Shown here piece by piece: positions 1-64,000 of a stretch of DNA of 64,000 nt. The DNA is taken from positions 8,308,001 to 8,372,000 of the forward strand of contig NZ_BJHV01000001.1 in assembly GCF_005405925.1 (NCBI RefSeq). Reading direction: 5' to 3'. The notes beneath the pieces were generated by a model. The model was not told where the DNA came from. It did not search any database and saw only the letters and a program-made list of their open reading frames with translations. How positions within the stretch are numbered: the first letter of the stretch is position 1; the number at the start of each line of letters is the position of its first letter. Position numbers and translations under genes: made by a program. The DNA is from Streptomyces antimycoticus. Its GTDB lineage: Bacteria > Actinomycetota > Actinomycetes > Streptomycetales > Streptomycetaceae.

Positions 1-188
1 GAGATGCCGAGCACGTCCCGACCTCGCTGCGCGACGCCGCCGAGCTGTGGCGGAACAGCCCCATAGCGCGGGCCGCCTTCGGCGACGAGGTGGTCGAGCA
101 CTACCTCAACATGGCGCGCGTCGAGCAGGACGCCTACGACACCGCCGTCACGGACTGGGAGCGCTTCCGGTCCTTCGAGCGCATGTGA
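1..188 (+). CDS. Glutamine synthetase family protein, C-terminal end (partial)
   Basis: The open frame runs in from the left edge and ends at TGA 186-188. About 61 residues are visible, including AELWRNSPIARAAFGDEVVEHY and a WERFRSFERM terminus, the C-terminal helical region of GS-fold ligases of the GlnA3/GlnA4 gamma-glutamyl-amine type. The following aldehyde dehydrogenase and short-chain dehydrogenase fit a gamma-glutamylated amine catabolic cluster; in S. coelicolor I recall a GlnA4 gamma-glutamylethanolamide synthetase in this position. Substrate cannot be decided because the catalytic part lies outside the window. Confidence 0.8.
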   Translation, partial: DAEHVPTSLRDAAELWRNSPIARAAFGDEVVEHYLNMARVEQDAYDTAVTDWERFRSFERM

Positions 189-199
189 GGAACCACCGA

Positions 200-1593
200 G
201 TGAGCAACGAACCCTCCCACCAGCACCCCCACGAACACCAGATCCTCAACCCGGCCACCGAGGAGGTCATCGCCACCGTCCCCGCCGCCACCCCGGGGGA
301 TGTGGCCGCCGCCGTCGCCCGCGCCACCGAGGCGCAGCGCGGCTGGGCCGGGCTCGCGCCCGCCGACCGCGCCCGGCTGCTGCGCCGCTTCGCCGCCGTC
401 GTGGACGACCACATCGAGGAGCTCGCGGCGCTGGAGGTCCGCGAGGCGGGCCACCCGATCGGCAACGCCCGCTGGGAGGCGGGCAACGTGCGCGATCTGC
501 TCGACTACGCGGCCGGGGGGCGGAGCGGCTGAGCGGCGCCCAGATCCCGGTGGCCGGCGGGCTGAACGTCACCTTCCATGAGCCGCTCGGCGTGGTCGCG
601 GTCATCGCACCGTGGAACTTCCCCATGCCGATCGCCGCCTGGGGCACCGCGCCCGCCCTGGCCGCCGGGAACGCCGTGGTCCTCAAACCGGCCGAGACCA
701 CCCCGCTCACCGCGCTCCGGCTGGCCGAACTCGCCCTGGAGGCGGGCCTTCCCGAGGGGCTCTTCCAGGTGCTGCCCGGGGCCGGGCCGGTCGCGGGCGC
801 CGCGCTGGTCGAGCACCCCGGCGTCGCCAAGGTCGTCTTCACCGGCTCCACGGCCGTCGGCAAGGGGATCATGGCCAAATGCGCGGAGGGGGTGAAGAGG
901 GTGACCCTCGAACTCGGCGGCAAGAGCCCGAACATCGTCTTCGCCGACGCCGACATCGAGCGCGCGGCGGCCGCGGCCCCCGGCTCCTTCCTGGACAACA
1001 CCGGCCAGGACTGCTGCGCCCGCAGCCGCATCCTGGTCCAGCGCGGCGTCTACGACCGGTTCATGGAGCTGCTGGCGCCCGCCGTGACCTCCTTCGCGGT
1101 CGGCGACCCGGCCGACCCCGCCACCGCGATGGGCCCGCTGATCTCGGCCGCCCAGCGGGAGCGCGTACGGTCCTACGTACCCGAGGACGCGCCCGCCGCG
1201 ATCCGTGGTGAGGCCCCGAAGGGCAAGGGGTTCTGGTACCCGGCCACCGTGCTGGAGGCCACCGGCCAAGGGGACCGCGCCGCCGTGGAGGAGATCTTCG
1301 GCCCCGTCGCCGTCGTCCTGCCCTTCGAGGACGAGGCCGACGCCGTACGGCTGGCCAATGCCACCGACTACGGCCTGTCCGGTTCGATCTGGACCCGCGA
1401 CGTGGGCCGCGCGGTCCGGGTCTCGCGCGCCGTCGCCGCCGGGAACCTGTCCGTCAACTCGCACAGCAGCGTGCGGTACGCCACCCCCTTCGGCGGCTAC
1501 AAGCAGTCCGGCCTGGGCCGGGAGCTGGGCCCAGACGCCCTTACCGCCTTCACCGAGACCAAGAACGTCTTCATCAGCACCGAGGAGCAGTGA
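200..1593 (+). pseudogene. Aldehyde dehydrogenase, frameshifted
   Basis: NAD(P)-dependent aldehyde oxidation. The N-terminal part (GTG at 200, 11 nt after the upstream stop) runs to about 520 in one frame. The rest, with APWNFP, the ELGGKSPN segment and the catalytic cysteine in NTGQDCC, continues in another frame to 1593. The two halves join into one family-length protein (about 464 aa) if one G is added to the G6 run at 515-520, restoring a G-G-A-E-R-L-S-G-A-Q junction. As given, translation stops at 530-532. All family motifs are intact, so either a homopolymer sequencing error or a very recent mutation. It is followed after 1 nt by a short-chain dehydrogenase, probably one operon. Confidence 0.85.
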
Positions 1594-1594
1594 C

Positions 1595-2377
1595 GTGACC
1601 GAGACCCCCGTGTGCCGCCGTCTGGTGGGCCGTACCGCCGTCGTCACCGGAGCGGGCAGCGGCATCGGCCTGGCCACCGCGCGCCGCCTGGCCTCCGAGG
1701 GCGCGCAGGTCGTCTGCGCCGATATCGACGAGAGCGCGGGCAAGGCCGCGGCCGACGAGGTCGGCGGGCTCTTCGTCCGGGTGGATGTGACCGACCCCGA
1801 GGAGGTCGAGGCGCTCTTCAAGACCGCCTTCGACACCTACGGTTCGGTGGACATCGCCTTCAACAACGCCGGTATCTCGCCGCCCGACGACGACTCGATC
1901 CTCACCACCGGACTGGACGCCTGGAAGCGCGTCCAGGAGGTCAACCTCACCTCCGTCTATCTGTGCTGCAAGGCCGCGCTGCCCTATATGCGGCGGCAGG
2001 GCAGGGGCTCCATCATCAACACCGCCTCCTTCGTGGCCGTGATGGGCGCCGCCACCTCGCAGATCAGCTATACCGCCTCCAAGGGCGGGGTGCTCGCCAT
2101 GTCGCGCGAACTGGGCGTGCAGTTCGCCCGCGAGGGCATCCGGGTCAACGCGCTGTGCCCGGGGCCGGTCAACACCCCGCTGCTGAAAGAGCTGTTCGCC
2201 AAGGACCCGGAGCGGGCCCAGCGCCGGCTGGTCCATGTGCCGGTGGGCCGGTTCGCCGAACCGGAGGAGATCGCCTCCGCCGTGGCCTTCCTGGCCAGCG
2301 ATGACGCCTCGTTCGTCAACGCCGCCGAGTTCCTCGTGGACGGCGGGATCGCCGGGGCATATGTCACCCCGTTGTAG
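1595..2377 (+). CDS. Short-chain dehydrogenase/reductase (classical SDR)
   Basis: Cytosolic NAD(P)-dependent oxidoreductase of 260 aa, the usual SDR length. Seen: the TGAGSGIG cofactor motif near residue 19, NNAG near 90, the catalytic serine region IINTASF, and the active-site YTASK. The acidic residue in VVCADID after beta-2 favours NAD over NADP. GTG start 1 nt after the aldehyde dehydrogenase stop suggests translational coupling. The neighbourhood (GS-family ligase, aldehyde dehydrogenase) suggests a step in amine or amino-alcohol catabolism, but the substrate cannot be read from sequence. Confidence 0.88.
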   Translation: MTETPVCRRLVGRTAVVTGAGSGIGLATARRLASEGAQVVCADIDESAGKAAADEVGGLFVRVDVTDPEEVEALFKTAFDTYGSVDIAFNNAGISPPDDDSILTTGLDAWKRVQEVNLTSVYLCCKAALPYMRRQGRGSIINTASFVAVMGAATSQISYTASKGGVLAMSRELGVQFAREGIRVNALCPGPVNTPLLKELFAKDPERAQRRLVHVPVGRFAEPEEIASAVAFLASDDASFVNAAEFLVDGGIAGAYVTPL

Positions 2378-2439
2378 TCCTGTGCGCAGTCCCGCCATCC
2401 GCGGTGTACGGACCGCACCCCTGGCCATAGGCTGACCGT

Positions 2440-3414
2440 GTGACCATGAACACGCCCCCCGGCTGGTACCCCGATCCCGGCTACGCAGGTAACGGCCCCG
2501 CCATGGAACGGTGGTGGGACGGTTCCGCCTGGACCGAGTACACCCGCGATGCCTCGGGCGCCACGGACCCGGCCTTCGGCCCGCCGCCGATGCCGCCCTA
2601 CCTGCCAGGGCGGCAGGGCGGCCACGGCCGGGGCCGCGGTCCGAGGATCGCGGCGGTCGCGGCCGCCGCCGGTGTCGTGGTCGCCGCGATCGTCGGTGGC
2701 ATCGTGCTGCTGGGCGACGGCGGCGACGGCGGTGGTGGCAACGCCCAGACCGGGCCCGCCGCCCCCAGCGACTCCACTCCGCCGGACGGCGGCGACCCGG
2801 CTCCGGACCTCCCCGCCCCGGACAGCCCCTCGGACGGGCCCACCGGCGCTCCCACCGCACCGCCCAGCTACGACCCGGACACCGCCCCGGACCCCGGCAA
2901 CGGCATCAGCCTGCCGGTGCTCAGCGGCTGGCAGGCGGGGCGCAGCAGCTCCGGCGGCGCGGGCGTCACCACCTCCCGCTACCCCTGCCCGGGCGACCCG
3001 TCCACCGAATGTGTGCGCGGCGGCGCCTTCTCCCGGACCGCCCAGGGCTACAAGGCCACCTCCGCCAAGGGCATAGCCAAGGAGGACATCGCGCAGAACG
3101 CCGAGGAGTCCTACGGCACCGACGGGGACAGCGACCGTAAGGCGTACGGCGGGATCACCTCCCACAAGGAGCTGAAGGAGTCGGCGGTCGAGGTCGCGGG
3201 CGGCAAGGGCTATCTGGTCCGCTGGAAGGTGGTGACGAAGAAGGGCGACGACGGCATCGTCCAGTCGCTGGCCTTCCCGTCGCCCACCATGCCGAACACG
3301 ATGGTCGTGGTGCGCTTCGGGTTCGACCAGAGCGACAAGGCGCCGCCGCTCAGCGACATGGACAAGATCGTCAAGGGCATCGAGGCGCTGGCGGGCGACG
3401 GCCGGTCCATCTAG
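2440..3414 (+). CDS. DUF2510 domain membrane protein
   Basis: 324 aa from GTG 2440 (ATG at 2446 also possible). Residues about 5-35 form a DUF2510 module (PPGWYPDPG ... RWWDGSAWTEY), a short Trp/Gly-rich motif common on actinobacterial membrane proteins. A single transmembrane helix follows near residues 69-92, then a Pro/Asp/Ser-rich linker and a ~180-aa extracytoplasmic domain with two cysteines, of no family I recognise. The N-terminus is predicted cytoplasmic. The last codons lie inside a 20-bp tandem repeat that contains the stop codon. Function unknown. Confidence 0.8.
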   Translation: MTMNTPPGWYPDPGYAGNGPAMERWWDGSAWTEYTRDASGATDPAFGPPPMPPYLPGRQGGHGRGRGPRIAAVAAAAGVVVAAIVGGIVLLGDGGDGGGGNAQTGPAAPSDSTPPDGGDPAPDLPAPDSPSDGPTGAPTAPPSYDPDTAPDPGNGISLPVLSGWQAGRSSSGGAGVTTSRYPCPGDPSTECVRGGAFSRTAQGYKATSAKGIAKEDIAQNAEESYGTDGDSDRKAYGGITSHKELKESAVEVAGGKGYLVRWKVVTKKGDDGIVQSLAFPSPTMPNTMVVVRFGFDQSDKAPPLSDMDKIVKGIEALAGDGRSI

Positions 3415-3588
3415 GCGCTCGCCGGTCCATCTCGGCGCTCGCTGGTCCATCTCGGCGCGTCGCCGGTCCGGCCAGGCCGAAGTCGGCGGTCGGTTCAGGC
3501 GCGTTGCCGGTCCGGCCAGGCCGAAGTCGGCGTCGGTCCAGGCGCGTTGCCGGTCCGGCCAGGCCGAAGTCGGCGGTCCGTCCGGGCC
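3401..3588 (+). repeat. Two consecutive tandem repeats at the 3' end of the DUF2510 gene
   Basis: Three 20-bp units begin at 3401, 3421 and 3441 (unit gccggtccatctcggcgctc). The first contains the TAG stop of the DUF2510 gene; in the next two that triplet reads TCG. They pass directly into a second array with units starting at 3462, 3506 and 3549 (about 43-44 bp, sharing the gccggtcc opening). The array ends just before the convergent gene's stop at 3604. No terminator hairpin was recognised here. Confidence 0.9.
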
Positions 3589-3603
3589 AAAGGGGCCTGC
3601 GGG

Positions 3604-4800
3604 TCAGAGGAACGTTCTGCCCTCGCCCCGGTACGTCGGCGCGTCGGCCACCACCCGGTCGCCTTCGATCAGCCGCAGCGTGTCGAACCGCTCGCACAGC
3701 TCACCGGCCTTGGCGTGCCGGAACCAGACCTTGTCGCCGATCAGCAGATCGTCGGCGGCCGTGCCCAGCAGCGGGGTCTGCACCTCGCCCGGCCCCTCCA
3801 TCGAGTCGTACACCAGCCCCTCCGGCAGATACGGCACCGGCAGCCGGTCCCGGCCCGGCGCGCCCGACGCCGGATAGCCGCCGCCGAGCACCGTCACCAC
3901 GCCCACCCCGGGCCGGCGCACCACCGGCTGGGCGAACAGGGCCGCCGGGCGGCCGTGGAAGGAGGTGTAGTGATCGAAGAGGCGCGGCTGGTAGAGCCCG
4001 GACCCGGCGGCGATCTCGGTCACCGCGTCCTCCGCGGCGGTGTGCTGCACACTGCCCGTACCGCCGCCGTTGACGAACTCCAGGTCCGCCACCGCCCGCA
4101 CCGCCCGCACGACCGCGGCCCGGCGCGCCGCGAGCTCCCGGCGGGCCACGGACTGCATCAGCCGCACCGCGCGCGAGCGCAGCGGACTGCCCGGCACCGC
4201 GTCGCCCACGCCCGCGACATGCCCCTCGTACGCCATCAGCCCGACCAGCCGGAAGCCGGGGCGGCGGTCGATCGCCCGCGCCAGCTCGGCCAGTTGCTCG
4301 GGTTCGCGCAGCGGTGAGCGCAGCGCCCCGACCCGCACCCGCCCGCCGAGCATCCGCAGCGAGGTGTCCAACTCCAGGCAGACCCGGACCTCTTCGGTCC
4401 CGGCGCGAACGCTGTCGATCAGATCGAGCTGGGTGAGGTCGTCCACCATGACCGTCACGGCCTCGGCCAGCTTGGGGTCGCTGGTCAGGGTGGCGAAGCC
4501 GTCCCGATCGGTGGAGGGATAGGCGAGCAGGACGTCGTCGAACCCCTCGCGCGCCAGCCACAGCGACTCCGGCAGCGTGAAGCTCATGATCCCGGCGAAG
4601 CCGTCCCGTGCCAGCACCCGTTCCAACAGCGCCCGGCAGCGCACCGATTTGCTGGCGACGCGGATCGGTTTGCCTCCCGCCCGGTGGACCAGATCCCGGG
4701 CGTTGTCGTCGAAGGCTCCCAGGTCGACAATCGCCACGGGCGCTTCGAGATGGGCGGTGGCCCGGTCGTACCGGGCCCGGTCAGCGGCGGCAGCGGGCAT
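3604..4800 (-). CDS. PLP-dependent alanine-racemase-fold enzyme (amino acid deaminase/aldolase type)
   Basis: 398 aa if started at ATG 4800; ATG 4824 (8 aa longer) is equally possible and neither has a strong ribosome site. The N-terminal PLP barrel carries the motif PIRVASKSVRCRAL with the Schiff-base lysine, as in alanine racemase and D-threonine aldolase families. The C-terminal region has FVNGGGTGS, GSGLYQPRLFDHY and GDKVWFRHAKAGELCERF, with the conserved metal-site-like His/Cys residues of the D-threonine aldolase group. Probably acts on a D-amino or beta-hydroxy amino acid. Convergent with the DUF2510 gene. Confidence 0.75.
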   Translation of the reverse strand: MPAAAADRARYDRATAHLEAPVAIVDLGAFDDNARDLVHRAGGKPIRVASKSVRCRALLERVLARDGFAGIMSFTLPESLWLAREGFDDVLLAYPSTDRDGFATLTSDPKLAEAVTVMVDDLTQLDLIDSVRAGTEEVRVCLELDTSLRMLGGRVRVGALRSPLREPEQLAELARAIDRRPGFRLVGLMAYEGHVAGVGDAVPGSPLRSRAVRLMQSVARRELAARRAAVVRAVRAVADLEFVNGGGTGSVQHTAAEDAVTEIAAGSGLYQPRLFDHYTSFHGRPAALFAQPVVRRPGVGVVTVLGGGYPASGAPGRDRLPVPYLPEGLVYDSMEGPGEVQTPLLGTAADDLLIGDKVWFRHAKAGELCERFDTLRLIEGDRVVADAPTYRGEGRTFL

Positions 4801-5012
4801 GGACGCAGCTTGCCAGACCGCCATTACCACTGGGTAGAGGGCGGCCGGTGCGCAGGGCGCCCGGCTGCCCGTAGAGTGTCGCGCACGCCACGACCGGCAG
4901 GTCAGCGGCGTGTTGTCCGTATACGGGCCCGCCTGCCCGAAAGGCGGTGGGTGGTGCGGCGAACCGGACGGAGCCAGGTGAAACAGGTGTCGACGGCTGC
5001 GAGGGGGTGCAG

Positions 5013-6053
5013 GTGAGCACCGACGCGGAACAGGCGCACTCACCCCACAACACGCCCCCACCACGCCCCGCACATCCCCCGCGCACGGCGCCCGCGCAGC
5101 CTTCCGCGCCCCCGCCGCGCCCCACCGCCCCGCCCGGCTTCACCCCGGATCCGGACACCCCCATCCTCGGCGTACGGGCGAAGGTCCCGTTCCCCAGGGG
5201 CACCGCCGGGGCGTCCGGCACCCGGGTGCCCCCACGCCCCTTGGCACCGCCGCGCACCGAAGGGCTCTTCGCGGACGGCGGTCGGCGCGGCCGGCGCCGT
5301 CCGCCCAGCCGTACGGCGGCCGCCGCCGCCAGTCTCGTCCTCGGCCTCGGGCTGCTCGGCGGCGCGGCGGCCGGGAGCTGGCTGGGCGAGGACCCCGACG
5401 CCCCGCCGTCCACCGCCGACACCTACGCCCACGCCCGCTCCGCCTGGCACAGCGTCCCCGTGGACGACCTCTTCCCGCGCACCCTGCGGGGCAAGGGCGA
5501 GGGCCCCGGCGGCGCCGACCGCCTCTGGACCCGAATAGCCGTCGCCCCGGACAGCAGCTGCGGCGGCGGATTCGATCCGCTGCTCGCCAAGGCGCTGGCC
5601 CCGGTGGGCTGCAAGCGGCTGGTGCGCGCCACGTACACCGACGCCACCAGCACCAGCGTCACCACCGTCGGGTTGCTGGTCACCACCTCCGGGCCCACCG
5701 GGATGCGGGCACTGCACCAGCGCTTCATGACCGAGAAGCTGGACGAGCGCACCGATCTGATGCCCCGCGCGTACGCCGCCAAGGGCACCGCGGCGGCCGG
5801 GTTCGGCGACGACCAGCGCGCGAGCTGGCGAATCCGGATCCTCACCGACGCCCCCGTCGTCCTCTACACCGTCAGCGGCTTCGCCGACGGCCGTAAGGTC
5901 ACCGACCCGCAGTCGGCGGGCGAGGCGACCCAGCGGGGCGCCACCTCGGCCCCCGCGCAGTCGGGCCTCGGCAACGACGCCCGAAGCATCGCCGACGCGA
6001 TCGAGGCCATATTCCGCCGGGCCCTGTCCACCGTCACGGAGACCACGTCATGA
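5013..6053 (+). CDS. Proline-rich single-pass membrane protein paired with a mycosin
   Basis: 346 aa from GTG 5013, chosen for the purine-rich gaggggg 5 nt upstream and because the N-terminus is low-complexity Pro/Thr. Residues 1-100 are a Pro- and Arg-rich cytoplasmic tail, 101-122 one transmembrane helix, and the rest an extracytoplasmic domain with two cysteines (CGGGFDPLL and GCKRLV). The stop overlaps the start of the mycosin gene by 4 nt (ATGA), so the pair is co-translated. In actinobacteria such proteins accompany type VII secretion proteases; a specific role is inference. No other ESX gene is in the window. Confidence 0.7.
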   Translation: MSTDAEQAHSPHNTPPPRPAHPPRTAPAQPSAPPPRPTAPPGFTPDPDTPILGVRAKVPFPRGTAGASGTRVPPRPLAPPRTEGLFADGGRRGRRRPPSRTAAAAASLVLGLGLLGGAAAGSWLGEDPDAPPSTADTYAHARSAWHSVPVDDLFPRTLRGKGEGPGGADRLWTRIAVAPDSSCGGGFDPLLAKALAPVGCKRLVRATYTDATSTSVTTVGLLVTTSGPTGMRALHQRFMTEKLDERTDLMPRAYAAKGTAAAGFGDDQRASWRIRILTDAPVVLYTVSGFADGRKVTDPQSAGEATQRGATSAPAQSGLGNDARSIADAIEAIFRRALSTVTETTS

Positions 6054-7267
6054 GCGGGATCGGCCGGCGCCTCGCGGTGGCCCTCGCCGCCGCCGGGCTG
6101 ACCCTGGTGACCGCCGCACCCGCGGACGCCGACGGCATACAGGCCCAGGAGTGGGCGCTGGACACCCTCCACGTCCAGGAGGCATGGCAGACGACCAAGG
6201 GCTCCGGGGTCACCGTCGCCGTCCTCGACACCGGCGTCGACGACAGCCACCCCGACCTCGAAGGCCAAGTGCTGCCCGGTAGGGACCTCATCGGCTTCGG
6301 CGCCCGGCGCGGCGAACGCGCCTGGGCCCGCCACGGCACCGCTATGGCCGGGATCATCGCAGGTCACGGCCACGGCGCGGCCGGCGGCGAGGGTGTCCTG
6401 GGCGTCGCGCCGAAGGCGCGGATCCTGCCGGTACGGGTGATCCTCGAGGACTCCGACGCCGCCCGTAAGAAGGCCCGTTCGTCCCGTGGCGGCGCGCTCG
6501 CCGCCGGTATCCGCTGGGCCGCCGAACACGGCGCCGACGTCATCAACCTCTCGCTGGGCGACGACAGCGCCTCCGCCCACCCCGAGGCCGCCGAGGACGC
6601 CGCCGTGCAGTACGCGCTGCGCAAGGGCGTGGCCGTGGTCGCCTCCGCGGGCAACGGCGGTGAGAAGGGCGACCGGGTCTCCTACCCGGCCGCCTACCCC
6701 GGGGTGATCGCCGTGACCGCCGTGGACCGCTACGGCTCGCGCGCCGCCTTCTCCACCCGCCGCTGGTACGCCACCGTCTGCGCACCCGGCGTCGACGTGG
6801 TCATCGCCGACCCCGACAAGCGCTACTACGAGGGCTGGGGGACCAGCGCGGCCGCCGCCTTCGTCTCCGGCTCCGTCGCCCTCGTCCGCGCCGCCCACCC
6901 CGAGCTGAGCCCGCGCCAGATCCGGGAACTCCTCACCCGGACCGCCCAGGACGTCCCGGAGGGCGGCCACAGCGACGCCCTCGGCGCGGGCCTGGTGGAC
7001 CCGGCGGCGGCGATCGCCGCGGGCGGCAAGATGAAGCCGGAGGCCCAGCGGCCCGCCGTGGCCTCGTCCCCGGAGCGCTTCTTCGGCGACGGTCCCGGCC
7101 ACGCCCAGGGCGCGCACGACGAGTCCGGCCCCAACGAGATGGCGCTGCTCGCCGGAATCGTCGGCGCGGCCCTGGTGGTCGCCGCCGTCGCCCTATGGCG
7201 CGGCTCGGGCCCCCTACGGGTGCCACCGAGGCTGCGCGCTCTGCTCACGGGGATCCGCGCGCGCTGA
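6050..7267 (+). CDS. Mycosin-type subtilisin-like serine protease (S8)
   Basis: 405 aa. Signal peptide at residues 1-28, then a peptidase S8 domain with the full catalytic triad: Asp60 in VAVLDTGVD, His95 in RHGTAMAG, Ser266 in GTSAAAAFVSG. A transmembrane helix near 363-382 and a short basic tail anchor it, the layout of MycP proteases of type VII (ESX) systems, facing outward. It overlaps the upstream membrane-protein gene by 4 nt. Without the EccC/EccD/EsxAB genes here it is an orphan pair, so a secretion role is inferred only. Diverged copies of the gene's last ~38 bp recur downstream. Confidence 0.88.
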   Translation: MSGIGRRLAVALAAAGLTLVTAAPADADGIQAQEWALDTLHVQEAWQTTKGSGVTVAVLDTGVDDSHPDLEGQVLPGRDLIGFGARRGERAWARHGTAMAGIIAGHGHGAAGGEGVLGVAPKARILPVRVILEDSDAARKKARSSRGGALAAGIRWAAEHGADVINLSLGDDSASAHPEAAEDAAVQYALRKGVAVVASAGNGGEKGDRVSYPAAYPGVIAVTAVDRYGSRAAFSTRRWYATVCAPGVDVVIADPDKRYYEGWGTSAAAAFVSGSVALVRAAHPELSPRQIRELLTRTAQDVPEGGHSDALGAGLVDPAAAIAAGGKMKPEAQRPAVASSPERFFGDGPGHAQGAHDESGPNEMALLAGIVGAALVVAAVALWRGSGPLRVPPRLRALLTGIRAR

Positions 7268-7556
7268 GGCGCGTCCCCGCCGCGTCGTCGGCTCGGGCCC
7301 GGCGCTCATCGCGCTTGCGCGCGGTGCTCCTGGCGATCCGTACGGGCTGAGGCCGGGCGTTGCGTTGGCCTGGGTCGTGTCGGTACCGGGGTGGCCGGTT
7401 GGGGCCCGTTGTGGGCGCTGCTGGCGGGGTTCCGTGCGCTGAGCGGCCCCGGGCGCCGCGTCGTCGGCTCGAGCGCGCCGCGCGCATTGAGGCACCGCGA
7501 TGGTCGTGGGGTTGGGCGTGCTGTGTGGGCGCTCGCCGGGTTCCGTAGGGCGTCGG
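7232..7556 (+). repeat. Diverged copies of the mycosin 3' end; 335-bp geneless stretch
   Basis: Between 7268 and 7602 there is no credible gene. The terminal segment of the mycosin gene at 7232-7270 (encoding LRALLTGIRAR then TGA) is followed by similar segments at 7315-7353, 7409-7446 and 7521-7556. All share a gcgctgctggcgg-like core then tccgt, and the first two copies still end in CTGAG. The shorter motif cgtcgtcggctcg also recurs (about 7282 and 7463). The copies are degenerate, so the relation is judged by eye. Confidence 0.5.
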
Positions 7557-7602
7557 GCCGGGCCCCACGGTTGGAGTCGGCTGGGCCATTGCGGCGTGCC
7601 GC

Positions 7603-8367
7603 TTACTGGAATCGGTAGGTGCGGGCCGTCGCCACGGCCGTGCGTGCCGCCCTCTCGACCAGCGCCACCCCGCTGTCCATGTCCGCGCTGCCCTCGGACA
7701 GCACCGCGACCAGAAAGGCGCGCCCGTCCGCCGACACCTCGCCGAGGCTGTTGACGACCCACAGCCCGGTGGCATCGCGGGGCATCCAGCCGTTCTTCAG
7801 CCGAGTCCCGGAGCCGTCCCCGTCGGCGGCGGCGGAGACTCCCCAGCTCTGGCGGCCGACGACGCGCCCCATCAGCGCCCGTAGATACGTCCGCGCGCGA
7901 CCGCTCAGCGCCGAGTCGTCCGAGAAGATCGCGCGCAGCAGGGTCAGCTGGTCGGCGGCGGTGGTCAGGGTGACCCCCCAGCTCCCTCCGCTCCCGGCAC
8001 GCGTCGCGGTCAGGCCGAGCCGCTGGTGCGCGGCGTCGAGCCCGGCGGCACCGCCGATCGTCCGCCACAGCGCGGTCGCCGCGTCGTTGTCGCTCTGCTC
8101 GATCATCACGGCCGCATGCGACCGCTCCTGGGCGGTCAGCGGTCGCCCCTCGCCCTCCGCCCTCAGCAGCAGCGCCGCGAGAATGCCCACCTTGACGATG
8201 CTCGCCGTGGCATACGAGCCGTCGCCATGGACCCCGCTCGTCCCCGAGCGGGTGTCCAGGACGGCGACGGAAAAGTCCGCGCCGGAGCCCTGGGCGACGG
8301 GGCCGAGCGCGTCGGCGAGTGCCGCGCTCAGCCCCTGCTCCGTCACGTCGTCCGCCATCCGCTCCAC
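7603..8367 (-). CDS. Class A beta-lactamase-fold serine hydrolase
   Basis: 254 aa from GTG 8367 (ATG 8358 possible). Penicillin-binding/beta-lactamase fold: nucleophile SxxK as SIVK at residues 56-59, SDN at 92-94, and a KNG in place of the KTG triad near residue 190. The general-base Glu of true class A enzymes is not evident. There is no signal peptide or lipobox, so it looks cytoplasmic and is more likely an esterase/peptidase-like relative than a resistance beta-lactamase. Divergent from the SseB-family gene, 61 bp between starts. Confidence 0.75.
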   Translation of the reverse strand: MERMADDVTEQGLSAALADALGPVAQGSGADFSVAVLDTRSGTSGVHGDGSYATASIVKVGILAALLLRAEGEGRPLTAQERSHAAVMIEQSDNDAATALWRTIGGAAGLDAAHQRLGLTATRAGSGGSWGVTLTTAADQLTLLRAIFSDDSALSGRARTYLRALMGRVVGRQSWGVSAAADGDGSGTRLKNGWMPRDATGLWVVNSLGEVSADGRAFLVAVLSEGSADMDSGVALVERAARTAVATARTYRFQ

Positions 8368-8428
8368 GCCGCCTCCCGCTCCGCCGCCCGCCGCGTCCGG
8401 TTCTCCCTGCCCTCGATACCCTCATGGC

Positions 8429-9163
8429 GTGGCGCTCAAGAACATTCCCGACCCTGGCTTCTCCGGCGACGACGGCTCCGCCGACCCCCGGCTGACCGCG
8501 GCGCTCGCCGCCTGGGCGGATGACCGCTCGGCCGAGCCCGAGGTGCTCGCCGCGCTCACCGGCGCCCGCCTCCTGGTCCCCGTGGTGGCGATCCTCGGCG
8601 AGGTCGAGGAGGGGCCCGAGGGGCTGCGCCGCGACAAGAGCAGCGACATGGCGGTGCCCACGCTGGAGGCCCCCGGCGGCCGGCGCGCCCTGCCCGCCTT
8701 CACCTCGCTCGAGACGCTGGCCCGTTGGCGCCCGGACGCCCGGCCCGTGGCCGTACCGCTGCGCCAGGCGCTGGAGGCCGCCGCCCATGAGAAGGCGGAC
8801 ACGCTGGTCCTGGACCTCGCGGGCCCGGTGCCGTACCAACTGACCGGCTCCGCGCTGCTGGCCCTCGCCGAGGGGCGGACCAGCGCCGATCCCCTCGCCG
8901 ACCCGGCCGTGACCGAGGCCGTGCGCACGGTACTGGCCGCCGAGCCGGAGGTGCTCCGGGCCCATCTGGCCCCGGCGGCGGACGCCGACGGGATGCTCGC
9001 ACTCTCCCTCGCGCCGGAGGCGCCCGCGCGGGAGACGGCGCACCGGGTGGCGGGCGCCCTGGCCGCCGACGAGGTGCTGCGGGCACGGCTGGTGCGCGGG
9101 CTGACCCTGGCGCTGCTGCCGCCGGACGCGAAGGTCCCCGGCGAACCGCTCTTCAGCCGCTGA
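8429..9163 (+). CDS. SseB family protein
   Basis: 244 aa from GTG 8429. Resembles SseB N-terminal domain proteins: a small alpha/beta unit at residues ~30-110 with ARLLVPVVAILGEVEEGPEGLRRDKSSDMAVPTLE and FTSLETLARWRPDARPVAV, then a helical C-terminus. Soluble, no signal. SseB-domain proteins are frequent in Streptomyces, often next to ESX-related genes; no biochemical role is established that I can assign. In S. coelicolor I recall such a gene just upstream of infC. Followed by a hairpin. Confidence 0.75.
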   Translation: MALKNIPDPGFSGDDGSADPRLTAALAAWADDRSAEPEVLAALTGARLLVPVVAILGEVEEGPEGLRRDKSSDMAVPTLEAPGGRRALPAFTSLETLARWRPDARPVAVPLRQALEAAAHEKADTLVLDLAGPVPYQLTGSALLALAEGRTSADPLADPAVTEAVRTVLAAEPEVLRAHLAPAADADGMLALSLAPEAPARETAHRVAGALAADEVLRARLVRGLTLALLPPDAKVPGEPLFSR

Positions 9164-9169
9164 GGGAGC

Positions 9170-9205
9170 AGGGCCCGGCCCGCTGCGAGGGCGGGGCCCG
9201 GCCCT
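9170..9205 (+). terminator. GC-rich hairpin after the SseB-family gene
   Basis: Seven bases after the stop, agggcccggcccgc and gcggggcccggccct form an imperfect stem with a short loop (one or two bulges). There is no T-run, as is usual for Streptomyces terminators. Separates the SseB gene from the aquaporin gene. Confidence 0.45.
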
Positions 9206-9292
9206 CCCCATTCGGACCAACAGGCGAATCGCCTCAATTCCCCCCACAATGCTTAGGCGACTGGCGGTCGGAATCTGCGTGAGGAGAGCGCC

Positions 9293-10093
9293 ATGGAGAC
9301 GAGAACGGTCGTAGCGGAGTTCATCGGGACCGCGATGCTGGTCCTCTTCGGAGTCGGTTCGCTGGTCCTGGCGGGCGACTACATCAACGCCCTCGGGATC
9401 TCGCTCGCCTTTGGCTTCACGCTGATCGCGATCGCCTACGCGTTCGGACACATCTCGGGCTGCCACATCAACCCGGCGGTGACCCTCGGCGTGCTGCTGG
9501 CCAAGCGCATCGACATCCGTACGGCCGTCCAGTACTGGGTCGCGCAGTTCGTCGGCGCGATCGTGGGCGCGGCGGTGCTCTTCCTGCTCGCCAACCAGGT
9601 GCCCAGGCTCCAGACGGCCGATGCCTTCGGCAGCAACGGCTACGGCGGCCGCTCACCGGTGGGCATGGGCGCGGGCGGGGCCTTCCTCGCCGAGGTGCTG
9701 CTGACCTTCCTGCTGGTCTTCGTCTTCCTGGCGGTGACCCACTCGGTGGCCCTGGTCGGCGGCGAACCGATCCCGGTGGGCCTCGCCCTCGCCGCGGTCA
9801 ATCTGATCGGCATCCCGCTGACCTGGGCCTCGGTCAATCCGGCGCGCAGCTTCGGCCCCGCGATCTTCGCGGGCGGCGATGCGCTCGGCCAGCTGTGGCT
9901 GTTCATCGTCGCGCCGCTGGTCGGCGGGGTGCTCGCCGCCGTGGTGCACCGGTTCACCCACCTCCATCCGGCGGGGCAGGCCGACCAGGAGGAGGCCCAT
10001 CCGCCCCCGGCGACCGGACCCTGGGGGCGGCTGCGCGGCGGCCACCGCCCCGAGGCGGGCGGTCAGGAGACCAAGGGCCCGGAGGCGGCCTGA
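9293..10093 (+). CDS. Aquaporin / MIP family channel
   Basis: 266 aa. Six-helix membrane channel with both NPA half-helix motifs: INPAVT near residue 60 and VNPARSFGP near residue 184. The Arg after the second NPA and the GLALAAVNL segment suggest a water-selective channel rather than a glycerol facilitator, which would have Asp at that position. The C-terminal ~45 residues are a hydrophilic cytoplasmic tail. The ribosome site gaggag lies 6 nt before the ATG. Stands alone, convergent with the DUF1844 gene. Confidence 0.9.
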   Translation: METRTVVAEFIGTAMLVLFGVGSLVLAGDYINALGISLAFGFTLIAIAYAFGHISGCHINPAVTLGVLLAKRIDIRTAVQYWVAQFVGAIVGAAVLFLLANQVPRLQTADAFGSNGYGGRSPVGMGAGGAFLAEVLLTFLLVFVFLAVTHSVALVGGEPIPVGLALAAVNLIGIPLTWASVNPARSFGPAIFAGGDALGQLWLFIVAPLVGGVLAAVVHRFTHLHPAGQADQEEAHPPPATGPWGRLRGGHRPEAGGQETKGPEAA

Positions 10094-10118
10094 GGGCTCC
10101 GGGTGCGTACGGGCGTAC

Positions 10119-10172
10119 GGGTTCCCGAGGGGGCACGGGCTCCCGAGGGGCCCGGCCCCCAGGGGCCGGCCG
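10119..10172 (+). repeat. 18-bp direct repeat and hairpin between convergent genes
   Basis: Two 18-bp units (10119-10136 and 10137-10154, gggttcccgagggggcac and gggctcccgaggggcccg) are followed by a ggccccc/ggggcc-type hairpin ending just before the DUF1844 stop at 10173. It probably serves as a bidirectional terminator for the aquaporin and DUF1844 genes. Confidence 0.5.
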
Positions 10173-10538
10173 TCAGCCGAAGACCGGGCCGGTGAACTTC
10201 TCGCCCGGCCCCTGTCCCGGCTCGTCCGGCACCACCGACGCCTCACGGAAGGCGAGCTGCAGGGACTTCAGGCCGTCCCGCAGCGGAGCGGCGTGGAAGG
10301 AGCTGATCTCCGTGGCGCCGGCCGTGACCAGCCCCGCCAGGGCGTTGATCAGCTTCCGCGCCTCGTCCAGATCCTTGTGCTGGGGGCCCTCCTCGGCCAG
10401 GCCCAGGTTGACCGCGGCGGCGCTCATCAGGTGCACCGCGACCGTGGTGATCACCTCGACCGCGGGCACATCCGCGATGTCCCGGGTCATCCGGTCGAAG
10501 TCGGGGGCCGGCGGCTGCCCGGCGTTGGCGTCGCTCAT
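10173..10538 (-). CDS. DUF1844 domain protein
   Basis: 121 aa, soluble. Matches the DUF1844 family: AVEVITTVAVHLMSAAAVNLGL and the KDLDEARKLINALAGL helix, then a C-terminal segment with LRDGLKSLQLAFREA. In actinobacteria this gene sits next to infC in opposite orientation, as here. Function unknown; the composition suggests a small helical cytosolic protein. Confidence 0.85.
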   Translation of the reverse strand: MSDANAGQPPAPDFDRMTRDIADVPAVEVITTVAVHLMSAAAVNLGLAEEGPQHKDLDEARKLINALAGLVTAGATEISSFHAAPLRDGLKSLQLAFREASVVPDEPGQGPGEKFTGPVFG

Positions 10539-10720
10539 GGTGGTCGGGGCTCACTTCCTGAGGGTTGGTGGGCCCCAGCCTAGGCGGCCGCCCGGCGCCG
10601 TACGCACGGGGCGGGTGAGTTCACAGGAACGCCGGAAACGCGGGGGGACGCCGGGGAACAGGGGGCGGGGAGGACGCCGAGGACGCACCGGGTGAGCATC
10701 CCGGGCCAGTCCTGGTATCG

Positions 10721-10899
10721 TAGATAAACGACCGGCCGGTCACGTGCGTGTCCGGCCCACAAGTGGAGGCTCCCCAGCTCCCACCTCCCGACCCCCCGGG
10801 TCGGCAGGTCATCGGTCAGGCTGCGCCCCGCGGTGATATCGCGGCGGTGCTCCCGGTCAATGAGGAGCCCCGCCTGTGTACCCGTCGGGGCGTTTTGTG
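10721..10899 (+). promoter_or_regulatory. infC leader with terminator-like attenuator
   Basis: The long leader between DUF1844 and infC holds a possible -10 (tagata at 10721-10726). At 10867-10891 a hairpin (gccccg / cggggc, loop about 13 nt) is followed directly by gttttgtg, i.e. an intrinsic terminator about 85 nt before the infC start. This is the arrangement expected for attenuation of a ribosomal-protein operon, by analogy with L20/IF3 leaders in other phyla. An antiterminator pairing was not worked out. Confidence 0.5.
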
Positions 10900-10981
10900 C
10901 GTTACGGCGCGGTGGTCATACCGAAACAGACGTTACGCGGCAGTCCGCCAGACGGTCGCGTGGTGCAACCGAGGAGGATCC

Positions 10982-11623
10982 ATCAGCGCCGAGCCCCGCA
11001 TCAACGACCGGATTCGCGTCCCCGAGGTGCGACTCGTCGGTCCCAGTGGCGAGCAGGTCGGCATTGTGCCGCTTGCCAAGGCCCTGGAGCTTGCGCAGGA
11101 GTACGACCTCGACCTCGTCGAGGTGGCGGCGACCGCTCGCCCGCCGGTCTGCAAGCTCATGGACTACGGAAAGTTCAAGTACGAGTCGGCCATGAAGGCC
11201 CGTGAGGCGCGCAAGAACCAGGCGCACACGGTCATCAAGGAGATGAAGCTCCGGCCGAAGATCGACCCGCACGACTATGACACCAAGAAGGGTCACGTCG
11301 TCCGGTTCCTCAAGCAGGGCGACAAGGTCAAGATCACGATCATGTTCCGCGGCCGTGAGCAGTCCCGGCCCGAACTCGGCTACCGGCTGTTGCAGCGGCT
11401 CGCCGAGGACGTCCAGGAGCTGGGCTTCGTGGAGTCCAACCCGAAGCAGGACGGCCGAAACATGATCATGGTTCTCGGTCCGCACAAGAAGAAGACCGAG
11501 GCGATGGCCGAAGCCCGCGAGGCGCAGGCCGCCCGCAAGGCGGAGCGCCAGGGAATTCCTCACTTGGACCAGTCCCCGGACGCGTCCGCCGAGGAGCCTG
11601 CCGAGGAGCCCGCCGAGGCGTGA
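10982..11623 (+). CDS. infC: Translation initiation factor IF-3
   Basis: 213 aa. IF3 binds the 30S subunit and proofreads initiator tRNA and start codon. The N-domain begins [20 protein letters not shown], the helical linker contains [11 protein letters not shown], and the C-domain has [20 protein letters not shown] and [12 protein letters not shown]. The acidic, Ala/Glu-rich tail is longer than in E. coli. The start is called at ATC 10982: the strong site gaggagg at 10971-10977 lies 4 nt upstream and no ATG/GTG/TTG fits there. A rare start codon is the known basis of IF3 autoregulation. First gene of infC-rpmI-rplT. Confidence 0.93.
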
Positions 11624-11743
11624 TTGAGAGGCGCGAGCCTCGACCGCCCACCCGGGGCCGAACGGTTCCGGACAACAACCGAAACACATGACGCTTCCGT
11701 GTGCCGAACCGCGGAGGCGTCCCGACGAGGAGAGTACGGCGAC

Positions 11744-11938
11744 ATGCCGAAGAACAAGACGCACAGCGGTGCCAGCAAGCGCTTCAAGCTCACCGGCTCC
11801 GGCAAGGTGGTGCGCCAGCGCGCCGGTCGCCGCCACCTTCTCGAGCACAAGCCGTCCACGCTGACGCGCCGCCTGGCCGGAAAGGTCGAGATGGCCCCCG
11901 CCGACGCCAAGAAGATCAAGAAGCTTCTCGGCAAGTGA
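11744..11938 (+). CDS. rpmI: 50S ribosomal protein bL35
   Basis: 64 aa, very basic. Begins [20 protein letters not shown] and has [14 protein letters not shown], the L35 signature. Good ribosome site (cgaggaga) upstream. Lies between infC and rplT as in most bacteria; the 120-nt gap from infC could hold a secondary promoter but none was recognised. Confidence 0.97.
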
Positions 11939-11943
11939 CGCCC

Positions 11944-11963
11944 CGCCCCGCTTCGGCGGGGCG
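11944..11963 (+). other. UUCG-capped hairpin between rpmI and rplT
   Basis: cgccccgc-ttcg-gcggggcg forms a perfect 8-bp stem with an extra-stable UUCG tetraloop, 5 nt after the rpmI stop. There is no T-run, so it is more likely an RNA stability or processing element that adjusts the rpmI:rplT ratio than a full terminator. Confidence 0.6.
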
Positions 11964-12034
11964 AGCGCCAGACCGGGACCTATTCGTTTCCGGGCCGCGT
12001 GAGTCACCGGCGGCCCCGTACAAGGAGTTAACAA

Positions 12035-12418
12035 GTGGCACGCGTCAAGCGGGCAGTCAACGCCCACAAGAAGCGCCGGGCGATCCTCGAGCAGGCCAGC
12101 GGCTACCGGGGCCAGCGCTCCCGCCTGTACCGCAAGGCCAAGGAGCAGGTCACCCACTCTCTGGTCTACAACTACAACGACCGCAAGAAGCGCAAGGGCG
12201 ACTTCCGGCAGCTGTGGATCCAGCGCATCAACGCCGCTGCCCGCGCCAACGGCATGACGTACAACCGCTTCATCCAGGGTCTGAAGGCCGCCAACATCGA
12301 GGTGGACCGCAAGATCCTGGCCGACCTCGCGGTGAACGACGCCGGTGCGTTCGCCGCGCTGGTCGAGGCGGCGCAGAAGGCGCTGCCGAGCGACATCAAC
12401 GCGCCGAAGGCCGCGTAA
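12035..12418 (+). CDS. rplT: 50S ribosomal protein bL20
   Basis: 127 aa, basic. Begins [15 protein letters not shown] and contains [22 protein letters not shown] and [21 protein letters not shown], typical L20. GTG start with an aaggag site. L20 is an early 50S assembly protein and in other phyla represses the infC-rpmI-rplT operon by binding the leader. The operon ends here at a strong hairpin. Confidence 0.97.
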
Positions 12419-12439
12419 GCGCTGCCGAGCTGTACGCCA

Positions 12440-12473
12440 CGGACCCGCAGGTGAACGCGTACCTGCGGGTCCG
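12440..12473 (+). terminator. Terminator of infC-rpmI-rplT
   Basis: A perfect 13-bp stem (cggacccgcaggt / acctgcgggtccg) with an 8-nt loop, 22 nt after rplT. No T-run, but strong and well placed. Confidence 0.75.
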
Positions 12474-12497
12474 CGCATGTGGGTGCCCTCGCGCTGC

Positions 12498-12790
12498 GCC
12501 CCCTGGCGTTTCGTTGCCGGGTGCGGCCCGGTGGCGAGGTTGTGCCTACCGTGTTCCGCCTCGCGGATCGCCTGGGGCGGGCACGGGCGTTGGCCCTTGG
12601 CGTTTCGTTGCCAGGTGCGGCCCGGGGGCCGGGTTGTGCCCACCCGTTCCTCCCCAGCTACCGCTGGGAGGTGCCCCCCGGCGGAACGATTGCCCACGAC
12701 CGGGCTCCGCGTCGGCCGCCGTTCCCCCCGGGGCCCGGGGGCCTGTCCCCGGTTTCGGGGAGGGGCGGGGTGGGGGAAATCCGTCCCGCG
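12498..12790 (+). repeat. Geneless interval with a duplicated segment and a REP-like hairpin
   Basis: Between rplT and the RNA methyltransferase (12474-12829) no gene is credible. A segment with tggcgtttcgttgcc then ggtgcggcccgg occurs near 12502 and again near 12597. At 12652-12679 lies a palindromic element (core cccagc-tacc-gctggg) that recurs in inverted orientation at 15073-15100 with 28 identical positions. The rest is C/G-rich without further features I recognise. Confidence 0.7.
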
Positions 12791-12829
12791 TCACGACCAC
12801 ACACCGCACGAGAAAGCGCATCGCACCCC

Positions 12830-13663
12830 ATGGCGACCCCCGAGTTGACGTCCCTGCGATCGCCGCGTGTCACCGCCGCCCGGCGGCTTGCCAAGCGCAG
12901 CTTCCGCGGGAAGGAGCGGCGGTTCATCGTCGAGGGGCCGCAGGCCGTACGGGAGGCCATCGCGCATCTCGTGGAGGTGTACGCCACCCCCGAGGCCGCC
13001 GAGCGCCACGCGGACATCCTCGACGCCGCCCGCGCCGCGAACCTTCCCGTGCTCACCGCGTCCGACGAGGTCATCGCGGAGATGTCGGACACCGTCACGC
13101 CCCAGGGCGTCGTCGGGCTGTGCCGCTTCCTCGACTCGCCGTTCGAGGAGATCCTGCGCGCCCGCCCGAGGCTCGTCGCCGTCCTCGCCAACGTCCGCGA
13201 CCCCGGCAACGCCGGGACCGTGCTGCGGTGCGCCGACGCCGCCGGGGCGGACGCCGTGGTGCTGACGGACGCCTCCGTGGACCCCTACAACCCCAAGGCC
13301 GTACGCGCATCCGTCGGTTCCCTCTTCCATCTCCCCGTCGCCGTCGGGGTGCCCGTCGAGCGTGCGGTGAGCGGGCTGCGGGAGGCCGGGGCGCGGGTGC
13401 TGGCCGCGGACGGGGCGGGGGAGCGGGACCTGGACTCCGAGCTGGACGACGGGCTGCTGGGCGCCCCCACCGCCTGGATCTTCGGCAATGAGGCATGGGG
13501 CCTGCCGGAGGCTACCCGCGCACTCGCGGACGAGGTGGTGCGCGTTCCGATTCACGGCAGGGCCGAGAGCCTCAATCTCGCCACGGCCGCCGCCGTGTGC
13601 CTCTATGCCTCCGCTCGTGCGCAGCGCGCTCCCGCAGGGTGCCGCTCCGTCACAACGACCTAG
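12830..13663 (+). CDS. SpoU-family (TrmH/RlmB-like) RNA 2'-O-methyltransferase
   Basis: 277 aa. The N-terminal substrate-binding part (RRLAKRSFRGKERRFIVEGPQAVREA) is typical of 23S rRNA 2'-O-ribose methyltransferases. The C-terminal SPOUT domain has the three knot motifs: NVRDPGNAGTVLRCADAAGAD, IFGNEAWGLPEATRALADEVVRVPIHGRAESLNLATAAAVCLY. SAM-dependent, cytosolic. ATG 12830 is preferred because homology begins there, although the ribosome site is weak. The position between rplT and a sensor kinase matches the Streptomyces core order. Confidence 0.9.
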   Translation: MATPELTSLRSPRVTAARRLAKRSFRGKERRFIVEGPQAVREAIAHLVEVYATPEAAERHADILDAARAANLPVLTASDEVIAEMSDTVTPQGVVGLCRFLDSPFEEILRARPRLVAVLANVRDPGNAGTVLRCADAAGADAVVLTDASVDPYNPKAVRASVGSLFHLPVAVGVPVERAVSGLREAGARVLAADGAGERDLDSELDDGLLGAPTAWIFGNEAWGLPEATRALADEVVRVPIHGRAESLNLATAAAVCLYASARAQRAPAGCRSVTTT

Positions 13664-13706
13664 TAGGGTTGCCCCTCTGGGAGGGGACCCGAGAGGGGGT
13701 GTGGGG

Positions 13707-16244
<2,538 letters not shown>

Positions 16245-16245
<1 letters not shown>

Positions 16246-18770
16246 TGCGGGTCCCGCTTTCTTGGCTGCGGGAGTACGTCGACCTGCCCGCCGGTGAGAC
16301 CGGCCGTGACGTACAGGCCAAACTCGTCTCGGCCGGGCTCGAGGTCGAGACGGTCGAGCAGCTCGGCGCCGGTCTCAAGGGCCCCTTGGTCGTCGGGCAG
16401 GTGCTGGCCATCGAGGAGCTGGAGGGGTTCAAGAAGCCCATCCGTTACTGCCAGGTGGACGTCGGCCAGGCCAACGGAACGGGGGAGCCGCAGAACATCG
16501 TCTGCGGCGCGACGAACTTCGCGGTCGGCGACAAGGTCGTGGTCGTGCTGCCCGGCGCCGAACTGCCCGGCGGCTTCGCGATCTCCGCGCGCAAGACCTA
16601 CGGCAAGACCTCCGAGGGCATGATCTGCTCGGCCAGTGAGCTGGGCATGTCCGACGACCACGACGGCATCATCGTCCTGCCGCCGGAGTACGAGGTCGGC
16701 ACCGACGCCATCGAGCTGCTGGAGTTGGTCGACGAGGTCCTCGACATCGCCGTCACCCCGGACCGGGGCTACTGCCTGTCGATGCGCGGTGTCGCCCGCG
16801 AGACCGCGACCGCCTACGAGCTGCCGCTGCGCGACCCGGCCCTGATCGACGTGCCCGCGCCCAACAGCCACGGCCACCCGGTCAAGGTCACCGACCCGAT
16901 CGGCTGCGACCGCTTCACCGCCCGCACCGTCACCGGGCTCGACCCCGAGGCGCACTCCCCGATCTGGCTCGAGCGCCGGCTGCAGAAGGCCGGGATGCGC
17001 CCGGTCTCGCTCGCGGTCGACATCACCAACTACGTGATGCTCGAAATCGGCCAGCCGCTGCACGCCTACGACCGCACCCGGATCAACGGGGCGATCGGCG
17101 TGCGCCGCGCGGAGCCGGGCGAGAAGCTCACCACTCTCGACGGCAGCCAGCGCGTCCTGGACGCCGAGGACCTCGTCATCACCGACGAGAGCGGGCCCAT
17201 CGGCCTCGCCGGTGTGATGGGCGGCGCCAACACCGAGATCGCGGACGTCACCGCCGACGCCGAGACCGGCCAGGCGGCGGGCACCACCGAGGTCGTCATC
17301 GAGGCGGCCCACTTCGCCCCCGTCTCGGTCGCCCGCACCGCCCGTCGCCACAAGCTGTCCTCCGAGGCGTCCCGCCGGTTCGAGCGCGGCGTCGACCCCG
17401 AGGCCACCTCGGCGGCGGCGCAGCGCACCGTCGACCTGCTGGTGCTGCTCGCGGGCGGCACCGCCGAGGTGGGCGTCACCGAGATCATCGCGCCCAGCGC
17501 CCCGCACACCATCACACTGCCCGCCGACCACCCGGACAAGGTCGCGGGCGTGTCCTACGGCCGCGAGACCGTGGTGCGCCGGCTGCAGCAGATCGGCTGC
17601 GATGTCTACGGCGCCGACGACCTCACCGTCACCGTCCCCAGCTGGCGGCCCGACCTCACCGACCCCAACGACCTCGCCGAGGAGGTCATCCGGCTCGAGG
17701 GCTACGAGAACCTCCCCTCGACGCTGCCCCAGCCGCCCGCCGGGCGCGGGCTGACCGAGCGTCAGCGGCTGCACCGCCGGGTCGGCCGGGCGCTGGCTGG
17801 GGCCGGCTACGTCGAGGCGCTGAACTACCCGTTCATCGGCGAGGAGGCCCTCGACCAGTTCGGGCTGGCCGCGGATGACCCGCGGCGCGATCTGGTCCGG
17901 CTGGTCAACCCGCTGTCGGACGCCGAACCCGCGCTCCGCACCACGCTGCTGCCCGGGCTGCTCGGCGCGCTGCGGCGCAACGCCGGGCGCGGCGAGCACG
18001 ACCTCGCGCTCTTCGAGACGGGCCTGGTCTTCCGCGCCACCGGCCACGAGCCGGCCGCGGCCACCCTCCCCGTCGACCGCCGCCCCACCGACGAGGAGAT
18101 CGCCGAGCTCAACGCCGCGCTGCCGCACCAGCCGCGCCGCGTCGCCGTCGTCCTCGCGGGCGACCGTGAGCAGGCCGGCTGGTGGGGCAAGGGCACCCCG
18201 GTGAGCTGGGCCGACGCCGTCGAAGCGGGCCGGATCGTGGCCCGCGAGGCAAGGGCCGAGCTGATCGTCCGCCAGGACCAGCAGGACCCCTGGCACCCGG
18301 GCCGCTGCGCCGCGCTGCTGGCCGTCGTCGACGGCGAGGAGATCCTCGTCGGCAACGCCGGTGAACTCCACCCGCGGGTCACCAAGGCCCTGGGCCTGGC
18401 CGAGCGCACCTGCGCGATGGAGATCGACCTCGACCGCCTGGAGCAGGCCGGCACCGGCATCGTGGAGGCCCCCCACGTCTCCACCTTCCCGGTGGCTACC
18501 CAGGACGTCGCGCTGATCGTGGACGCCTCGGTCGCCGCGGCGGATGTGGAGGCGGCGCTGCGCGAGGGCGCGGGCGAACTGCTCGAATCCCTCCGCCTGT
18601 TCGACGTCTTCACCGGCGAGCAGCTCGGCGAGGGCAGGAAGTCCCTGGCCTACGCGCTGCGCTTCCGCGCCCCGGACCGCACCCTGACCGCCGAGGAGAT
18701 CGCGACATCCCGCGACGCCGCGGTAGCGGCAGCCACCAACCGCACGGGCGCCACCCTCCGCGGAGCCTGA
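16245..18770 (+). CDS. pheT: Phenylalanyl-tRNA synthetase beta subunit
   Basis: 841 aa, normal length. Domains in order: N-terminal tRNA-binding OB fold (~40-155; [24 protein letters not shown]), B1-B5 and B3/B4 editing region with the [19 protein letters not shown] segment, a catalytic-like core, and the C-terminal anticodon-binding fold ([31 protein letters not shown] ... [20 protein letters not shown]). Translationally coupled to pheS. Followed by a 14-bp hairpin and a long repeat-filled gap. Confidence 0.96.
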
Positions 18771-18802
18771 CACCAACCGGCTCCCGCCGGCCGCCGCGAA
18801 CA

Positions 18803-18845
18803 CGGCGATGGGGCGCACCCCACAACGGGGCGCGCCCCATCGCCG
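18803..18845 (+). terminator. Terminator-like hairpin after pheST
   Basis: Perfect 14-bp arms (cggcgatggggcgc at 18803-18816 and its complement at 18832-18845) with a 15-nt spacer, 32 nt after pheT. First of a series of large hairpins. Confidence 0.7.
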
Positions 18846-18870
18846 CGTCTGGGCCCGGGACGGCGGCCCA

Positions 18871-19365
18871 GGTGCTTGCTGGCCGGCGCCGGTCGCAGCA
18901 GGGGCGACCGCTGGGGCTACGGCCCCCGACCCGGGCCGTAGCCCCAGCGCCGAGCCCGGCCCCGGACGGCGGGTCCACGGTTTCGCCGGCGTCGGTCGCC
19001 GCGGTGGCCATGGACGGGGCGCCGCCGTGGCCCGTGCCCAATCGGTTTGGGCCTGGGCCACGGCGGCGCGCCCCGCTGGCTCGCGCCGCTCGTCGCCATG
19101 GCCACGGAGGGGGCGCCCTCGACTCGGGCTTCGCCCCATCCTCGTCTCTGGGCTTCGGGGATCATGGGCCTGCTGGCTCGCGTCGGTCGCCGCGGTGGCC
19201 ACCGAGGGGGCGCCCCGACTGGGGCTGCACCCCGACTGGGGCTGCACCCCGACTGGGGCTGCGCCCCGTCGCCGCGCCCGGCCCCGGACGGCGGGTCCAC
19301 GTGCCTCGCTGGGCCGCGTCGGTCGTTGCCGTGGCCACTGGTGGGGGTGGGGCGGGCCCCGACCC
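18871..19365. repeat. Array of five diverged hairpin-bearing modules
   Basis: A core resembling ctggctcgcgtcggtcgc, then cgcggtggccaccgaggggg, recurs at about 18877, 18985, 19075, 19172 and 19307. Most copies are followed by a hairpin: 18909-18949 (17-bp perfect stem), 19016-19074 (12-bp perfect inner stem plus outer pairing), and 19213-19263 (three tandem 17-bp units ccccgactggggctgca, each self-complementary). A block with ccggccccggacggcgggtc recurs at about 18956 and 19279. Copies are 90-135 bp apart. Translated either way the modules give only low-complexity Ala/Gly/Arg peptides. Confidence 0.75.
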
Positions 19366-20129
19366 GGGCGCGTCACATCGCCGCGCCCGCCCCCTCATGG
19401 CAGCCCACCCGCCCTTGCCGCGCTCCGGGTGGCCGGGGCGGGGTTTACTACGCCTCCCCGTTCCCGTGCCGCCGTCCCTCGTCATCGGCCCTGCCCGCGA
19501 GAGCTTTCGCGTAGACAGCGCGCGTCGCGGCCCCTGCCACGGCCACCCGCTACGGCACGGTGGGCACTTGGGGGCCGCTCAGTGCGCGCCCGCCCCCCTC
19601 GTGTGGTCGCACCGCGGGCGGCCACGGTGGTGGCGGTGTTGCGCCGTGGGCTTTGCGGCGGGCTTGGGGCGGTGGCCCCGTGCGCGGCGCGGCTCGGGGC
19701 GGGTTCGTGCGTCACCTCGCGCTGGACGGCGCCGGGACCGTGTTCGCGGGGTGGTGGGGTTTGTCGGGTCGCTCGGTATGCGGTCGCTTACCGCTCGTTG
19801 GTGTGGGGCGCCGTCACCGTCTTCGCGGGGTGGGTGTCGTCGGTGATTCGGGCGGGGGGCGGGCTGGGGCCCGGCGAGGCGGGGCTCGGGGGTGTGGTTC
19901 TGTGCCGCGTCGTCCTGGTGAGCGGCAAACAGCCGACACCGCGTCCGCGGGGCGGTGGGGTGTTCGGGTGGCTGCCTGGGGCGTGGTCACCCGATCAGGT
20001 GAGATCCGGAAGGGGCTGGTCCAATTGGCAGGAGCTGTCGCCAGAATCGTGCCGGTCGCACGGCCCGCGCGGGATCGATCGTCCAGGGGCCCGGCCGACC
20101 GCCTCATTGGCCGGCGTTGGGGGCGACAC
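19366..20129. other. Geneless, G/T-skewed DNA upstream of the PP2C gene
   Basis: After the module array, no reading frame shows family similarity. From about 19560 to 20000 the + strand is strongly G/T-rich with repeated ggtggtgg and gcggggtgg motifs, unlike the C-rich coding DNA around it. The PP2C promoter is expected here but no clear -10/-35 was identified. Long frames that cross the region are low-complexity and are not called. Confidence 0.6.
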
Positions 20130-21347
20130 ATGATCGGGACATCGGCAGTCGGCGGCGCGTTCGTACGGAAGGCACGGAGTCTGCGGGAGGTCACCCGCGT
20201 GGTCCCCTGTCTGTGGGTGCTCGGCGCCCTCTGCTGGGCCCTGCTGACCCCGCATCACACCGAGGTCGCGACCCTCCTCGCCGCGGCACCCGCCATCGCC
20301 TGCGCGAGCAGCGGCCGCCGCAGATGCATCGTGCTGCTCGGCGGCGCCGGCCTGCTGTTGGCCCTCGCGCCTCCGACCGCCCTGGAGCCGGACGGCGACG
20401 GGAAGGAGCCGCACGCCGCCCTGGTCACCTGCTGCGCCATCCTCGGCGTGGCCTTCGCCTGCTATCTCACAGCGGGCCGCAAGCTGCGGCTGGTGCGCGA
20501 ACTGGAACAGCTCCGGGCGGTGGCCACCGCCGCGCAGGACGTGGTGCTGCGGCCGCTCCCGGCCCGGCTGGAGGGCATCGAGCTGGCCGGCGGTCATCTC
20601 TCGGCCAGCCGGGGTGCCGCCGTCGGGGGCGATCTCTACGAGGCGCTGGCCACCCCGTACGGCGTGCGCGTCATCATCGGCGATGTGCGCGGGCACGGCC
20701 TCGCCGCGATCGGCACCGTCGCCGCCGTCCTCGGCAGCTTCCGCGAGGCCGCCCATGAGGAACCCCGGCTCGGCGGCGTGCTGCGCCGGCTCGACCGCGC
20801 CCTGGAGCGACATCTGCGGGCACGCGCGAGCGGGGAGTGCCCGCTGGACAGCCATGTGGACGAGGAATTCGTGACCGTCCTGCTGCTGGAGGTGGGCGCG
20901 GACGGCGAGGTCACCGCGCTCAACTGCGGCCACCCCTGGCCGTACCGCCTCTACGAACAGCCGGTTGGCCCGGCCATGGCCCGGCAGACCGCGCCCGGCG
21001 AGGTGCTGCCGCCGCTCGGCCTCTTCCCTTTGCCCGCCGAGCTTCCCACCGCCCGCTGGAGCGCCCTGGGCGTCGGTGACACGCTGGTGCTGCACACCGA
21101 CGGCGCCGAGGACGTGCGGGACGCCCACGGCACGTTCTTTCCCCTGCGTCGCGCCCTGTCCGAGGCCGCAGGCGCCGGGCCGCTCGTCCCCGCGGCGGTC
21201 GTGGCGGGGGTGCGCTCGGCGCTGCTGCGCCACACCGGGGGCCGGCTCGCCGACGACGTCGCGCTGCTCGCGCTGCGCTTCGACCGCTGCCAGCTATCCG
21301 CCACCACAGCCCTCACCCGCCCGGCCGCCGACGCCCACCGGGGCTAG
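20130..21347 (+). CDS. Membrane-anchored PP2C-type (SpoIIE/RsbU-like) serine phosphatase
   Basis: 405 aa from ATG 20130, chosen because homology and hydrophobic helices begin there. Residues ~18-115 form three or four transmembrane helices (VPCLWVLGALCWALL; TLLAAAPAIAC; IVLLGGAGLLLALA; LVTCCAILGVAFACYLT). A linker leads to the PP2C domain with metal-binding Asp residues in GGDLYEA and IGDVRGHGLAAI, LLLEVGADGEVTALNCGHPWP, and DTLVLHTDGAEDVRD. Such proteins dephosphorylate anti-anti-sigma factors in partner-switching regulation; no sigma/anti-sigma partner is adjacent. Confidence 0.9.
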   Translation: MIGTSAVGGAFVRKARSLREVTRVVPCLWVLGALCWALLTPHHTEVATLLAAAPAIACASSGRRRCIVLLGGAGLLLALAPPTALEPDGDGKEPHAALVTCCAILGVAFACYLTAGRKLRLVRELEQLRAVATAAQDVVLRPLPARLEGIELAGGHLSASRGAAVGGDLYEALATPYGVRVIIGDVRGHGLAAIGTVAAVLGSFREAAHEEPRLGGVLRRLDRALERHLRARASGECPLDSHVDEEFVTVLLLEVGADGEVTALNCGHPWPYRLYEQPVGPAMARQTAPGEVLPPLGLFPLPAELPTARWSALGVGDTLVLHTDGAEDVRDAHGTFFPLRRALSEAAGAGPLVPAAVVAGVRSALLRHTGGRLADDVALLALRFDRCQLSATTALTRPAADAHRG

Positions 21348-21372
21348 GGGCTGTCCGCCGGGCCTTGACGCC

Positions 21373-21790
21373 TGCGGTGGGCTGTTCCCCTATCCGCCCC
21401 TTCCCGCAGCGTCGATATGCGGCTCCGCCGCGTGGTGGGGCGCCGCCCCAGCTCCGGGGTCCGGGGCTGAGGTCCCTGGCAACGGGTACGGGTGGGCAGG
21501 CTGTTCCCCTACCCGCCCCTTCCCGCAGCGTCGATATGCCGCTCCGCCGCGCGGTGGGGCTTCGCCCCAGCCTGCGGGCTCCAGGGGTGAGGTCTCTGGC
21601 AACGGGTACGGGTGGGCAGGCTGCTTCCCTCCCCGTCCCTTCGCCAACCGGGGCTTCGCCCCAGTCCCCGGGGTCCAGGGGTGAGGTCCCCGACAACGGG
21701 CGCGGGTGGGGAGGCTGCTTCTCTCCCCGTCCCCTCCCCAACCGGGGCTTCGCCCCAGCCTGCGGGGTCCAGGGGCGGGGCCCCTGGTAT
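21373..21790 (+). repeat. Four-copy tandem repeat, unit about 94-120 bp; geneless 556-bp interval
   Basis: Units start near 21376, 21492, 21612 and 21706. Each runs gtgggcaggctgttcccc, a cccgccccttcccgc-like segment, a hairpin (cggggcttcgccccag or the longer ggctccgccgcg form), ggtccaggggtgaggt, and caacgggtacgg. Copies 1-2 carry the cgtcgatatgcggctccgcc variant; copies 3-4 carry the ccggggcttcgcc variant. Related elements lie at 33610-33760 and 47160-47200. I recall this family as widespread in Streptomyces intergenic regions. No gene between 21348 and 21903. Confidence 0.88.
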
Positions 21791-21903
21791 CGGGAACGGG
21801 CGGGTTGGGGAAAGGCCAACCCGCCACCCCACCCCGCCCGTTCACACCCCGTGCGAACCCCCCTCCACTACGCTGGCGCCACCGAGCGTTTCGGGAGGGC
21901 GAG

Positions 21904-23241
21904 ATGGAGCCCAACACACTGCTCGACTCCGTGCTCGACGAGGCCGGAGTCTCCCACGCCGGACTGGCCGCGCATGTCAACGAGGCAGGCCGGGCCCGGG
22001 GGATGAAGCTGCGGTACGAACACACCGCGGTGGCCCGGTGGCTGAAGGGCCAACGGCCGCGCGGCCAGGTGCCGGACCTCATCTGCGAGGTGCTGGGCGA
22101 GCGGCTGCACCGCGCCCTCACCCTGGACGACATCGGCCTCGGCACCCCCGGCAGCCGCCGGGGGCCCGCCACCCCGCTCTCCGGATTCGTCGAGCGCGCC
22201 ACCGCGCTGTGGCGCTCCGACGAACAGCAGCGCCCGCATGTCGTCGAGGCCCCGGCGGTCACCGGCACCCCGGCCGTCATCCCGGTGTGGGAGTGGGAGA
22301 ACCCTCCCGAGGACTCCGATGTCTCCCGGCGCGGTCTGACCCGGGTCAGCATGACCGACATCGAGACGCTGCGCGCCGCCCGCGCCCACTACGAGCAGAT
22401 GTACCGCAAGGCCGGTGGTGTCGCGACCCGGACCCGGGTGGTGGGATTCCTCAACTCCGAGGCCGCACCGCTGCTGCGCGGCAGCTACGCCGATGACACC
22501 GGCCGCCAGCTGCACCGGGCGACCGGCGGTCTGGTGGCCATCGCCGGGATCTGCGCGTACGACTCCAATACGCACGGCCTGGCCCAGCGCTACTTCCACC
22601 AGGCGCTGCGGCTCGCCAAGGCCAGCGGCGACCGGGGTCTGGGCGCCTATGTCATAGCGCTGCTGGTCAACCAGTCCCTCTTCATGAAGGAGTACCGGCA
22701 GGCGGTCGCCTTCGCCGAATCGGCGCTGCGCGCCGCGGGCTCCCAGATCACCCCCGCGCTCGCCGCCGACCTCTACGCCATGCAGGCCAAGGCGTACGCC
22801 CGGCTCGGCGACGGCGCCGGGGCGCTGTCCTGTATCCGGCGTGCCGAGACCGCCGCCGACCGGATCAGACCGGGCCAGGAGCCCGACGAGACCGGCTATG
22901 TCCAGCCGGGTCTGGTGAACGTTCAGGTGGCCGAGGCGCTGCTGAGCCTCGGCGACCTCGGCGGCGCCCGCGAGCACGCCACCGCCGCGGTCGGCACTCC
23001 CGCGCACGATCGGGGCCGGGTGCACCGGCTCGCCATGCTCACCCATATCGAGCTGCGTCAGGGGGACGTGGACCGGGCGGGCGCCACGGCGGTGGAGATG
23101 ACCGAGCGCGCGCGGGGCATGGAGTCCCAGCGGTTACGCGACCGGTTGCGGGCGGTACGGGAGCACCTCGCGGCCAGCGGAAGCGCCGCGACGGCCGAGG
23201 CCGCCGCGCTCATCGACGGGGCACTGCGCGTCCCTCTGTGA
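21904..23241 (+). CDS. HTH/TPR regulator, NsdA-like, with a TTA codon
   Basis: 445 aa. N-terminal ~75 residues look like a helix-turn-helix (LLDSVLDEAGVSHAGLAAHVNEAGRARG ... HTAVARWLKGQRPRG). From ~150 onward, repeated helical pairs of TPR type (AQRYFHQALRLAKASGDRGLGAYVIALLVNQSLFMKEYRQAVAFAESALRAAG). This architecture is shared by NsdA and related Streptomyces developmental/antibiotic repressors; the assignment is by resemblance only. A TTA codon at 23134-23136 predicts dependence on the bldA leucyl-tRNA. Transcribed with the downstream Nudix gene (48-nt gap). Confidence 0.72.
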   Translation: MEPNTLLDSVLDEAGVSHAGLAAHVNEAGRARGMKLRYEHTAVARWLKGQRPRGQVPDLICEVLGERLHRALTLDDIGLGTPGSRRGPATPLSGFVERATALWRSDEQQRPHVVEAPAVTGTPAVIPVWEWENPPEDSDVSRRGLTRVSMTDIETLRAARAHYEQMYRKAGGVATRTRVVGFLNSEAAPLLRGSYADDTGRQLHRATGGLVAIAGICAYDSNTHGLAQRYFHQALRLAKASGDRGLGAYVIALLVNQSLFMKEYRQAVAFAESALRAAGSQITPALAADLYAMQAKAYARLGDGAGALSCIRRAETAADRIRPGQEPDETGYVQPGLVNVQVAEALLSLGDLGGAREHATAAVGTPAHDRGRVHRLAMLTHIELRQGDVDRAGATAVEMTERARGMESQRLRDRLRAVREHLAASGSAATAEAAALIDGALRVPL

Positions 23242-23289
23242 CCAGCGGTTCCGCTCGCGGTCCGCACTCTCGTCAGCGGGTGGCCCACG

Positions 23290-23853
23290 ATGGCCTCCCG
23301 TTTCGACGAAAGGTGGCTGACAGTGCGATGGAAGAACCTCAGGGAGCGGACCGTGTACGAGAACCGATGGTTCCGGGTCAACCTCGCCGATGTCCGGCTC
23401 CCCGACGGGCGCCATCTGGACCACTATCTGATCCGGCTCCGTCCCGTGGCCGTGGCCACGGTGGTGAACGCGGCCAACGAGGTGCTGCTGCTGTGGCGTC
23501 ACCGGTTCATCACCGACGCCTGGGGCTGGGAGCTGGCCGCGGGCGTCGTCGAGGACGGTGAGGACATCGCCGACGCCGCGGCCCGGGAGATGGAGGAGGA
23601 GACCGGCTGGCGGCCCGGCCCGCTGCGCCATCTGCTCTCCGTCGAGCCGTCCAACGGGCTCACCGACGCACGCCACCACATCTACTGGGCCGAGGAGGCA
23701 TCGTACGTCGGGCACCCGGAGGACGACTTCGAGTCGGACCGCCGCGAGTGGGTGCCGCTGAAGATGGTGCCCGACCTGGTCGCACGCGGTGAGGTGCCCG
23801 CGGCCAATATGGCGGCCGCGCTGCTGCTGCTCCACCACATCAGGCTCGGGTAG
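23290..23853 (+). CDS. Nudix hydrolase (ADP-ribose pyrophosphatase-like)
   Basis: 187 aa. Complete Nudix box at residues ~80-102: GVVEDGEDIADAAAREMEEETGW, matching GX5EX7REUXEEXGU. The N-terminal beta-strand region and EPSNGLTDARHHIYWAEEA resemble ADP-ribose/nucleoside-diphosphate-sugar pyrophosphatases. Cytosolic Mg-dependent hydrolase; exact substrate not decidable. Start at ATG 23290; an inner start giving VRWKNLRERTVYENRWF is possible. Confidence 0.87.
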   Translation: MASRFDERWLTVRWKNLRERTVYENRWFRVNLADVRLPDGRHLDHYLIRLRPVAVATVVNAANEVLLLWRHRFITDAWGWELAAGVVEDGEDIADAAAREMEEETGWRPGPLRHLLSVEPSNGLTDARHHIYWAEEASYVGHPEDDFESDRREWVPLKMVPDLVARGEVPAANMAAALLLLHHIRLG

Positions 23854-23877
23854 GCCGGGCCGCGGTCCGCGCCGGCG

Positions 23878-24135
23878 CTAGTGTCCCGCTGCCTGCCATA
23901 TCGCCAGGGCCAGGGCGGTCACCCCGGTCAGGGCGGCGATGGAGGGCAGCGGCCAGCGTCCGTGCTCCAGTATCCGCATCCGTCCGCCCAGTTGGTTCAC
24001 GTCCTCCTCAGCCTGCTCTCCTCGGTGGTCGAGCAGGGCGAGCCGGCCGTCGACGCGGGTGAAGCCCACTTCGACGGTCCGGCGCAGTTCCGTGAGCTCC
24101 ACGGCTAACGCGGCTTGCTCGGGCTCGGTGGTCAC
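23878..24135 (-). CDS. Small tail-anchored membrane protein with a TTA codon
   Basis: 85 aa from GTG 24135, behind aaggggatc. Residues 1-58 are hydrophilic and predicted helical/coiled-coil (VELTELRRTVEVGFTRVDGRLALLDHRGEQAEEDVNQLGGRM); residues ~64-82 are one transmembrane helix (PSIAALTGVTALALAIWQAAG). Family unknown to me; the layout resembles phage haemolysin-XhlA-like or other small coiled-coil/TM proteins, without further support. TTA codon at 24106-24108 (Leu near residue 10) suggests bldA control. Convergent with the Nudix gene. Confidence 0.65.
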   Translation of the reverse strand: MTTEPEQAALAVELTELRRTVEVGFTRVDGRLALLDHRGEQAEEDVNQLGGRMRILEHGRWPLPSIAALTGVTALALAIWQAAGH

Positions 24136-24355
24136 GGGTTGATCCCCTTCCGGATGTAACGTCCGTGCAGTGGTGACGCTCCGAGTCAAGCGCATGCCCA
24201 GGTGGTGCGGGAGCGTGTGTGGGGATGGTGTGTGAGTCACCGGCGCACACCCCGTGCGAAAGGCCGTATTCAGCGGGTACTCATGGGGGACGGCGGCCGA
24301 AGGGAGGGACCGCGAGGGGCGGACAGACCGGATAGACCGGACAGAAGGGACGGAT

Positions 24356-25144
24356 GTGCGACTGATCGCCGCTCCGATGTGGGAATTCGGTATCGACCAG
24401 GGAGTCCGGCAGTTCGCCGAGCTCGGCGTCGCGCTGGTGCTGTCCACCCTGATCGGGCTCGAGAGGGCGGTGCAGCAGAAGAGCGCCGGGCTGCGCACCC
24501 ACACCCTGGTGGGCGTGGGCAGCGCGCTGTTCATGCAGGTCTCCCAGTACGGCTTCACCGATGTGCTGTTGCGCGACCACGTCGGCCTGGACCCCTCACG
24601 GGTGGCGGCGCAGGTCGTCTCCGGTATCGGCTTCATCGGCGGTGGCCTGATCTTCGTCCGGCGCGATGCCGTCCACGGGCTGACCACCGCGGCGACCGTC
24701 TGGCTCACCTGTGCGGTGGGCATGGCCTGCGGCGGTGGTCTGGCCCTGCTGGCCACCGCGGTCACCGCGGTGCACTTCCTGGTGATCCGCGGCTATCCGC
24801 TGCTCACCCGTCGGCTGCCGGCCCTCTGGTCGTCCGAACGGGTGGAGTTGCAGCTGTCCTACCGGGTGGGCGCGGGGCTGCTGCCACGCGTCCTGGAGCT
24901 GTGTACGGCCGCCGGGTACCGGGTGCTGCGGGTCCGGGTGGACCGGGCGCCCTGGAAGGGCCGGGACCGCACCACCCGGATCGTCCGGGCCGAGGAGGAG
25001 GCCCGGCCCGCCGATACCGGCGTCGCCGAGGTGCAGCTCGCGCTCGAGGGCGCCGGGGACGTCCTCCGGCTGGTCGGGGCGATCTCCGAGCTGGACGGCG
25101 TCCTCGGCGCCGACGCGGGCCGCGACCTCGACGACGCGGAGTGA
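24356..25144 (+). CDS. MgtC/SapB family membrane protein
   Basis: 262 aa from GTG 24356, with gaaggga 6 nt upstream. Four to five N-terminal helices carry MgtC hallmarks: LIGLERAVQQKSAGLRTHTLVGVGSALFMQVS, GIGFIGGGLIFVRRDAVHGLTTAATVWLTCAVGMACG. The C-terminal ~110 residues form an ACT-like soluble domain (VELQLSYRVGAG ... LRLVGAISELDGVLG). MgtC proteins help growth in low Mg2+ and modulate ATP synthase in pathogens; the role in Streptomyces is not established. Stands alone. Confidence 0.88.
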   Translation: MRLIAAPMWEFGIDQGVRQFAELGVALVLSTLIGLERAVQQKSAGLRTHTLVGVGSALFMQVSQYGFTDVLLRDHVGLDPSRVAAQVVSGIGFIGGGLIFVRRDAVHGLTTAATVWLTCAVGMACGGGLALLATAVTAVHFLVIRGYPLLTRRLPALWSSERVELQLSYRVGAGLLPRVLELCTAAGYRVLRVRVDRAPWKGRDRTTRIVRAEEEARPADTGVAEVQLALEGAGDVLRLVGAISELDGVLGADAGRDLDDAE

Positions 25145-25185
25145 CGGCCTCGACGGCTCCGACTGACGATCTCGCGTTGACGAGG

Positions 25186-25566
25186 TCAGAGCGCCCGCGC
25201 CCGGAGGCGGCGCAGCATGCGCGCGTCGTCGAACCCCACGTCCCGCGCCGCGGCCGTCACCGTCGAGCCCTGGCCGATCAGATGCTCCGCGCGCTCCAGC
25301 CGGTGGGCGGTCTTGTGGAGGACCGCCTCACCCGGAGCGGGCCGCTCCAGCTCCTCCAGCAGCCGGATCCGCCCCTGCTCCGGGTCGAACACCCCTCCGC
25401 TGCCGGGCTCGGTGTGCAGCACCCAGATTACCTGGTCTCCCTCGGCACGGGCGAGGCGGACCAGTCGGTCGACCGAATCCGCGATCTTCGGGTTGGCGAT
25501 CCGCTCCCAGGACGGGAGGGCGCGGAAGGATTCCTGGACATCGATGACGATCAGCGCTCGCTTCAT
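25186..25566 (-). pseudogene. Isochorismatase-like N-terminus fused to an AraC-type C-terminal tail
   Basis: 126 aa. Residues 1-88 (MKRALIVIDVQESFRALPSW ... VLHKTAH) are the first half of a cysteine hydrolase/isochorismatase-like protein, with the catalytic Asp of VIDVQ. The rest of that family, including the nucleophilic Cys segment, is missing. From residue 89 (RLERAEHLIGQGSTVTAAARDVGFDDARMLRRLRARAL) it reads as the end of an AraC/GlxA-family DNA-binding domain (second HTH). The junction is near 25303. Simplest reading: a deletion joined two neighbouring genes in frame, leaving a chimeric remnant that is unlikely to be catalytic. It could still be translated. Confidence 0.7.
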
Positions 25567-25662
25567 GGTCCCCACTCTGACCTGGGGCGAACGCCATCGA
25601 CCAGGCACAATCGGGGCCGGTGGCGGAACGATCCGGTCAGCGGCGCCTGGCGCGAGTCCGGC

Positions 25663-26520
25663 TCAGTACGTGTAGAAGCCCGAGCCCGACTTGCGTCCCA
25701 TCCGGCCCGCGTCCACCATCCGCAGCAGCAGCGGGGGAGCGGCGTACAGCGGCTCCTTGTACTCGCCGTACATCGAGTCGGCGATCGCCGCGATCGTATC
25801 CAGGCCGATCAGATCGGACAGCTTCAGCGGGCCCATCGGATGGGCGCAGCCCATCTCCATGCCGTTGTCGATGTCCTCGCGGCTGGCGATCCCGGACTCG
25901 AACATCCGGATGGCGGAGAGCAGATACGGGATGAGCAGCGCGTTGACCACGAACCCCGCGCGGTCCTGGGCGCGGATGGCGTGTTTGTCCAGGACGTCGT
26001 GGACCAGCGCCTCGGTGCGCTTGATGGTCTCGTCACCGGTGGTGAGCGCCGGGATCAGCTCCACCAGCGCCTGCACCGGCGCCGGGTTGAAGAAGTGGAT
26101 GCCGATCACCTGATCCGGCCGGGAGGTGGCGACGGCCAGCTTGACCAGCGGGATGGAGGAGGTGTTGGAGGCGAGGATCGCGTCCGGGCGGGTCACCACC
26201 TGGTCGAGGACCTGGAAGATCTCCGTCTTGACCTGCTCATTCTCGACGACCGCCTCGATCACGAGGTCACGGTCGGCGAATTCCCCCAGGTCGGTGGTGA
26301 AGCTCAGCCGGTCCAGCGTCGCGTCGCGCTGCTCCTCGGTGATCTTGCCGCGCTCCGCGGCCTTGCCGAGGGAGTTGGTCAGCCGGGTGCGCCCTATCTC
26401 CAGGGCCTCGCCCGTGGTCTCCGCGACCATGACGTCCAGGCCGGATCGGGCGCACACCTCCGCGATGCCCGCACCCATCTGGCCACAGCCCACCACTCCG
26501 ACGCGTTCGATGTCGGTCAC
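25663..26520 (-). CDS. 3-hydroxybutyryl-CoA / 3-hydroxyacyl-CoA dehydrogenase
   Basis: 285 aa. Rossmann motif GVVGCGQMGAGIAEVCARSG at residues 8-27, IEAVVENEQVK, the catalytic His in GIHFFNPAPVQALVELIPAL, and the C-terminal dimerisation domain ending MGRKSGSGFYTY. Single-domain type (Hbd/FadB2), which interconverts 3-hydroxyacyl-CoA and acetoacetyl-CoA with NAD(P). GTG start. In Streptomyces this enzyme can serve both butyrate/fatty-acid breakdown and supply of ethylmalonyl-pathway precursors. Monocistronic by spacing. Confidence 0.92.
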   Translation of the reverse strand: MTDIERVGVVGCGQMGAGIAEVCARSGLDVMVAETTGEALEIGRTRLTNSLGKAAERGKITEEQRDATLDRLSFTTDLGEFADRDLVIEAVVENEQVKTEIFQVLDQVVTRPDAILASNTSSIPLVKLAVATSRPDQVIGIHFFNPAPVQALVELIPALTTGDETIKRTEALVHDVLDKHAIRAQDRAGFVVNALLIPYLLSAIRMFESGIASREDIDNGMEMGCAHPMGPLKLSDLIGLDTIAAIADSMYGEYKEPLYAAPPLLLRMVDAGRMGRKSGSGFYTY

Positions 26521-26674
26521 ATCGTGCCTTTCGCTGGTCCAACTGTCCGTTGTGTCGTCCCCCTGTCGCCCCAGACGTTACCCTCCGGTTATCGGCGAGG
26601 GGCGGGCCGGGGCCGGATTCCCGGCCCCGGCCCGCCCCCGTCCCCGCCATGCGCACGGGGCTCTCACACCACGG

Positions 26675-28993
26675 TCACGAGGCGTCGCCGCGCAGGATGC
26701 CGCGGCCGTTGGTGGCCACGTAGACCCGTCCGTAGACCCGTGGGTCGCCGGTGATCGCGGCGCCCGTCCAGCCCCACTGGTGGGCGTCGTCGTTGATCCG
26801 GGTCCAGCTCGCCCCGGCGTCGGTGGAACGGAAGATGCCGCGCACCCCGCCGATCTTCGCGCTGGTGTAGAGCGCCTGGTACGAAGCGCCCGGCGCCGCC
26901 TTACCGAAGCCGATGGTGTCCGCCTGCTGGACGCCGCTCAGTTTGGTGAAGGTCGCGCCGGAGTCCGTGGAGTGCCACAGCCCGTAGGCCCCGGCCGTGC
27001 TGCCGCCCGCGAGCCAGATGTCGCCCTCGGCGCCCGGCAGCGCCTTGAACCGCACCGGGCCGTCGGCCGGCAGCCCGGAGGACGGCCTGGCGGTGAAGGT
27101 GGCGCCGCCGTCGGTGGAGATGTAGAAGGTGCCCGCCTTGAAGCCGTAGAACGTCTTCGGGTTCTTGCGGTCGGACTCCACGACGGCCCCGGCCGGGATA
27201 CCGCTCGACGCCGACCAGGAGCTGCCGAAACCGGTGGTGTGGTAGACGGCCGAGGTGCCCTCCGGGGCCCAGACGAAGCCGCTGCCGTCGGCCGCCGCGG
27301 CCACCGTGCCGCCGCCCGTGACCCCGGCCGGCTCGCTGCCCTGAAACCACTTGGCGCCGTTGTCGGTCGAGAAGGCGATCCGCGGTGCGGAGTCGTTGTT
27401 GCCCACCCGGACCACGGTGTTCGCGTTGGTCTCGGCGTAGTCCAGGCTGGTGGTCGTGGTGAACGTCGGCGAGGTGTACATCCTCGCGGGCACCGCGTCG
27501 AGATCGGTGTGCCGGAAGCCCCCGATGTCACCGAGCGCGCTGAGCAGCGGGGCGCCGGTGGGCGGGCTGGCCAGATCGTTGACCGCCGTCTCCTCCAGGC
27601 CCTTGACCATGGGCGTGATGGTGATGGTGCCGCCCGTGTCCCAGTTCGCGAGGTTCTCGGTGCCGTAGACCGTCGCACCGGTGCCGTACATCATCCGGCG
27701 GGAGTCGAACGGGTCGATCTCCAGAGCCTCGGTCATCCAGCCCAGCTTCGGGGTCACTTCGGGCGGGGAGGGGTTGGCGCCGAAGGTCAGCCAGGGGACG
27801 GACGAGACGTCCTGGGTGTAGCGGAAGGACCGGTTGGGATAGCTGGTGAAGTCCCAGGCCCGGGTCCAGGTGGCGCCGGAGTCGGTGGAGCGGAAGATCT
27901 GGGTGTCCGGCCACCAGGAGCTGTAGCCGGTCACCATCAGCGTGCCGGGCTTTTGCCGGTCCACCGTGAGCCCGCTGTAGCCGAAGTAGGTGTCGGCGTC
28001 CGTCATGGGGCTGATGTTCTTCCACTCCCCGGTCGCCGTGGCATACCGCCACACCTGGCCCTTCTCCCCGTCGTACGGGCCGCCCTTGTCGCTGGTGGTG
28101 AGGTACAGATAGCCGTTCTCGGTATCGAGGACGCCCTTGTGGGAGAGATAGCCGGTCGGCTGGCCGGCCACCCGCGACCAGGTGGCGCCCGCGTCCGTCG
28201 AGCGGTAGACGGTGTTGTTCTTGTCGGCCACGCCCACGTAGACGGTCTTCGTCGCACTGCCGGAAGAACCGGTGCGCTCGTCGAAGGTCACCCACACCAC
28301 GCCCTGGTTGTCGCTCAGATAGCCGCTGGTGTCGCTCGCGTCCTGGACGTAGGTGCCGGGGTTGGGGAAGGACGTCACCTTCGACCAGGTGACCCCGGAG
28401 TCGGTGGAGCGCCACAGCCCGTTGCCGCTCGGCGCGCCGAGGTAGAGCACGCTGTTCTTGTGGGGGTCGACCGCCAGCCGTTCCCCCATGCCGCGGCCGG
28501 GCATATTGCCGCCCAGCTTGAAGGGAAGGGTGGTGGACTGCCAGGTGGCGCCCCGGTTGGACGAGCGCAGGATGGCGCCGTTGCCCGGGTCCCAGCTGTT
28601 GGTGTACGTACCGGCCGCCACATAGACCTTGTCGGGATCCACGGAGTCGCTGGCCAGGCTCACCACCCCGGTCCAGCCCCAGTGGTCCCAGTCGAGCGAG
28701 TCCAGCAGCGGCACCCACCGCTTGCCGGACTGGTCCCAGCGGTACGCGCCGCCGATATCGGTGCGGGCGTAGGCGAGGTTCTTCTCCTTGCGGTTGAAGA
28801 CGATGCCGGGGACGAAGCCGCCGCCGTCCACGCGGACGTTCTTCCAGGTGGAGGCGTCGGCCTGGGCGGTGCCCCGGGCGGGGGCCGGTTCGGGGCGGGC
28901 CGCCGCGGGGGAGGCGGCGGCGGTGAGTAAGCCGCCGACGAGTGCCAGCGCGGCCATGAGCGCGCCGAGCGGTCTGCTGCCTTTGCTGCGCAC
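26675..28993 (-). CDS. Secreted GH74 xyloglucanase-type glycoside hydrolase
   Basis: 772 aa from GTG 28993, behind ggagaggaag. Sec signal peptide at 1-33 (LGALMAALALVGGLLTAAASPAAARP). The mature protein is two beta-propellers built of repeated STDSGATWT/STDGGATF (BNR-like) motifs, with the GH74 signature ARTDIGGAYRWD near the start and ALEIDPFDSRRMMYGTGATVYGTENL in the middle; the two catalytic Asp of the family fall in these regions. Acts outside the cell on xyloglucan. Lacks a C-terminal CBM2, unlike many Streptomyces homologues. A CebR-type palindrome lies 61 bp upstream. Confidence 0.9.
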   Translation of the reverse strand: MRSKGSRPLGALMAALALVGGLLTAAASPAAARPEPAPARGTAQADASTWKNVRVDGGGFVPGIVFNRKEKNLAYARTDIGGAYRWDQSGKRWVPLLDSLDWDHWGWTGVVSLASDSVDPDKVYVAAGTYTNSWDPGNGAILRSSNRGATWQSTTLPFKLGGNMPGRGMGERLAVDPHKNSVLYLGAPSGNGLWRSTDSGVTWSKVTSFPNPGTYVQDASDTSGYLSDNQGVVWVTFDERTGSSGSATKTVYVGVADKNNTVYRSTDAGATWSRVAGQPTGYLSHKGVLDTENGYLYLTTSDKGGPYDGEKGQVWRYATATGEWKNISPMTDADTYFGYSGLTVDRQKPGTLMVTGYSSWWPDTQIFRSTDSGATWTRAWDFTSYPNRSFRYTQDVSSVPWLTFGANPSPPEVTPKLGWMTEALEIDPFDSRRMMYGTGATVYGTENLANWDTGGTITITPMVKGLEETAVNDLASPPTGAPLLSALGDIGGFRHTDLDAVPARMYTSPTFTTTTSLDYAETNANTVVRVGNNDSAPRIAFSTDNGAKWFQGSEPAGVTGGGTVAAAADGSGFVWAPEGTSAVYHTTGFGSSWSASSGIPAGAVVESDRKNPKTFYGFKAGTFYISTDGGATFTARPSSGLPADGPVRFKALPGAEGDIWLAGGSTAGAYGLWHSTDSGATFTKLSGVQQADTIGFGKAAPGASYQALYTSAKIGGVRGIFRSTDAGASWTRINDDAHQWGWTGAAITGDPRVYGRVYVATNGRGILRGDAS

Positions 28994-29053
28994 GGGAACT
29001 TCCTCTCCGGACGTGGGGGTAGTGAGGGGTGCGGGCCCTGCGGGTGAGGTATT

Positions 29054-29067
29054 TGGGAGCGCTCCCA
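29054..29067. promoter_or_regulatory. CebR-type operator (TGGGAGCGCTCCCA)
   Basis: A perfect 14-bp palindrome identical to the cello-oligosaccharide repressor box known for CebR, a LacI-family regulator in Streptomyces. It sits 61 bp upstream of the GH74 start, where repressor binding would block transcription until cellobiose/cellotriose appears. No cebR gene is in this window. Confidence 0.8.
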
Positions 29068-29433
29068 TGCGTGCGTCATCCGATGCTAGCGGCCGGATGG
29101 CCGTGCGAGAAGGGTGAAGTCAAGCGGTACCCAAGGGGGGGTTGGGCTTCCGCGGCCCGGATTCGCGATAGGCATTGCCGGGCGCCCACAAGGGCCCCAT
29201 CATCAGCGGGAGTTGCCTCCGCGCCGGCCGCACGGCCAGATCGCTCCGGACGCGCGACGCCGCCGCACGGGCCGCCCGGTCACCGCCGGGTGGCGCCCCT
29301 GGTGCGTCGGCGTTGTCCTCCGGAGCGATGCTCGCCCGGGGCCGGAAGGGAGACGGCCTCCTGAGGCCGCGGTCCCGGCCGGTGGCGGGCGGCGGCGCTA
29401 CGTTGGCGACACGACCGAGGCGAGGAGTTGGGC

Positions 29434-30666
29434 ATGGGTCCGATCACGCGCAGAAGTCTGACGGTGGCGGCCGCCGGAGCCCTGGCCGCCACCGTCACGG
29501 CGGGCGACGCGCTGGCGCAAGGGCGGGGCGGTGAGCACCGGCCCGAGTTCCGCGGGATGTGGCTGGCCACCGTCGCCAACCGCGACTGGCCGTCCAAACC
29601 CGGTCTCACCGCGGACCAGCAGCGGGCCGAGCTGCTGAGCTTCCTGGACACCGCCGTGCGCCGCCGGCTCAACGCGGTGGTCTTCCAGGTGCGGCCGACG
29701 GCGGACGCGCTGTGGCCCTCACCGTACGAGCCGTGGGCGGAGTGCCTCACCGGCGTCCAGGGCCGGGACCCGGGCTGGGATCCGCTGGGCACCGCCGTGC
29801 GCGAGGCGCACCGGCGCGGTCTCGAGCTGCACGCCTGGTTCAACCCGTACCGGATCGCCAACCACACCGACCCCTCCCGGCTGATCCCCACCCATCCGGC
29901 CCGGCTGCACCCCGAGTGGGTGGTGCCGTACGGCGGGAAGCTCTACTACAACCCCGGGCTGCCCGAGGTCCGCCGCTTCGTCCAGGACGCCATGCTGGAC
30001 GCGGTCGCGCGCTATGACATCGACGCCGTCCACTGGGACGACTACTTCTACCCCTATCCGGTGGCCGGTCAGGTCTTCGACGACGACGCCGCCTACGCGC
30101 GCTACGGCGCGGGCTTCCCGGACCGGGCGGCCTGGCGGCGGAACAACATCGACCGGCTGGTGTACGAGACGGCCGTGCGCGTCAAGCGGCTGAAGCGGCG
30201 GGTGCGGTTCGGGATCAGCCCCTTCGGCGTCTGGCGCAACCAGGCCACCGACCCGCTGGGGTCCGCCACCACGGCAGGCGTGCAGACTTACGACGACCTC
30301 TACGCGGACACCCGCGCCTGGGTGCGGCGGGGATGGCTGGACTACATCGTCCCGCAGGTCTACTGGAACATCGGCTTCGCCGCCGCCGACTACGCCGCGC
30401 TCGTCCCCTGGTGGTCGGAGGTGGTCCGGGGCACCGGGGTGAACCTCTACATCGGCGAGGCGCTCTACAAGGCGGGCGACCCCGCGCAGCCCGCACCTTG
30501 GCAGGATCCGGCGGAGCTGTCCCGGCACCTCACCTTCGACCAGGGCTTTCCGCAGGTGCGCGGCAATGTGTACTTCTCGGCCAAGGAAGTGGCCGCCGAC
30601 CGCAACGGCGCCATGGCGCGTGTGGTCGCCGACCACTATCCCCATCGTGTCCGTCCGCCCCGCTGA
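29434..30666 (+). CDS. Tat-exported GHL10/DUF187-type glycoside-hydrolase-like protein
   Basis: 410 aa from ATG 29434, with gcgaggag upstream. Twin-arginine signal at the N-terminus (TRRSLTVAAAGALAATVTAGDALA). The mature protein begins EFRGMWLATVANRDWPSKPGL and has LNAVVFQVRPTADALWPS, LHAWFNPYRI, VHWDDYFYPYP and IVPQVYWNIGF, the (beta/alpha)8 features of the GHL10/DUF187 (YngK-like) family. Members are thought to cleave cell-wall or other polysaccharide; the substrate is not known. The 440-bp gap to the GH74 gene holds the CebR box and otherwise nothing recognised. Confidence 0.83.
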   Translation: MGPITRRSLTVAAAGALAATVTAGDALAQGRGGEHRPEFRGMWLATVANRDWPSKPGLTADQQRAELLSFLDTAVRRRLNAVVFQVRPTADALWPSPYEPWAECLTGVQGRDPGWDPLGTAVREAHRRGLELHAWFNPYRIANHTDPSRLIPTHPARLHPEWVVPYGGKLYYNPGLPEVRRFVQDAMLDAVARYDIDAVHWDDYFYPYPVAGQVFDDDAAYARYGAGFPDRAAWRRNNIDRLVYETAVRVKRLKRRVRFGISPFGVWRNQATDPLGSATTAGVQTYDDLYADTRAWVRRGWLDYIVPQVYWNIGFAAADYAALVPWWSEVVRGTGVNLYIGEALYKAGDPAQPAPWQDPAELSRHLTFDQGFPQVRGNVYFSAKEVAADRNGAMARVVADHYPHRVRPPR

Positions 30667-30684
30667 GCCAGGGCCGCGAGCCGG

Positions 30685-30891
30685 CTAACGCTGCCCGGGT
30701 CCGGCGGCCAGATGGCGGACGACCGAGTCGGGCCCGGGGGAGAACAGGCACTCGTGTCCGTCGTCCTCGTAACGCACGCGGTAGGGCGGTTCCCCGTCGG
30801 TCCCGAGCACTTCGATGATCTCCGCTACACGATCGTGAATCCCGACAACCCTGCCGTGCACCAGCAGCTTGTCGCCTACGGTCGCCTCCAT
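30685..30891 (-). CDS. DUF1918 domain small protein
   Basis: 68 aa: MEATVGDKLLVHGRVVGIHD ... EILGTDGEPPYRVRYEDDGHECLFSPGPDS, the DUF1918 consensus, a small SH3-like beta protein abundant in actinobacteria. Probably cytosolic; function unknown. Ribosome site acaggagg. Between it and the EamA stop (30892-30959) is a 19-bp direct repeat (gatcgcaatgccctc-like, twice). Confidence 0.85.
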   Translation of the reverse strand: MEATVGDKLLVHGRVVGIHDRVAEIIEVLGTDGEPPYRVRYEDDGHECLFSPGPDSVVRHLAAGPGQR

Positions 30892-30959
30892 GTGCGTGAC
30901 CTCCTGTCCGCTGGAGGGCAATGCGATCTGCTGAGGGCATTGCGATCCCTGAGGCCAGT

Positions 30960-32141
30960 CTATGGCCGGTTGTCCTGGTTTGCCCCTGCCGGGGGATGAT
31001 TCCGGACCCCCGCTTCGGGGACCCGGCCCGCCGCTTCGGGGATCCGGTCCGCCCCTTCGGGAGCCCGGTCGGTCGCTTCCGGGACCCGCTCCACCGCCGT
31101 GGACCCCTGCGCCCGGCCCGCCGCCGGGGTCCGTACGGCCCTCGTCGCCGGGACCCGCGCCCGCTGCGTCACCCCGATGCACACCAGCACCGCCACGGCG
31201 GCGATCGGAGCGGCGGGGGTCAGCTTCTCGCCGAGGAGCAGCACCGACCACACCAATGTGAGCAGCGGCTGGGCCAGTTGGAGCTGGCTGGCCCGGGTCA
31301 CCCCGATGGCGGCCATCCCCCGGTACCAGACCACCATGCCCACGAACTGCGAGCCCACCGCCAGCCACAGCAGCCCGGCCACCGCGCGGCCGCCGAGGTG
31401 GACGTCCTCGGCCGACAGGGCGAGCACCGCGCCCGGCACCGACAGCGGCAGACAGCCCACCAGCGCCCAGCCGATCACCTGCCAGCCGGGCATATGGCCG
31501 GCCAGCCGTCCGCCTTCGGCATAGCCCGCCGCGCACACCGGCAGCGCGGCGAACAGATACAGATCGCCGACGGTGGGCGCGCCGCCGCTCTGCTGCAGCG
31601 CGAAGGCGATCACGACCACGGCCCCGGCCAGCGCCGCCGCCCAGAACGTCCGCGAGGGCCGCACCCCGGTGCGTACGGCGGAGAGGGCGGCGGTGGTGAG
31701 CGGCAGCAGGCCGACCACCACCGCCGCGTGTGCCGTGGTGGAGGTCTGCAGGGCGAGCGTGGTCAGCAGCGGGAAGCCGACGACGACCCCGGCCGCCACG
31801 ACCAGCAGTCCCGGCCAGTGGCGGCGGGCGGGGACCGGCACCCGCAGGGCGGCCAGCGCGCCGCCCGCGATCAGCGCGGCGAGCACCACCCGGCAGGTGG
31901 TGACCGTCCAGGGACCGAGGCCGGTGAGCGCCCAGGCGGTGCCGGGGAAGGTCAGGGAGAAGGCGGCCACGCCGAGCATGGCGAGCACCGTGCCGGTGCG
32001 GGCGGCGGACGGTGACGGGGCGGCGTCCCGGCCCTGGGAGGTATCGCCCCCGGCGGTGCCGTCCCCGGTGGTGTGGCCCCCGGTGGGGCCGCTGCTCACC
32101 GCTATCGCACTGTCGTCAGTAGCGCTATCCTGTGCTGTCAT
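30960..32141 (-). CDS. EamA/DMT family exporter with a repetitive C-terminal tail
   Basis: 393 aa. Ten transmembrane helices between ~50 and 325 in two EamA halves (GTVLAMLGVAAFSLTFPGTAWALTGLGPW; ASQLQLAQPLLTLVWSVLLLGEKL). Likely exports amino acids or metabolites. The C-terminal ~60 residues are a hydrophilic tail containing four 21-bp in-frame repeats (DNA 31012-31095; peptide RVPEATDRAPEGADRIPEA-like). The start ATG (complement of 32139-32141) overlaps the MocR start by 2 nt on the other strand; I recall the MTAQDS N-terminus as conserved in homologues, which supports this start. Probably the target of the MocR regulator. Confidence 0.87.
   Translation of the reverse strand: MTAQDSATDDSAIAVSSGPTGGHTTGDGTAGGDTSQGRDAAPSPSAARTGTVLAMLGVAAFSLTFPGTAWALTGLGPWTVTTCRVVLAALIAGGALAALRVPVPARRHWPGLLVVAAGVVVGFPLLTTLALQTSTTAHAAVVVGLLPLTTAALSAVRTGVRPSRTFWAAALAGAVVVIAFALQQSGGAPTVGDLYLFAALPVCAAGYAEGGRLAGHMPGWQVIGWALVGCLPLSVPGAVLALSAEDVHLGGRAVAGLLWLAVGSQFVGMVVWYRGMAAIGVTRASQLQLAQPLLTLVWSVLLLGEKLTPAAPIAAVAVLVCIGVTQRARVPATRAVRTPAAGRAQGSTAVERVPEATDRAPEGADRIPEAAGRVPEAGVRNHPPAGANQDNRP
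31012..31095 (-). repeat. Four 21-bp tandem repeats in the EamA 3' coding region
   Basis: Units start at 31012, 31033, 31054 and 31075 (+ strand gcttcggggatccggtccgcc type). The 21-bp length keeps the frame, so the repeats extend the cytoplasmic tail as heptads rich in Pro, Glu and Arg. Confidence 0.9.
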
Positions 32142-32152
32142 GGAACAGCGTA
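32100..32152. promoter_or_regulatory. Divergent leaderless promoter region with overlapping start codons
   Basis: The EamA ATG (- strand, 32141-32139) and the MocR ATG (+ strand, 32140-32142) share the tetranucleotide CATG. For MocR a -10-like TATCCT lies at 32126-32131; for EamA a TACGCT lies on the complement of 32147-32152. Both place transcription starts at or next to the ATG, so both mRNAs would be leaderless and each promoter lies in the other's coding region. CTATC is repeated at 32102 and 32125 (23 bp apart), a possible MocR direct-repeat site. Confidence 0.6.
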
Positions 32153-33594
32153 GCAGCGTGGCCGAACTCGCGAAATCGCTGCGGAAGGAGCTGGACCGCT
32201 ACTCACCCGGAGAGAAGCTGCCGTCCAGTCGTGCCCTGGTCGAACGCCACCGGGTGAGCCCGGTCACCGTCTCCCGCGCCCTCGCCGCACTCGCCGCCGA
32301 AGGGCTGGTGGTCACCCGCCCCGGCGCCGGTGCCTTCCGCGCCGACCGGCCCGCCGCCGGGGCGCTCCGGCCGGGTGACACCTCCTGGCAGGAGGTCGCG
32401 CTGAGCGTGGAGACGGCCGGCGAGCCGGTGCGGCGCTCGGTGGACGCCTCCGGCGTCCTGGCCACGCTCGCCGCCCCACCGCCCGGGATCCTGGAGTTCA
32501 ACAACGGCTATCTGCACTCCTCGCTCCAGCCGGAGCGGGCGCTGTCCGCCGCGCTGGCCCGCGCCGGACGGCGGCCCGGGGCATGGGACCGCCCGCCGGT
32601 GGAGGGGCTCCCCGAGCTGCGCGCCTGGTTCGCCCGCGAGATCGGCGGCCCGGGCGGGACCCTCGGCGCCGCCGACGTACTGATCACCGCGGGCGGCCAG
32701 TCCGCGCTCACCTGCGCACTGCGCGCCCTCGCCCCGCCCGGTGCGCCCGTCCTCGTCGAATCCCCGACCTACCCCGGGGTGCTCGCCGCCGCCCGCGCCT
32801 CCGGGCTGCGGCCCGTCCCGGTGCCGGTGGACGCCGAGGGGGTCCGGCCCGAGCTGCTCGCCGAGGCGTTGCGGGCGACCGGCGCCCGGGTCTTCGTCTG
32901 CCAGCCGCTGTTCCAGAACCCCACCGGGGCGATGCTCGCTCCCGAGCGGCGCCGCGAGGTGATCCGGATCGCCCGTGAGGCGGGCGCGTTCGTGGTCGAG
33001 GACGACTTCGCCCGCCGGCTCGTCCACGAGGACGCGCCCCCGCTGTCCGCCACGCTCGCCGCCGACGACCCCGACGGGGTGGTGGTCCATGTGTGCTCGC
33101 TCACCAAGGCCACCTCGCCCAGTCTGCGGGTGGGCGCGCTCGCCGCCCGCGGTCCCGCGCTGGGGCGGCTGCGCGCGATCCAGGTCGTCGACAGCTTCTT
33201 CGTGCCCCGCCCGCTCCAGGAGGCCGCCCTCGAACTGGTCGGCGCCCCCTCCTGGCCCCGCCATCTGCGCAACGTGGCCGCCGAGCTGCGCACCCGTCGC
33301 GAGGCGCTGGTCACCGCCGTACGGCGCGAGCTGCCCGCCCTGGAGCTGCGGTATGTCCCGCCCGGCGGCTACCACCTGTGGCTGCGGCTGCCCCAGGGCA
33401 CCGACGAGACCGCGCTGGACTCCGCCGCGCTGCGTGCCGGGGTCGCCGTGGCCCCCGGCGGCCCGTACTTCTGCGCCGAACCGCCCGCGCCGCATGTGCG
33501 GCTGAGCTTCGCTTCGGTGGCGGGCGTCGGCGAACTGGCCGAGGGCGTACGGCGGTTGCGCACCGCGTGGGGCGAGGTGCTCGGGAGGGCGTAG
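32140..33594 (+). CDS. MocR-family transcriptional regulator (GntR HTH + aminotransferase domain)
   Basis: 484 aa. N-terminal GntR winged helix (residues 1-70: VAELAKSLRKELDRYSPGEKLPSSRALVERHRVSPVTVSRALAALAAEGLVV), then a fold-type I aminotransferase-like domain from ~100 with PLP-site elements (QPLFQNPTGAML, VEDDFAR, and the lysine in VCSLTKATSPSLRVGAL). MocR proteins sense PLP or amino compounds. The shared CATG start with the EamA gene makes that exporter the obvious target. Confidence 0.9.
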   Translation: MEQRSSVAELAKSLRKELDRYSPGEKLPSSRALVERHRVSPVTVSRALAALAAEGLVVTRPGAGAFRADRPAAGALRPGDTSWQEVALSVETAGEPVRRSVDASGVLATLAAPPPGILEFNNGYLHSSLQPERALSAALARAGRRPGAWDRPPVEGLPELRAWFAREIGGPGGTLGAADVLITAGGQSALTCALRALAPPGAPVLVESPTYPGVLAAARASGLRPVPVPVDAEGVRPELLAEALRATGARVFVCQPLFQNPTGAMLAPERRREVIRIAREAGAFVVEDDFARRLVHEDAPPLSATLAADDPDGVVVHVCSLTKATSPSLRVGALAARGPALGRLRAIQVVDSFFVPRPLQEAALELVGAPSWPRHLRNVAAELRTRREALVTAVRRELPALELRYVPPGGYHLWLRLPQGTDETALDSAALRAGVAVAPGGPYFCAEPPAPHVRLSFASVAGVGELAEGVRRLRTAWGEVLGRA

Positions 33595-33609
33595 CGGGTG
33601 CCCGACGGG

Positions 33610-33770
33610 GCTTGCCGCCTGCGGCGGGCTGTTCCCCTCCCGCCCCTTCCCGCAACTGGGGCTCCGCCCCGGGTCCCGGCGTCAAGGGGGCAAAGCCCCT
33701 GCCATGCGGCGGAGCCGCACATCGACGCGGCCCCGCGCCCCTTCAGGGCGTTCGCATCCTGCCCGCCACC
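33610..33770. repeat. Dispersed Streptomyces repeat elements, 300-bp geneless gap
   Basis: Contains gcctgcggcgggctgttccc, an actggggctccgccccgggt hairpin, and the reverse complement of the cgtcgatatgcggctccgcc element of 21373-21790, so two elements face each other. No gene in 33595-33897. Confidence 0.75.
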
Positions 33771-33897
33771 CACGATGCGCACGGTGTTCATGAGACGGCC
33801 GCTTCGAGCCGCCCGGTGACCCGGCGCACACCGAAAGGCCCTGCTCTTCTCCTGGTTAGGGGTCCTGGAGCCGTGGCCGTGACCGTACGATGCCGGG

Positions 33898-34470
33898 ATG
33901 ACGTTTCGGCTGACGCTGGTCGCCGCCGGTCGCAGCTCCTCCCGGCTGGGGGAGCGCTTCGGTGACGACCGGCCGCTGGATCCGGAGGGCCGGCTCGCCG
34001 CCGAGCGCGCGGCCCCCGCGCTCGTACCGCTGGCCGCGGCGGAGCTGCGCTACTGCTCGCCGTCGGCCCGCAGCCGGGAGACCGGCGATGCGCTGGGCTT
34101 CACCCCGCTGGTCCAACTCGCCCTGCGCGACTGCGACATGGGCCGCTGGGCGGGCCGCTCCCTCGCCGATGTGATGGCGCGCGAACCGGGCGAGGTGGAG
34201 GCCTGGCTCGGCGATCCGCGCTCGGTCCCGCACGGCGGGGAGTCGCTGCACGCGTTCATCATGCGGATCGGCGGCTGGCTGGACACGCGCCCGGCCGAGG
34301 ACCACGCCAAGATGGTGGCCGTCGCCGACCCCGGGGTGGTCCGCGCCGCCCTGATGTACGCGATCAAGGCGCCGCCGCACTGCTACTGGAACGTCGACAT
34401 ACGCCCGCTCTCCACGGTCACCCTCACCGGCCGGCCGGGCGAGTGGCGGCTGCGCGTGGACGGGGTGTGA
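33898..34470 (+). CDS. Histidine-phosphatase-fold protein lacking catalytic histidines
   Basis: 190 aa. Overall pattern of the phosphoglycerate-mutase/histidine-phosphatase superfamily: the N-terminal strand TLVAAGRSSS where RHG should be, LDPEGRLAAERAAPAL, YCSPSARSRETGDAL, and VADPGVVRAALMYA where the second His motif (usually SHGG) should be. Both catalytic His are absent, so it is probably a non-catalytic or binding protein. Similar degenerate members are, as I recall, frequent in Streptomyces. The stop lies in the first unit of a 24-bp triplication. Confidence 0.72.
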   Translation: MTFRLTLVAAGRSSSRLGERFGDDRPLDPEGRLAAERAAPALVPLAAAELRYCSPSARSRETGDALGFTPLVQLALRDCDMGRWAGRSLADVMAREPGEVEAWLGDPRSVPHGGESLHAFIMRIGGWLDTRPAEDHAKMVAVADPGVVRAALMYAIKAPPHCYWNVDIRPLSTVTLTGRPGEWRLRVDGV

Positions 34471-34524
34471 CGGCCGCGCGTGGACGGGGTGTGACGGCTG
34501 CGCGTGGACGGGGGTGTGACCGCA
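34452..34524 (+). repeat. 24-bp tandem repeat (3 copies) spanning the stop codon
   Basis: Units start at 34452, 34476 and 34500; each begins gcgcgtggacggggtgtgac (the third has one extra g). The TGA of the histidine-phosphatase gene is in unit 1, and TGA is retained in every copy. The array ends 5 nt before the convergent acetyltransferase stop (34529). Confidence 0.95.
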
Positions 34525-34528
34525 GCGC

Positions 34529-37401
<2,873 letters not shown>

Positions 37402-37420
37402 CGCCCCGGCGCACCGCGGC

Positions 37421-37456
37421 GCCCCGGCCGGACCTCCGGCCGGGGCGCTTCGTTTT
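37421..37456 (+). terminator. Intrinsic terminator of icd
   Basis: 12-bp stem gccccggccgga / tccggccggggc with a 2-nt apex, then cttcgtttt. One of the few sites in the window with a T-rich tail. Confidence 0.85.
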
Positions 37457-37676
37457 GTCCGCTGCGGCTTGTCCGCCACGGCTCCTGTCCGGGGGCGACC
37501 ACCGCGGAAGCCATCGCGCGTGGGGGCCGATGGCGTACGACTTCAGAGCCATATGCCCGCCGGTCCGTACCCCCAGCGGCGTAGGCCATCCCATCCTGGC
37601 GAGGGTTTCTCCCCAACTGCCCCATGAGAAAGGGTGATTGCGTCACAACACAGACTGCCCATAAGGAACCCCCCAC

Positions 37677-39257
37677 GTGCGAACCAGACCATTCGTCCAT
37701 GTCCTGGCGGCGAGCACCCTCGCGGCCCTGGTGCCGGCCCTCGCCCCGGCCACCGCCTCCGCCGCCGGCAACCCCCTGGAGCCGTACCTCGGTCAGAAGC
37801 CGGCCTGGCACCGCTGTGCCGGTGACACTCCGGCCTCCTACCAGTGCTCCACCATCAAGGTCCCGCTGGACTACAGCCGCCCCGACGGCAAGAAGACCGA
37901 TGTCGCGATATCGCGGATGAAGACCAGCACCGCGGCGGAGCGCCGCGGGGTGCTGCTGCTCAACCCCGGTGGACCGGGCGGTCCGGGCATCGGCATGCCG
38001 CTCTCGCTGGCCACCGAGCTGCCGAAGTCGGTGACGGAGAAGTACGACCTCATCGGCTTCGACCCCCGGGGGGTTGGCCGGAGTTCCCCCGTCACCTGCG
38101 GTCTGACCGGCACCGAGGAGAGCTGGGAACGCCCCTACCGGGACGAGACGCTCGCCCGGGACGTGAAGTGGGCGCGTACCGTCGCCGAGAAGTGCGACAA
38201 GGAACAAGGCGACACGCTGCGCCACATCACCACCCGGAACACGGCGCGCGACATGGATGTCATCCGGGCCGTGCTGGGCGAGAAGAAGATCTCCTACCTC
38301 GGGTACTCGTACGGCACCTACCTCGGCGCCGTCTACACGCAGATGTTCCCCCGGCGTGCCGACCGATTCGTCCTCGACAGCTCCGTGGACCCGGCACGGA
38401 TATGGCGCGGCATGATCCAGATCTGGGCCGAGGGCGCCGAACCCGCCTTCACGCGGTGGAGCGAGTGGACCGCCCAGCGGCACAGCACCTACAAACTGGG
38501 CAAGACCCCCGAGGCCGTTCGCAAGACCTTCTGGGACCTTGTCGCCCAGGCCGACCGTGAGCCGATCGAGCTCGACGGCCAGAAGCTGACCGGCGACGAC
38601 ATCCGCGGCGGCAGCCGCGCCTCGTTCTTCACGGTGCGCGAGGGCGCGGAGGCCATCGCCAAGCTGAAGAAGGCCGCCGACGGGGCTCCGGCCCGCACCG
38701 GCGAGTCCACGGCGCCCAGCCGTCCCGCCCAGCCGGCCTTCGGCCGCGCCGCGACCCCGGACAACGGCACCGCCGCCTTCTGGTCCGTCGTGTGCGCCGA
38801 CACCCGTGACTGGCCGCGCGACCCCGAGCGGTACCGCCGCGACGCGTTGCGGGCGAAGGCGAAGTATCCGCTGTACGGCGACTTCGGATCCACCATCAAG
38901 CCGTGCGCCTTCTGGAAGAAGGACGGCAGCGAGCCCGCCACCAAGGTCGACAACAAGGTCGGCGCGCTGATCCTGCAGAACGAGTGGGACTCGCAGACGC
39001 CGCTCGCCAGCGGTCGCGGTATGCACCGCGCCATGAAGGGCTCGCGGATGGTCACTGTCGCCGGAGGCGAGGGCCACGGTATCTACGGCTACACCACGTC
39101 GTGCGCGGACAAGCCGGCCACCAGCTATCTGTCCACCGGCCGTCTCCCGGCGAAGGATCTGACGTGCCGTACGCCCGCGGCGCGGCGCGAGCAGGGCGTC
39201 AAGAAGTTGCCCATCCCCACACCTCCGGGACTCCCGGGGATGGCGGACGGCTCCTGA
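37677..39257 (+). CDS. Secreted tripeptidyl-aminopeptidase-family serine hydrolase
   Basis: 526 aa from GTG 37677. Sec signal to ~30 (VLAASTLAALVPALAPATASA). Alpha/beta-hydrolase fold of the Streptomyces Tap/SlpD/SlpE group: oxyanion region LLLNPGGPGGPGIG, YDLIGFDPRGVGRSSP, nucleophile in YLGYSYGTYLGAVYTQMFP, acid in LQNEWDSQTPL, and His in VAGGEGHGIYG. Cleaves N-terminal tripeptides from secreted proteins or peptides. The 275-bp leader follows the icd terminator. Monocistronic. Confidence 0.9.
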   Translation: MRTRPFVHVLAASTLAALVPALAPATASAAGNPLEPYLGQKPAWHRCAGDTPASYQCSTIKVPLDYSRPDGKKTDVAISRMKTSTAAERRGVLLLNPGGPGGPGIGMPLSLATELPKSVTEKYDLIGFDPRGVGRSSPVTCGLTGTEESWERPYRDETLARDVKWARTVAEKCDKEQGDTLRHITTRNTARDMDVIRAVLGEKKISYLGYSYGTYLGAVYTQMFPRRADRFVLDSSVDPARIWRGMIQIWAEGAEPAFTRWSEWTAQRHSTYKLGKTPEAVRKTFWDLVAQADREPIELDGQKLTGDDIRGGSRASFFTVREGAEAIAKLKKAADGAPARTGESTAPSRPAQPAFGRAATPDNGTAAFWSVVCADTRDWPRDPERYRRDALRAKAKYPLYGDFGSTIKPCAFWKKDGSEPATKVDNKVGALILQNEWDSQTPLASGRGMHRAMKGSRMVTVAGGEGHGIYGYTTSCADKPATSYLSTGRLPAKDLTCRTPAARREQGVKKLPIPTPPGLPGMADGS

Positions 39258-39283
39258 CCCGTTCCGCCGGACGATGAGGTGAG

Positions 39284-39311
39284 GTGGGGCTCCAGCACGC
39301 TGGGGCCCCAC
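39284..39311 (+). terminator. Hairpin after the peptidase gene
   Basis: gtggggc(t)ccag / ctgg(g)gccccac with a 4-nt loop, 27 nt after the stop. No T-run. Confidence 0.6.
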
Positions 39312-39360
39312 GTCGCCTGCTGTCCGCGTGGCCTTCGTGGCGGACGGACAGGACGTGCGT

Positions 39361-39792
39361 CTACTGGCCCGCGGGCGCCGGTGCGAGGCCGTCCTCGACC
39401 AGCCCGGCGAGGACCGCTTCGCCGAGGGCGTGGACGGCGGACTGGGGCCGGACCATGACGGTGAACTCCTTGATCCGGCCGTCGTCGTCGAGGTGCAGCA
39501 GGTCGATGCCGTGGATCTCCTTGTCGCCCACCCGGGCGCGGAAGAGCAGTACCGCCGACGGGGCGGAGGTGCCGTCGGTGCTGGTCTGCGCGGTGCCGGT
39601 GTAGTCGCCGACGTAGCGGAAGTCCTCGAACGTGCGCAGCAGGACCCCGAAGAGGCCGAGCACCATCGGCTTGCCCTCGAAGGGGGTGAACTTGACGGGG
39701 CTGTAGAGGCGGATGTCCTCGGTGAACAGGTCGTCCAGGGCCGTCAGGTCCTTGTTGTCGACGGCGGTACGGAAACGGTCGGCAGCGTTCAT
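39361..39792 (-). CDS. SnoaL/NTF2-like small protein
   Basis: 143 aa from ATG 39792, preferred because ggtggg precedes it and because the alternative ATG 39816 lies inside the operator palindrome. Pattern of SnoaL-like cone folds: NAADRFRTAVDNKDLTALDDLFTEDIRLYSPVKFTPFEGKPMVLGLF, HGIDLLHLDDDGRIKEFTVMVRP. These bind small hydrophobic ligands or act as cyclases/isomerases/dehydratases. Divergent from a PadR repressor, so probably its ligand-responsive target. Confidence 0.82.
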   Translation of the reverse strand: MNAADRFRTAVDNKDLTALDDLFTEDIRLYSPVKFTPFEGKPMVLGLFGVLLRTFEDFRYVGDYTGTAQTSTDGTSAPSAVLLFRARVGDKEIHGIDLLHLDDDGRIKEFTVMVRPQSAVHALGEAVLAGLVEDGLAPAPAGQ

Positions 39793-39809
39793 CGCGGCCC
39801 CACCTTCGC

Positions 39810-39843
39810 TAGTCATGGATGTGATTAATCATTTTCATGACTA
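39810..39843. promoter_or_regulatory. 34-bp concentric palindrome, probable PadR operator
   Basis: Outer arms TAGTCATG (39810-39817) and CATGACTA (39836-39843) flank an inner palindrome TGATTAATCA (39822-39831) on exactly the same centre (39826.5). It is the most A/T-rich spot nearby and lies in the divergent promoter region of the SnoaL-like and PadR genes, 18 bp from the SnoaL-like start. Confidence 0.75.
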
Positions 39844-39919
39844 CCATGGTTCCGCGTCCGGCGGCAGAGGCATTCGGGCGGCAGAGGCATGAAGGCAGCG
39901 GCATGAAGGAGGCGATCCC

Positions 39920-40489
39920 ATGGCCCTACGGCACGCCGTGCTGGCAGCGCTGCTCGACGGGGAGCTCAGCGGATACCAGCTGACCAAGGCGTTCGACATC
40001 GGCGTGGCGAACTTCTGGCACGCCCAGCCACAGCAGCTCTACGCCGAGCTGACCCGCCTGGAGAAGGACGGGCTCATCGCGGGCCGGGAGGTGGCCCAGG
40101 AGACCCGCCCCACCAAGCGACTGTTCCAGGTGACCGACGCCGGGCTGGCGGAGCTGGAGGAGTTCACGGCCGCCTTCGCGAAGCCCTCCTTCATCCGCGA
40201 CGACCTGCTCGTCAAGGTCCAGGCCGCCGACCACGTCGACACCGAGACCCTGATCGACCAGCTCACCGAGCGGGCCGCCTTCGCCCGGGCCAAGATCGAC
40301 CTCTTCGGCAAGCTGCTGCGGAAAATCCGCGGTGACCTTACGGAGGAGGAGTTCCTTCGCCACGGCCGCCCCATCGGCCCGTACCTGACCTGCCTGCGCG
40401 GCCTGGCCCTCGAAGAGGGCAACCGCGACTGGTGCGAGCGCACGATCACGGTCCTGCGACAGAGGGAGCACACCCATGCCCGGCACTGA
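39920..40489 (+). CDS. PadR-family transcriptional regulator
   Basis: 189 aa. Winged helix at residues 1-80 with the PadR pattern LRHAVLAALLDGELSGYQLTKAFD ... FWHAQPQQLYAELTRLEKDGLIAGREV ... RPTKRLFQVTDAGLAELEEF, then a helical PadR C-terminal (Vir_act_alpha_C-like) dimerisation domain. Represses its own divergent promoter in the usual model. Overlaps the SGNH hydrolase start by 14 nt, so the two are co-transcribed. Ribosome site aaggagg. Confidence 0.92.
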   Translation: MALRHAVLAALLDGELSGYQLTKAFDIGVANFWHAQPQQLYAELTRLEKDGLIAGREVAQETRPTKRLFQVTDAGLAELEEFTAAFAKPSFIRDDLLVKVQAADHVDTETLIDQLTERAAFARAKIDLFGKLLRKIRGDLTEEEFLRHGRPIGPYLTCLRGLALEEGNRDWCERTITVLRQREHTHARH

Positions 40490-41276
40490 CGCGCCCTACC
40501 GTCGCTACGTCGCGCTGGGCGACAGCCAGACCGAGGGCCTGGGCGACGGCGACGAGGCCACCGGTCTGCGCGGCTTCGCCGACCGCCTCGCCGAACACCT
40601 CGCCCACCACAACCCCGGCCTCTCCTACGCCAACCTCGCCGTACGGGGCCGCCTCGCCGCGCAGGTCCACACCGAGCAGCTCGCCCCCGCCCTGTCCCAC
40701 CGCCCCGACCTGGCCACCGTCGTCGCCGGGGTCAACGACCTGCTGCGCCCCCGCTTCGACGCCGACCATGTCGCCCACCACCTGGAGGCGATGTTCGCCG
40801 CGCTCACCGCCCAGGGCGCCCGCGTGGCCACGCTCACCTTCCCCGACCCCGCCCGTATCACCCCGCTGGCGCGCCCCCTCGCCCCGCGCGTCGTCGCCCT
40901 GAACCAGCGCATCCGCGAAGCCGCCGGGCGCCACGGCGTCACCGTCGCCGAGACCAGCCGGCACCCCGTCGTCGCCGACCCCCGGCTGTGGAGCACCGAC
41001 CGCCTGCACGCCAGCCCCCTCGGCCACCAGCGCATCGCCGCCGCCCTCGCCCACGCCCTCGGCCTCCCCGGCACCGACGACACCTGGACCCACCCGCTGC
41101 CCCCGCCGGCGACGCCCGTGCTCACCGGATGGCGCGCCGCCCCCGCCGAACTGCGCTGGACCGCCACCTTCCTCGGCCCCTGGCTCACCCGGCGCCTGCG
41201 CGGCCGCTCCTCCGGCGACGGCCACACCGCCAAGCGCCCGGACCTGGGCCCGGTGGACGCGAGGCGTCCGGGCTGA
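40476..41276 (+). CDS. SGNH/GDSL-family esterase
   Basis: 266 aa. Block I YVALGDSQTEGLGDGDE (nucleophilic Ser), block II with Gly in NLAVRGRLAAQ, block III GVNDLLRP, and block V DRLHASPLGHQRI with catalytic Asp and His. No signal peptide, so probably cytosolic. The last ~60 residues are basic. Overlap with padR suggests regulation in the same unit as the SnoaL-like gene. Confidence 0.88.
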   Translation: MPGTDAPYRRYVALGDSQTEGLGDGDEATGLRGFADRLAEHLAHHNPGLSYANLAVRGRLAAQVHTEQLAPALSHRPDLATVVAGVNDLLRPRFDADHVAHHLEAMFAALTAQGARVATLTFPDPARITPLARPLAPRVVALNQRIREAAGRHGVTVAETSRHPVVADPRLWSTDRLHASPLGHQRIAAALAHALGLPGTDDTWTHPLPPPATPVLTGWRAAPAELRWTATFLGPWLTRRLRGRSSGDGHTAKRPDLGPVDARRPG

Positions 41277-41293
41277 GCGGAGCGGTGTGACCG

Positions 41294-41983
41294 TCAGAAG
41301 TCGTACGGCTTCTCGGTGCTCCAGTTCAGCACGTCGGCCTCGTTCCAGCTGAACTGCGGCTTGTCGCCCTTGCTGTCGACGGAGTAGAAGGGGCCGTCCT
41401 GGCCGTCCGCGCCGCGCAGTGCGATGGCGAACGACTGCGCCGTCTGGTTGTCCGAGCCGTAGTCGAAGAGGTTCACCGCGCTGTATGCCGTGCTGCCGGG
41501 CTGGAGTGTGATGCGCTTGTCGCCGCCCGCGTTGTCCTTCTTGGAGAGCGGCAGTACGGAGTCGTCGTCGCCCAGCTTCACGGACGGGTACGAGGCGACC
41601 CAGCACGGCTTGTCGCCCTCGTTCGACGCGGTGATCAGCAGGTGGTCGCCCTGCTGGTCGGCGAGCTGGTGCACCGCGGTGACCATCATCTCGTCGCCGC
41701 GGCACTGCTGGGCGGCCGTTGTGGCCTTGTTCGCGACCTCGTCCGACCCGCCCGAGGCGGTCGTCGAGCGCTCGCCCGTCTTGGTGTCACCGCCGGTCTT
41801 GGCCTGCTCCGCGCCGCCCTTGGCGTCCCCGTCGGACGCGGACCGGCTCTGCGAGGTGCCTGCGGCCCTGTCGCCGCCCGTCGCCTTCGAGTCGCCGTCG
41901 GCGCCGCCGCAGGCGGTCAGGCCCAGCGCGAGCGCGGCGGTGACGGTGGCCAGGGCGGCGGTACGAATCCGGGAAGTACGCAT
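41294..41983 (-). CDS. DUF4232 lipoprotein
   Basis: 229 aa from ATG 41983, behind aggag. Lipoprotein signal with lipobox LTAC (residues ~22-25). A Ser/Thr/Gly/Asp-rich linker (~26-90) leads to a DUF4232-type beta domain (NEGDKPCWVASYPSVKLGDDDSVLPL, ITLQPGSTAYSAVNLF, NWSTEKPYDF). Anchored outside the membrane. Several paralogues are usual in Streptomyces; function unknown. Next to, and divergent from, the arginine operon. Confidence 0.85.
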   Translation of the reverse strand: MRTSRIRTAALATVTAALALGLTACGGADGDSKATGGDRAAGTSQSRSASDGDAKGGAEQAKTGGDTKTGERSTTASGGSDEVANKATTAAQQCRGDEMMVTAVHQLADQQGDHLLITASNEGDKPCWVASYPSVKLGDDDSVLPLSKKDNAGGDKRITLQPGSTAYSAVNLFDYGSDNQTAQSFAIALRGADGQDGPFYSVDSKGDKPQFSWNEADVLNWSTEKPYDF

Positions 41984-42133
41984 GATCAGGTTCTCCTGCG
42001 TTTCGTGCGGGAGTCTTCTGCGACGTTTCCCGCGGTGTGAACACCACTTTTCCCGGGGCCACTGACGTGTCGGAAACGCTTCACTCACGCCTCACTCACG
42101 TCCCGCCAACGCAGCGCCGGCCGCAGACGGGCT

Positions 42134-42175
42134 TTGCATAAAGCTGCGATCAATCGTATAGTCATGCCATCGTGT
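42134..42175 (+). promoter_or_regulatory. argC promoter with overlapping ARG box
   Basis: -35 TTGCAT (42134-42139), 17-bp spacer, -10 TATAGT (42157-42162). The A/T-rich core contains half-sites of the ArgR box type (ttgcataaag, cgatcaatcg, tagtcatgc) covering both promoter elements. Arginine-bound ArgR, encoded by the last gene of the operon, would close the promoter. Confidence 0.7.
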
Positions 42176-42177
42176 GA

Positions 42178-44368
<2,191 letters not shown>

Positions 44369-44372
<4 letters not shown>

Positions 44373-45358
44373 GCGAGCCGACCGCCCGTAAACACACCGC
44401 GCTGCCCAAGGCCCGCATCCTCATCGAGGCGCTGCCCTGGCTGACCCGGCACCACGGCAAGACCGTGGTGATCAAATTCGGCGGCAACGCCATGGTCGAC
44501 GACGAGCTGAAGGCCGCCTTCGCCCAGGACGTCGTCTTCCTGCGCCACGCGGGACTGCGCCCCGTCGTCGTCCACGGCGGCGGCCCCCAGATCAGCGCGC
44601 AGCTCGACCGGCACGGTCTGGTGAGCGAGTTCAAGGCCGGGCTGCGGGTCACCACCGACGACGCCATGGACGTCGTACGGATGGTGCTGGCCGGGCAGGT
44701 CCAGCGCGAACTGGTCGGGCTGCTCAACCGGCACGGCCCGCTCGCCGTCGGCATGACCGGCGAGGACGCCCATCTGATGTCCGCCACCAAGCACTTCGCC
44801 GAGATCGACGGCGAGCAGGTGGACATCGGCCGGGTCGGCCAGATCACCGAGATCGACACCGGCGCGGTCCAGGCCCTGCTGGACGACGGCCGGATCCCGG
44901 TCGTCTCCTCCATCGCCCGCAGCGCCGACGATTTTGATGAAGGGGGCCAAGTTTACAACGTCAACGCCGATACGGCCGCCGCCGCCCTCGCCGTCGCGCT
45001 GGGCGCCGAGACGCTGGTGGTGCTCACCGATGTCGAGGGCCTCTACGCCGACTGGCCCAACAGCGACGATGTGATCAGCAAGCTCACCGCGAGCCAGCTG
45101 GAGAAGCTGCTGCCGGAGCTGGCCAGCGGCATGGTGCCGAAGATGGAGGGCTGTCTGTACGCCGTGCGCCACGGGGTCACCACCGCCCGGGTGCTGGACG
45201 GACGCGTACCGCACGCCATCCTGCTGGAGATCTTCACCGACGAGGGCATCGGCACGATGGTCCTGCCGGACGGGACCGTGATCGACCAGCAGGACAAGGG
45301 CAGCAAGGGCGACAAGGGACACCAGGACAACCAGGGCGACAAGGGGGAGGACCAGTGA
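44369..45358 (+). CDS. argB: Acetylglutamate kinase with unusual insert and charged tail
   Basis: 329 aa. Phosphorylates N-acetylglutamate; usually the arginine-inhibited step. KFGGNAM (nucleotide site), [38 protein letters not shown] and [13 protein letters not shown] are conserved. Two oddities. Residues ~189-194 ([11 protein letters not shown]) are longer than the usual Streptomyces loop and are encoded by an A/T-rich patch with rare codons (44927-44957: gat, ttt, gat, gaa, caa, gtt). The last ~23 residues are a low-complexity Lys/Asp/Gln/Gly tail built on 9-bp repeats (gacaagggc). Overlaps argD by 4 nt (GTGA). Confidence 0.95.
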
Positions 45359-46557
45359 GCAACGCGGAGCTGAAGCAGCGCTGGCAGGGGGCGCTCATGG
45401 ACAACTACGGCACCCCCCGCCTCCCGCTCACCCGTGGCAAGGGCACCAAGGTCTGGGACGCGGACGGCACGGAATACCTCGACTTCGTCGGCGGTATCGC
45501 CGTCAACTCCCTCGGCCATGCCCACCCCGCCGTCGTCCGGGCCGTGTCCGACCAGATCGCCACCCTCGGCCATGTCTCCAACCTCTTCGTCGCCGAGCCC
45601 CCGGTGGCGCTCGCCGAGCGGCTGCTCCAGCTCTTCGGCCGCTCCGGGCGCGTGTACTTCTCCAACTCCGGCGCGGAGGCGGTCGAGGCAGCCGTCAAGA
45701 TCGGGCGGCGCACCGGGCGCACCCATATGGTGGCCGCCAGCGGCGGCTTCCACGGCCGCACCATGGGCGCCCTCGCGCTGACCGGCCAGCCCGCCAAGCA
45801 GGAACCGTTCCTTCCGCTGCCCGGCGACGTCACGCATGTGCCGTACGGGGACGTGGCGGCGCTGCGTGCGGCCGTCACCACCGAGACCGCCCTCGTCATC
45901 GTGGAGCCCATCCAGGGCGAGAACGGCGTCATCGTGCCGCCGGCCGGCTATCTGGCGGCGGCGCGGGAGATCACCCGGGCCACCGGCACCCTGCTGGTGC
46001 TCGACGAGATCCAGACCGGCATCGGGCGGACCGGACACTGGTTCGAACACCAGGCGCAGGGCGTCGAGCCCGATGTCGTCACCCTCGCCAAGGGGCTCGG
46101 CGCCGGGCTGCCCATCGGCGCCACCCTCGCCTTCGGGCCCGCGGCCGACCTGCTGACCCCGGGTCAGCACGGATCCACCTTCGGCGGAAACCCGGTCGCC
46201 TGCGCCGCCGCTCTCGCCGTCCTCGACACGATCGCCGCCGACGGCATCCTGGACCGGGTCAAGCGGGCGGGGGAGCGGCTGCGTAACGGAATCGAATCGC
46301 TCGACCACTCTCTGGTAGCCCAGGTCCGCGGCGCCGGGCTGCTGCTCGGTATCGTGCTCACAGAGTCCCTCGCACCGCAGGTGCAGCAGGCGGCTCAGGA
46401 CGCGGGACTCCTGGTGAACGCGGTCGCGCCGGATGTGATCCGGCTCGCCCCGCCGCTCGTCATCGCCGACGAGGAGGTGGACACCTTCCTCCGGGAGCTG
46501 CCCGCTGTTCTGGACGCCGCACGCGAGGGTGACGGGGAACGACGAGCCGGAGACTGA
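45355..46557 (+). CDS. argD: Acetylornithine aminotransferase
   Basis: 400 aa. PLP-dependent class III aminotransferase making N-acetylornithine. Seen: [64 protein letters not shown], and the PLP lysine in [17 protein letters not shown] start inside the argB stop. Followed after 8 nt by argR. Confidence 0.97.
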
Positions 46558-46565
46558 CGACACCG

Positions 46566-47117
46566 ATGACCGAGGCGCAGCACACCGACGCGCAGGACGC
46601 CAACCACGGCGGACCGGCCGTGCCGCAGACCCGCACCGCACGCCACCGCCGGATCGTGGACATCCTGAACCGGCAGGCCGTGCGCTCCCAGAGTCAGCTC
46701 GCCAAGCTGCTCGCCGACGACGGGCTCTCCGTCACCCAGGCGACGCTCTCCCGGGACCTGGACGAGCTGGGCGCGGTGAAGATCCGCAACACCGGCGGTG
46801 AGCTGATCTACGCGGTGCCGAGCGAGGGCGGCGACCGCACGCCGCGCGCCCCGCTCGGCGAGTCGGCGAGCGAGGCGCGGATGGCCCGGCTGGCGGCCGA
46901 GCTGCTGATCTCGGCGGAGGCTTCGGCCAACCTCGTGGTGCTGCGCACTCCGCCGGGCGCCGCCCAGTTCCTCGCCTCGGCCATCGACTCGGCGGAGCTG
47001 CACGACATTCTCGGCACGATCGCGGGCGACGACACCCTCATGCTGATCAGCCGCGACCCGGTGGGTGGCCAGCAGCTCGCCGACCATCTGCTGCGCCTGG
47101 CCCAGAAGGAGCGCTAG
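46566..47117 (+). CDS. argR: Arginine repressor
   Basis: 183 aa. Winged helix at residues ~25-90 ([47 protein letters not shown]), then the hexamerisation/arginine-binding domain with [20 protein letters not shown] (the Asp pair contacts L-arginine). Last gene of the operon it controls; ArgR-type palindromes are seen before argC and argG. The N-terminal ~22 residues are an extension rich in Gln and His. Confidence 0.96.
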
Positions 47118-47149
47118 GCGGGCTCGTTGAGGTCCGGTGAGGTTTCGGT

Positions 47150-47215
47150 TGCGCGTCGAAGGGGCGCGGGGCTGTGTCGATGTGCGGCTCCGCCGCGTGG
47201 GCGCGACCAGCCACG
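47150..47215 (+). repeat. Dispersed repeat element after argR
   Basis: cgtcgaaggggcgcggggctg followed by tgtcgatgtgcggctccgccgcgtgg, a member of the element family at 21373-21790 and 33700. Its ggctccgccgc hairpin may act as the argR terminator; convergent with the BASS transporter gene. Confidence 0.7.
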
Positions 47216-47270
47216 ACGGCGCCGCGGACGTTCGACGGCAGGTCAGGGCACTCCCACCGGAGCGCTCAGC

Positions 47271-48337
47271 TCAGCCGTTGGCCGCCCGCTGCTCCGCCCC
47301 GCGGGCTCGGTACGACATCCAGGCCGCCACCACCGCGCCCGAGACGTTGTGCCAGACGGAGAACACGGCGGCCGGGAGCGCGGCCAGCGGGCTGAAGTGG
47401 GCGGCGGCCAGGGAGGCGGCGAGCCCGGAGTTCTGCATGCCGACCTCGAAGGCCATGGCCCGGCTGGCGGGCGCGCCCAGCCGGGCCACCTTCCCGGCCC
47501 CGTAGCCCAGCGCCAGGCCGAGCCCGTTGTGGAGCACCACGGCGAGCAGCACCAGCGCCGCCGCCGACTTGATGGCGTCCGCGCTGGCCGCCACCACGAC
47601 CGCGACGATCACGCCGATGGTGACGGCCGACAGCCAGGGCAGCAGCCCCAGCACCCGGTGGATGTACCGCCCGGCGACCAGCCGCACCACCAGCCCCCGA
47701 CCACCGGCAGCAGCACGGTCTTGAGGATGTCGGTGACCATCGACCCCGCGTCCACCGGCAGGAACTCCCCGGCAAGCAGCAGCGTCAGCGGCGGGGTGAC
47801 CAGGGGCGCGAGCACCGTGGAGACGGTGGCGACCGAGACCGACAGGGCCACATCGCCGCGCGCCAGATAGGTCACCACATTCGAGGCCGTTCCGCTCGGC
47901 GCACAGCCGACCAGGATGACTCCGGCCGCCAACTGGGGGGAGAGGCCGAGAGCGTTGGCGATCAGCCACCCCAGCCCCGGCATGATCACATAGTGCGCGA
48001 CCAGCCCGAGGGCCACCGCCCACGGCCGCTTGACCACACCCGAGAAGTCCTGCGGGGTCATGGTCAGCCCCATGCAGAACATGATCACGCCGAGCAGATA
48101 GGGCACATTCGGCGCCCACCCGCTGAAGGTGCCGGGCGTGGCGAGGCCCGCCGCCCCGGCGGCGAGGACCAGGACGGGGAAGACGGTGACGGCCCGCCGG
48201 GCCGCCCGGTCGGCGGCGGCGGGCTCCGGCGACGACGAGGGCGCCTGCCTCGCCGTCGTCGGGGAGTTGTCCGCGGAGCTCTTCGATTCGGATCGCACCG
48301 CGTGATGGAACGCTTCCGGAGGTGCCTTCCGCAACAC
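47271..48337 (-). pseudogene. BASS (bile acid:sodium symporter) family transporter, frameshifted
   Basis: The N-terminal part (from GTG 48337 or a nearby inner start) has helices MFCMGLTMTPQDFSGVVKRPWAV, GLGWLIANALGLSPQLAAGVILVGCAPSGTASNVVTYLARGDVALSV. The C-terminal part (VLLAVVLHNGLGLALGYGAGK, RAMAFEVGMQNSGLAASLAAAHF, VFSVWHNVSGAVVAAW) is in another frame. Adding one base to the C5 run at 47694-47698 (+ strand) joins them as VVGGLVVRLVAGRYIHRVLG into one ~355-aa protein of family length. All conserved sodium-site motifs are intact. In a possible operon with the flavin-binding gene (27-nt gap). Confidence 0.85.
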
Positions 48338-48364
48338 CGTCTCGTTATGTGGTCGCTACACCCA

Positions 48365-48955
48365 CTATGTGGAACTCAGTGGCGGCAGCGGCAGTGGAAG
48401 CCCCGGCAGACCATCGATGCTGCTGGCGATGTGCTCCTTCTTGTGGAAGTAGCGGTCCAGCGATTCGTCGTCCTCCCGCCGGAAGCGGGAGGCGTGCAGC
48501 GTGCGCTCCTCGCGATAGTCCATGAAGGGGACCGCGAAGCCACAGGTGTCCCGGATCAGCTCGGCCGTCACCACGATGACCGCCCGCAGCCCGTGGGCGT
48601 CCACGTCGATGCCCGGGAAGTGCTCCAGCAGCGCGCCGAACCGCGGATCGTCACGGAACACCGGCTCGCCCCGGCCATGGACGCGCACGATGTTCGGCGG
48701 GCCGGTGAAGGCGCACCACATCAGGGTGATCCTGCCGTTCTCCCGCAGATGGGCGATGGTCTCCGCGTTGCTCCCCGCGAAGTCCAGGTAGGCCACGGTC
48801 AGTTCGTCGAGTACGGCGAAGGAGCCGGCCAGCCCCTTCGGGGAGAGGTTCACCGTGCCGTTCCCGTCCAGCGGTGCGGTGGCGGTGAAGAAGATCTTCT
48901 GCTCTTCGATGAAGGTGCGGAGACTGCCGTCGATGCGTTCGTACACCTTTCCCAT
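48365..48955 (-). CDS. Pyridoxamine 5'-phosphate oxidase-family flavin-binding protein
   Basis: 196 aa from ATG 48955 (ATG 48964 adds 3 residues). Split-barrel fold typical of FMN/F420-binding PNPOx-like proteins: IEEQKIFFTATAPLDGNGTVNLSPKGLAGSFAVLDELTVAYLDFAGS, RITLMWCAFTGPPNIVRVHGRG. Probably a flavin- or deazaflavin-dependent reductase/oxidase; substrate unknown. Divergent from DUF488, 51 bp between starts. Confidence 0.85.
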   Translation of the reverse strand: MGKVYERIDGSLRTFIEEQKIFFTATAPLDGNGTVNLSPKGLAGSFAVLDELTVAYLDFAGSNAETIAHLRENGRITLMWCAFTGPPNIVRVHGRGEPVFRDDPRFGALLEHFPGIDVDAHGLRAVIVVTAELIRDTCGFAVPFMDYREERTLHASRFRREDDESLDRYFHKKEHIASSIDGLPGLPLPLPPLSST

Positions 48956-49006
48956 GTGGCGCATTATCCTTGCATGTGACCGCCGTGGCGATGCTTCCAT
49001 GGGCGT

Positions 49007-49408
49007 ATGGCCGCCAAGAAAGCCTCCGCGCGAGCGTCCGAGACCGGGCCCGCGATCCGCATCCGCCGGGTGTACGACACCCCTGACCCCGACGACGGCA
49101 CGCGTGTCCTGGTCGACCGCGTCTGGCCCCGTGGCCTCGCCAAGGCCGACGCCCACCTGGACGAATGGGCCAAGGACGCCGCCCCCTCCACCGAACTGCG
49201 CCGCTGGTACGGCCATGAACCGGACCGCTTCCCCGAATTCACCCGCCGCTACCGCGCCGAACTCACCACCCCGGAGCGCCAGGAGGCCGTCGACCACCTC
49301 CACGCCCTGGCCACCTCCGGCCCGTTGACCCTCCTCACGGCCGTGAAGGACCTCGACCACGGCCATGTCCAGGTCCTGGCCGAGGCGATCCGCGAGCATG
49401 ACGGCTGA
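49007..49408 (+). CDS. DUF488 family protein
   Basis: 133 aa. Family pattern IRRVYDTPDPDDGTRVLVDRVWPRGLAKADAHLDEWAKDAAPSTELRRWYGH, PERFPEFTRRYRAEL and LTAVKDLDHGHVQVLAEAI. Small soluble protein of unknown function, widespread in bacteria. A 20-bp direct repeat begins 2 nt after its stop. Confidence 0.88.
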   Translation: MAAKKASARASETGPAIRIRRVYDTPDPDDGTRVLVDRVWPRGLAKADAHLDEWAKDAAPSTELRRWYGHEPDRFPEFTRRYRAELTTPERQEAVDHLHALATSGPLTLLTAVKDLDHGHVQVLAEAIREHDG

Positions 49409-49410
49409 GC

Positions 49411-49495
49411 GCTGCTCAGGGGCGGCCCTGGCCGCTCAGGGGCCGTCTCGTACGCACGGCCCCGCCGCGTCCTATACGCACAGCTCCGCCGAATA
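49411..49495. repeat. Two back-to-back short repeats at convergent gene ends
   Basis: Units of exactly 20 bp at 49411-49430 and 49431-49450 (gctgctcaggggcggccctg, 15/20 alike) follow the DUF488 stop. Units of exactly 24 bp at 49448-49471 and 49472-49495 overlap the end of the apbE gene; its TAG stop (complement of 49472-49474) is in the second unit and is changed in the first. Confidence 0.75.
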
Positions 49496-50263
49496 GCGGG
49501 CGAAGCCGCTGGTGTGCCAGGTGGAGCCGTCGGCGGTGATGACGAACGCCTCGGCGTCGGGGAGCCGTCCCAGCCAGGGGCGGGCGCGGTCGGCACCCAT
49601 CGCGCAGGCCGCCGTGGCCCAGGCGTCCGCGTCGGCCAGGCTGGTGGCGATCACGGTGACCGAGACCAGACCCTGCGCCGGGGGGCGTCCGGTGTGCGGG
49701 TCCAGGATGTGGCAGCCCCGCTCGGCGGGGCCGGAGGTGGCCACGGCCAGTTCGCCGTGCGCCTCCACGATCGCCGCCAGCTCGCCCCGGCGCAGCGGAT
49801 CGGCGATCCCCACCCGCCAGGGGCCGCCGTGCACCTGGACGTCGCCGCCGCCGTTCACACACACCGACCCGGCGCCGGAGGAGACCAGCATCCGGGCGGC
49901 GCGCTCCACGGCCCAGCCCTTGACCAGGCCGGTCGGGTCGGGCCGGCCACCGGCGTAGCGGGCGCTGAACCAGCCGCCGCTGCGGTGCTCGGCCTCCTCG
50001 CACATCCGCAGCACGTCCCGGACCTCCGGGTCGCACCGCGACAGCGTCAGCTCACCGCGCCCCAGCCGGCTGATCTGGCTGTCCGGGCGATAGGTGGAGA
50101 ACAACTCGTCCACCCGGTGCAGCCCCACCACGGCCCCGTCCAGCGCGGCCTGCACCCGGGGCCGGTCGGCGGCCGCGACCTCGCGTACGTCGAAGGAGAA
50201 GACCGTGCCCATGACGTGCTCGACATGGCGCAGCGGCCCGGGTTCGTCCGTCTGGTACGTCAT
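49472..50263 (-). CDS. FAD:protein FMN transferase (ApbE family)
   Basis: 263 aa. Transfers FMN from FAD onto a Ser/Thr of a partner protein. Motifs: MGTVFSFDVREV at the N-terminus, LFSTYRPDSQISRL, LVKGWAVERAARML, VNGGGDVQVHGGPWRVGI, TSGPAERGCHILDPHTGRPP and DADAWATAACAMG (metal-binding). No signal peptide is evident, so it may act in the cytosol or at the inner face. Overlaps the FMN-binding gene by 4 nt; third gene of a flavin electron-transfer cassette. Confidence 0.92.
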   Translation of the reverse strand: MTYQTDEPGPLRHVEHVMGTVFSFDVREVAAADRPRVQAALDGAVVGLHRVDELFSTYRPDSQISRLGRGELTLSRCDPEVRDVLRMCEEAEHRSGGWFSARYAGGRPDPTGLVKGWAVERAARMLVSSGAGSVCVNGGGDVQVHGGPWRVGIADPLRRGELAAIVEAHGELAVATSGPAERGCHILDPHTGRPPAQGLVSVTVIATSLADADAWATAACAMGADRARPWLGRLPDAEAFVITADGSTWHTSGFARYSAELCV

Positions 50264-50736
50264 TGGGCACCCGCCTTGTCGAGAGCGCTCTGCAAGGACT
50301 TGGCATAGCCCTCGCTCGTATAGGTGGCACCGGAGACCGTATCCACCTTCGCCGCGGCCACCGCCTGCTGATTGAGCTTCGGGATGGAGTCCTTGGCGAT
50401 CTGGTCGCTCTGCGGCCCGGAGTTCGGCGTCTTGACCGCCTGTGCGCCGGTGATCTTCCCGCCGCTGACGGTGAGGCTCACCTGGACCGGGCCGTACTGG
50501 GTCTGCGCGACGTCGCCGGTGACCGTACGGGCGCCGCCCGCACCCGCCCCGGCCCCCGCGCCGCCCCCGCCCGGCTGTGCCGTGGCCGCGACCGGGGGCG
50601 CCTGCCCCGGCTGGTTCTGGGCGACGGTCTCACCGCCCCCGGAACCGGGCTGCTTCAGTGCCAGCAGCAGCACCACACCGGAGACGGTGGCGGCCGTGCC
50701 CAGGACGATGCGGCGCAGCGGATGCTTCCTCTTCAT
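50260..50736 (-). CDS. FMN-binding domain membrane protein, likely ApbE substrate
   Basis: 158 aa. N-terminal transmembrane/signal helix (RIVLGTAATVSGVVLLLALK), a Gly/Ala/Pro linker, then an FMN_bind domain (YGPVQVSLTVSGGKITGAQAVKTPNSGPQSDQIAKDSIPKLNQQAVAAAKVDTVSGATYTSEGYAKSLQSALDKA). The SGATYTS motif is the site where ApbE attaches FMN (second Thr). Faces the outside and would relay electrons from the reductase gene upstream. Overlap with apbE supports a coupled pair. Confidence 0.92.
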   Translation of the reverse strand: MKRKHPLRRIVLGTAATVSGVVLLLALKQPGSGGGETVAQNQPGQAPPVAATAQPGGGGAGAGAGAGGARTVTGDVAQTQYGPVQVSLTVSGGKITGAQAVKTPNSGPQSDQIAKDSIPKLNQQAVAAAKVDTVSGATYTSEGYAKSLQSALDKAGAQ

Positions 50737-50747
50737 GGCTTCCCCTC

Positions 50748-50867
50748 GGTCACAGCTCGAACGACTGGGTCACGGCTCGGATGTCTGGGTCACGGCGTGA
50801 ACGGCTCGGTCACGGCTCGGACGGCTCGGTCACGACTCGGACGTGGCGGTCACAGCTCGAAGGATTC
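50748..50867 (-). repeat. Six 20-bp tandem repeats across the ferric-reductase stop codon
   Basis: Units at exactly 20-bp steps (50748, 50768, 50788, 50808, 50828, 50848); typical + strand unit ggtcacggctcggacggctc. On the coding strand the unit at 50848-50867 holds the last codons and TGA of the reductase gene; every further copy keeps the TGA. The array fills the gap to the FMN-binding gene and ends 12 nt before its ATG, so it includes the ribosome-site region's upstream sequence. Confidence 0.95.
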
Positions 50868-52220
50868 GTGGTGGATCCGGCGATCCGGAACGCCCGCCTC
50901 ACGCAGCGCTCCGTACGCGTGCTCGGCCAGGCCCGGCGGGCCGCACAGATAGACGTCGTGGTCCTCGATATCGGGGAGCAGATGGCCCAGCCGCTCCGCG
51001 GTGATCTCCGGCCGGGCGCCGTCCGGGCCGTTCACGGCGTACAGCAGCCGGGCTCCGCGCTCGGTCGCGATCTGCTTCAGCTCGTTCCACAGCGCCAGAT
51101 CCTCCACGCTGCGGGCCCGGTACAGCAGGGTGAGGTCGCTGCCCTTGCCCGGCAGCGTCTCGAACAGCGCCCGGATCGGGGTGATCCCGGCCCCGCCCGC
51201 GATCATGAGCACCTTGCCGCGGCTGCGCCGCGCCGCGGTCATCGCGCCGTACGGCCCCTCCGCCCACACCCGGGTCCCCGGCCGCAGCGAGGCCAGCCCG
51301 GTGCTGTGGCCGCCCACCGCCTTCACCGTGATCCGCAGCAGCTCCGGCCGGGGCGGCGCGGAGAGCGAGTACGGATGGGAGCCCCAGCGCATGCCCGGCG
51401 CGAGGAACCGCCACCGGAAGAACTGCCCGGCCTGCGCCCCGATCCGGTGCAGCTTGCGCCCCTTGATCAGTACCGACACCACCCCGGGCGCCTCCGGCAC
51501 GACGGCCTCCACCCGCATCCGGTGCCGCAGATTCAGCCGCAGCGGCACCAGTAGCCGGTACCAGACCGCCAGCGCGGTGACCGTGCCGTACAGCGCGTAC
51601 CAGGCGGTTTCCGCGGTCTTGTTCCCGACGAACTCGGCACCGGTCGCGAGCTGGTGCCAGAACGTCAGGAAGACCGCGGCGTAGGTGAGCAGATGCAGGT
51701 AGTACCAGACCTCGTACGGCATCCGGCGGCGCACCATCCCCGCCGAGATCAGCCCGATCACCACCAGTATCGCGGTGCCGACCGTCGCCTTGATCATGTC
51801 GGGGTAGTCCGTGACCACGGTCACCGACTGGTCGACGAAGCCGGTGCCGGCCTGCTCCGCGTATCCCGCGATGATCAGTCCGACATGCGCCACGATCAGG
51901 CACAGCGCGTACCGCCCGCTCATCGCGTGCCACCGCGCCACCCGGTCCGACCCCACCCGCCGCTCCAGCGCCGGAACGCGCGCCATCTGCAGGACGACGA
52001 GGGCGAGAACATAGCCGCCGAGCAGCCCACTGAGCCGCCCGGCGTGAGTCAGCCACTGTGCGGTGCCCTCGACGTTCGGAGTGTTCTGCCACCACAGCGA
52101 CAGCACAGCCGCCGCGCCGGCCCAGCTGAGCAGGATCAACGGCACGGCCGGCGAACGGCGAGGCTGGATGCGGCGCATGGCCTGCCGCCGCCCGGCCCGG
52201 CTGTTCAAAAGCGTCGTCAC
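50850..52220 (-). CDS. Ferric-reductase-like transmembrane NAD(P)H oxidoreductase
   Basis: 456 aa. About six transmembrane helices (~28-230) with a ferric-reductase-like haem domain (His in ARWHAMSGRYALCLIVAHVGLI and YYLHLLTYAAVFLTFWHQLA). Then an FAD domain (GQFFRWRFLAPGMRWGSHPYSLSAPP; the HPYSLS motif binds flavin) and an NAD(P) domain (VLMIAGGAGITPIRALFETL, VYLCGPPGLAEHAYGAL). Transfers electrons from NAD(P)H across the membrane, presumably to the FMN protein encoded next. First gene of the reductase/FMN-binding/apbE cassette. Confidence 0.9.
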   Translation of the reverse strand: MTTLLNSRAGRRQAMRRIQPRRSPAVPLILLSWAGAAAVLSLWWQNTPNVEGTAQWLTHAGRLSGLLGGYVLALVVLQMARVPALERRVGSDRVARWHAMSGRYALCLIVAHVGLIIAGYAEQAGTGFVDQSVTVVTDYPDMIKATVGTAILVVIGLISAGMVRRRMPYEVWYYLHLLTYAAVFLTFWHQLATGAEFVGNKTAETAWYALYGTVTALAVWYRLLVPLRLNLRHRMRVEAVVPEAPGVVSVLIKGRKLHRIGAQAGQFFRWRFLAPGMRWGSHPYSLSAPPRPELLRITVKAVGGHSTGLASLRPGTRVWAEGPYGAMTAARRSRGKVLMIAGGAGITPIRALFETLPGKGSDLTLLYRARSVEDLALWNELKQIATERGARLLYAVNGPDGARPEITAERLGHLLPDIEDHDVYLCGPPGLAEHAYGALREAGVPDRRIHHESFEL

Positions 52221-52296
52221 GGCCTGTCCCCTTCCCTTGGGCTCCGGCGCAAGGGAATACGGCCGCGAGCGCGGGATGACTCAACGGCCGGTGGGA

Positions 52297-52356
52297 TTCA
52301 CAGGTTTCGGTCGGGGTTCACAGGTTCGGGCCCGGAATCACAGGTTCCGGGATTCA
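52297..52356 (-). repeat. 20-bp tandem repeats at the 3' end of the endonuclease/phosphatase gene
   Basis: Units at 52297-52316, 52317-52336 and 52337-52356 (+ strand ttcacaggttcgggcccgga). The gene's TGA (complement of 52354-52356) lies in the last unit; two further TGA copies are at 20-bp spacing and one at 16 bp. No terminator was recognised. Confidence 0.88.
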
Positions 52357-53215
52357 CCGGCGGTGGCGGCGTACGGGCATCTCCAGGTCGCTCACCACCG
52401 GCAGGTGGTCGGACGCCTCCGGGTCCGCCGTGACCACCTGGGCGGTGAGCGGGCGCAGGTCGCGGGAGGCGAGGTGGAAGTCGATCCGGGCGTGCGGGTT
52501 GAGGGCGTCGTAGGTGAAGCCGTCGCCGCTGCCGGCCCGCGGCCACACATCGTCGAGCGCGCCGGTCAGGATCCCGATCTCCGGGGTCTCTGGCGTGGCG
52601 TTCAGGTCACCGACCAGGACGGTGCGTTCGGGGGAGGACCCCAGGAGCTCGACGATCCGGGCGGCCTGCCGCTCGCGCTCCTTGTTGTCGTCGTGCTGCA
52701 GGATGCGTGACGGCGAAGTCGACGCGGCTGCCGCGCACATCCAGCGTGGCCTGGAGCAGACCGCGCTGCTCATGGCCGGGGACGAGCGGAAGATGGGTGT
52801 TGGTCCACGACCGGATCGGCCCGCGGGAGAGCGCCGCGGTGCCGTACTGACGGCGCGGCCGCCCGGGCTCCTCCGGGTCCAAGTCGAGGTTGGCGCCGAA
52901 GGCGTGATGCATCCCCAGCCGCTCGCCCAGCCAGGCGGGCTGGTCCACGAAGCCGCTGCGCTTCCAGAACCGGTCGACCTCCTGCAGGCCGACGACGTCC
53001 ACCCGCAGGTCCTGGATCACCCGGGCGACGCGTTCCAGGTCCAGTACGTCGGCGGGGCTCGCGCCGTGGTGGATGTTGAACGTGGCCACGCGCAGCCGTC
53101 GCGGACCCGGGGCGGCGGCCGCCACCCCGGACGTCCCGGCGGCGGCCGTGGCGCCGAGGCCGGCCGCCACGGCGAGGAATCGGCGTCGACTGGGGGCAGT
53201 ATTCAGGTGATTCAT
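52354..53215 (-). pseudogene. Tat-exported endonuclease/exonuclease/phosphatase family protein, frameshifted
   Basis: From ATG 53215. Twin-arginine signal (SRRRFLAVAAGLGATAAAGTSGVAAAAPG), then the EEP fold: RVATFNIHHG, VDVVGLQEVD (metal Glu), and YGTAALSRGPI in the first frame; TVLVGDLNATPETPEI (Asp/Asn catalytic), DFHLASRDL and SDHLPVVSDLEM (final His) in the second. Removing one base near 52703 (an A on + strand, where cacctg is expected on the coding strand but catcctg is read) joins VTH-LQHDDNKERERQAARI. Unlike the other frameshifts here this is an insertion outside a homopolymer. The restored protein is 286 aa with all active-site residues. Confidence 0.83.
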
Positions 53216-53325
53216 GGCGGTCAGCGTGCGTTCCGGTTCCGAACGTCGTCCCACGGCGCCATGAACGGCCCTGGGCGGGCGGGAGTCGTCGCCGCGTTCC
53301 ACCCGTCGGGGAACCGCGATCGATC

Positions 53326-53568
53326 TCAGCGACGGTCGAATTTGATCGGGTAGGACACCGTAGAGCGCGGTTTGGGTTGCTTCTTGGCGCCCTTCCCGTT
53401 CTTGGTGCCCTCCTCGTCGTCCTTCTTCTTCTCGAAGTGGACCGGGTACCGGGCCGTCTGATGCGGATTCGGCGACTTGCCGTCGCGGGTGTTGCCGTCA
53501 CCATGGTTGTTGATCACCATCACCCCCACCACGATCGCGCCGAGCACCATCATCTGCTTCTTCTCCAC
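53326..53568 (-). CDS. Small secreted or membrane-anchored basic protein
   Basis: 80 aa from GTG 53568 (a second start, ATG 53550, is possible). N-terminal hydrophobic segment (MMVLGAIVVGVMVI), then a charged Lys/Asp/Gly/Asn-rich region containing two similar motifs, ARYPVHFEKKK and VSYPIKFDRR. No family recognised. The duplicated [A/V]xYP[V/I][H/K]F motif suggests a short binding repeat. G+C is lower than in neighbours. Confidence 0.6.
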   Translation of the reverse strand: MEKKQMMVLGAIVVGVMVINNHGDGNTRDGKSPNPHQTARYPVHFEKKKDDEEGTKNGKGAKKQPKPRSTVSYPIKFDRR

Positions 53569-53663
53569 GGGCGCCGACTCCCCTTCGGTCCGCAGCTATG
53601 TCTCCCCGGCACCGACCATGGTGACATCACCCCGTCGGCAGGACGAGCGGTCCGCGAGCCCGG

Positions 53664-54080
53664 TCAGACGGAGATGACCTCAAGGCCGCTCTCCAAGCCC
53701 TTGAAGTCGTCCGGGTTCCGTGTGTAGAGCGGCAGTCCGTGCGCGGCGGCGGTGGCAGCGATCATGAGGTCCATGCGGCGCGGGCGAGGATTGCGGTTGG
53801 CCTTGAGGGTCAGGGCGACCATGGTGCCGTATCGGCGGGCCGCTTCCCGGTCGAAGGGGACGGTGGAGAAACGCGCCTCGATGTCGGCCACGCGCTGTGC
53901 TCGGGTGAGCGTCTCCACCGGATCAGTGGCCATGGCGACGCCTTGGGTCAGCTCGGCAAGGACCACGGAGGGGACGGCAGCCTCGACCGGGAGCCGGTCC
54001 GAGGGGATGTCCACGAGATCGATGACGACGCAGGTGTCCAGCAGACCCTGCGGCCGTTGTTCCGTCACCTGTTCAGCCAC
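53664..54080 (-). CDS. PIN-domain toxin (VapC-like)
   Basis: 138 aa from GTG 54080; the GTGGCTGA overlap with the antitoxin stop decides the start. PIN acidic residues: GLLDTCVVIDLVD (Asp), VVLAELTQGVA (Glu), and MDLMIAATAAAHGLPLYTRNPDDF (Asp plus the N/D pair). Predicted Mg-dependent RNase that cuts tRNA or rRNA when freed from the antitoxin. Second gene of a two-gene toxin-antitoxin operon beside argG. Confidence 0.9.
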   Translation of the reverse strand: MAEQVTEQRPQGLLDTCVVIDLVDIPSDRLPVEAAVPSVVLAELTQGVAMATDPVETLTRAQRVADIEARFSTVPFDREAARRYGTMVALTLKANRNPRPRRMDLMIAATAAAHGLPLYTRNPDDFKGLESGLEVISV

Positions 54081-54360
54081 CTGGCTTCCCCCACGGGTCA
54101 TCCTGTTCGCCGACTCGGTCCTCGTCGCCGAAGAAGGCATCGGCTTCGGCCCGCATCGCGGCGTGATCCACGCGCGGGGCGTTGCGCCACTCGCGCTGAA
54201 GTTCCTCGACGGGGACGAAGCGACGGCGACGGGTCTCGAGGGGGCGGACCTCGGCGATTTCGACGCCGTTCCTGGTCACGTGGTACGTCTCGCCCGCTTC
54301 CACATCATCGAGTACCGCCTTGGAGCGGGCCGCCAGCTCGCGCTGCGTGATGGTTTTCAT
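54073..54360 (-). CDS. Phd/YefM-family antitoxin (VapB role)
   Basis: 95 aa from ATG 54360. N-terminal Phd/YefM fold MKTITQRELAARSKAVLDDVEAGETYHVTRNGVEIAEVRPLE, then a flexible acidic C-terminus (ALRAEADAFFGDEDR-like) that would block the PIN active site. Overlaps the toxin gene by 8 nt. Upstream lie a -10-like TACACT ending 6 nt before the ATG (leaderless-like) and three 10-bp iterons, consistent with autoregulation. Confidence 0.9.
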   Translation of the reverse strand: MKTITQRELAARSKAVLDDVEAGETYHVTRNGVEIAEVRPLETRRRRFVPVEELQREWRNAPRVDHAAMRAEADAFFGDEDRVGEQDDPWGKPGG

Positions 54361-54378
54361 GGGTCCAGTGTAAAGCAG

Positions 54379-54408
54379 CGTATCGCATCGTATGGCGCTG
54401 TATTGCAG
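54379..54408. promoter_or_regulatory. Three 10-bp iterons upstream of the antitoxin gene
   Basis: cgtatcgcat, cgtatggcgc and tgtattgcag follow one another with the [c/t]gtat box at 54379, 54389 and 54399, exactly one helical turn apart. They cover the -35/spacer area of the antitoxin promoter, as expected for the autoregulatory operator of a toxin-antitoxin operon. Confidence 0.5.
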
Positions 54409-54447
54409 GCTCGCGACCACGCGCCGCGGCTCGCGCCGCCTCTCGCT

Positions 54448-54500
54448 TTGACGAACCATGCGGTCCAGTGCATACTTATGCCTAGGCATGCATGGATCGT
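54448..54500 (+). promoter_or_regulatory. argG promoter with overlapping ARG box
   Basis: -35 TTGACG (54448-54453), 17-bp spacer, -10 CATACT (54471-54476). A palindromic region tgcatacttatgcc, then taggcatgcatgg (about 54470-54495) overlaps the -10 and start site and fits an ArgR operator. argR itself is at 46566-47117. Confidence 0.7.
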
Positions 54501-54523
54501 CAATGGACCGTAAGGAGGCACCC

Positions 54524-55720
54524 GTGACCGAGCGCGTCGTACTCGCCTACTCGGGCGGCTTGGACACGTCCGTCGCCATCGGCTGGATCGCCGAGGAGAC
54601 GGGCGCCGAGGTCGTCGCCGTCGCCGTGGACGTCGGCCAGGGCGGGGAGGACCTGGACGTCATCCGCAAGCGCGCGCTCGCCTGCGGGGCGGTCGAGGCG
54701 GAGGTCGCGGACGCGAAGGACGAGTTCGCCGAGGAGTACTGCCTTCCGGCGATCAAGGCCAACGCGCTGTACATGGACCGCTACCCGCTGGTGTCCGCGC
54801 TGTCCCGGCCCACGATCGTGAAGCACCTGGTCGCCGCCGCCCGTAAGCACGGCGCCGGGACCGTCGCCCACGGCTGCACCGGCAAGGGGAACGACCAGGT
54901 GCGGTTCGAGGCGGGCATCTCCTCCCTCGCACCCGATCTGACCTGCATCGCGCCCGTCCGGGACTACGCGATGACCCGGGACAGGGCGATCGCCTTCTGC
55001 GAGGCCAAGGGCCTGCCGATCGCGACCACCAAGAAGTCCCCGTACTCGATCGACCAGAACGTCTTCGGGCGGGCCGTGGAGACCGGCTTCCTGGAGGACA
55101 TCTGGAACGCGCCGATCGAGGACGTGTACGAGTACACCGCCGACCCGGCCACCCCGCGCGAGGCCGACGAGGTGATCATCACCTTCGACAAGGGTGTCCC
55201 CGTCGCGATCGACGGCGAGCCGGTCACCGTGCTGCAGGCCATCCAGCGGCTCAACGAGCGGGCGGGCGCCCAGGGCGTCGGCCGGATCGACATGGTCGAG
55301 GACCGGCTGGTGGGGATCAAGTCGCGGGAGGTCTACGAGGCGCCCGGCGCCATCGCGCTGATCACCGCCCACCAGGAACTGGAGGCCGTCACCGTCGAGC
55401 GCGAGCTGGCCCGCTACAAGCGGCAGGTCGAGCAGCGCTGGGGCGAGCTGGTCTACGACGGTCTGTGGTTCTCGCCGCTCAAGCGGGCGCTGGACGGCTT
55501 TATCGCCGAGGCGAACGAGCAGGTCTCCGGCGAGATCCGGATGACCCTGCACGGCGGCCGGGCCGTCGTCACCGGACGGAAGTCGCAGGCGTCGCTCTAC
55601 GACTTCAACCTGGCGACCTACGACTCCGGCGACACCTTCGACCAGTCGCTGTCCAAGGGCTTCATCGAGATCTTCGGGATGTCCAGCAAGATCGCCGCGA
55701 AGCGGGATCTGCAGCAGTAG
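54524..55720 (+). CDS. argG: Argininosuccinate synthase
   Basis: 398 aa. Joins citrulline and aspartate with ATP. N-type ATP pyrophosphatase motif [17 protein letters not shown] at residues 5-21, [15 protein letters not shown], and [24 protein letters not shown] 54524 with aaggagg 5 nt upstream. Followed by 19-bp repeats and a hairpin before argH (132-nt gap). In S. coelicolor I recall argG at a distant locus, so linkage to argH may be lineage-specific. Confidence 0.97.
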
Positions 55721-55722
55721 CC

Positions 55723-57283
<1,561 letters not shown>

Positions 57284-57318
57284 ACATCAGCTCATCAGGG
57301 AGAGGTGGGGACCAAGCC

Positions 57319-58308
57319 ATGGGTTTCGAACGACTCGCGAAGATCGCGGCCCCCGGGGCGGGGGCGGCCCGGATCGGGTTCGGCCTGGCCGCGGTCGGCC
57401 GCCCCGCCTATATCAACCTCGGCCGGGACCGGGACCTCCCGGCCGAGCGCCCGGTCGAGGTGATGCGGCAGCGCAGCCATGAGCTGCTGGACGCCGCCTA
57501 CGCCGCCGGGGTGCGCTATCTGGACGCGGCGCGCTCCTACGGCCGGGCCGAGGAGTTCCTCGCCGACTGGCTGCGCGACCGCCCGGACGCCGCGCGGCAT
57601 GTGGTGGTCGGCTCCAAGTGGGGCTATACGTATGTCGCGGACTGGCGTACGGACGCCGAGACCCATGAGGTCAAGGACCATGGCGTCCAGACCTTCGAGC
57701 GGCAGCGCGGGCTGACCGACGCGCTGCTCGGCGACCGGCTGGACCTCTACCAGATCCACTCGGTGACCCCCGACAGCCCCGCCCTCACCGACCGCGAACT
57801 TCAGACGCGGCTGGCGGAGCTGGCCGCCGAGGGGGTGACGGTCGGCGTGTCCACCAGCGGTCCGCGCCAGGCCGAGGCGATCCGCGCCGCACTGGCCGTG
57901 GAGGTCGACGGGCGCCCGCTCTTCCGTACCGTCCAGTCCACGTACAACCTGCTGGAGCCGTCGGCCGGGGCGGCGCTGGCCGAGGCCCATGCGGCGGGCC
58001 GTGCGGTCATCGTCAAGGAAGCCGTGGCCAACGGCCGCCTCACCGAGGCGGCCGAGCGGCTTCCGGCCGCCCTGCGTCAGGTGGCCGAGGAGACGGGCGC
58101 GACTTTGGACGCCGTCGCGCTGGCCGCGGTCCTGCACCGGCCCTGGGTGGGCGTCGTCCTCTCCGGCGCCGCCACCACGGCCCAGCTGCGCTCCAACCTG
58201 GCCGCGGCCGACCTCCGCCTGGACGAGCGTCAGCTCACCGAGCTGGAGCGGCTGGCCGAAAGCCCGGAGGGATACTGGCACCACCGTTCCGAGCTGCCCT
58301 GGTCCTGA
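57319..58308 (+). CDS. Aldo/keto reductase
   Basis: 329 aa. (beta/alpha)8 NADPH-dependent reductase: ARIGFGLAAVGRPAYINLGRD, VRYLDAARSYGRAEEFLADWL (catalytic Asp and Tyr), VVVGSKWGYTY (Lys), LYQIHSV (His), and the C-terminal GVVLSGAATTAQLRSNL cofactor region. Cytosolic; substrate unknown. 35 nt after argH, so it may be co-transcribed, but a role in arginine metabolism is not implied. Confidence 0.9.
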   Translation: MGFERLAKIAAPGAGAARIGFGLAAVGRPAYINLGRDRDLPAERPVEVMRQRSHELLDAAYAAGVRYLDAARSYGRAEEFLADWLRDRPDAARHVVVGSKWGYTYVADWRTDAETHEVKDHGVQTFERQRGLTDALLGDRLDLYQIHSVTPDSPALTDRELQTRLAELAAEGVTVGVSTSGPRQAEAIRAALAVEVDGRPLFRTVQSTYNLLEPSAGAALAEAHAAGRAVIVKEAVANGRLTEAAERLPAALRQVAEETGATLDAVALAAVLHRPWVGVVLSGAATTAQLRSNLAAADLRLDERQLTELERLAESPEGYWHHRSELPWS

Positions 58309-58335
58309 CGGATCGGGGCGGTTCGGGCCGCGGGG

Positions 58336-59142
58336 CTACAGCGCGCTCAGGAACGAACGGACCGCGCGGGCGTACGGCTGGGGCGCGTCATCGTGGATCC
58401 AGTGACCGCACCCGGCGAATTCGAGGAGCCTCGTGTTGGGGCGGCGGGTGGCCATCTCGTGGGCGTGGCCCGGCGGCAGCAGCGAGCTGTGCTCGCCGCG
58501 CATCAGCAGCGCGGGACAGGAGGAGCCCAGCCAGTCGTCCCAGAAGTCGCCGCACATGGCCTGCTGGGACGCCATCATATGGCTGGGCTCGAACAGCAGC
58601 CGCCAGCCGCCCGTTTGGGGGTCCCATTCGGCGCTGTCGAGAAAGTACGAGGCGTCCGGAATGCCCCGGGACTCGATGTCGGCGCGCAGCTTCTCCCGGT
58701 CCACGGCCCAGGTCGGCCACCCCGAGACATCGAGCACCGGATGGCTGACCACCGGACGGTCCGTCACCGCGCCGATGTCCTCGACGACGAGCGCGCTCAC
58801 CAGGTCCGGATGGCGGGCGGCCAGGGCGTACGCGCCGACCGCGCCGGTGGAGTGGGCGACGACCGGGACCGGGCCCAGGTGCAGCTCCCGCAGCAGCGCG
58901 GCGGCATCGGCCACATACTCGTCCAGCGTGAACGGGCCACCGCCGCCGGTCAGCCCGTGGCCCCGCTGATCGAGGGCGATCACCCGCCGTTCGGGGGCGA
59001 GGGCGGCGGCCAGGGGCGCGTACATCCTGCCCCGGCCGAAGTGGCCGTGCAGGGCCAGCACCGGATCGCCCGGTCCGCCGAAATCGGTCAGGGCGAATCG
59101 CCGACCGCGCAGCGTCACGAAGTCGGGGGAGGGCACGGTCAT
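58336..59142 (-). CDS. Alpha/beta hydrolase
   Basis: 268 aa from ATG 59142. Oxyanion HGHFGRGRMY, nucleophile in VVAHSTGAVGAYALAARHPDLV, acid near LLMRGEHSSLL, and catalytic His in FAGCGHWIHDDAP. Soluble esterase/haloperoxidase-like fold without a decisive specificity motif. Convergent with the aldo/keto reductase. Confidence 0.88.
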   Translation of the reverse strand: MTVPSPDFVTLRGRRFALTDFGGPGDPVLALHGHFGRGRMYAPLAAALAPERRVIALDQRGHGLTGGGGPFTLDEYVADAAALLRELHLGPVPVVAHSTGAVGAYALAARHPDLVSALVVEDIGAVTDRPVVSHPVLDVSGWPTWAVDREKLRADIESRGIPDASYFLDSAEWDPQTGGWRLLFEPSHMMASQQAMCGDFWDDWLGSSCPALLMRGEHSSLLPPGHAHEMATRRPNTRLLEFAGCGHWIHDDAPQPYARAVRSFLSAL

Positions 59143-59384
59143 CGTGGTCACCCGCGGCACCATAGTGGCCGGGCCCGGTGGTGACCAGCGGGTAGCGGAA
59201 TCAGATCTTCCGCTCTCGATGCCGACGGACCAGGCCGACCGGAGCCGACAGCTCGCCGCGCCCGGCAGGTTGGCCGGAACGCCATGTGACGGCGGTTTGG
59301 CCGGAGCGCAGGCCGCGGATTCGCCCGAACGGGTGGGGTGGCGGCTCGCCGAGAGACACCTCCCCGGGCGGCCCACCGGAGGCG

Positions 59385-59459
59385 GAACCGCCGCAACCCG
59401 AACCGCCGCAACCTGAACCGTCGCGGACCGAACCGCCGCGGACCGAACCGCCGCCCGGC
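59385..59459. repeat. Five 15-bp tandem repeats in a 391-bp gap
   Basis: Units gaaccgccgcaaccc, gaaccgccgcaacct, gaaccgtcgcggacc, gaaccgccgcggacc and gaaccgccgcccggc at 15-bp steps from 59385. The interval 59143-59533 has no gene I can support; the array begins 75 bp beyond the acyltransferase stop. Confidence 0.95.
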
Positions 59460-59533
59460 CGCGGAACCTCGGCGCCCCCCGGCACACCACCGTGGCGGCC
59501 CGAACACCGGACCGCCGCGGTCAGCCCCAAACG

Positions 59534-60208
59534 TCAGGCGGCTGCCTTCGCCTTCGTGGCGTAGATGTCCACGTACTCCTGACCCGACAGCCGCATCACG
59601 TGGCTCATCACCTCGTCGGTCACGGCCCGCAGCACATAGCGGTCGCGGTCCATGCCCTCGTAGCGGGTGAACTCCAGCGGCTCTCCGAAGCGGACCTGCA
59701 CCCGGCCCGGCCGCGGCAGCCCCTTGCCGCCCGGCTGGATCCGGTCGGTCCCGATCATCGCGAACGGCACCACGGGCGCGCCGGTCATCAGCGCGAGGCG
59801 GGCGATACCGGTACGGCCGCGGTAGAGGCGGCCGTCGGGGGAGCGGGTGCCCTCCGGGTAGATGCCGAAGACCCGGCCCTCCTCCAGTACCCGGCGCCCC
59901 GTCATCAGCGCCGCGACGCCGCCGCGTCCACCGTCCCGGTCCACCGGGATCATGCCGACGCCGGTGAAGAACCAGGCCATCAGCCGGCCCTTGAGGCCCT
60001 TGCCCGTGACGTACTCGTCCTTGCCGATGAAGAAGACCTGACGGTCACAGACCAGCGGCAGGATCATCGAGTCGATGAAGGTGAGATGGTTTCCGGCGAG
60101 GATCACCGGGCCCGAGCCCGGAATGCCCTCGGCCCCCTCGACCCGTGGGCGGAACATCAGGCGCATCAGCGGACCGAGTACTGCCTTCAGAAACGCGAAT
60201 CGGGACAC
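59534..60208 (-). CDS. 1-acyl-sn-glycerol-3-phosphate acyltransferase (PlsC-like)
   Basis: 224 aa from GTG 60208. HX4D motif in ILAGNHLTFIDSMILPLV near residue 42, the substrate motif FGIYPEGTRSPDGRLYRGRTGIARLAL, and PVVPFAMIGTDRIQP. Membrane-associated enzyme of phospholipid synthesis. Next to a glycerophosphodiester phosphodiesterase on the other strand, a phospholipid synthesis/turnover neighbourhood. Confidence 0.92.
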   Translation of the reverse strand: MSRFAFLKAVLGPLMRLMFRPRVEGAEGIPGSGPVILAGNHLTFIDSMILPLVCDRQVFFIGKDEYVTGKGLKGRLMAWFFTGVGMIPVDRDGGRGGVAALMTGRRVLEEGRVFGIYPEGTRSPDGRLYRGRTGIARLALMTGAPVVPFAMIGTDRIQPGGKGLPRPGRVQVRFGEPLEFTRYEGMDRDRYVLRAVTDEVMSHVMRLSGQEYVDIYATKAKAAA

Positions 60209-60347
60209 GGGCCCTCCGGTCGGGGTCAAGGTCTGGGACGCACCGTTGTACGGTCCGTCAACCTCGTACCGCACCGGAGCGCCGATGAGGACGATACTCG
60301 CCGGTTGCGCCCCGGCGCACACCAGGTTCACCCACCTGGTACGCAGT

Positions 60348-60380
60348 GTTGACCCCCGTTTCCCCCGCGTTTCGTCCGAT
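60348..60380 (+). promoter_or_regulatory. PHO-box-like direct repeats upstream of the phosphodiesterase gene
   Basis: Three 11-bp units read GTTGACCCCCG, TTTCCCCCGCG and TTTCGTCCGAT, matching the direct-repeat architecture of PhoP sites (consensus GTTCACC with four less conserved bases). A further GTTCACCCACC occurs near 60326. I recall PhoP control of Streptomyces glpQ genes, which makes this plausible. Confidence 0.45.
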
Positions 60381-60469
60381 GTCTCCCGCGGGAAAGCCGC
60401 CCACGCCTACCATCAGCCCATCTTCTGACTGGATTTGACAGGTGTTGAACACCACATCAAGGAGTGCTG

Positions 60470-61639
60470 ATGGAGCGGGAGCAACAGCCCGGACGGCGCG
60501 CCCTCCTGGGGGCCGCGGCCCTCGGTGCGGGAGCGGTGGCGCTGAGCGGTGCGGGCACGGCGACGGCCGCGGGCACGCAGACGGCGCCGGGCGCGGCGGT
60601 CGCCGCGGAGACGTCCGGCCGGGGCCATGAGCTGCCGGTTCCCACCGTGATCGGCCACCGCGGCGCCAGCGGCTACCGGCCCGAGCACACCCTCGGCTCC
60701 TACCAGCTCGCCCTGGACATGGGCGCGGACATCGTCGAGCAGGACCTGGTCCCCACCAAGGACGGCCATCTGGTCTGCCGCCACGAGAACGACATCACGG
60801 CCACCACGGACGTCTCCGCGCACCCGGAGTTCGCCGACCGCAAGACCACCAAGACGGTCGACGGCACCAAGCTCACCGGCTGGTTCACCGAGGACTTCAC
60901 CCTCGCCGAGCTCAAGACGCTGCGCGCCAAGGAGCGCATCCCGGGCAACCGCCAGCGCAACACCCTCTACGACGGCCGCTGGGAGGTGCCCACCTTCGAA
61001 GAGGTGCTCCAGTGGGCCGAGCGCGAGGGCCGCAGGCGCGGTCGCCGCGTGTGGCTGTACGTGGAGACCAAGCACCCCACCTACTTCCGCAAGCTGGGCC
61101 TCGGCCTCGAGGAGCGGGTGGCCAAGCTGCTCCGCCGCTACGGCCGCCACCGCAAGGACTCGGCGCTGTTCCTCCAGTCGTTCGAGCCGAGCAGCATCCA
61201 GCGGCTGCGCAAGCTGGTGGACACCCCGGCCGTCGTGCTGCTGTCCACCATCGACAGCCGGCCCTGGGACTTCGTCGAGGCGAACGACCCGCGTACGGTC
61301 GCGGACCTGGTCAAGCCCGAGGGGCTCAAGTGGATCGCGAGCTACGCCCAGGGCATCGGCCCCGACCTGTCGGTCATCATCCCCCGGACGCCGGACGGCA
61401 AGCTGGGCACGCCGACCAGTGTGGTGAAGGACGCGCACGCGGCGGGGCTGATCCTGCACCCGTACACCATGCGCAACGAGAACACCTTCCTCCCGGCCGA
61501 CTTCCGTCGCGGCACCGACCCCAACGCCTACGGTGACGCTTTCGGGGCGTTCAAGGCATACTTCGCGACCGGAATTGACGGAATCTTCTCCGACAACGCG
61601 GACACCGCCCTCCTCGCGGCGGCGGACTTCCGCAAGTAG
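60470..61639 (+). CDS. glpQ: Secreted glycerophosphodiester phosphodiesterase (GlpQ-like)
   Basis: 389 aa from ATG 60470, with aaggag 5 nt upstream. Twin-arginine signal (GRRALLGAAALGAGAVALSGAGTATAA). GDPD barrel with VIGHRGASGYRPEHTLGSYQLALDMGADIVEQDLVPTKDGHLVCRHE (catalytic His and metal Glu/Asp) and FATGIDGIFSDNADTALLA at the end, as in periplasmic GlpQ rather than UgpQ. Releases glycerol-3-phosphate from glycerophosphodiesters or teichoic acids, supplying phosphate and carbon. Confidence 0.93.
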   Translation: MEREQQPGRRALLGAAALGAGAVALSGAGTATAAGTQTAPGAAVAAETSGRGHELPVPTVIGHRGASGYRPEHTLGSYQLALDMGADIVEQDLVPTKDGHLVCRHENDITATTDVSAHPEFADRKTTKTVDGTKLTGWFTEDFTLAELKTLRAKERIPGNRQRNTLYDGRWEVPTFEEVLQWAEREGRRRGRRVWLYVETKHPTYFRKLGLGLEERVAKLLRRYGRHRKDSALFLQSFEPSSIQRLRKLVDTPAVVLLSTIDSRPWDFVEANDPRTVADLVKPEGLKWIASYAQGIGPDLSVIIPRTPDGKLGTPTSVVKDAHAAGLILHPYTMRNENTFLPADFRRGTDPNAYGDAFGAFKAYFATGIDGIFSDNADTALLAAADFRK

Positions 61640-61661
61640 TTCCGCACGTACGGGTGGGTGA

Positions 61662-61699
61662 CGGCGGGGCCGCGCGAGCGTCAAGGCGCGGCCCCGCCG
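61662..61699 (+). terminator. Terminator of the phosphodiesterase gene
   Basis: Perfect 14-bp stem cggcggggccgcgc / gcgcggccccgccg with a 10-nt loop, 22 nt after the stop. Confidence 0.75.
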
Positions 61700-61767
61700 C
61701 TTCCCCGGTCGGGTGAGACCACCGTCACCCGGCAACCACCCCACGACCCGGCCTCGTCCCGCCCGGC

Positions 61768-62289
61768 ATGGACCTTGTGAAGCAACTGGGCCCGCTGCTG
61801 GCCGCCGAAGCGGCGGCCGAGGCATACGGCGTCGGCGTCGAGCCCGCCGAACTCGAACAGGCCGTCTGGCTACGGCTGCTGGAACGCACCCGGGACACCG
61901 GACCGCCGCCCCACCCCGCCCGCTGGCTGCGCTGTGCCGTACGGGCCGAGGTGCGCGGGGCCAGGCGCCGGGCGCGCCGCGAGGTGCCGTACGACCCGAT
62001 GGCCGGCGGCCCGCTCAGCGGCCCCGAGTCCCACCCGGCCGAACACGCCGTACTGACCGCGGAGACCCGCCGGACGCTGCGCGCGGCGGTGCGGCGGCTG
62101 CCCGGCCGCTGCCCCGCGCTGCTCGCGGCGATGCTCTCCCGCTCCGACCTCACGTACCGCGAGATCGCGCGCCAGTTGGGAATGTCACAGGGCAGTCTGG
62201 GCCCGGTACGTTCCCGATGTCTGGCTTGCCTGCGCAGAATGCTCACGGCGGAGGTTGCGGCTCCTGAACCTTGGGGAAAGGAGCGATAG
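61768..62289 (+). CDS. Sigma-70-like / ECF-type RNA polymerase sigma factor
   Basis: 173 aa. A short region-2-like segment (LEQAVWLRLLERTRDTGPPPHPARWLRCAVRAEVRGARRRARRE) and region 4 (LRAAVRRLPGRCPALLAAMLSRSDLTYREIARQLGMSQGSLGPVRSRCLACLRRML) with a clear HTH. No anti-sigma gene is adjacent. The reduced region 2 makes promoter melting uncertain, so a sigma-like regulator is also possible. Confidence 0.8.
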   Translation: MDLVKQLGPLLAAEAAAEAYGVGVEPAELEQAVWLRLLERTRDTGPPPHPARWLRCAVRAEVRGARRRARREVPYDPMAGGPLSGPESHPAEHAVLTAETRRTLRAAVRRLPGRCPALLAAMLSRSDLTYREIARQLGMSQGSLGPVRSRCLACLRRMLTAEVAAPEPWGKER

Positions 62290-62410
62290 ACAACCGGCGC
62301 CTCGGAGGCGGACGCCCACCATGCGGCGCCTCCACCCAGGCCATGAACCCCCGGTCGCACTCCTACCCTCACCGCGACCGGGGGACTGAGAATAGGGGAG
62401 GCATGCGCAC

Positions 62411-62914
62411 ATGGGCATGAGCGTGACCATCTCCGCGGCGACCGCGGACGACGCCGAGCAGATCCTGAAGCTGCAGTATCTGTGCTACCAGGGCGAGGCG
62501 GAGCTCTACGGCGACTACTCGATCGAACCGCTGACGCAGTCGCTCGACGACCTGCGCGCCGAACTGAGCGGGGGCTGCGTGCTCGTCGCCCGGCTCGGCG
62601 CGGAGGTCGTCGGCTCGGTCCGCGGAGTCGTCGACGACAAGGGGACCGCCGCCATCGGCAAGCTGATCGTCCACCCGCGGATGCAGCGGCACGGTCTGGG
62701 CGGACGGCTGCTCGCGGCCATCGAGGAGCGGCTGACCGAGGAGCGGGCCGCCAAGCGGTACCGGCTGTTCACCGGCCACCGCAGCGAGGGCAATCTGCGG
62801 CTGTACCGCCGCTACGGCTACGCCCAGGTGGGCACCGAGGAGGTCAACCGCCGGCTGAGCCTGGTGACCCTGGAGAAGGACGCCACGGCCGCCGCGTACG
62901 CCGCCAGCGCTTAG
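62411..62914 (+). CDS. GNAT acetyltransferase
   Basis: 167 aa (ATG 62411 or 62417). GNAT core AAIGKLIVHPRMQRHGLGGRLLAAIEERL with the acetyl-CoA loop RHGLGG, then RYRLFTGHRSEGNLRLYRRYGYAQVGTEE. Substrate unknown. Ends before a strong bidirectional hairpin. Confidence 0.87.
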   Translation: MGMSVTISAATADDAEQILKLQYLCYQGEAELYGDYSIEPLTQSLDDLRAELSGGCVLVARLGAEVVGSVRGVVDDKGTAAIGKLIVHPRMQRHGLGGRLLAAIEERLTEERAAKRYRLFTGHRSEGNLRLYRRYGYAQVGTEEVNRRLSLVTLEKDATAAAYAASA

Positions 62915-62927
62915 GCCGTGGCCTGAG

Positions 62928-62965
62928 GTCGCCGGCCGGGCTGGACTGCCAGCCCGGCCGGCGAC
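62928..62965. terminator. Bidirectional terminator hairpin
   Basis: Perfect 17-bp stem gtcgccggccgggctgg / ccagcccggccggcgac with a 4-nt actg loop, between the acetyltransferase and the convergent membrane-protein gene. Confidence 0.8.
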
Positions 62966-62996
62966 CGAGGGCCGGGCTCAGGGGCGGAGCCTCGGC

Positions 62997-63068
62997 GGGC
63001 CCGAGGCGTGGGTCGGGCCCGAGGCGTGGGCAGGCCCGAGGTGTCGGTCAGGCCCGCGACGTCGCATC
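62997..63068 (-). repeat. 18-bp tandem repeat (4 units) spanning a stop codon
   Basis: Units at 62997, 63015, 63033 and 63051 at exactly 18-bp steps (+ strand gggcccgaggcgtgggtc). The TGA of the membrane-protein gene (complement of 63048-63050) ends the third unit; the fourth unit encodes its last residues DATSRA. Confidence 0.92.
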
Positions 63069-63575
63069 CGGTGCGCCCCGGCGGGCCTTGCGCAGCCACA
63101 GCAGGCCCGTGACCGGCAGGAAGATCGGGATGAACAGATAGCCCATCCCGTAGTCGGACCACACCGTCTGGTCGGGGAAGGCCGAGGGGTCGGCAAGGGT
63201 CCAGGTCCCCACCGTCAGCACCCCCACCAGCTCCGCCGCACAGCAGACCATCGCCGCCTTGCGCGCGCCCTCGCCGCCGCGCACCAGCGAGACCGTGATG
63301 AACGCGTACACCACGGCGGAGACCGCCGAGAGGATGTAGGCGAGCGGGGCCTCCTGGTACTGGGCGATGAGCTGGTAGATCGAGCGGGACGCGGCGGCCA
63401 CGGTGAAGACCCCGTAGAGCAGCACCAACAGCCGCCCGGGGCCCTGCCCCAGCCCGGTGCGCGCGGCCGGTTCCGGCTTTCCGGCCGTCGTCCCGGCCGC
63501 CGAGTCCTCGGTCACCGACGCCTCCCGTGTCTCCCGCGCCTGCTGCGCCTTCCGTGCCTCCCGTGCATCAGCCAC
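63048..63575 (-). CDS. Four-helix membrane protein of unknown function
   Basis: 175 aa. A charged N-terminal ~45 residues (MADAREARKAQQARETREASVTED) is followed by four transmembrane helices (LLVLLYGVFTVAAASRSIYQLI; PLAYILSAVSAVVYAFITVSLV; AAMVCCAAELVGVLTVGTWTL; MGYLFIPIFLPVTGLLWL). The pattern resembles integral membrane proteins annotated only as hypothetical in Streptomyces. Overlaps the upstream membrane gene by 8 nt, so the two are probably made together. Confidence 0.75.
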   Translation of the reverse strand: MADAREARKAQQARETREASVTEDSAAGTTAGKPEPAARTGLGQGPGRLLVLLYGVFTVAAASRSIYQLIAQYQEAPLAYILSAVSAVVYAFITVSLVRGGEGARKAAMVCCAAELVGVLTVGTWTLADPSAFPDQTVWSDYGMGYLFIPIFLPVTGLLWLRKARRGAPDATSRA

Positions 63576-63936
63576 CGACGCCTCCCCAGATGTCGTACAG
63601 CCGCACCTCGAGCACGGCCAGCACCACGGCCGCCGCGGAGACCGTCGCCGATCCCCAGCGGGTCCGCTCCGTGAGCGACATGAACGCCGCGACCGGCACG
63701 GCGAGCGCCGAGCCGATGAGATAGGCCACGAAGATGGCCACCCCCTGCTGCGGGTCGGCGCCGCCCGCCAGCCGCACCACCCCTATGACCAACTGCACGA
63801 TCGCCAGCAGCGCCACCACGGCCATGCCGATGAAGTGCCAGTCCTTGGTCGGCTGGTCCCGGTAGGTGGCGAAGCCGCACCACGCGGCGAGAAGGAGCGC
63901 GGTCACACCGAGCGCGACCGTCAGCGCGTCGATCAA
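63568..63936 (-). CDS. Small four-helix membrane protein
   Basis: 122 aa. Helices LTVALGVTALLLAAWCGFATY, DWHFIGMAVVALLAIVQLVIGVVRLA, VAIFVAYLIGSALAVPVAAFM and SATVSAAAVVLAVLEVRLYDIWGG. Family not recognised by function. First gene of a two-gene unit with the next membrane protein. Confidence 0.75.
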   Translation of the reverse strand: MIDALTVALGVTALLLAAWCGFATYRDQPTKDWHFIGMAVVALLAIVQLVIGVVRLAGGADPQQGVAIFVAYLIGSALAVPVAAFMSLTERTRWGSATVSAAAVVLAVLEVRLYDIWGGVGG

Positions 63937-63996
63937 CGGGACCTCCGCGCGGTGCGGCGGCGCACCCGAAGGCGGCGCACACAGGGAGTGACAACC

Positions 63997-64000
63997 ATGG
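63997..64000 (+). CDS. Possible start of a rightward gene cut by the window edge
   Basis: ATG at 63997 is preceded by gggag at 63984-63988 with 8-nt spacing, and lies in a divergent position to the membrane pair. Only the first codon is inside the window, so the product is unknown. Confidence 0.35.

Follow-up and report, generated by a model that had tools for sequence, protein, structure and literature searches.

Short tandem arrays at gene 3' ends in Streptomyces antimycoticus: probable locus-specific minisatellites

Known tandem repeats and the present arrays

Bacterial minisatellites (VNTRs) consist of head-to-tail units of 12–60 bp, differ in copy number by whole units and have their own unit at each locus. 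The arrays described here share these features and are of this known kind, with head-to-tail units of roughly 10–60 bp above chance; what sets them apart is their concentration at the 3' ends of genes, where convergent spacers in blocks B and C contain ~3 per kb, and their variation is known between species. In mycobacteria, the MIRU and ETR loci also place tandem units in operon spacers of an actinobacterium, where they touch stop and start codons. MIRU have one dispersed unit family in common, which is not seen here: a shared 13-mer occurs in 21 array pairs compared with 16.2 ± 5.6 for shuffled units, that is, no excess. CRISPR arrays are formed by identical repeats with unique spacers, whereas the copies here lie head to tail. 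Unlike intrinsic terminators or REP-like palindromes, the arrays do not coincide with strong hairpins, array coverage inside versus outside them being 0.180 versus 0.236 in convergent spacers and 0.087 versus 0.092 in co-directional ones.

The tandem repeats of Borgs are perfect and A-enriched (PMC9879509). The present copies are often diverged, have 75% GC (72% for the same spacers) and lie on a bacterial chromosome, although, as in Borgs, units are unique per locus (judged by 13-mers) and drawn from local sequence (at one locus). The TAACTGA heptamer repeats of Beggiatoaceae are a single invariant 7-bp word that lies chiefly upstream of start codons (PMC4679880), unlike the arrays here. Stop-spanning tandem repeats in Streptomyces were not among the literature matches listed, which cover titles and abstract openings of open-licence PMC papers. 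Repeats containing a stop codon are a striking geometry that can be derived from a simple tolerance rule, with a quantitative test, and in this clade the ends of genes could provide typing markers at high density.

Arrays over and beside stop codons

Arrays were detected by ungapped self-match (periods 12–60, score at least 13) and, in the window, the whole 64,000-nucleotide stretch of DNA analysed here, also by TRF. The following features were considered, with their evidence in brackets.

3401..3469, + strand: 20-bp array of 3.4 copies over the stop (TAG, 3412-3414) of a DUF2510 gene (TRF, self-match, sequence, Pfam)
3454..3587, + strand: 44-bp array of 3.1 copies adjoining the previous one, in the spacer to the convergent gene (TRF; self-match period 43)
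9157..9204, + strand: 23-bp array of 2.1 copies over a predicted stop at 9161-9163 (TRF, self-match, gene prediction)
25123..25174, + strand: 22-bp array of 2.4 copies over the stop of predicted gene 24356-25144 (TRF only, not self-match; gene prediction)
34443..34528, + strand: 24-bp array of 3.5 copies over the stop (TGA, 34468-34470) of a histidine-phosphatase gene, reaching the convergent gene (TRF, self-match, sequence, Pfam)
49409..49471, no strand: convergent DUF488/apbE spacer of 63 nt (no passing array in the window)
50745..50861, - strand: 20-bp array of 5.8 copies over the ferric reductase stop (TGA, 50852-50850), reaching the next gene (TRF, self-match, sequence, Pfam, relatives)
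52289..52353, - strand: 20-bp array just 3' of the stop of ORF 52354-52773 (TRF 1.9 copies; self-match from 52293; sequence)
55724..55774, + strand: weak 19-bp array that follows the argG stop (55718-55720) and precedes a hairpin-like stretch (self-match score 14; sequence; relatives by eye)
62994..63064, - strand: 18-bp array of 3.3–3.8 copies over a stop (63050-63048) in a convergent spacer, the gene having no Pfam match (TRF, self-match, sequence)

The original prediction had named nine loci, six of which were recovered at the period it gave (3401, 34443, 50745, 52293, 55724, 62994), five of them also as TRF rows at that period; the exception, 55724, appears in TRF only as a 9-bp row. The arrays claimed at 49411 and 49448 and the diverged copies claimed at 7232 gave no row in TRF or in the self-match detector, and in two relatives the DUF488/apbE spacer holds different arrays, of 17 bp and 18 bp. 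That the array contains the stop is correct for four of the six (3401, 34443, 50745, 62994), while 55724 and 52293 begin 3 and 6 nt after it. At 3401 the stop is present in the first copy only and the array 5' end lies 14 nt before the stop end; at 34443 the 5' end lies 28 nt upstream, slightly over one period (24 bp). By eye, the array at 52289..52353 has more copies than the 1.9 of TRF, diverged. The arrays at 9157..9204 and 25123..25174 were absent from the original list.

The wider sample comprised 1.2 Mb, about one-tenth of this 11.2-Mb Streptomyces genome, with 1,053 genes predicted by a home-made Markov/GC3 finder. On an annotated 40-kb Streptomyces plasmid stretch, this finder recovered 24 of 29 complete annotated stops (the gene table is incomplete and one truncated gene was excluded), 17 of the 24 also with the same start. 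Blocks A, B and C were picked by position, R1 and R2 are extra samples outside the intended synteny, and block S is orthologous to C and so not independent. Real non-coding and boundary DNA holds 0.3–1.2 arrays per kb, against 0–0.10 in shuffled spacer DNA, where the 0.10 stands for a single array in the window's 10 kb of spacer; shuffling entire blocks (Markov-3) gave 0.005–0.03. In this sample 50 arrays overlap a predicted stop, 7 a start and 2 both (binomial P 4e-9), and 52 of the 322 arrays lie over a stop. The arrays are real and recurrent at gene ends. Neither of the outcomes set beforehand as refuting, a lack of stop enrichment or an artefact, was found in this tenth of the genome. The observation of stop-codon-associated arrays is partly confirmed and holds in outline; its interpretation as a whole is partly supported.

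Array density in convergent spacers is 6.7 times that in divergent ones, reaching 2.87 per kb in block B and 3.16 per kb in block C. In convergent spacers, array 5' ends amount to 0.38 per kb at -40..-21, 3.06 at -20..-1, 2.91 at 0..19 and 2.93 at 20..39, a roughly even spread that begins one period before the stop and extends to ~+40, with a modest bump at -15..-6 in raw counts. Co-directional spacers are twice as dense at -20..-1 as in the bin that follows (20 vs 9, P 0.07). Of the 92 stop-spanning arrays in blocks B, C, R1, R2, G031, G013 and the window, 85 begin no more than one period before the stop, and four of the seven exceptions have a period not divisible by 3. The period is divisible by 3 in 139 of 145 coding arrays, in 78 of 177 non-coding or boundary arrays and in 35 of 84 stop-spanning arrays, which are not depleted of such periods. 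The proposed phasing near helical turns was not borne out on inspection (no formal test), since the non-coding periods show a broad hump at ~13–27 nt that peaks locally at 14, 18 and 21, without a visible helical ladder.

The ferric reductase spacer in relatives

The ferric reductase array was followed in relatives, where 11 of the 13 loci tried had both anchors: nine relatives of at least 89% identity, S. milbemycinicus and Actinacidiphila. In niphimycinicus and S465 the pair of anchors was incomplete, as it was, in the further comparison of relatives, in G189, G079, G120 and G174. The unit consists of the gene's last 12 coding bases, TGA and 5 further bases, and the claimed origin of duplication in the last codons plus the stop is borne out here by the relatives. 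In seven of the nine close relatives and in the window the spacer measures 16+20n nt, with n = 0, 0, 2, 2, 3, 3 and 4 in the relatives and 5 in the window. Copy number, which the original prediction had proposed to compare, varies between species in whole 20-nt units at this locus studied in detail, and the spacer within a gene pair shifts from 16 to 116 nt among close species. Two relatives have no array at the stop. In the window TGA is retained in the copies, which the 20-bp period shifts into different frames; in endocoffeicus TGA is lost from two copies. S. milbemycinicus (79% identity) has a 16-nt spacer of different sequence, and in Actinacidiphila the right anchor was spurious.

Tolerance at gene ends, the probable explanation, and its rivals

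Divergence at gene boundaries was measured against G189, which has 96% identity to this genome and allowed 271 of 353 spacers to be paired. Substitutions amount to 8.8% at 0–50 nt after stops and 3.0% at 0–50 nt before starts, dropping to 3.1% more than 200 nt from stops. Among 10–150-nt indels within 60 nt of a boundary, 18 tandem ones lie at stops and 2 at starts, and 51 non-tandem ones at stops and 7 at starts (Fisher P = 1; the split uses a simple identity rule on pairwise alignments and is noisy). The stop:start skew of arrays (50:7) exceeds that of substitutions (2.9-fold) and of 1–9-nt indels (1.7- to 2.6-fold), and is matched only by 10–150-nt indels. Beyond 60 nt the tandem share is 7 of 12 indels near starts and 7 of 25 near stops, part of the excess near starts being probably missed coding DNA.

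We think that the arrays are probably locus-specific minisatellites, that is, slippage duplications kept at gene ends by tolerance, a selection filter, and not a dedicated element. Slipped-strand mispairing, often between pre-existing short direct repeats, would duplicate a segment of ~12–60 bp, as the junction overhangs suggest. Where the segment starts less than one unit before the stop, the first copy keeps the original C terminus and stop and the extra copies become 3' untranslated spacer; therefore the protein is unchanged, as the geometry shows and, at one locus, the relatives. Later slippage or recombination between copies gains or loses whole units, as seen between species at the ferric reductase locus. 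Inside reading frames selection purges duplications whose unit length is not divisible by 3, as the coding periods show, and before start codons, judging from conservation, it would purge them too, since there they would shift ribosome sites and promoters. Arrays would be found at stop codons because gene ends tolerate duplications, with no need for stop recognition.

Regarding the duplication step, exact two-copy non-coding arrays have an overhang of at least 2 nt in 64 of 91 cases against 21% expected, a count raised by remnants of third copies, by the shorter inner period of some units and by the inclusion of both orthologous blocks, C and S. In 11 events with a readable single-copy counterpart (six in coding DNA), the overhang is 8–16 nt in four and none or 1 nt in seven. 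Overall, the overhangs at junctions favour slippage, although the direct evidence is mixed. Fill-in end joining was rejected as a general source since the overhangs of two-copy arrays favour slippage; it may account for some arrays because of the seven events with 0–1 nt. For end joining, six Ku matches were found.

A mutational hotspot at gene 3' ends, where transcription ending, convergent supercoiling or R-loops make the replication fork slip, would account for array density being highest in convergent spacers, the small -20..-1 excess in co-directional ones and the variation by region and lineage. We consider it unlikely, as non-tandem indels are equally skewed between stops and starts and convergent-spacer density is flat across the stop, declining further out like substitution divergence; with array 5' ends roughly even, a process aimed at gene ends, as had been suggested, is not needed. 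The other suggestion, a 3'-UTR function (ending of transcripts, loading of Rho, or stops in all three frames), fits the TGA retained in shifted frames in the window, but we find it quite improbable: hairpins are not preferred, the strand (GC) skew of the arrays is nil, multiple-of-3 periods are not depleted at stops, two relatives lack the ferric reductase array and TGA is gone from two of the endocoffeicus copies. The same absence of skew and hairpin preference led us to discard a Rho or terminator role.

A dispersed mobile repeat inserting at stop codons might explain that 433 pairs of array-bearing spacers share 10-mers, twice the 211 in shuffles, and that a few of 184 arrays have a common GGGGCTCCGCCCC-type element. 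Since the units are unrelated and derived locally, this reading is for the most part refuted already, 13-mer sharing being at the shuffled level and the ferric reductase unit coming from the gene's own last codons, and we regard it as very improbable. Tandem repeats are known to cause assembly errors. An artefact is nonetheless scarcely credible here, since, apart from the window, the ferric reductase array occurs in six named species assembled separately, with differing copy numbers and shared unit variants, and since this genome and G189 both carry an array in 27 of the 156 3'-type spacers that were paired, against 10 expected if independent.

The minisatellite reading, taken as a selection filter alone, does not predict the four- to five-fold differences in array density seen among lineages and among chromosome regions. 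This comparison used 50 of 54 loci (L095, L132, L137 and L144 omitted) from collections with one genome per species, every locus of the 33 in the set of other Streptomyces being centred on one gene. A clade-specific excess was weakened as a candidate, with two other Streptomyces cores equally dense and two sparse. The lineage differences and the small co-directional excess at the stop leave room for a tentative and rather doubtful idea, namely that short tandem duplication is unusually active in certain Streptomyces lineages, above all in the chromosome core and at 3' ends, and would continually rewrite gene ends and operon spacers and so re-tune gene coupling. Because density differs between lineages without explanation by the filter, the duplication mechanism is testable.

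A shared motif was also sought in the arrays and rejected, the strongest 8-mer excess reaching only z 3.9. Separately, CCGTAAGG occurs in 3'-type spacers at 2.3 times its coding-DNA frequency (26 matches in 18 spacers).

Arrays at gene ends

Arrays in the window were called in two ways, with TRF and with a separate ungapped self-match detector. From the nine arrays of the original prediction, those at 3401, 34443, 50745, 52293 and 62994 were recovered by both detectors and the argG array at 55724 weakly, its 19-bp period coming from the self-match detector only; those at 49411, 49448 and 7232 were found by neither. The proposal that the arrays contain the stop codon holds for four of the six recovered, and the other two start 3 and 6 nt past it. 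Two unlisted arrays lie over predicted stops:

9157-9204, array over a predicted stop codon (TRF and self-match detector)
25123-25174, array over a predicted stop codon (TRF only)

These arrays are minisatellites. Borg tandem repeats (PMC9879509) are perfect and A-rich, whereas the Streptomyces arrays are neither. No report of stop-spanning arrays in Streptomyces was among the literature matches listed.

Arrays were also counted in three 400-kb blocks (A, B, C) of the window's genome (11.17 Mb in three contigs, with the window at 8,308,001-8,372,000 on contig C1), using genes predicted with a home-made finder. Shuffled controls gave 2-4 arrays per 400 kb for whole blocks and 0-1 for their spacer DNA. 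The 322 arrays classed in the pooled blocks comprised 50 at stops, 7 at starts, 2 at both, 121 inside spacers and 142 inside genes. Spacers of up to 600 nt held 2.32 arrays per kb for convergent gene pairs, 0.91 for co-directional pairs and 0.35 for divergent ones, a 6.7-fold difference between the convergent and divergent types (P = 9e-12). The stop:start skew persists with high-confidence genes only (B 21:3, C 16:3, extra sample block R1 14:2, and 19:1 in S, an ortholog of C that is not independent). The skew is weak in arm block A, with 4 stop versus 2 start arrays and 0.37, 0.41 and 0.45 per kb across the three spacer types.

Position relative to the stop and tolerance of indels

The period is divisible by three in 139 of 145 arrays inside genes versus 78 of 177 elsewhere. 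A duplication beginning less than one period upstream of the stop leaves the first copy, and hence the protein, unchanged. Among stop-spanning arrays, 85 of 92 have a 5' end that lies no more than one period from the stop; three of the seven exceptions have a period divisible by three, and six, including the window's 34443 array, overshoot by 6 nt or less. In convergent spacers the density of array 5' ends is flat between -20 and +39; in the -40 to -21 bin it is eight-fold lower. The bin just upstream of the stop in co-directional spacers holds about twice the next one (20 vs 9, P = 0.07), and raw counts of 5' ends from seven sequence sets have a modest bump at -15 to -6; both features go beyond what such a simple model asks for.

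Block C was compared with the syntenic block of G189, a relative at 96% identity, pairing 271 of 353 spacers. Substitutions per aligned base were 8.8% in the first 50 nt after stops, then 6.4, 5.3 and 3.3% in the next three 50-nt bins and 3.1% past 200 nt; upstream of starts they were 3.0-3.4%. In the 60 nt next to a boundary, 69 indels of 10-150 nt fell at stops versus 9 at starts, with ratios of 18:2 for tandem and 51:7 for non-tandem events (Fisher P = 1), and smaller indels were less skewed (1.7-fold for 1-2 nt, 2.6-fold for 3-9 nt). Beyond 60 nt, tandem events made up 7 of 25 indels of 10-150 nt on the stop side versus 7 of 12 on the start side. No stop-specific surplus of tandem events was found among the 10-150-nt indels of this comparison. 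Because tandem and non-tandem indels share the stop:start skew, near-stop arrays track a general tolerance for mid-sized indels.

Arrays had no preference for strong hairpins: the best 46-nt hairpin averaged -28.9 kcal/mol in 149 array spacers, which are also longer (144 vs 127 nt), and -28.0 in 330 array-free ones. The arrays had no GC skew. One dispersed unit family was considered and rejected, only 21 pairs among 184 arrays having a 13-mer in common vs 16.2 in shuffles. Sharing of 10-mers in this set was two-fold over shuffles (433 vs 211 pairs), and a GGGGCTCCGCCCC-type element forms part of the surplus. In blocks A, B, C and R1 the CCGTAAGG word occurs 2.0 times per 10 kb of 3'-type spacer (those at gene ends), against 0.56 for divergent spacers and 0.89 for coding DNA.

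Origin and turnover of the duplications

Among exact two-copy non-coding arrays, 64 of 91 match at least 2 nt beyond the unit, with 21% expected for random sequence, a count inflated by third-copy remnants, shorter inner periods and the entry of both orthologous C and S. Since these extra matches exceed random expectation, the sequences point to array birth by slippage between short direct repeats. Eleven events (six coding) have a readable single-copy state in the other genome; the overhang is 8-16 nt in four and 0-1 nt in seven, and the route of origin is therefore mixed. End joining may account for the remaining events, because the window's genome has six above-cut-off matches to the Ku end-joining family, spread over all three contigs.

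Out of 156 paired 3'-type spacers, arrays are present in 39 in the window's genome, 40 in G189 and 27 in both. The stricter same-period criterion gave 73 private and 43 shared arrays, where shared arrays were entered once per genome and some rows are missed coding DNA.

The ferric reductase protein is 94-98% identical in S. niphimycinicus, rugosispiralis, violaceusniger, iranensis, endocoffeicus, antioxidans, samsunensis, sabulosicollis and hygroscopicus, and for this reason we place the window genome in the S. violaceusniger clade. From the ferric reductase stop to the next gene, rugosispiralis and iranensis have a spacer of 16 nt, violaceusniger and antioxidans one of 56 nt, samsunensis and sabulosicollis one of 76 nt, endocoffeicus one of 96 nt and the window one of 116 nt. 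These lengths follow 16+20n, a rule that the spacers of hygroscopicus (114 nt) and coffeae (33 nt) break. By eye, the last antioxidans unit is exactly the window gene's 12 final coding bases, TGA and 5 bases. Both array-free species, rugosispiralis and iranensis, sit with array-bearing ones in the sole well-supported set, other forks being weaker. The DUF488/apbE spacer carries an 18-bp array in endocoffeicus and a 17-bp one in antioxidans, with different units, and no array in iranensis, rugosispiralis or sabulosicollis, the remaining nine relatives being without a located anchor.

Density across lineages and other observations

Density was measured as arrays with a period not a multiple of three (mostly non-coding) per 100 kb. 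It reached 12.5 in B, 10.5 in C, 12.5 in the window and 3.2 in A; 11.0 and 10.5 in G189; and, in other genomes, 7.5 (G120), 15 (G031), 15 (G013), 7.5 (G012) and 2.5 (G005). The figure was 13.3 for nine violaceusniger-clade loci, 1.9 for 33 loci from other Streptomyces and 5.0 for eight loci from other actinobacteria. Single 50-kb plasmid stretches gave 8 (Streptomyces BHT-5-2), 8 (Arthrobacter), 0 (Rhodococcus) and 0 (S. meliloti), and no such arrays occurred in 200 kb of E. coli or in 40 kb of a Streptomyces plasmid. When arrays are counted per kb of 3'-type spacer, the difference is four-fold for A vs B+C and five-fold for clade vs other loci, contrasts in which gene content, position and gene age are confounded and most comparison samples are small. 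In positions 2000001-2400000 of C1 in the window's genome (L005-L024), 3'-type-spacer arrays are four-fold rarer than in two blocks nearer the middle.

Window positions 21380-21775 hold imperfect 94- and 119-bp direct repeats of a GC-rich spacer element. The ATGCGGCTNCGCCGC word has 1-4 occurrences per 400 kb in B, C, R1, R2 (a further sample block) and S, one in the window and none in A, and 12 of 14 hits are non-coding. The endonuclease/exonuclease/phosphatase gene at 52354-53504 (-) is apparently spread across two reading frames, with a Pfam match in ORF 52607-53302 and a coding-type GC pattern at 52354-52773; it seems to be a pseudogene or a sequencing frameshift. Downstream of the array in the argG spacer, a hairpin-like stretch (55775-55850) is also seen by eye in the 12 relatives viewed, 29 loci having been tried.
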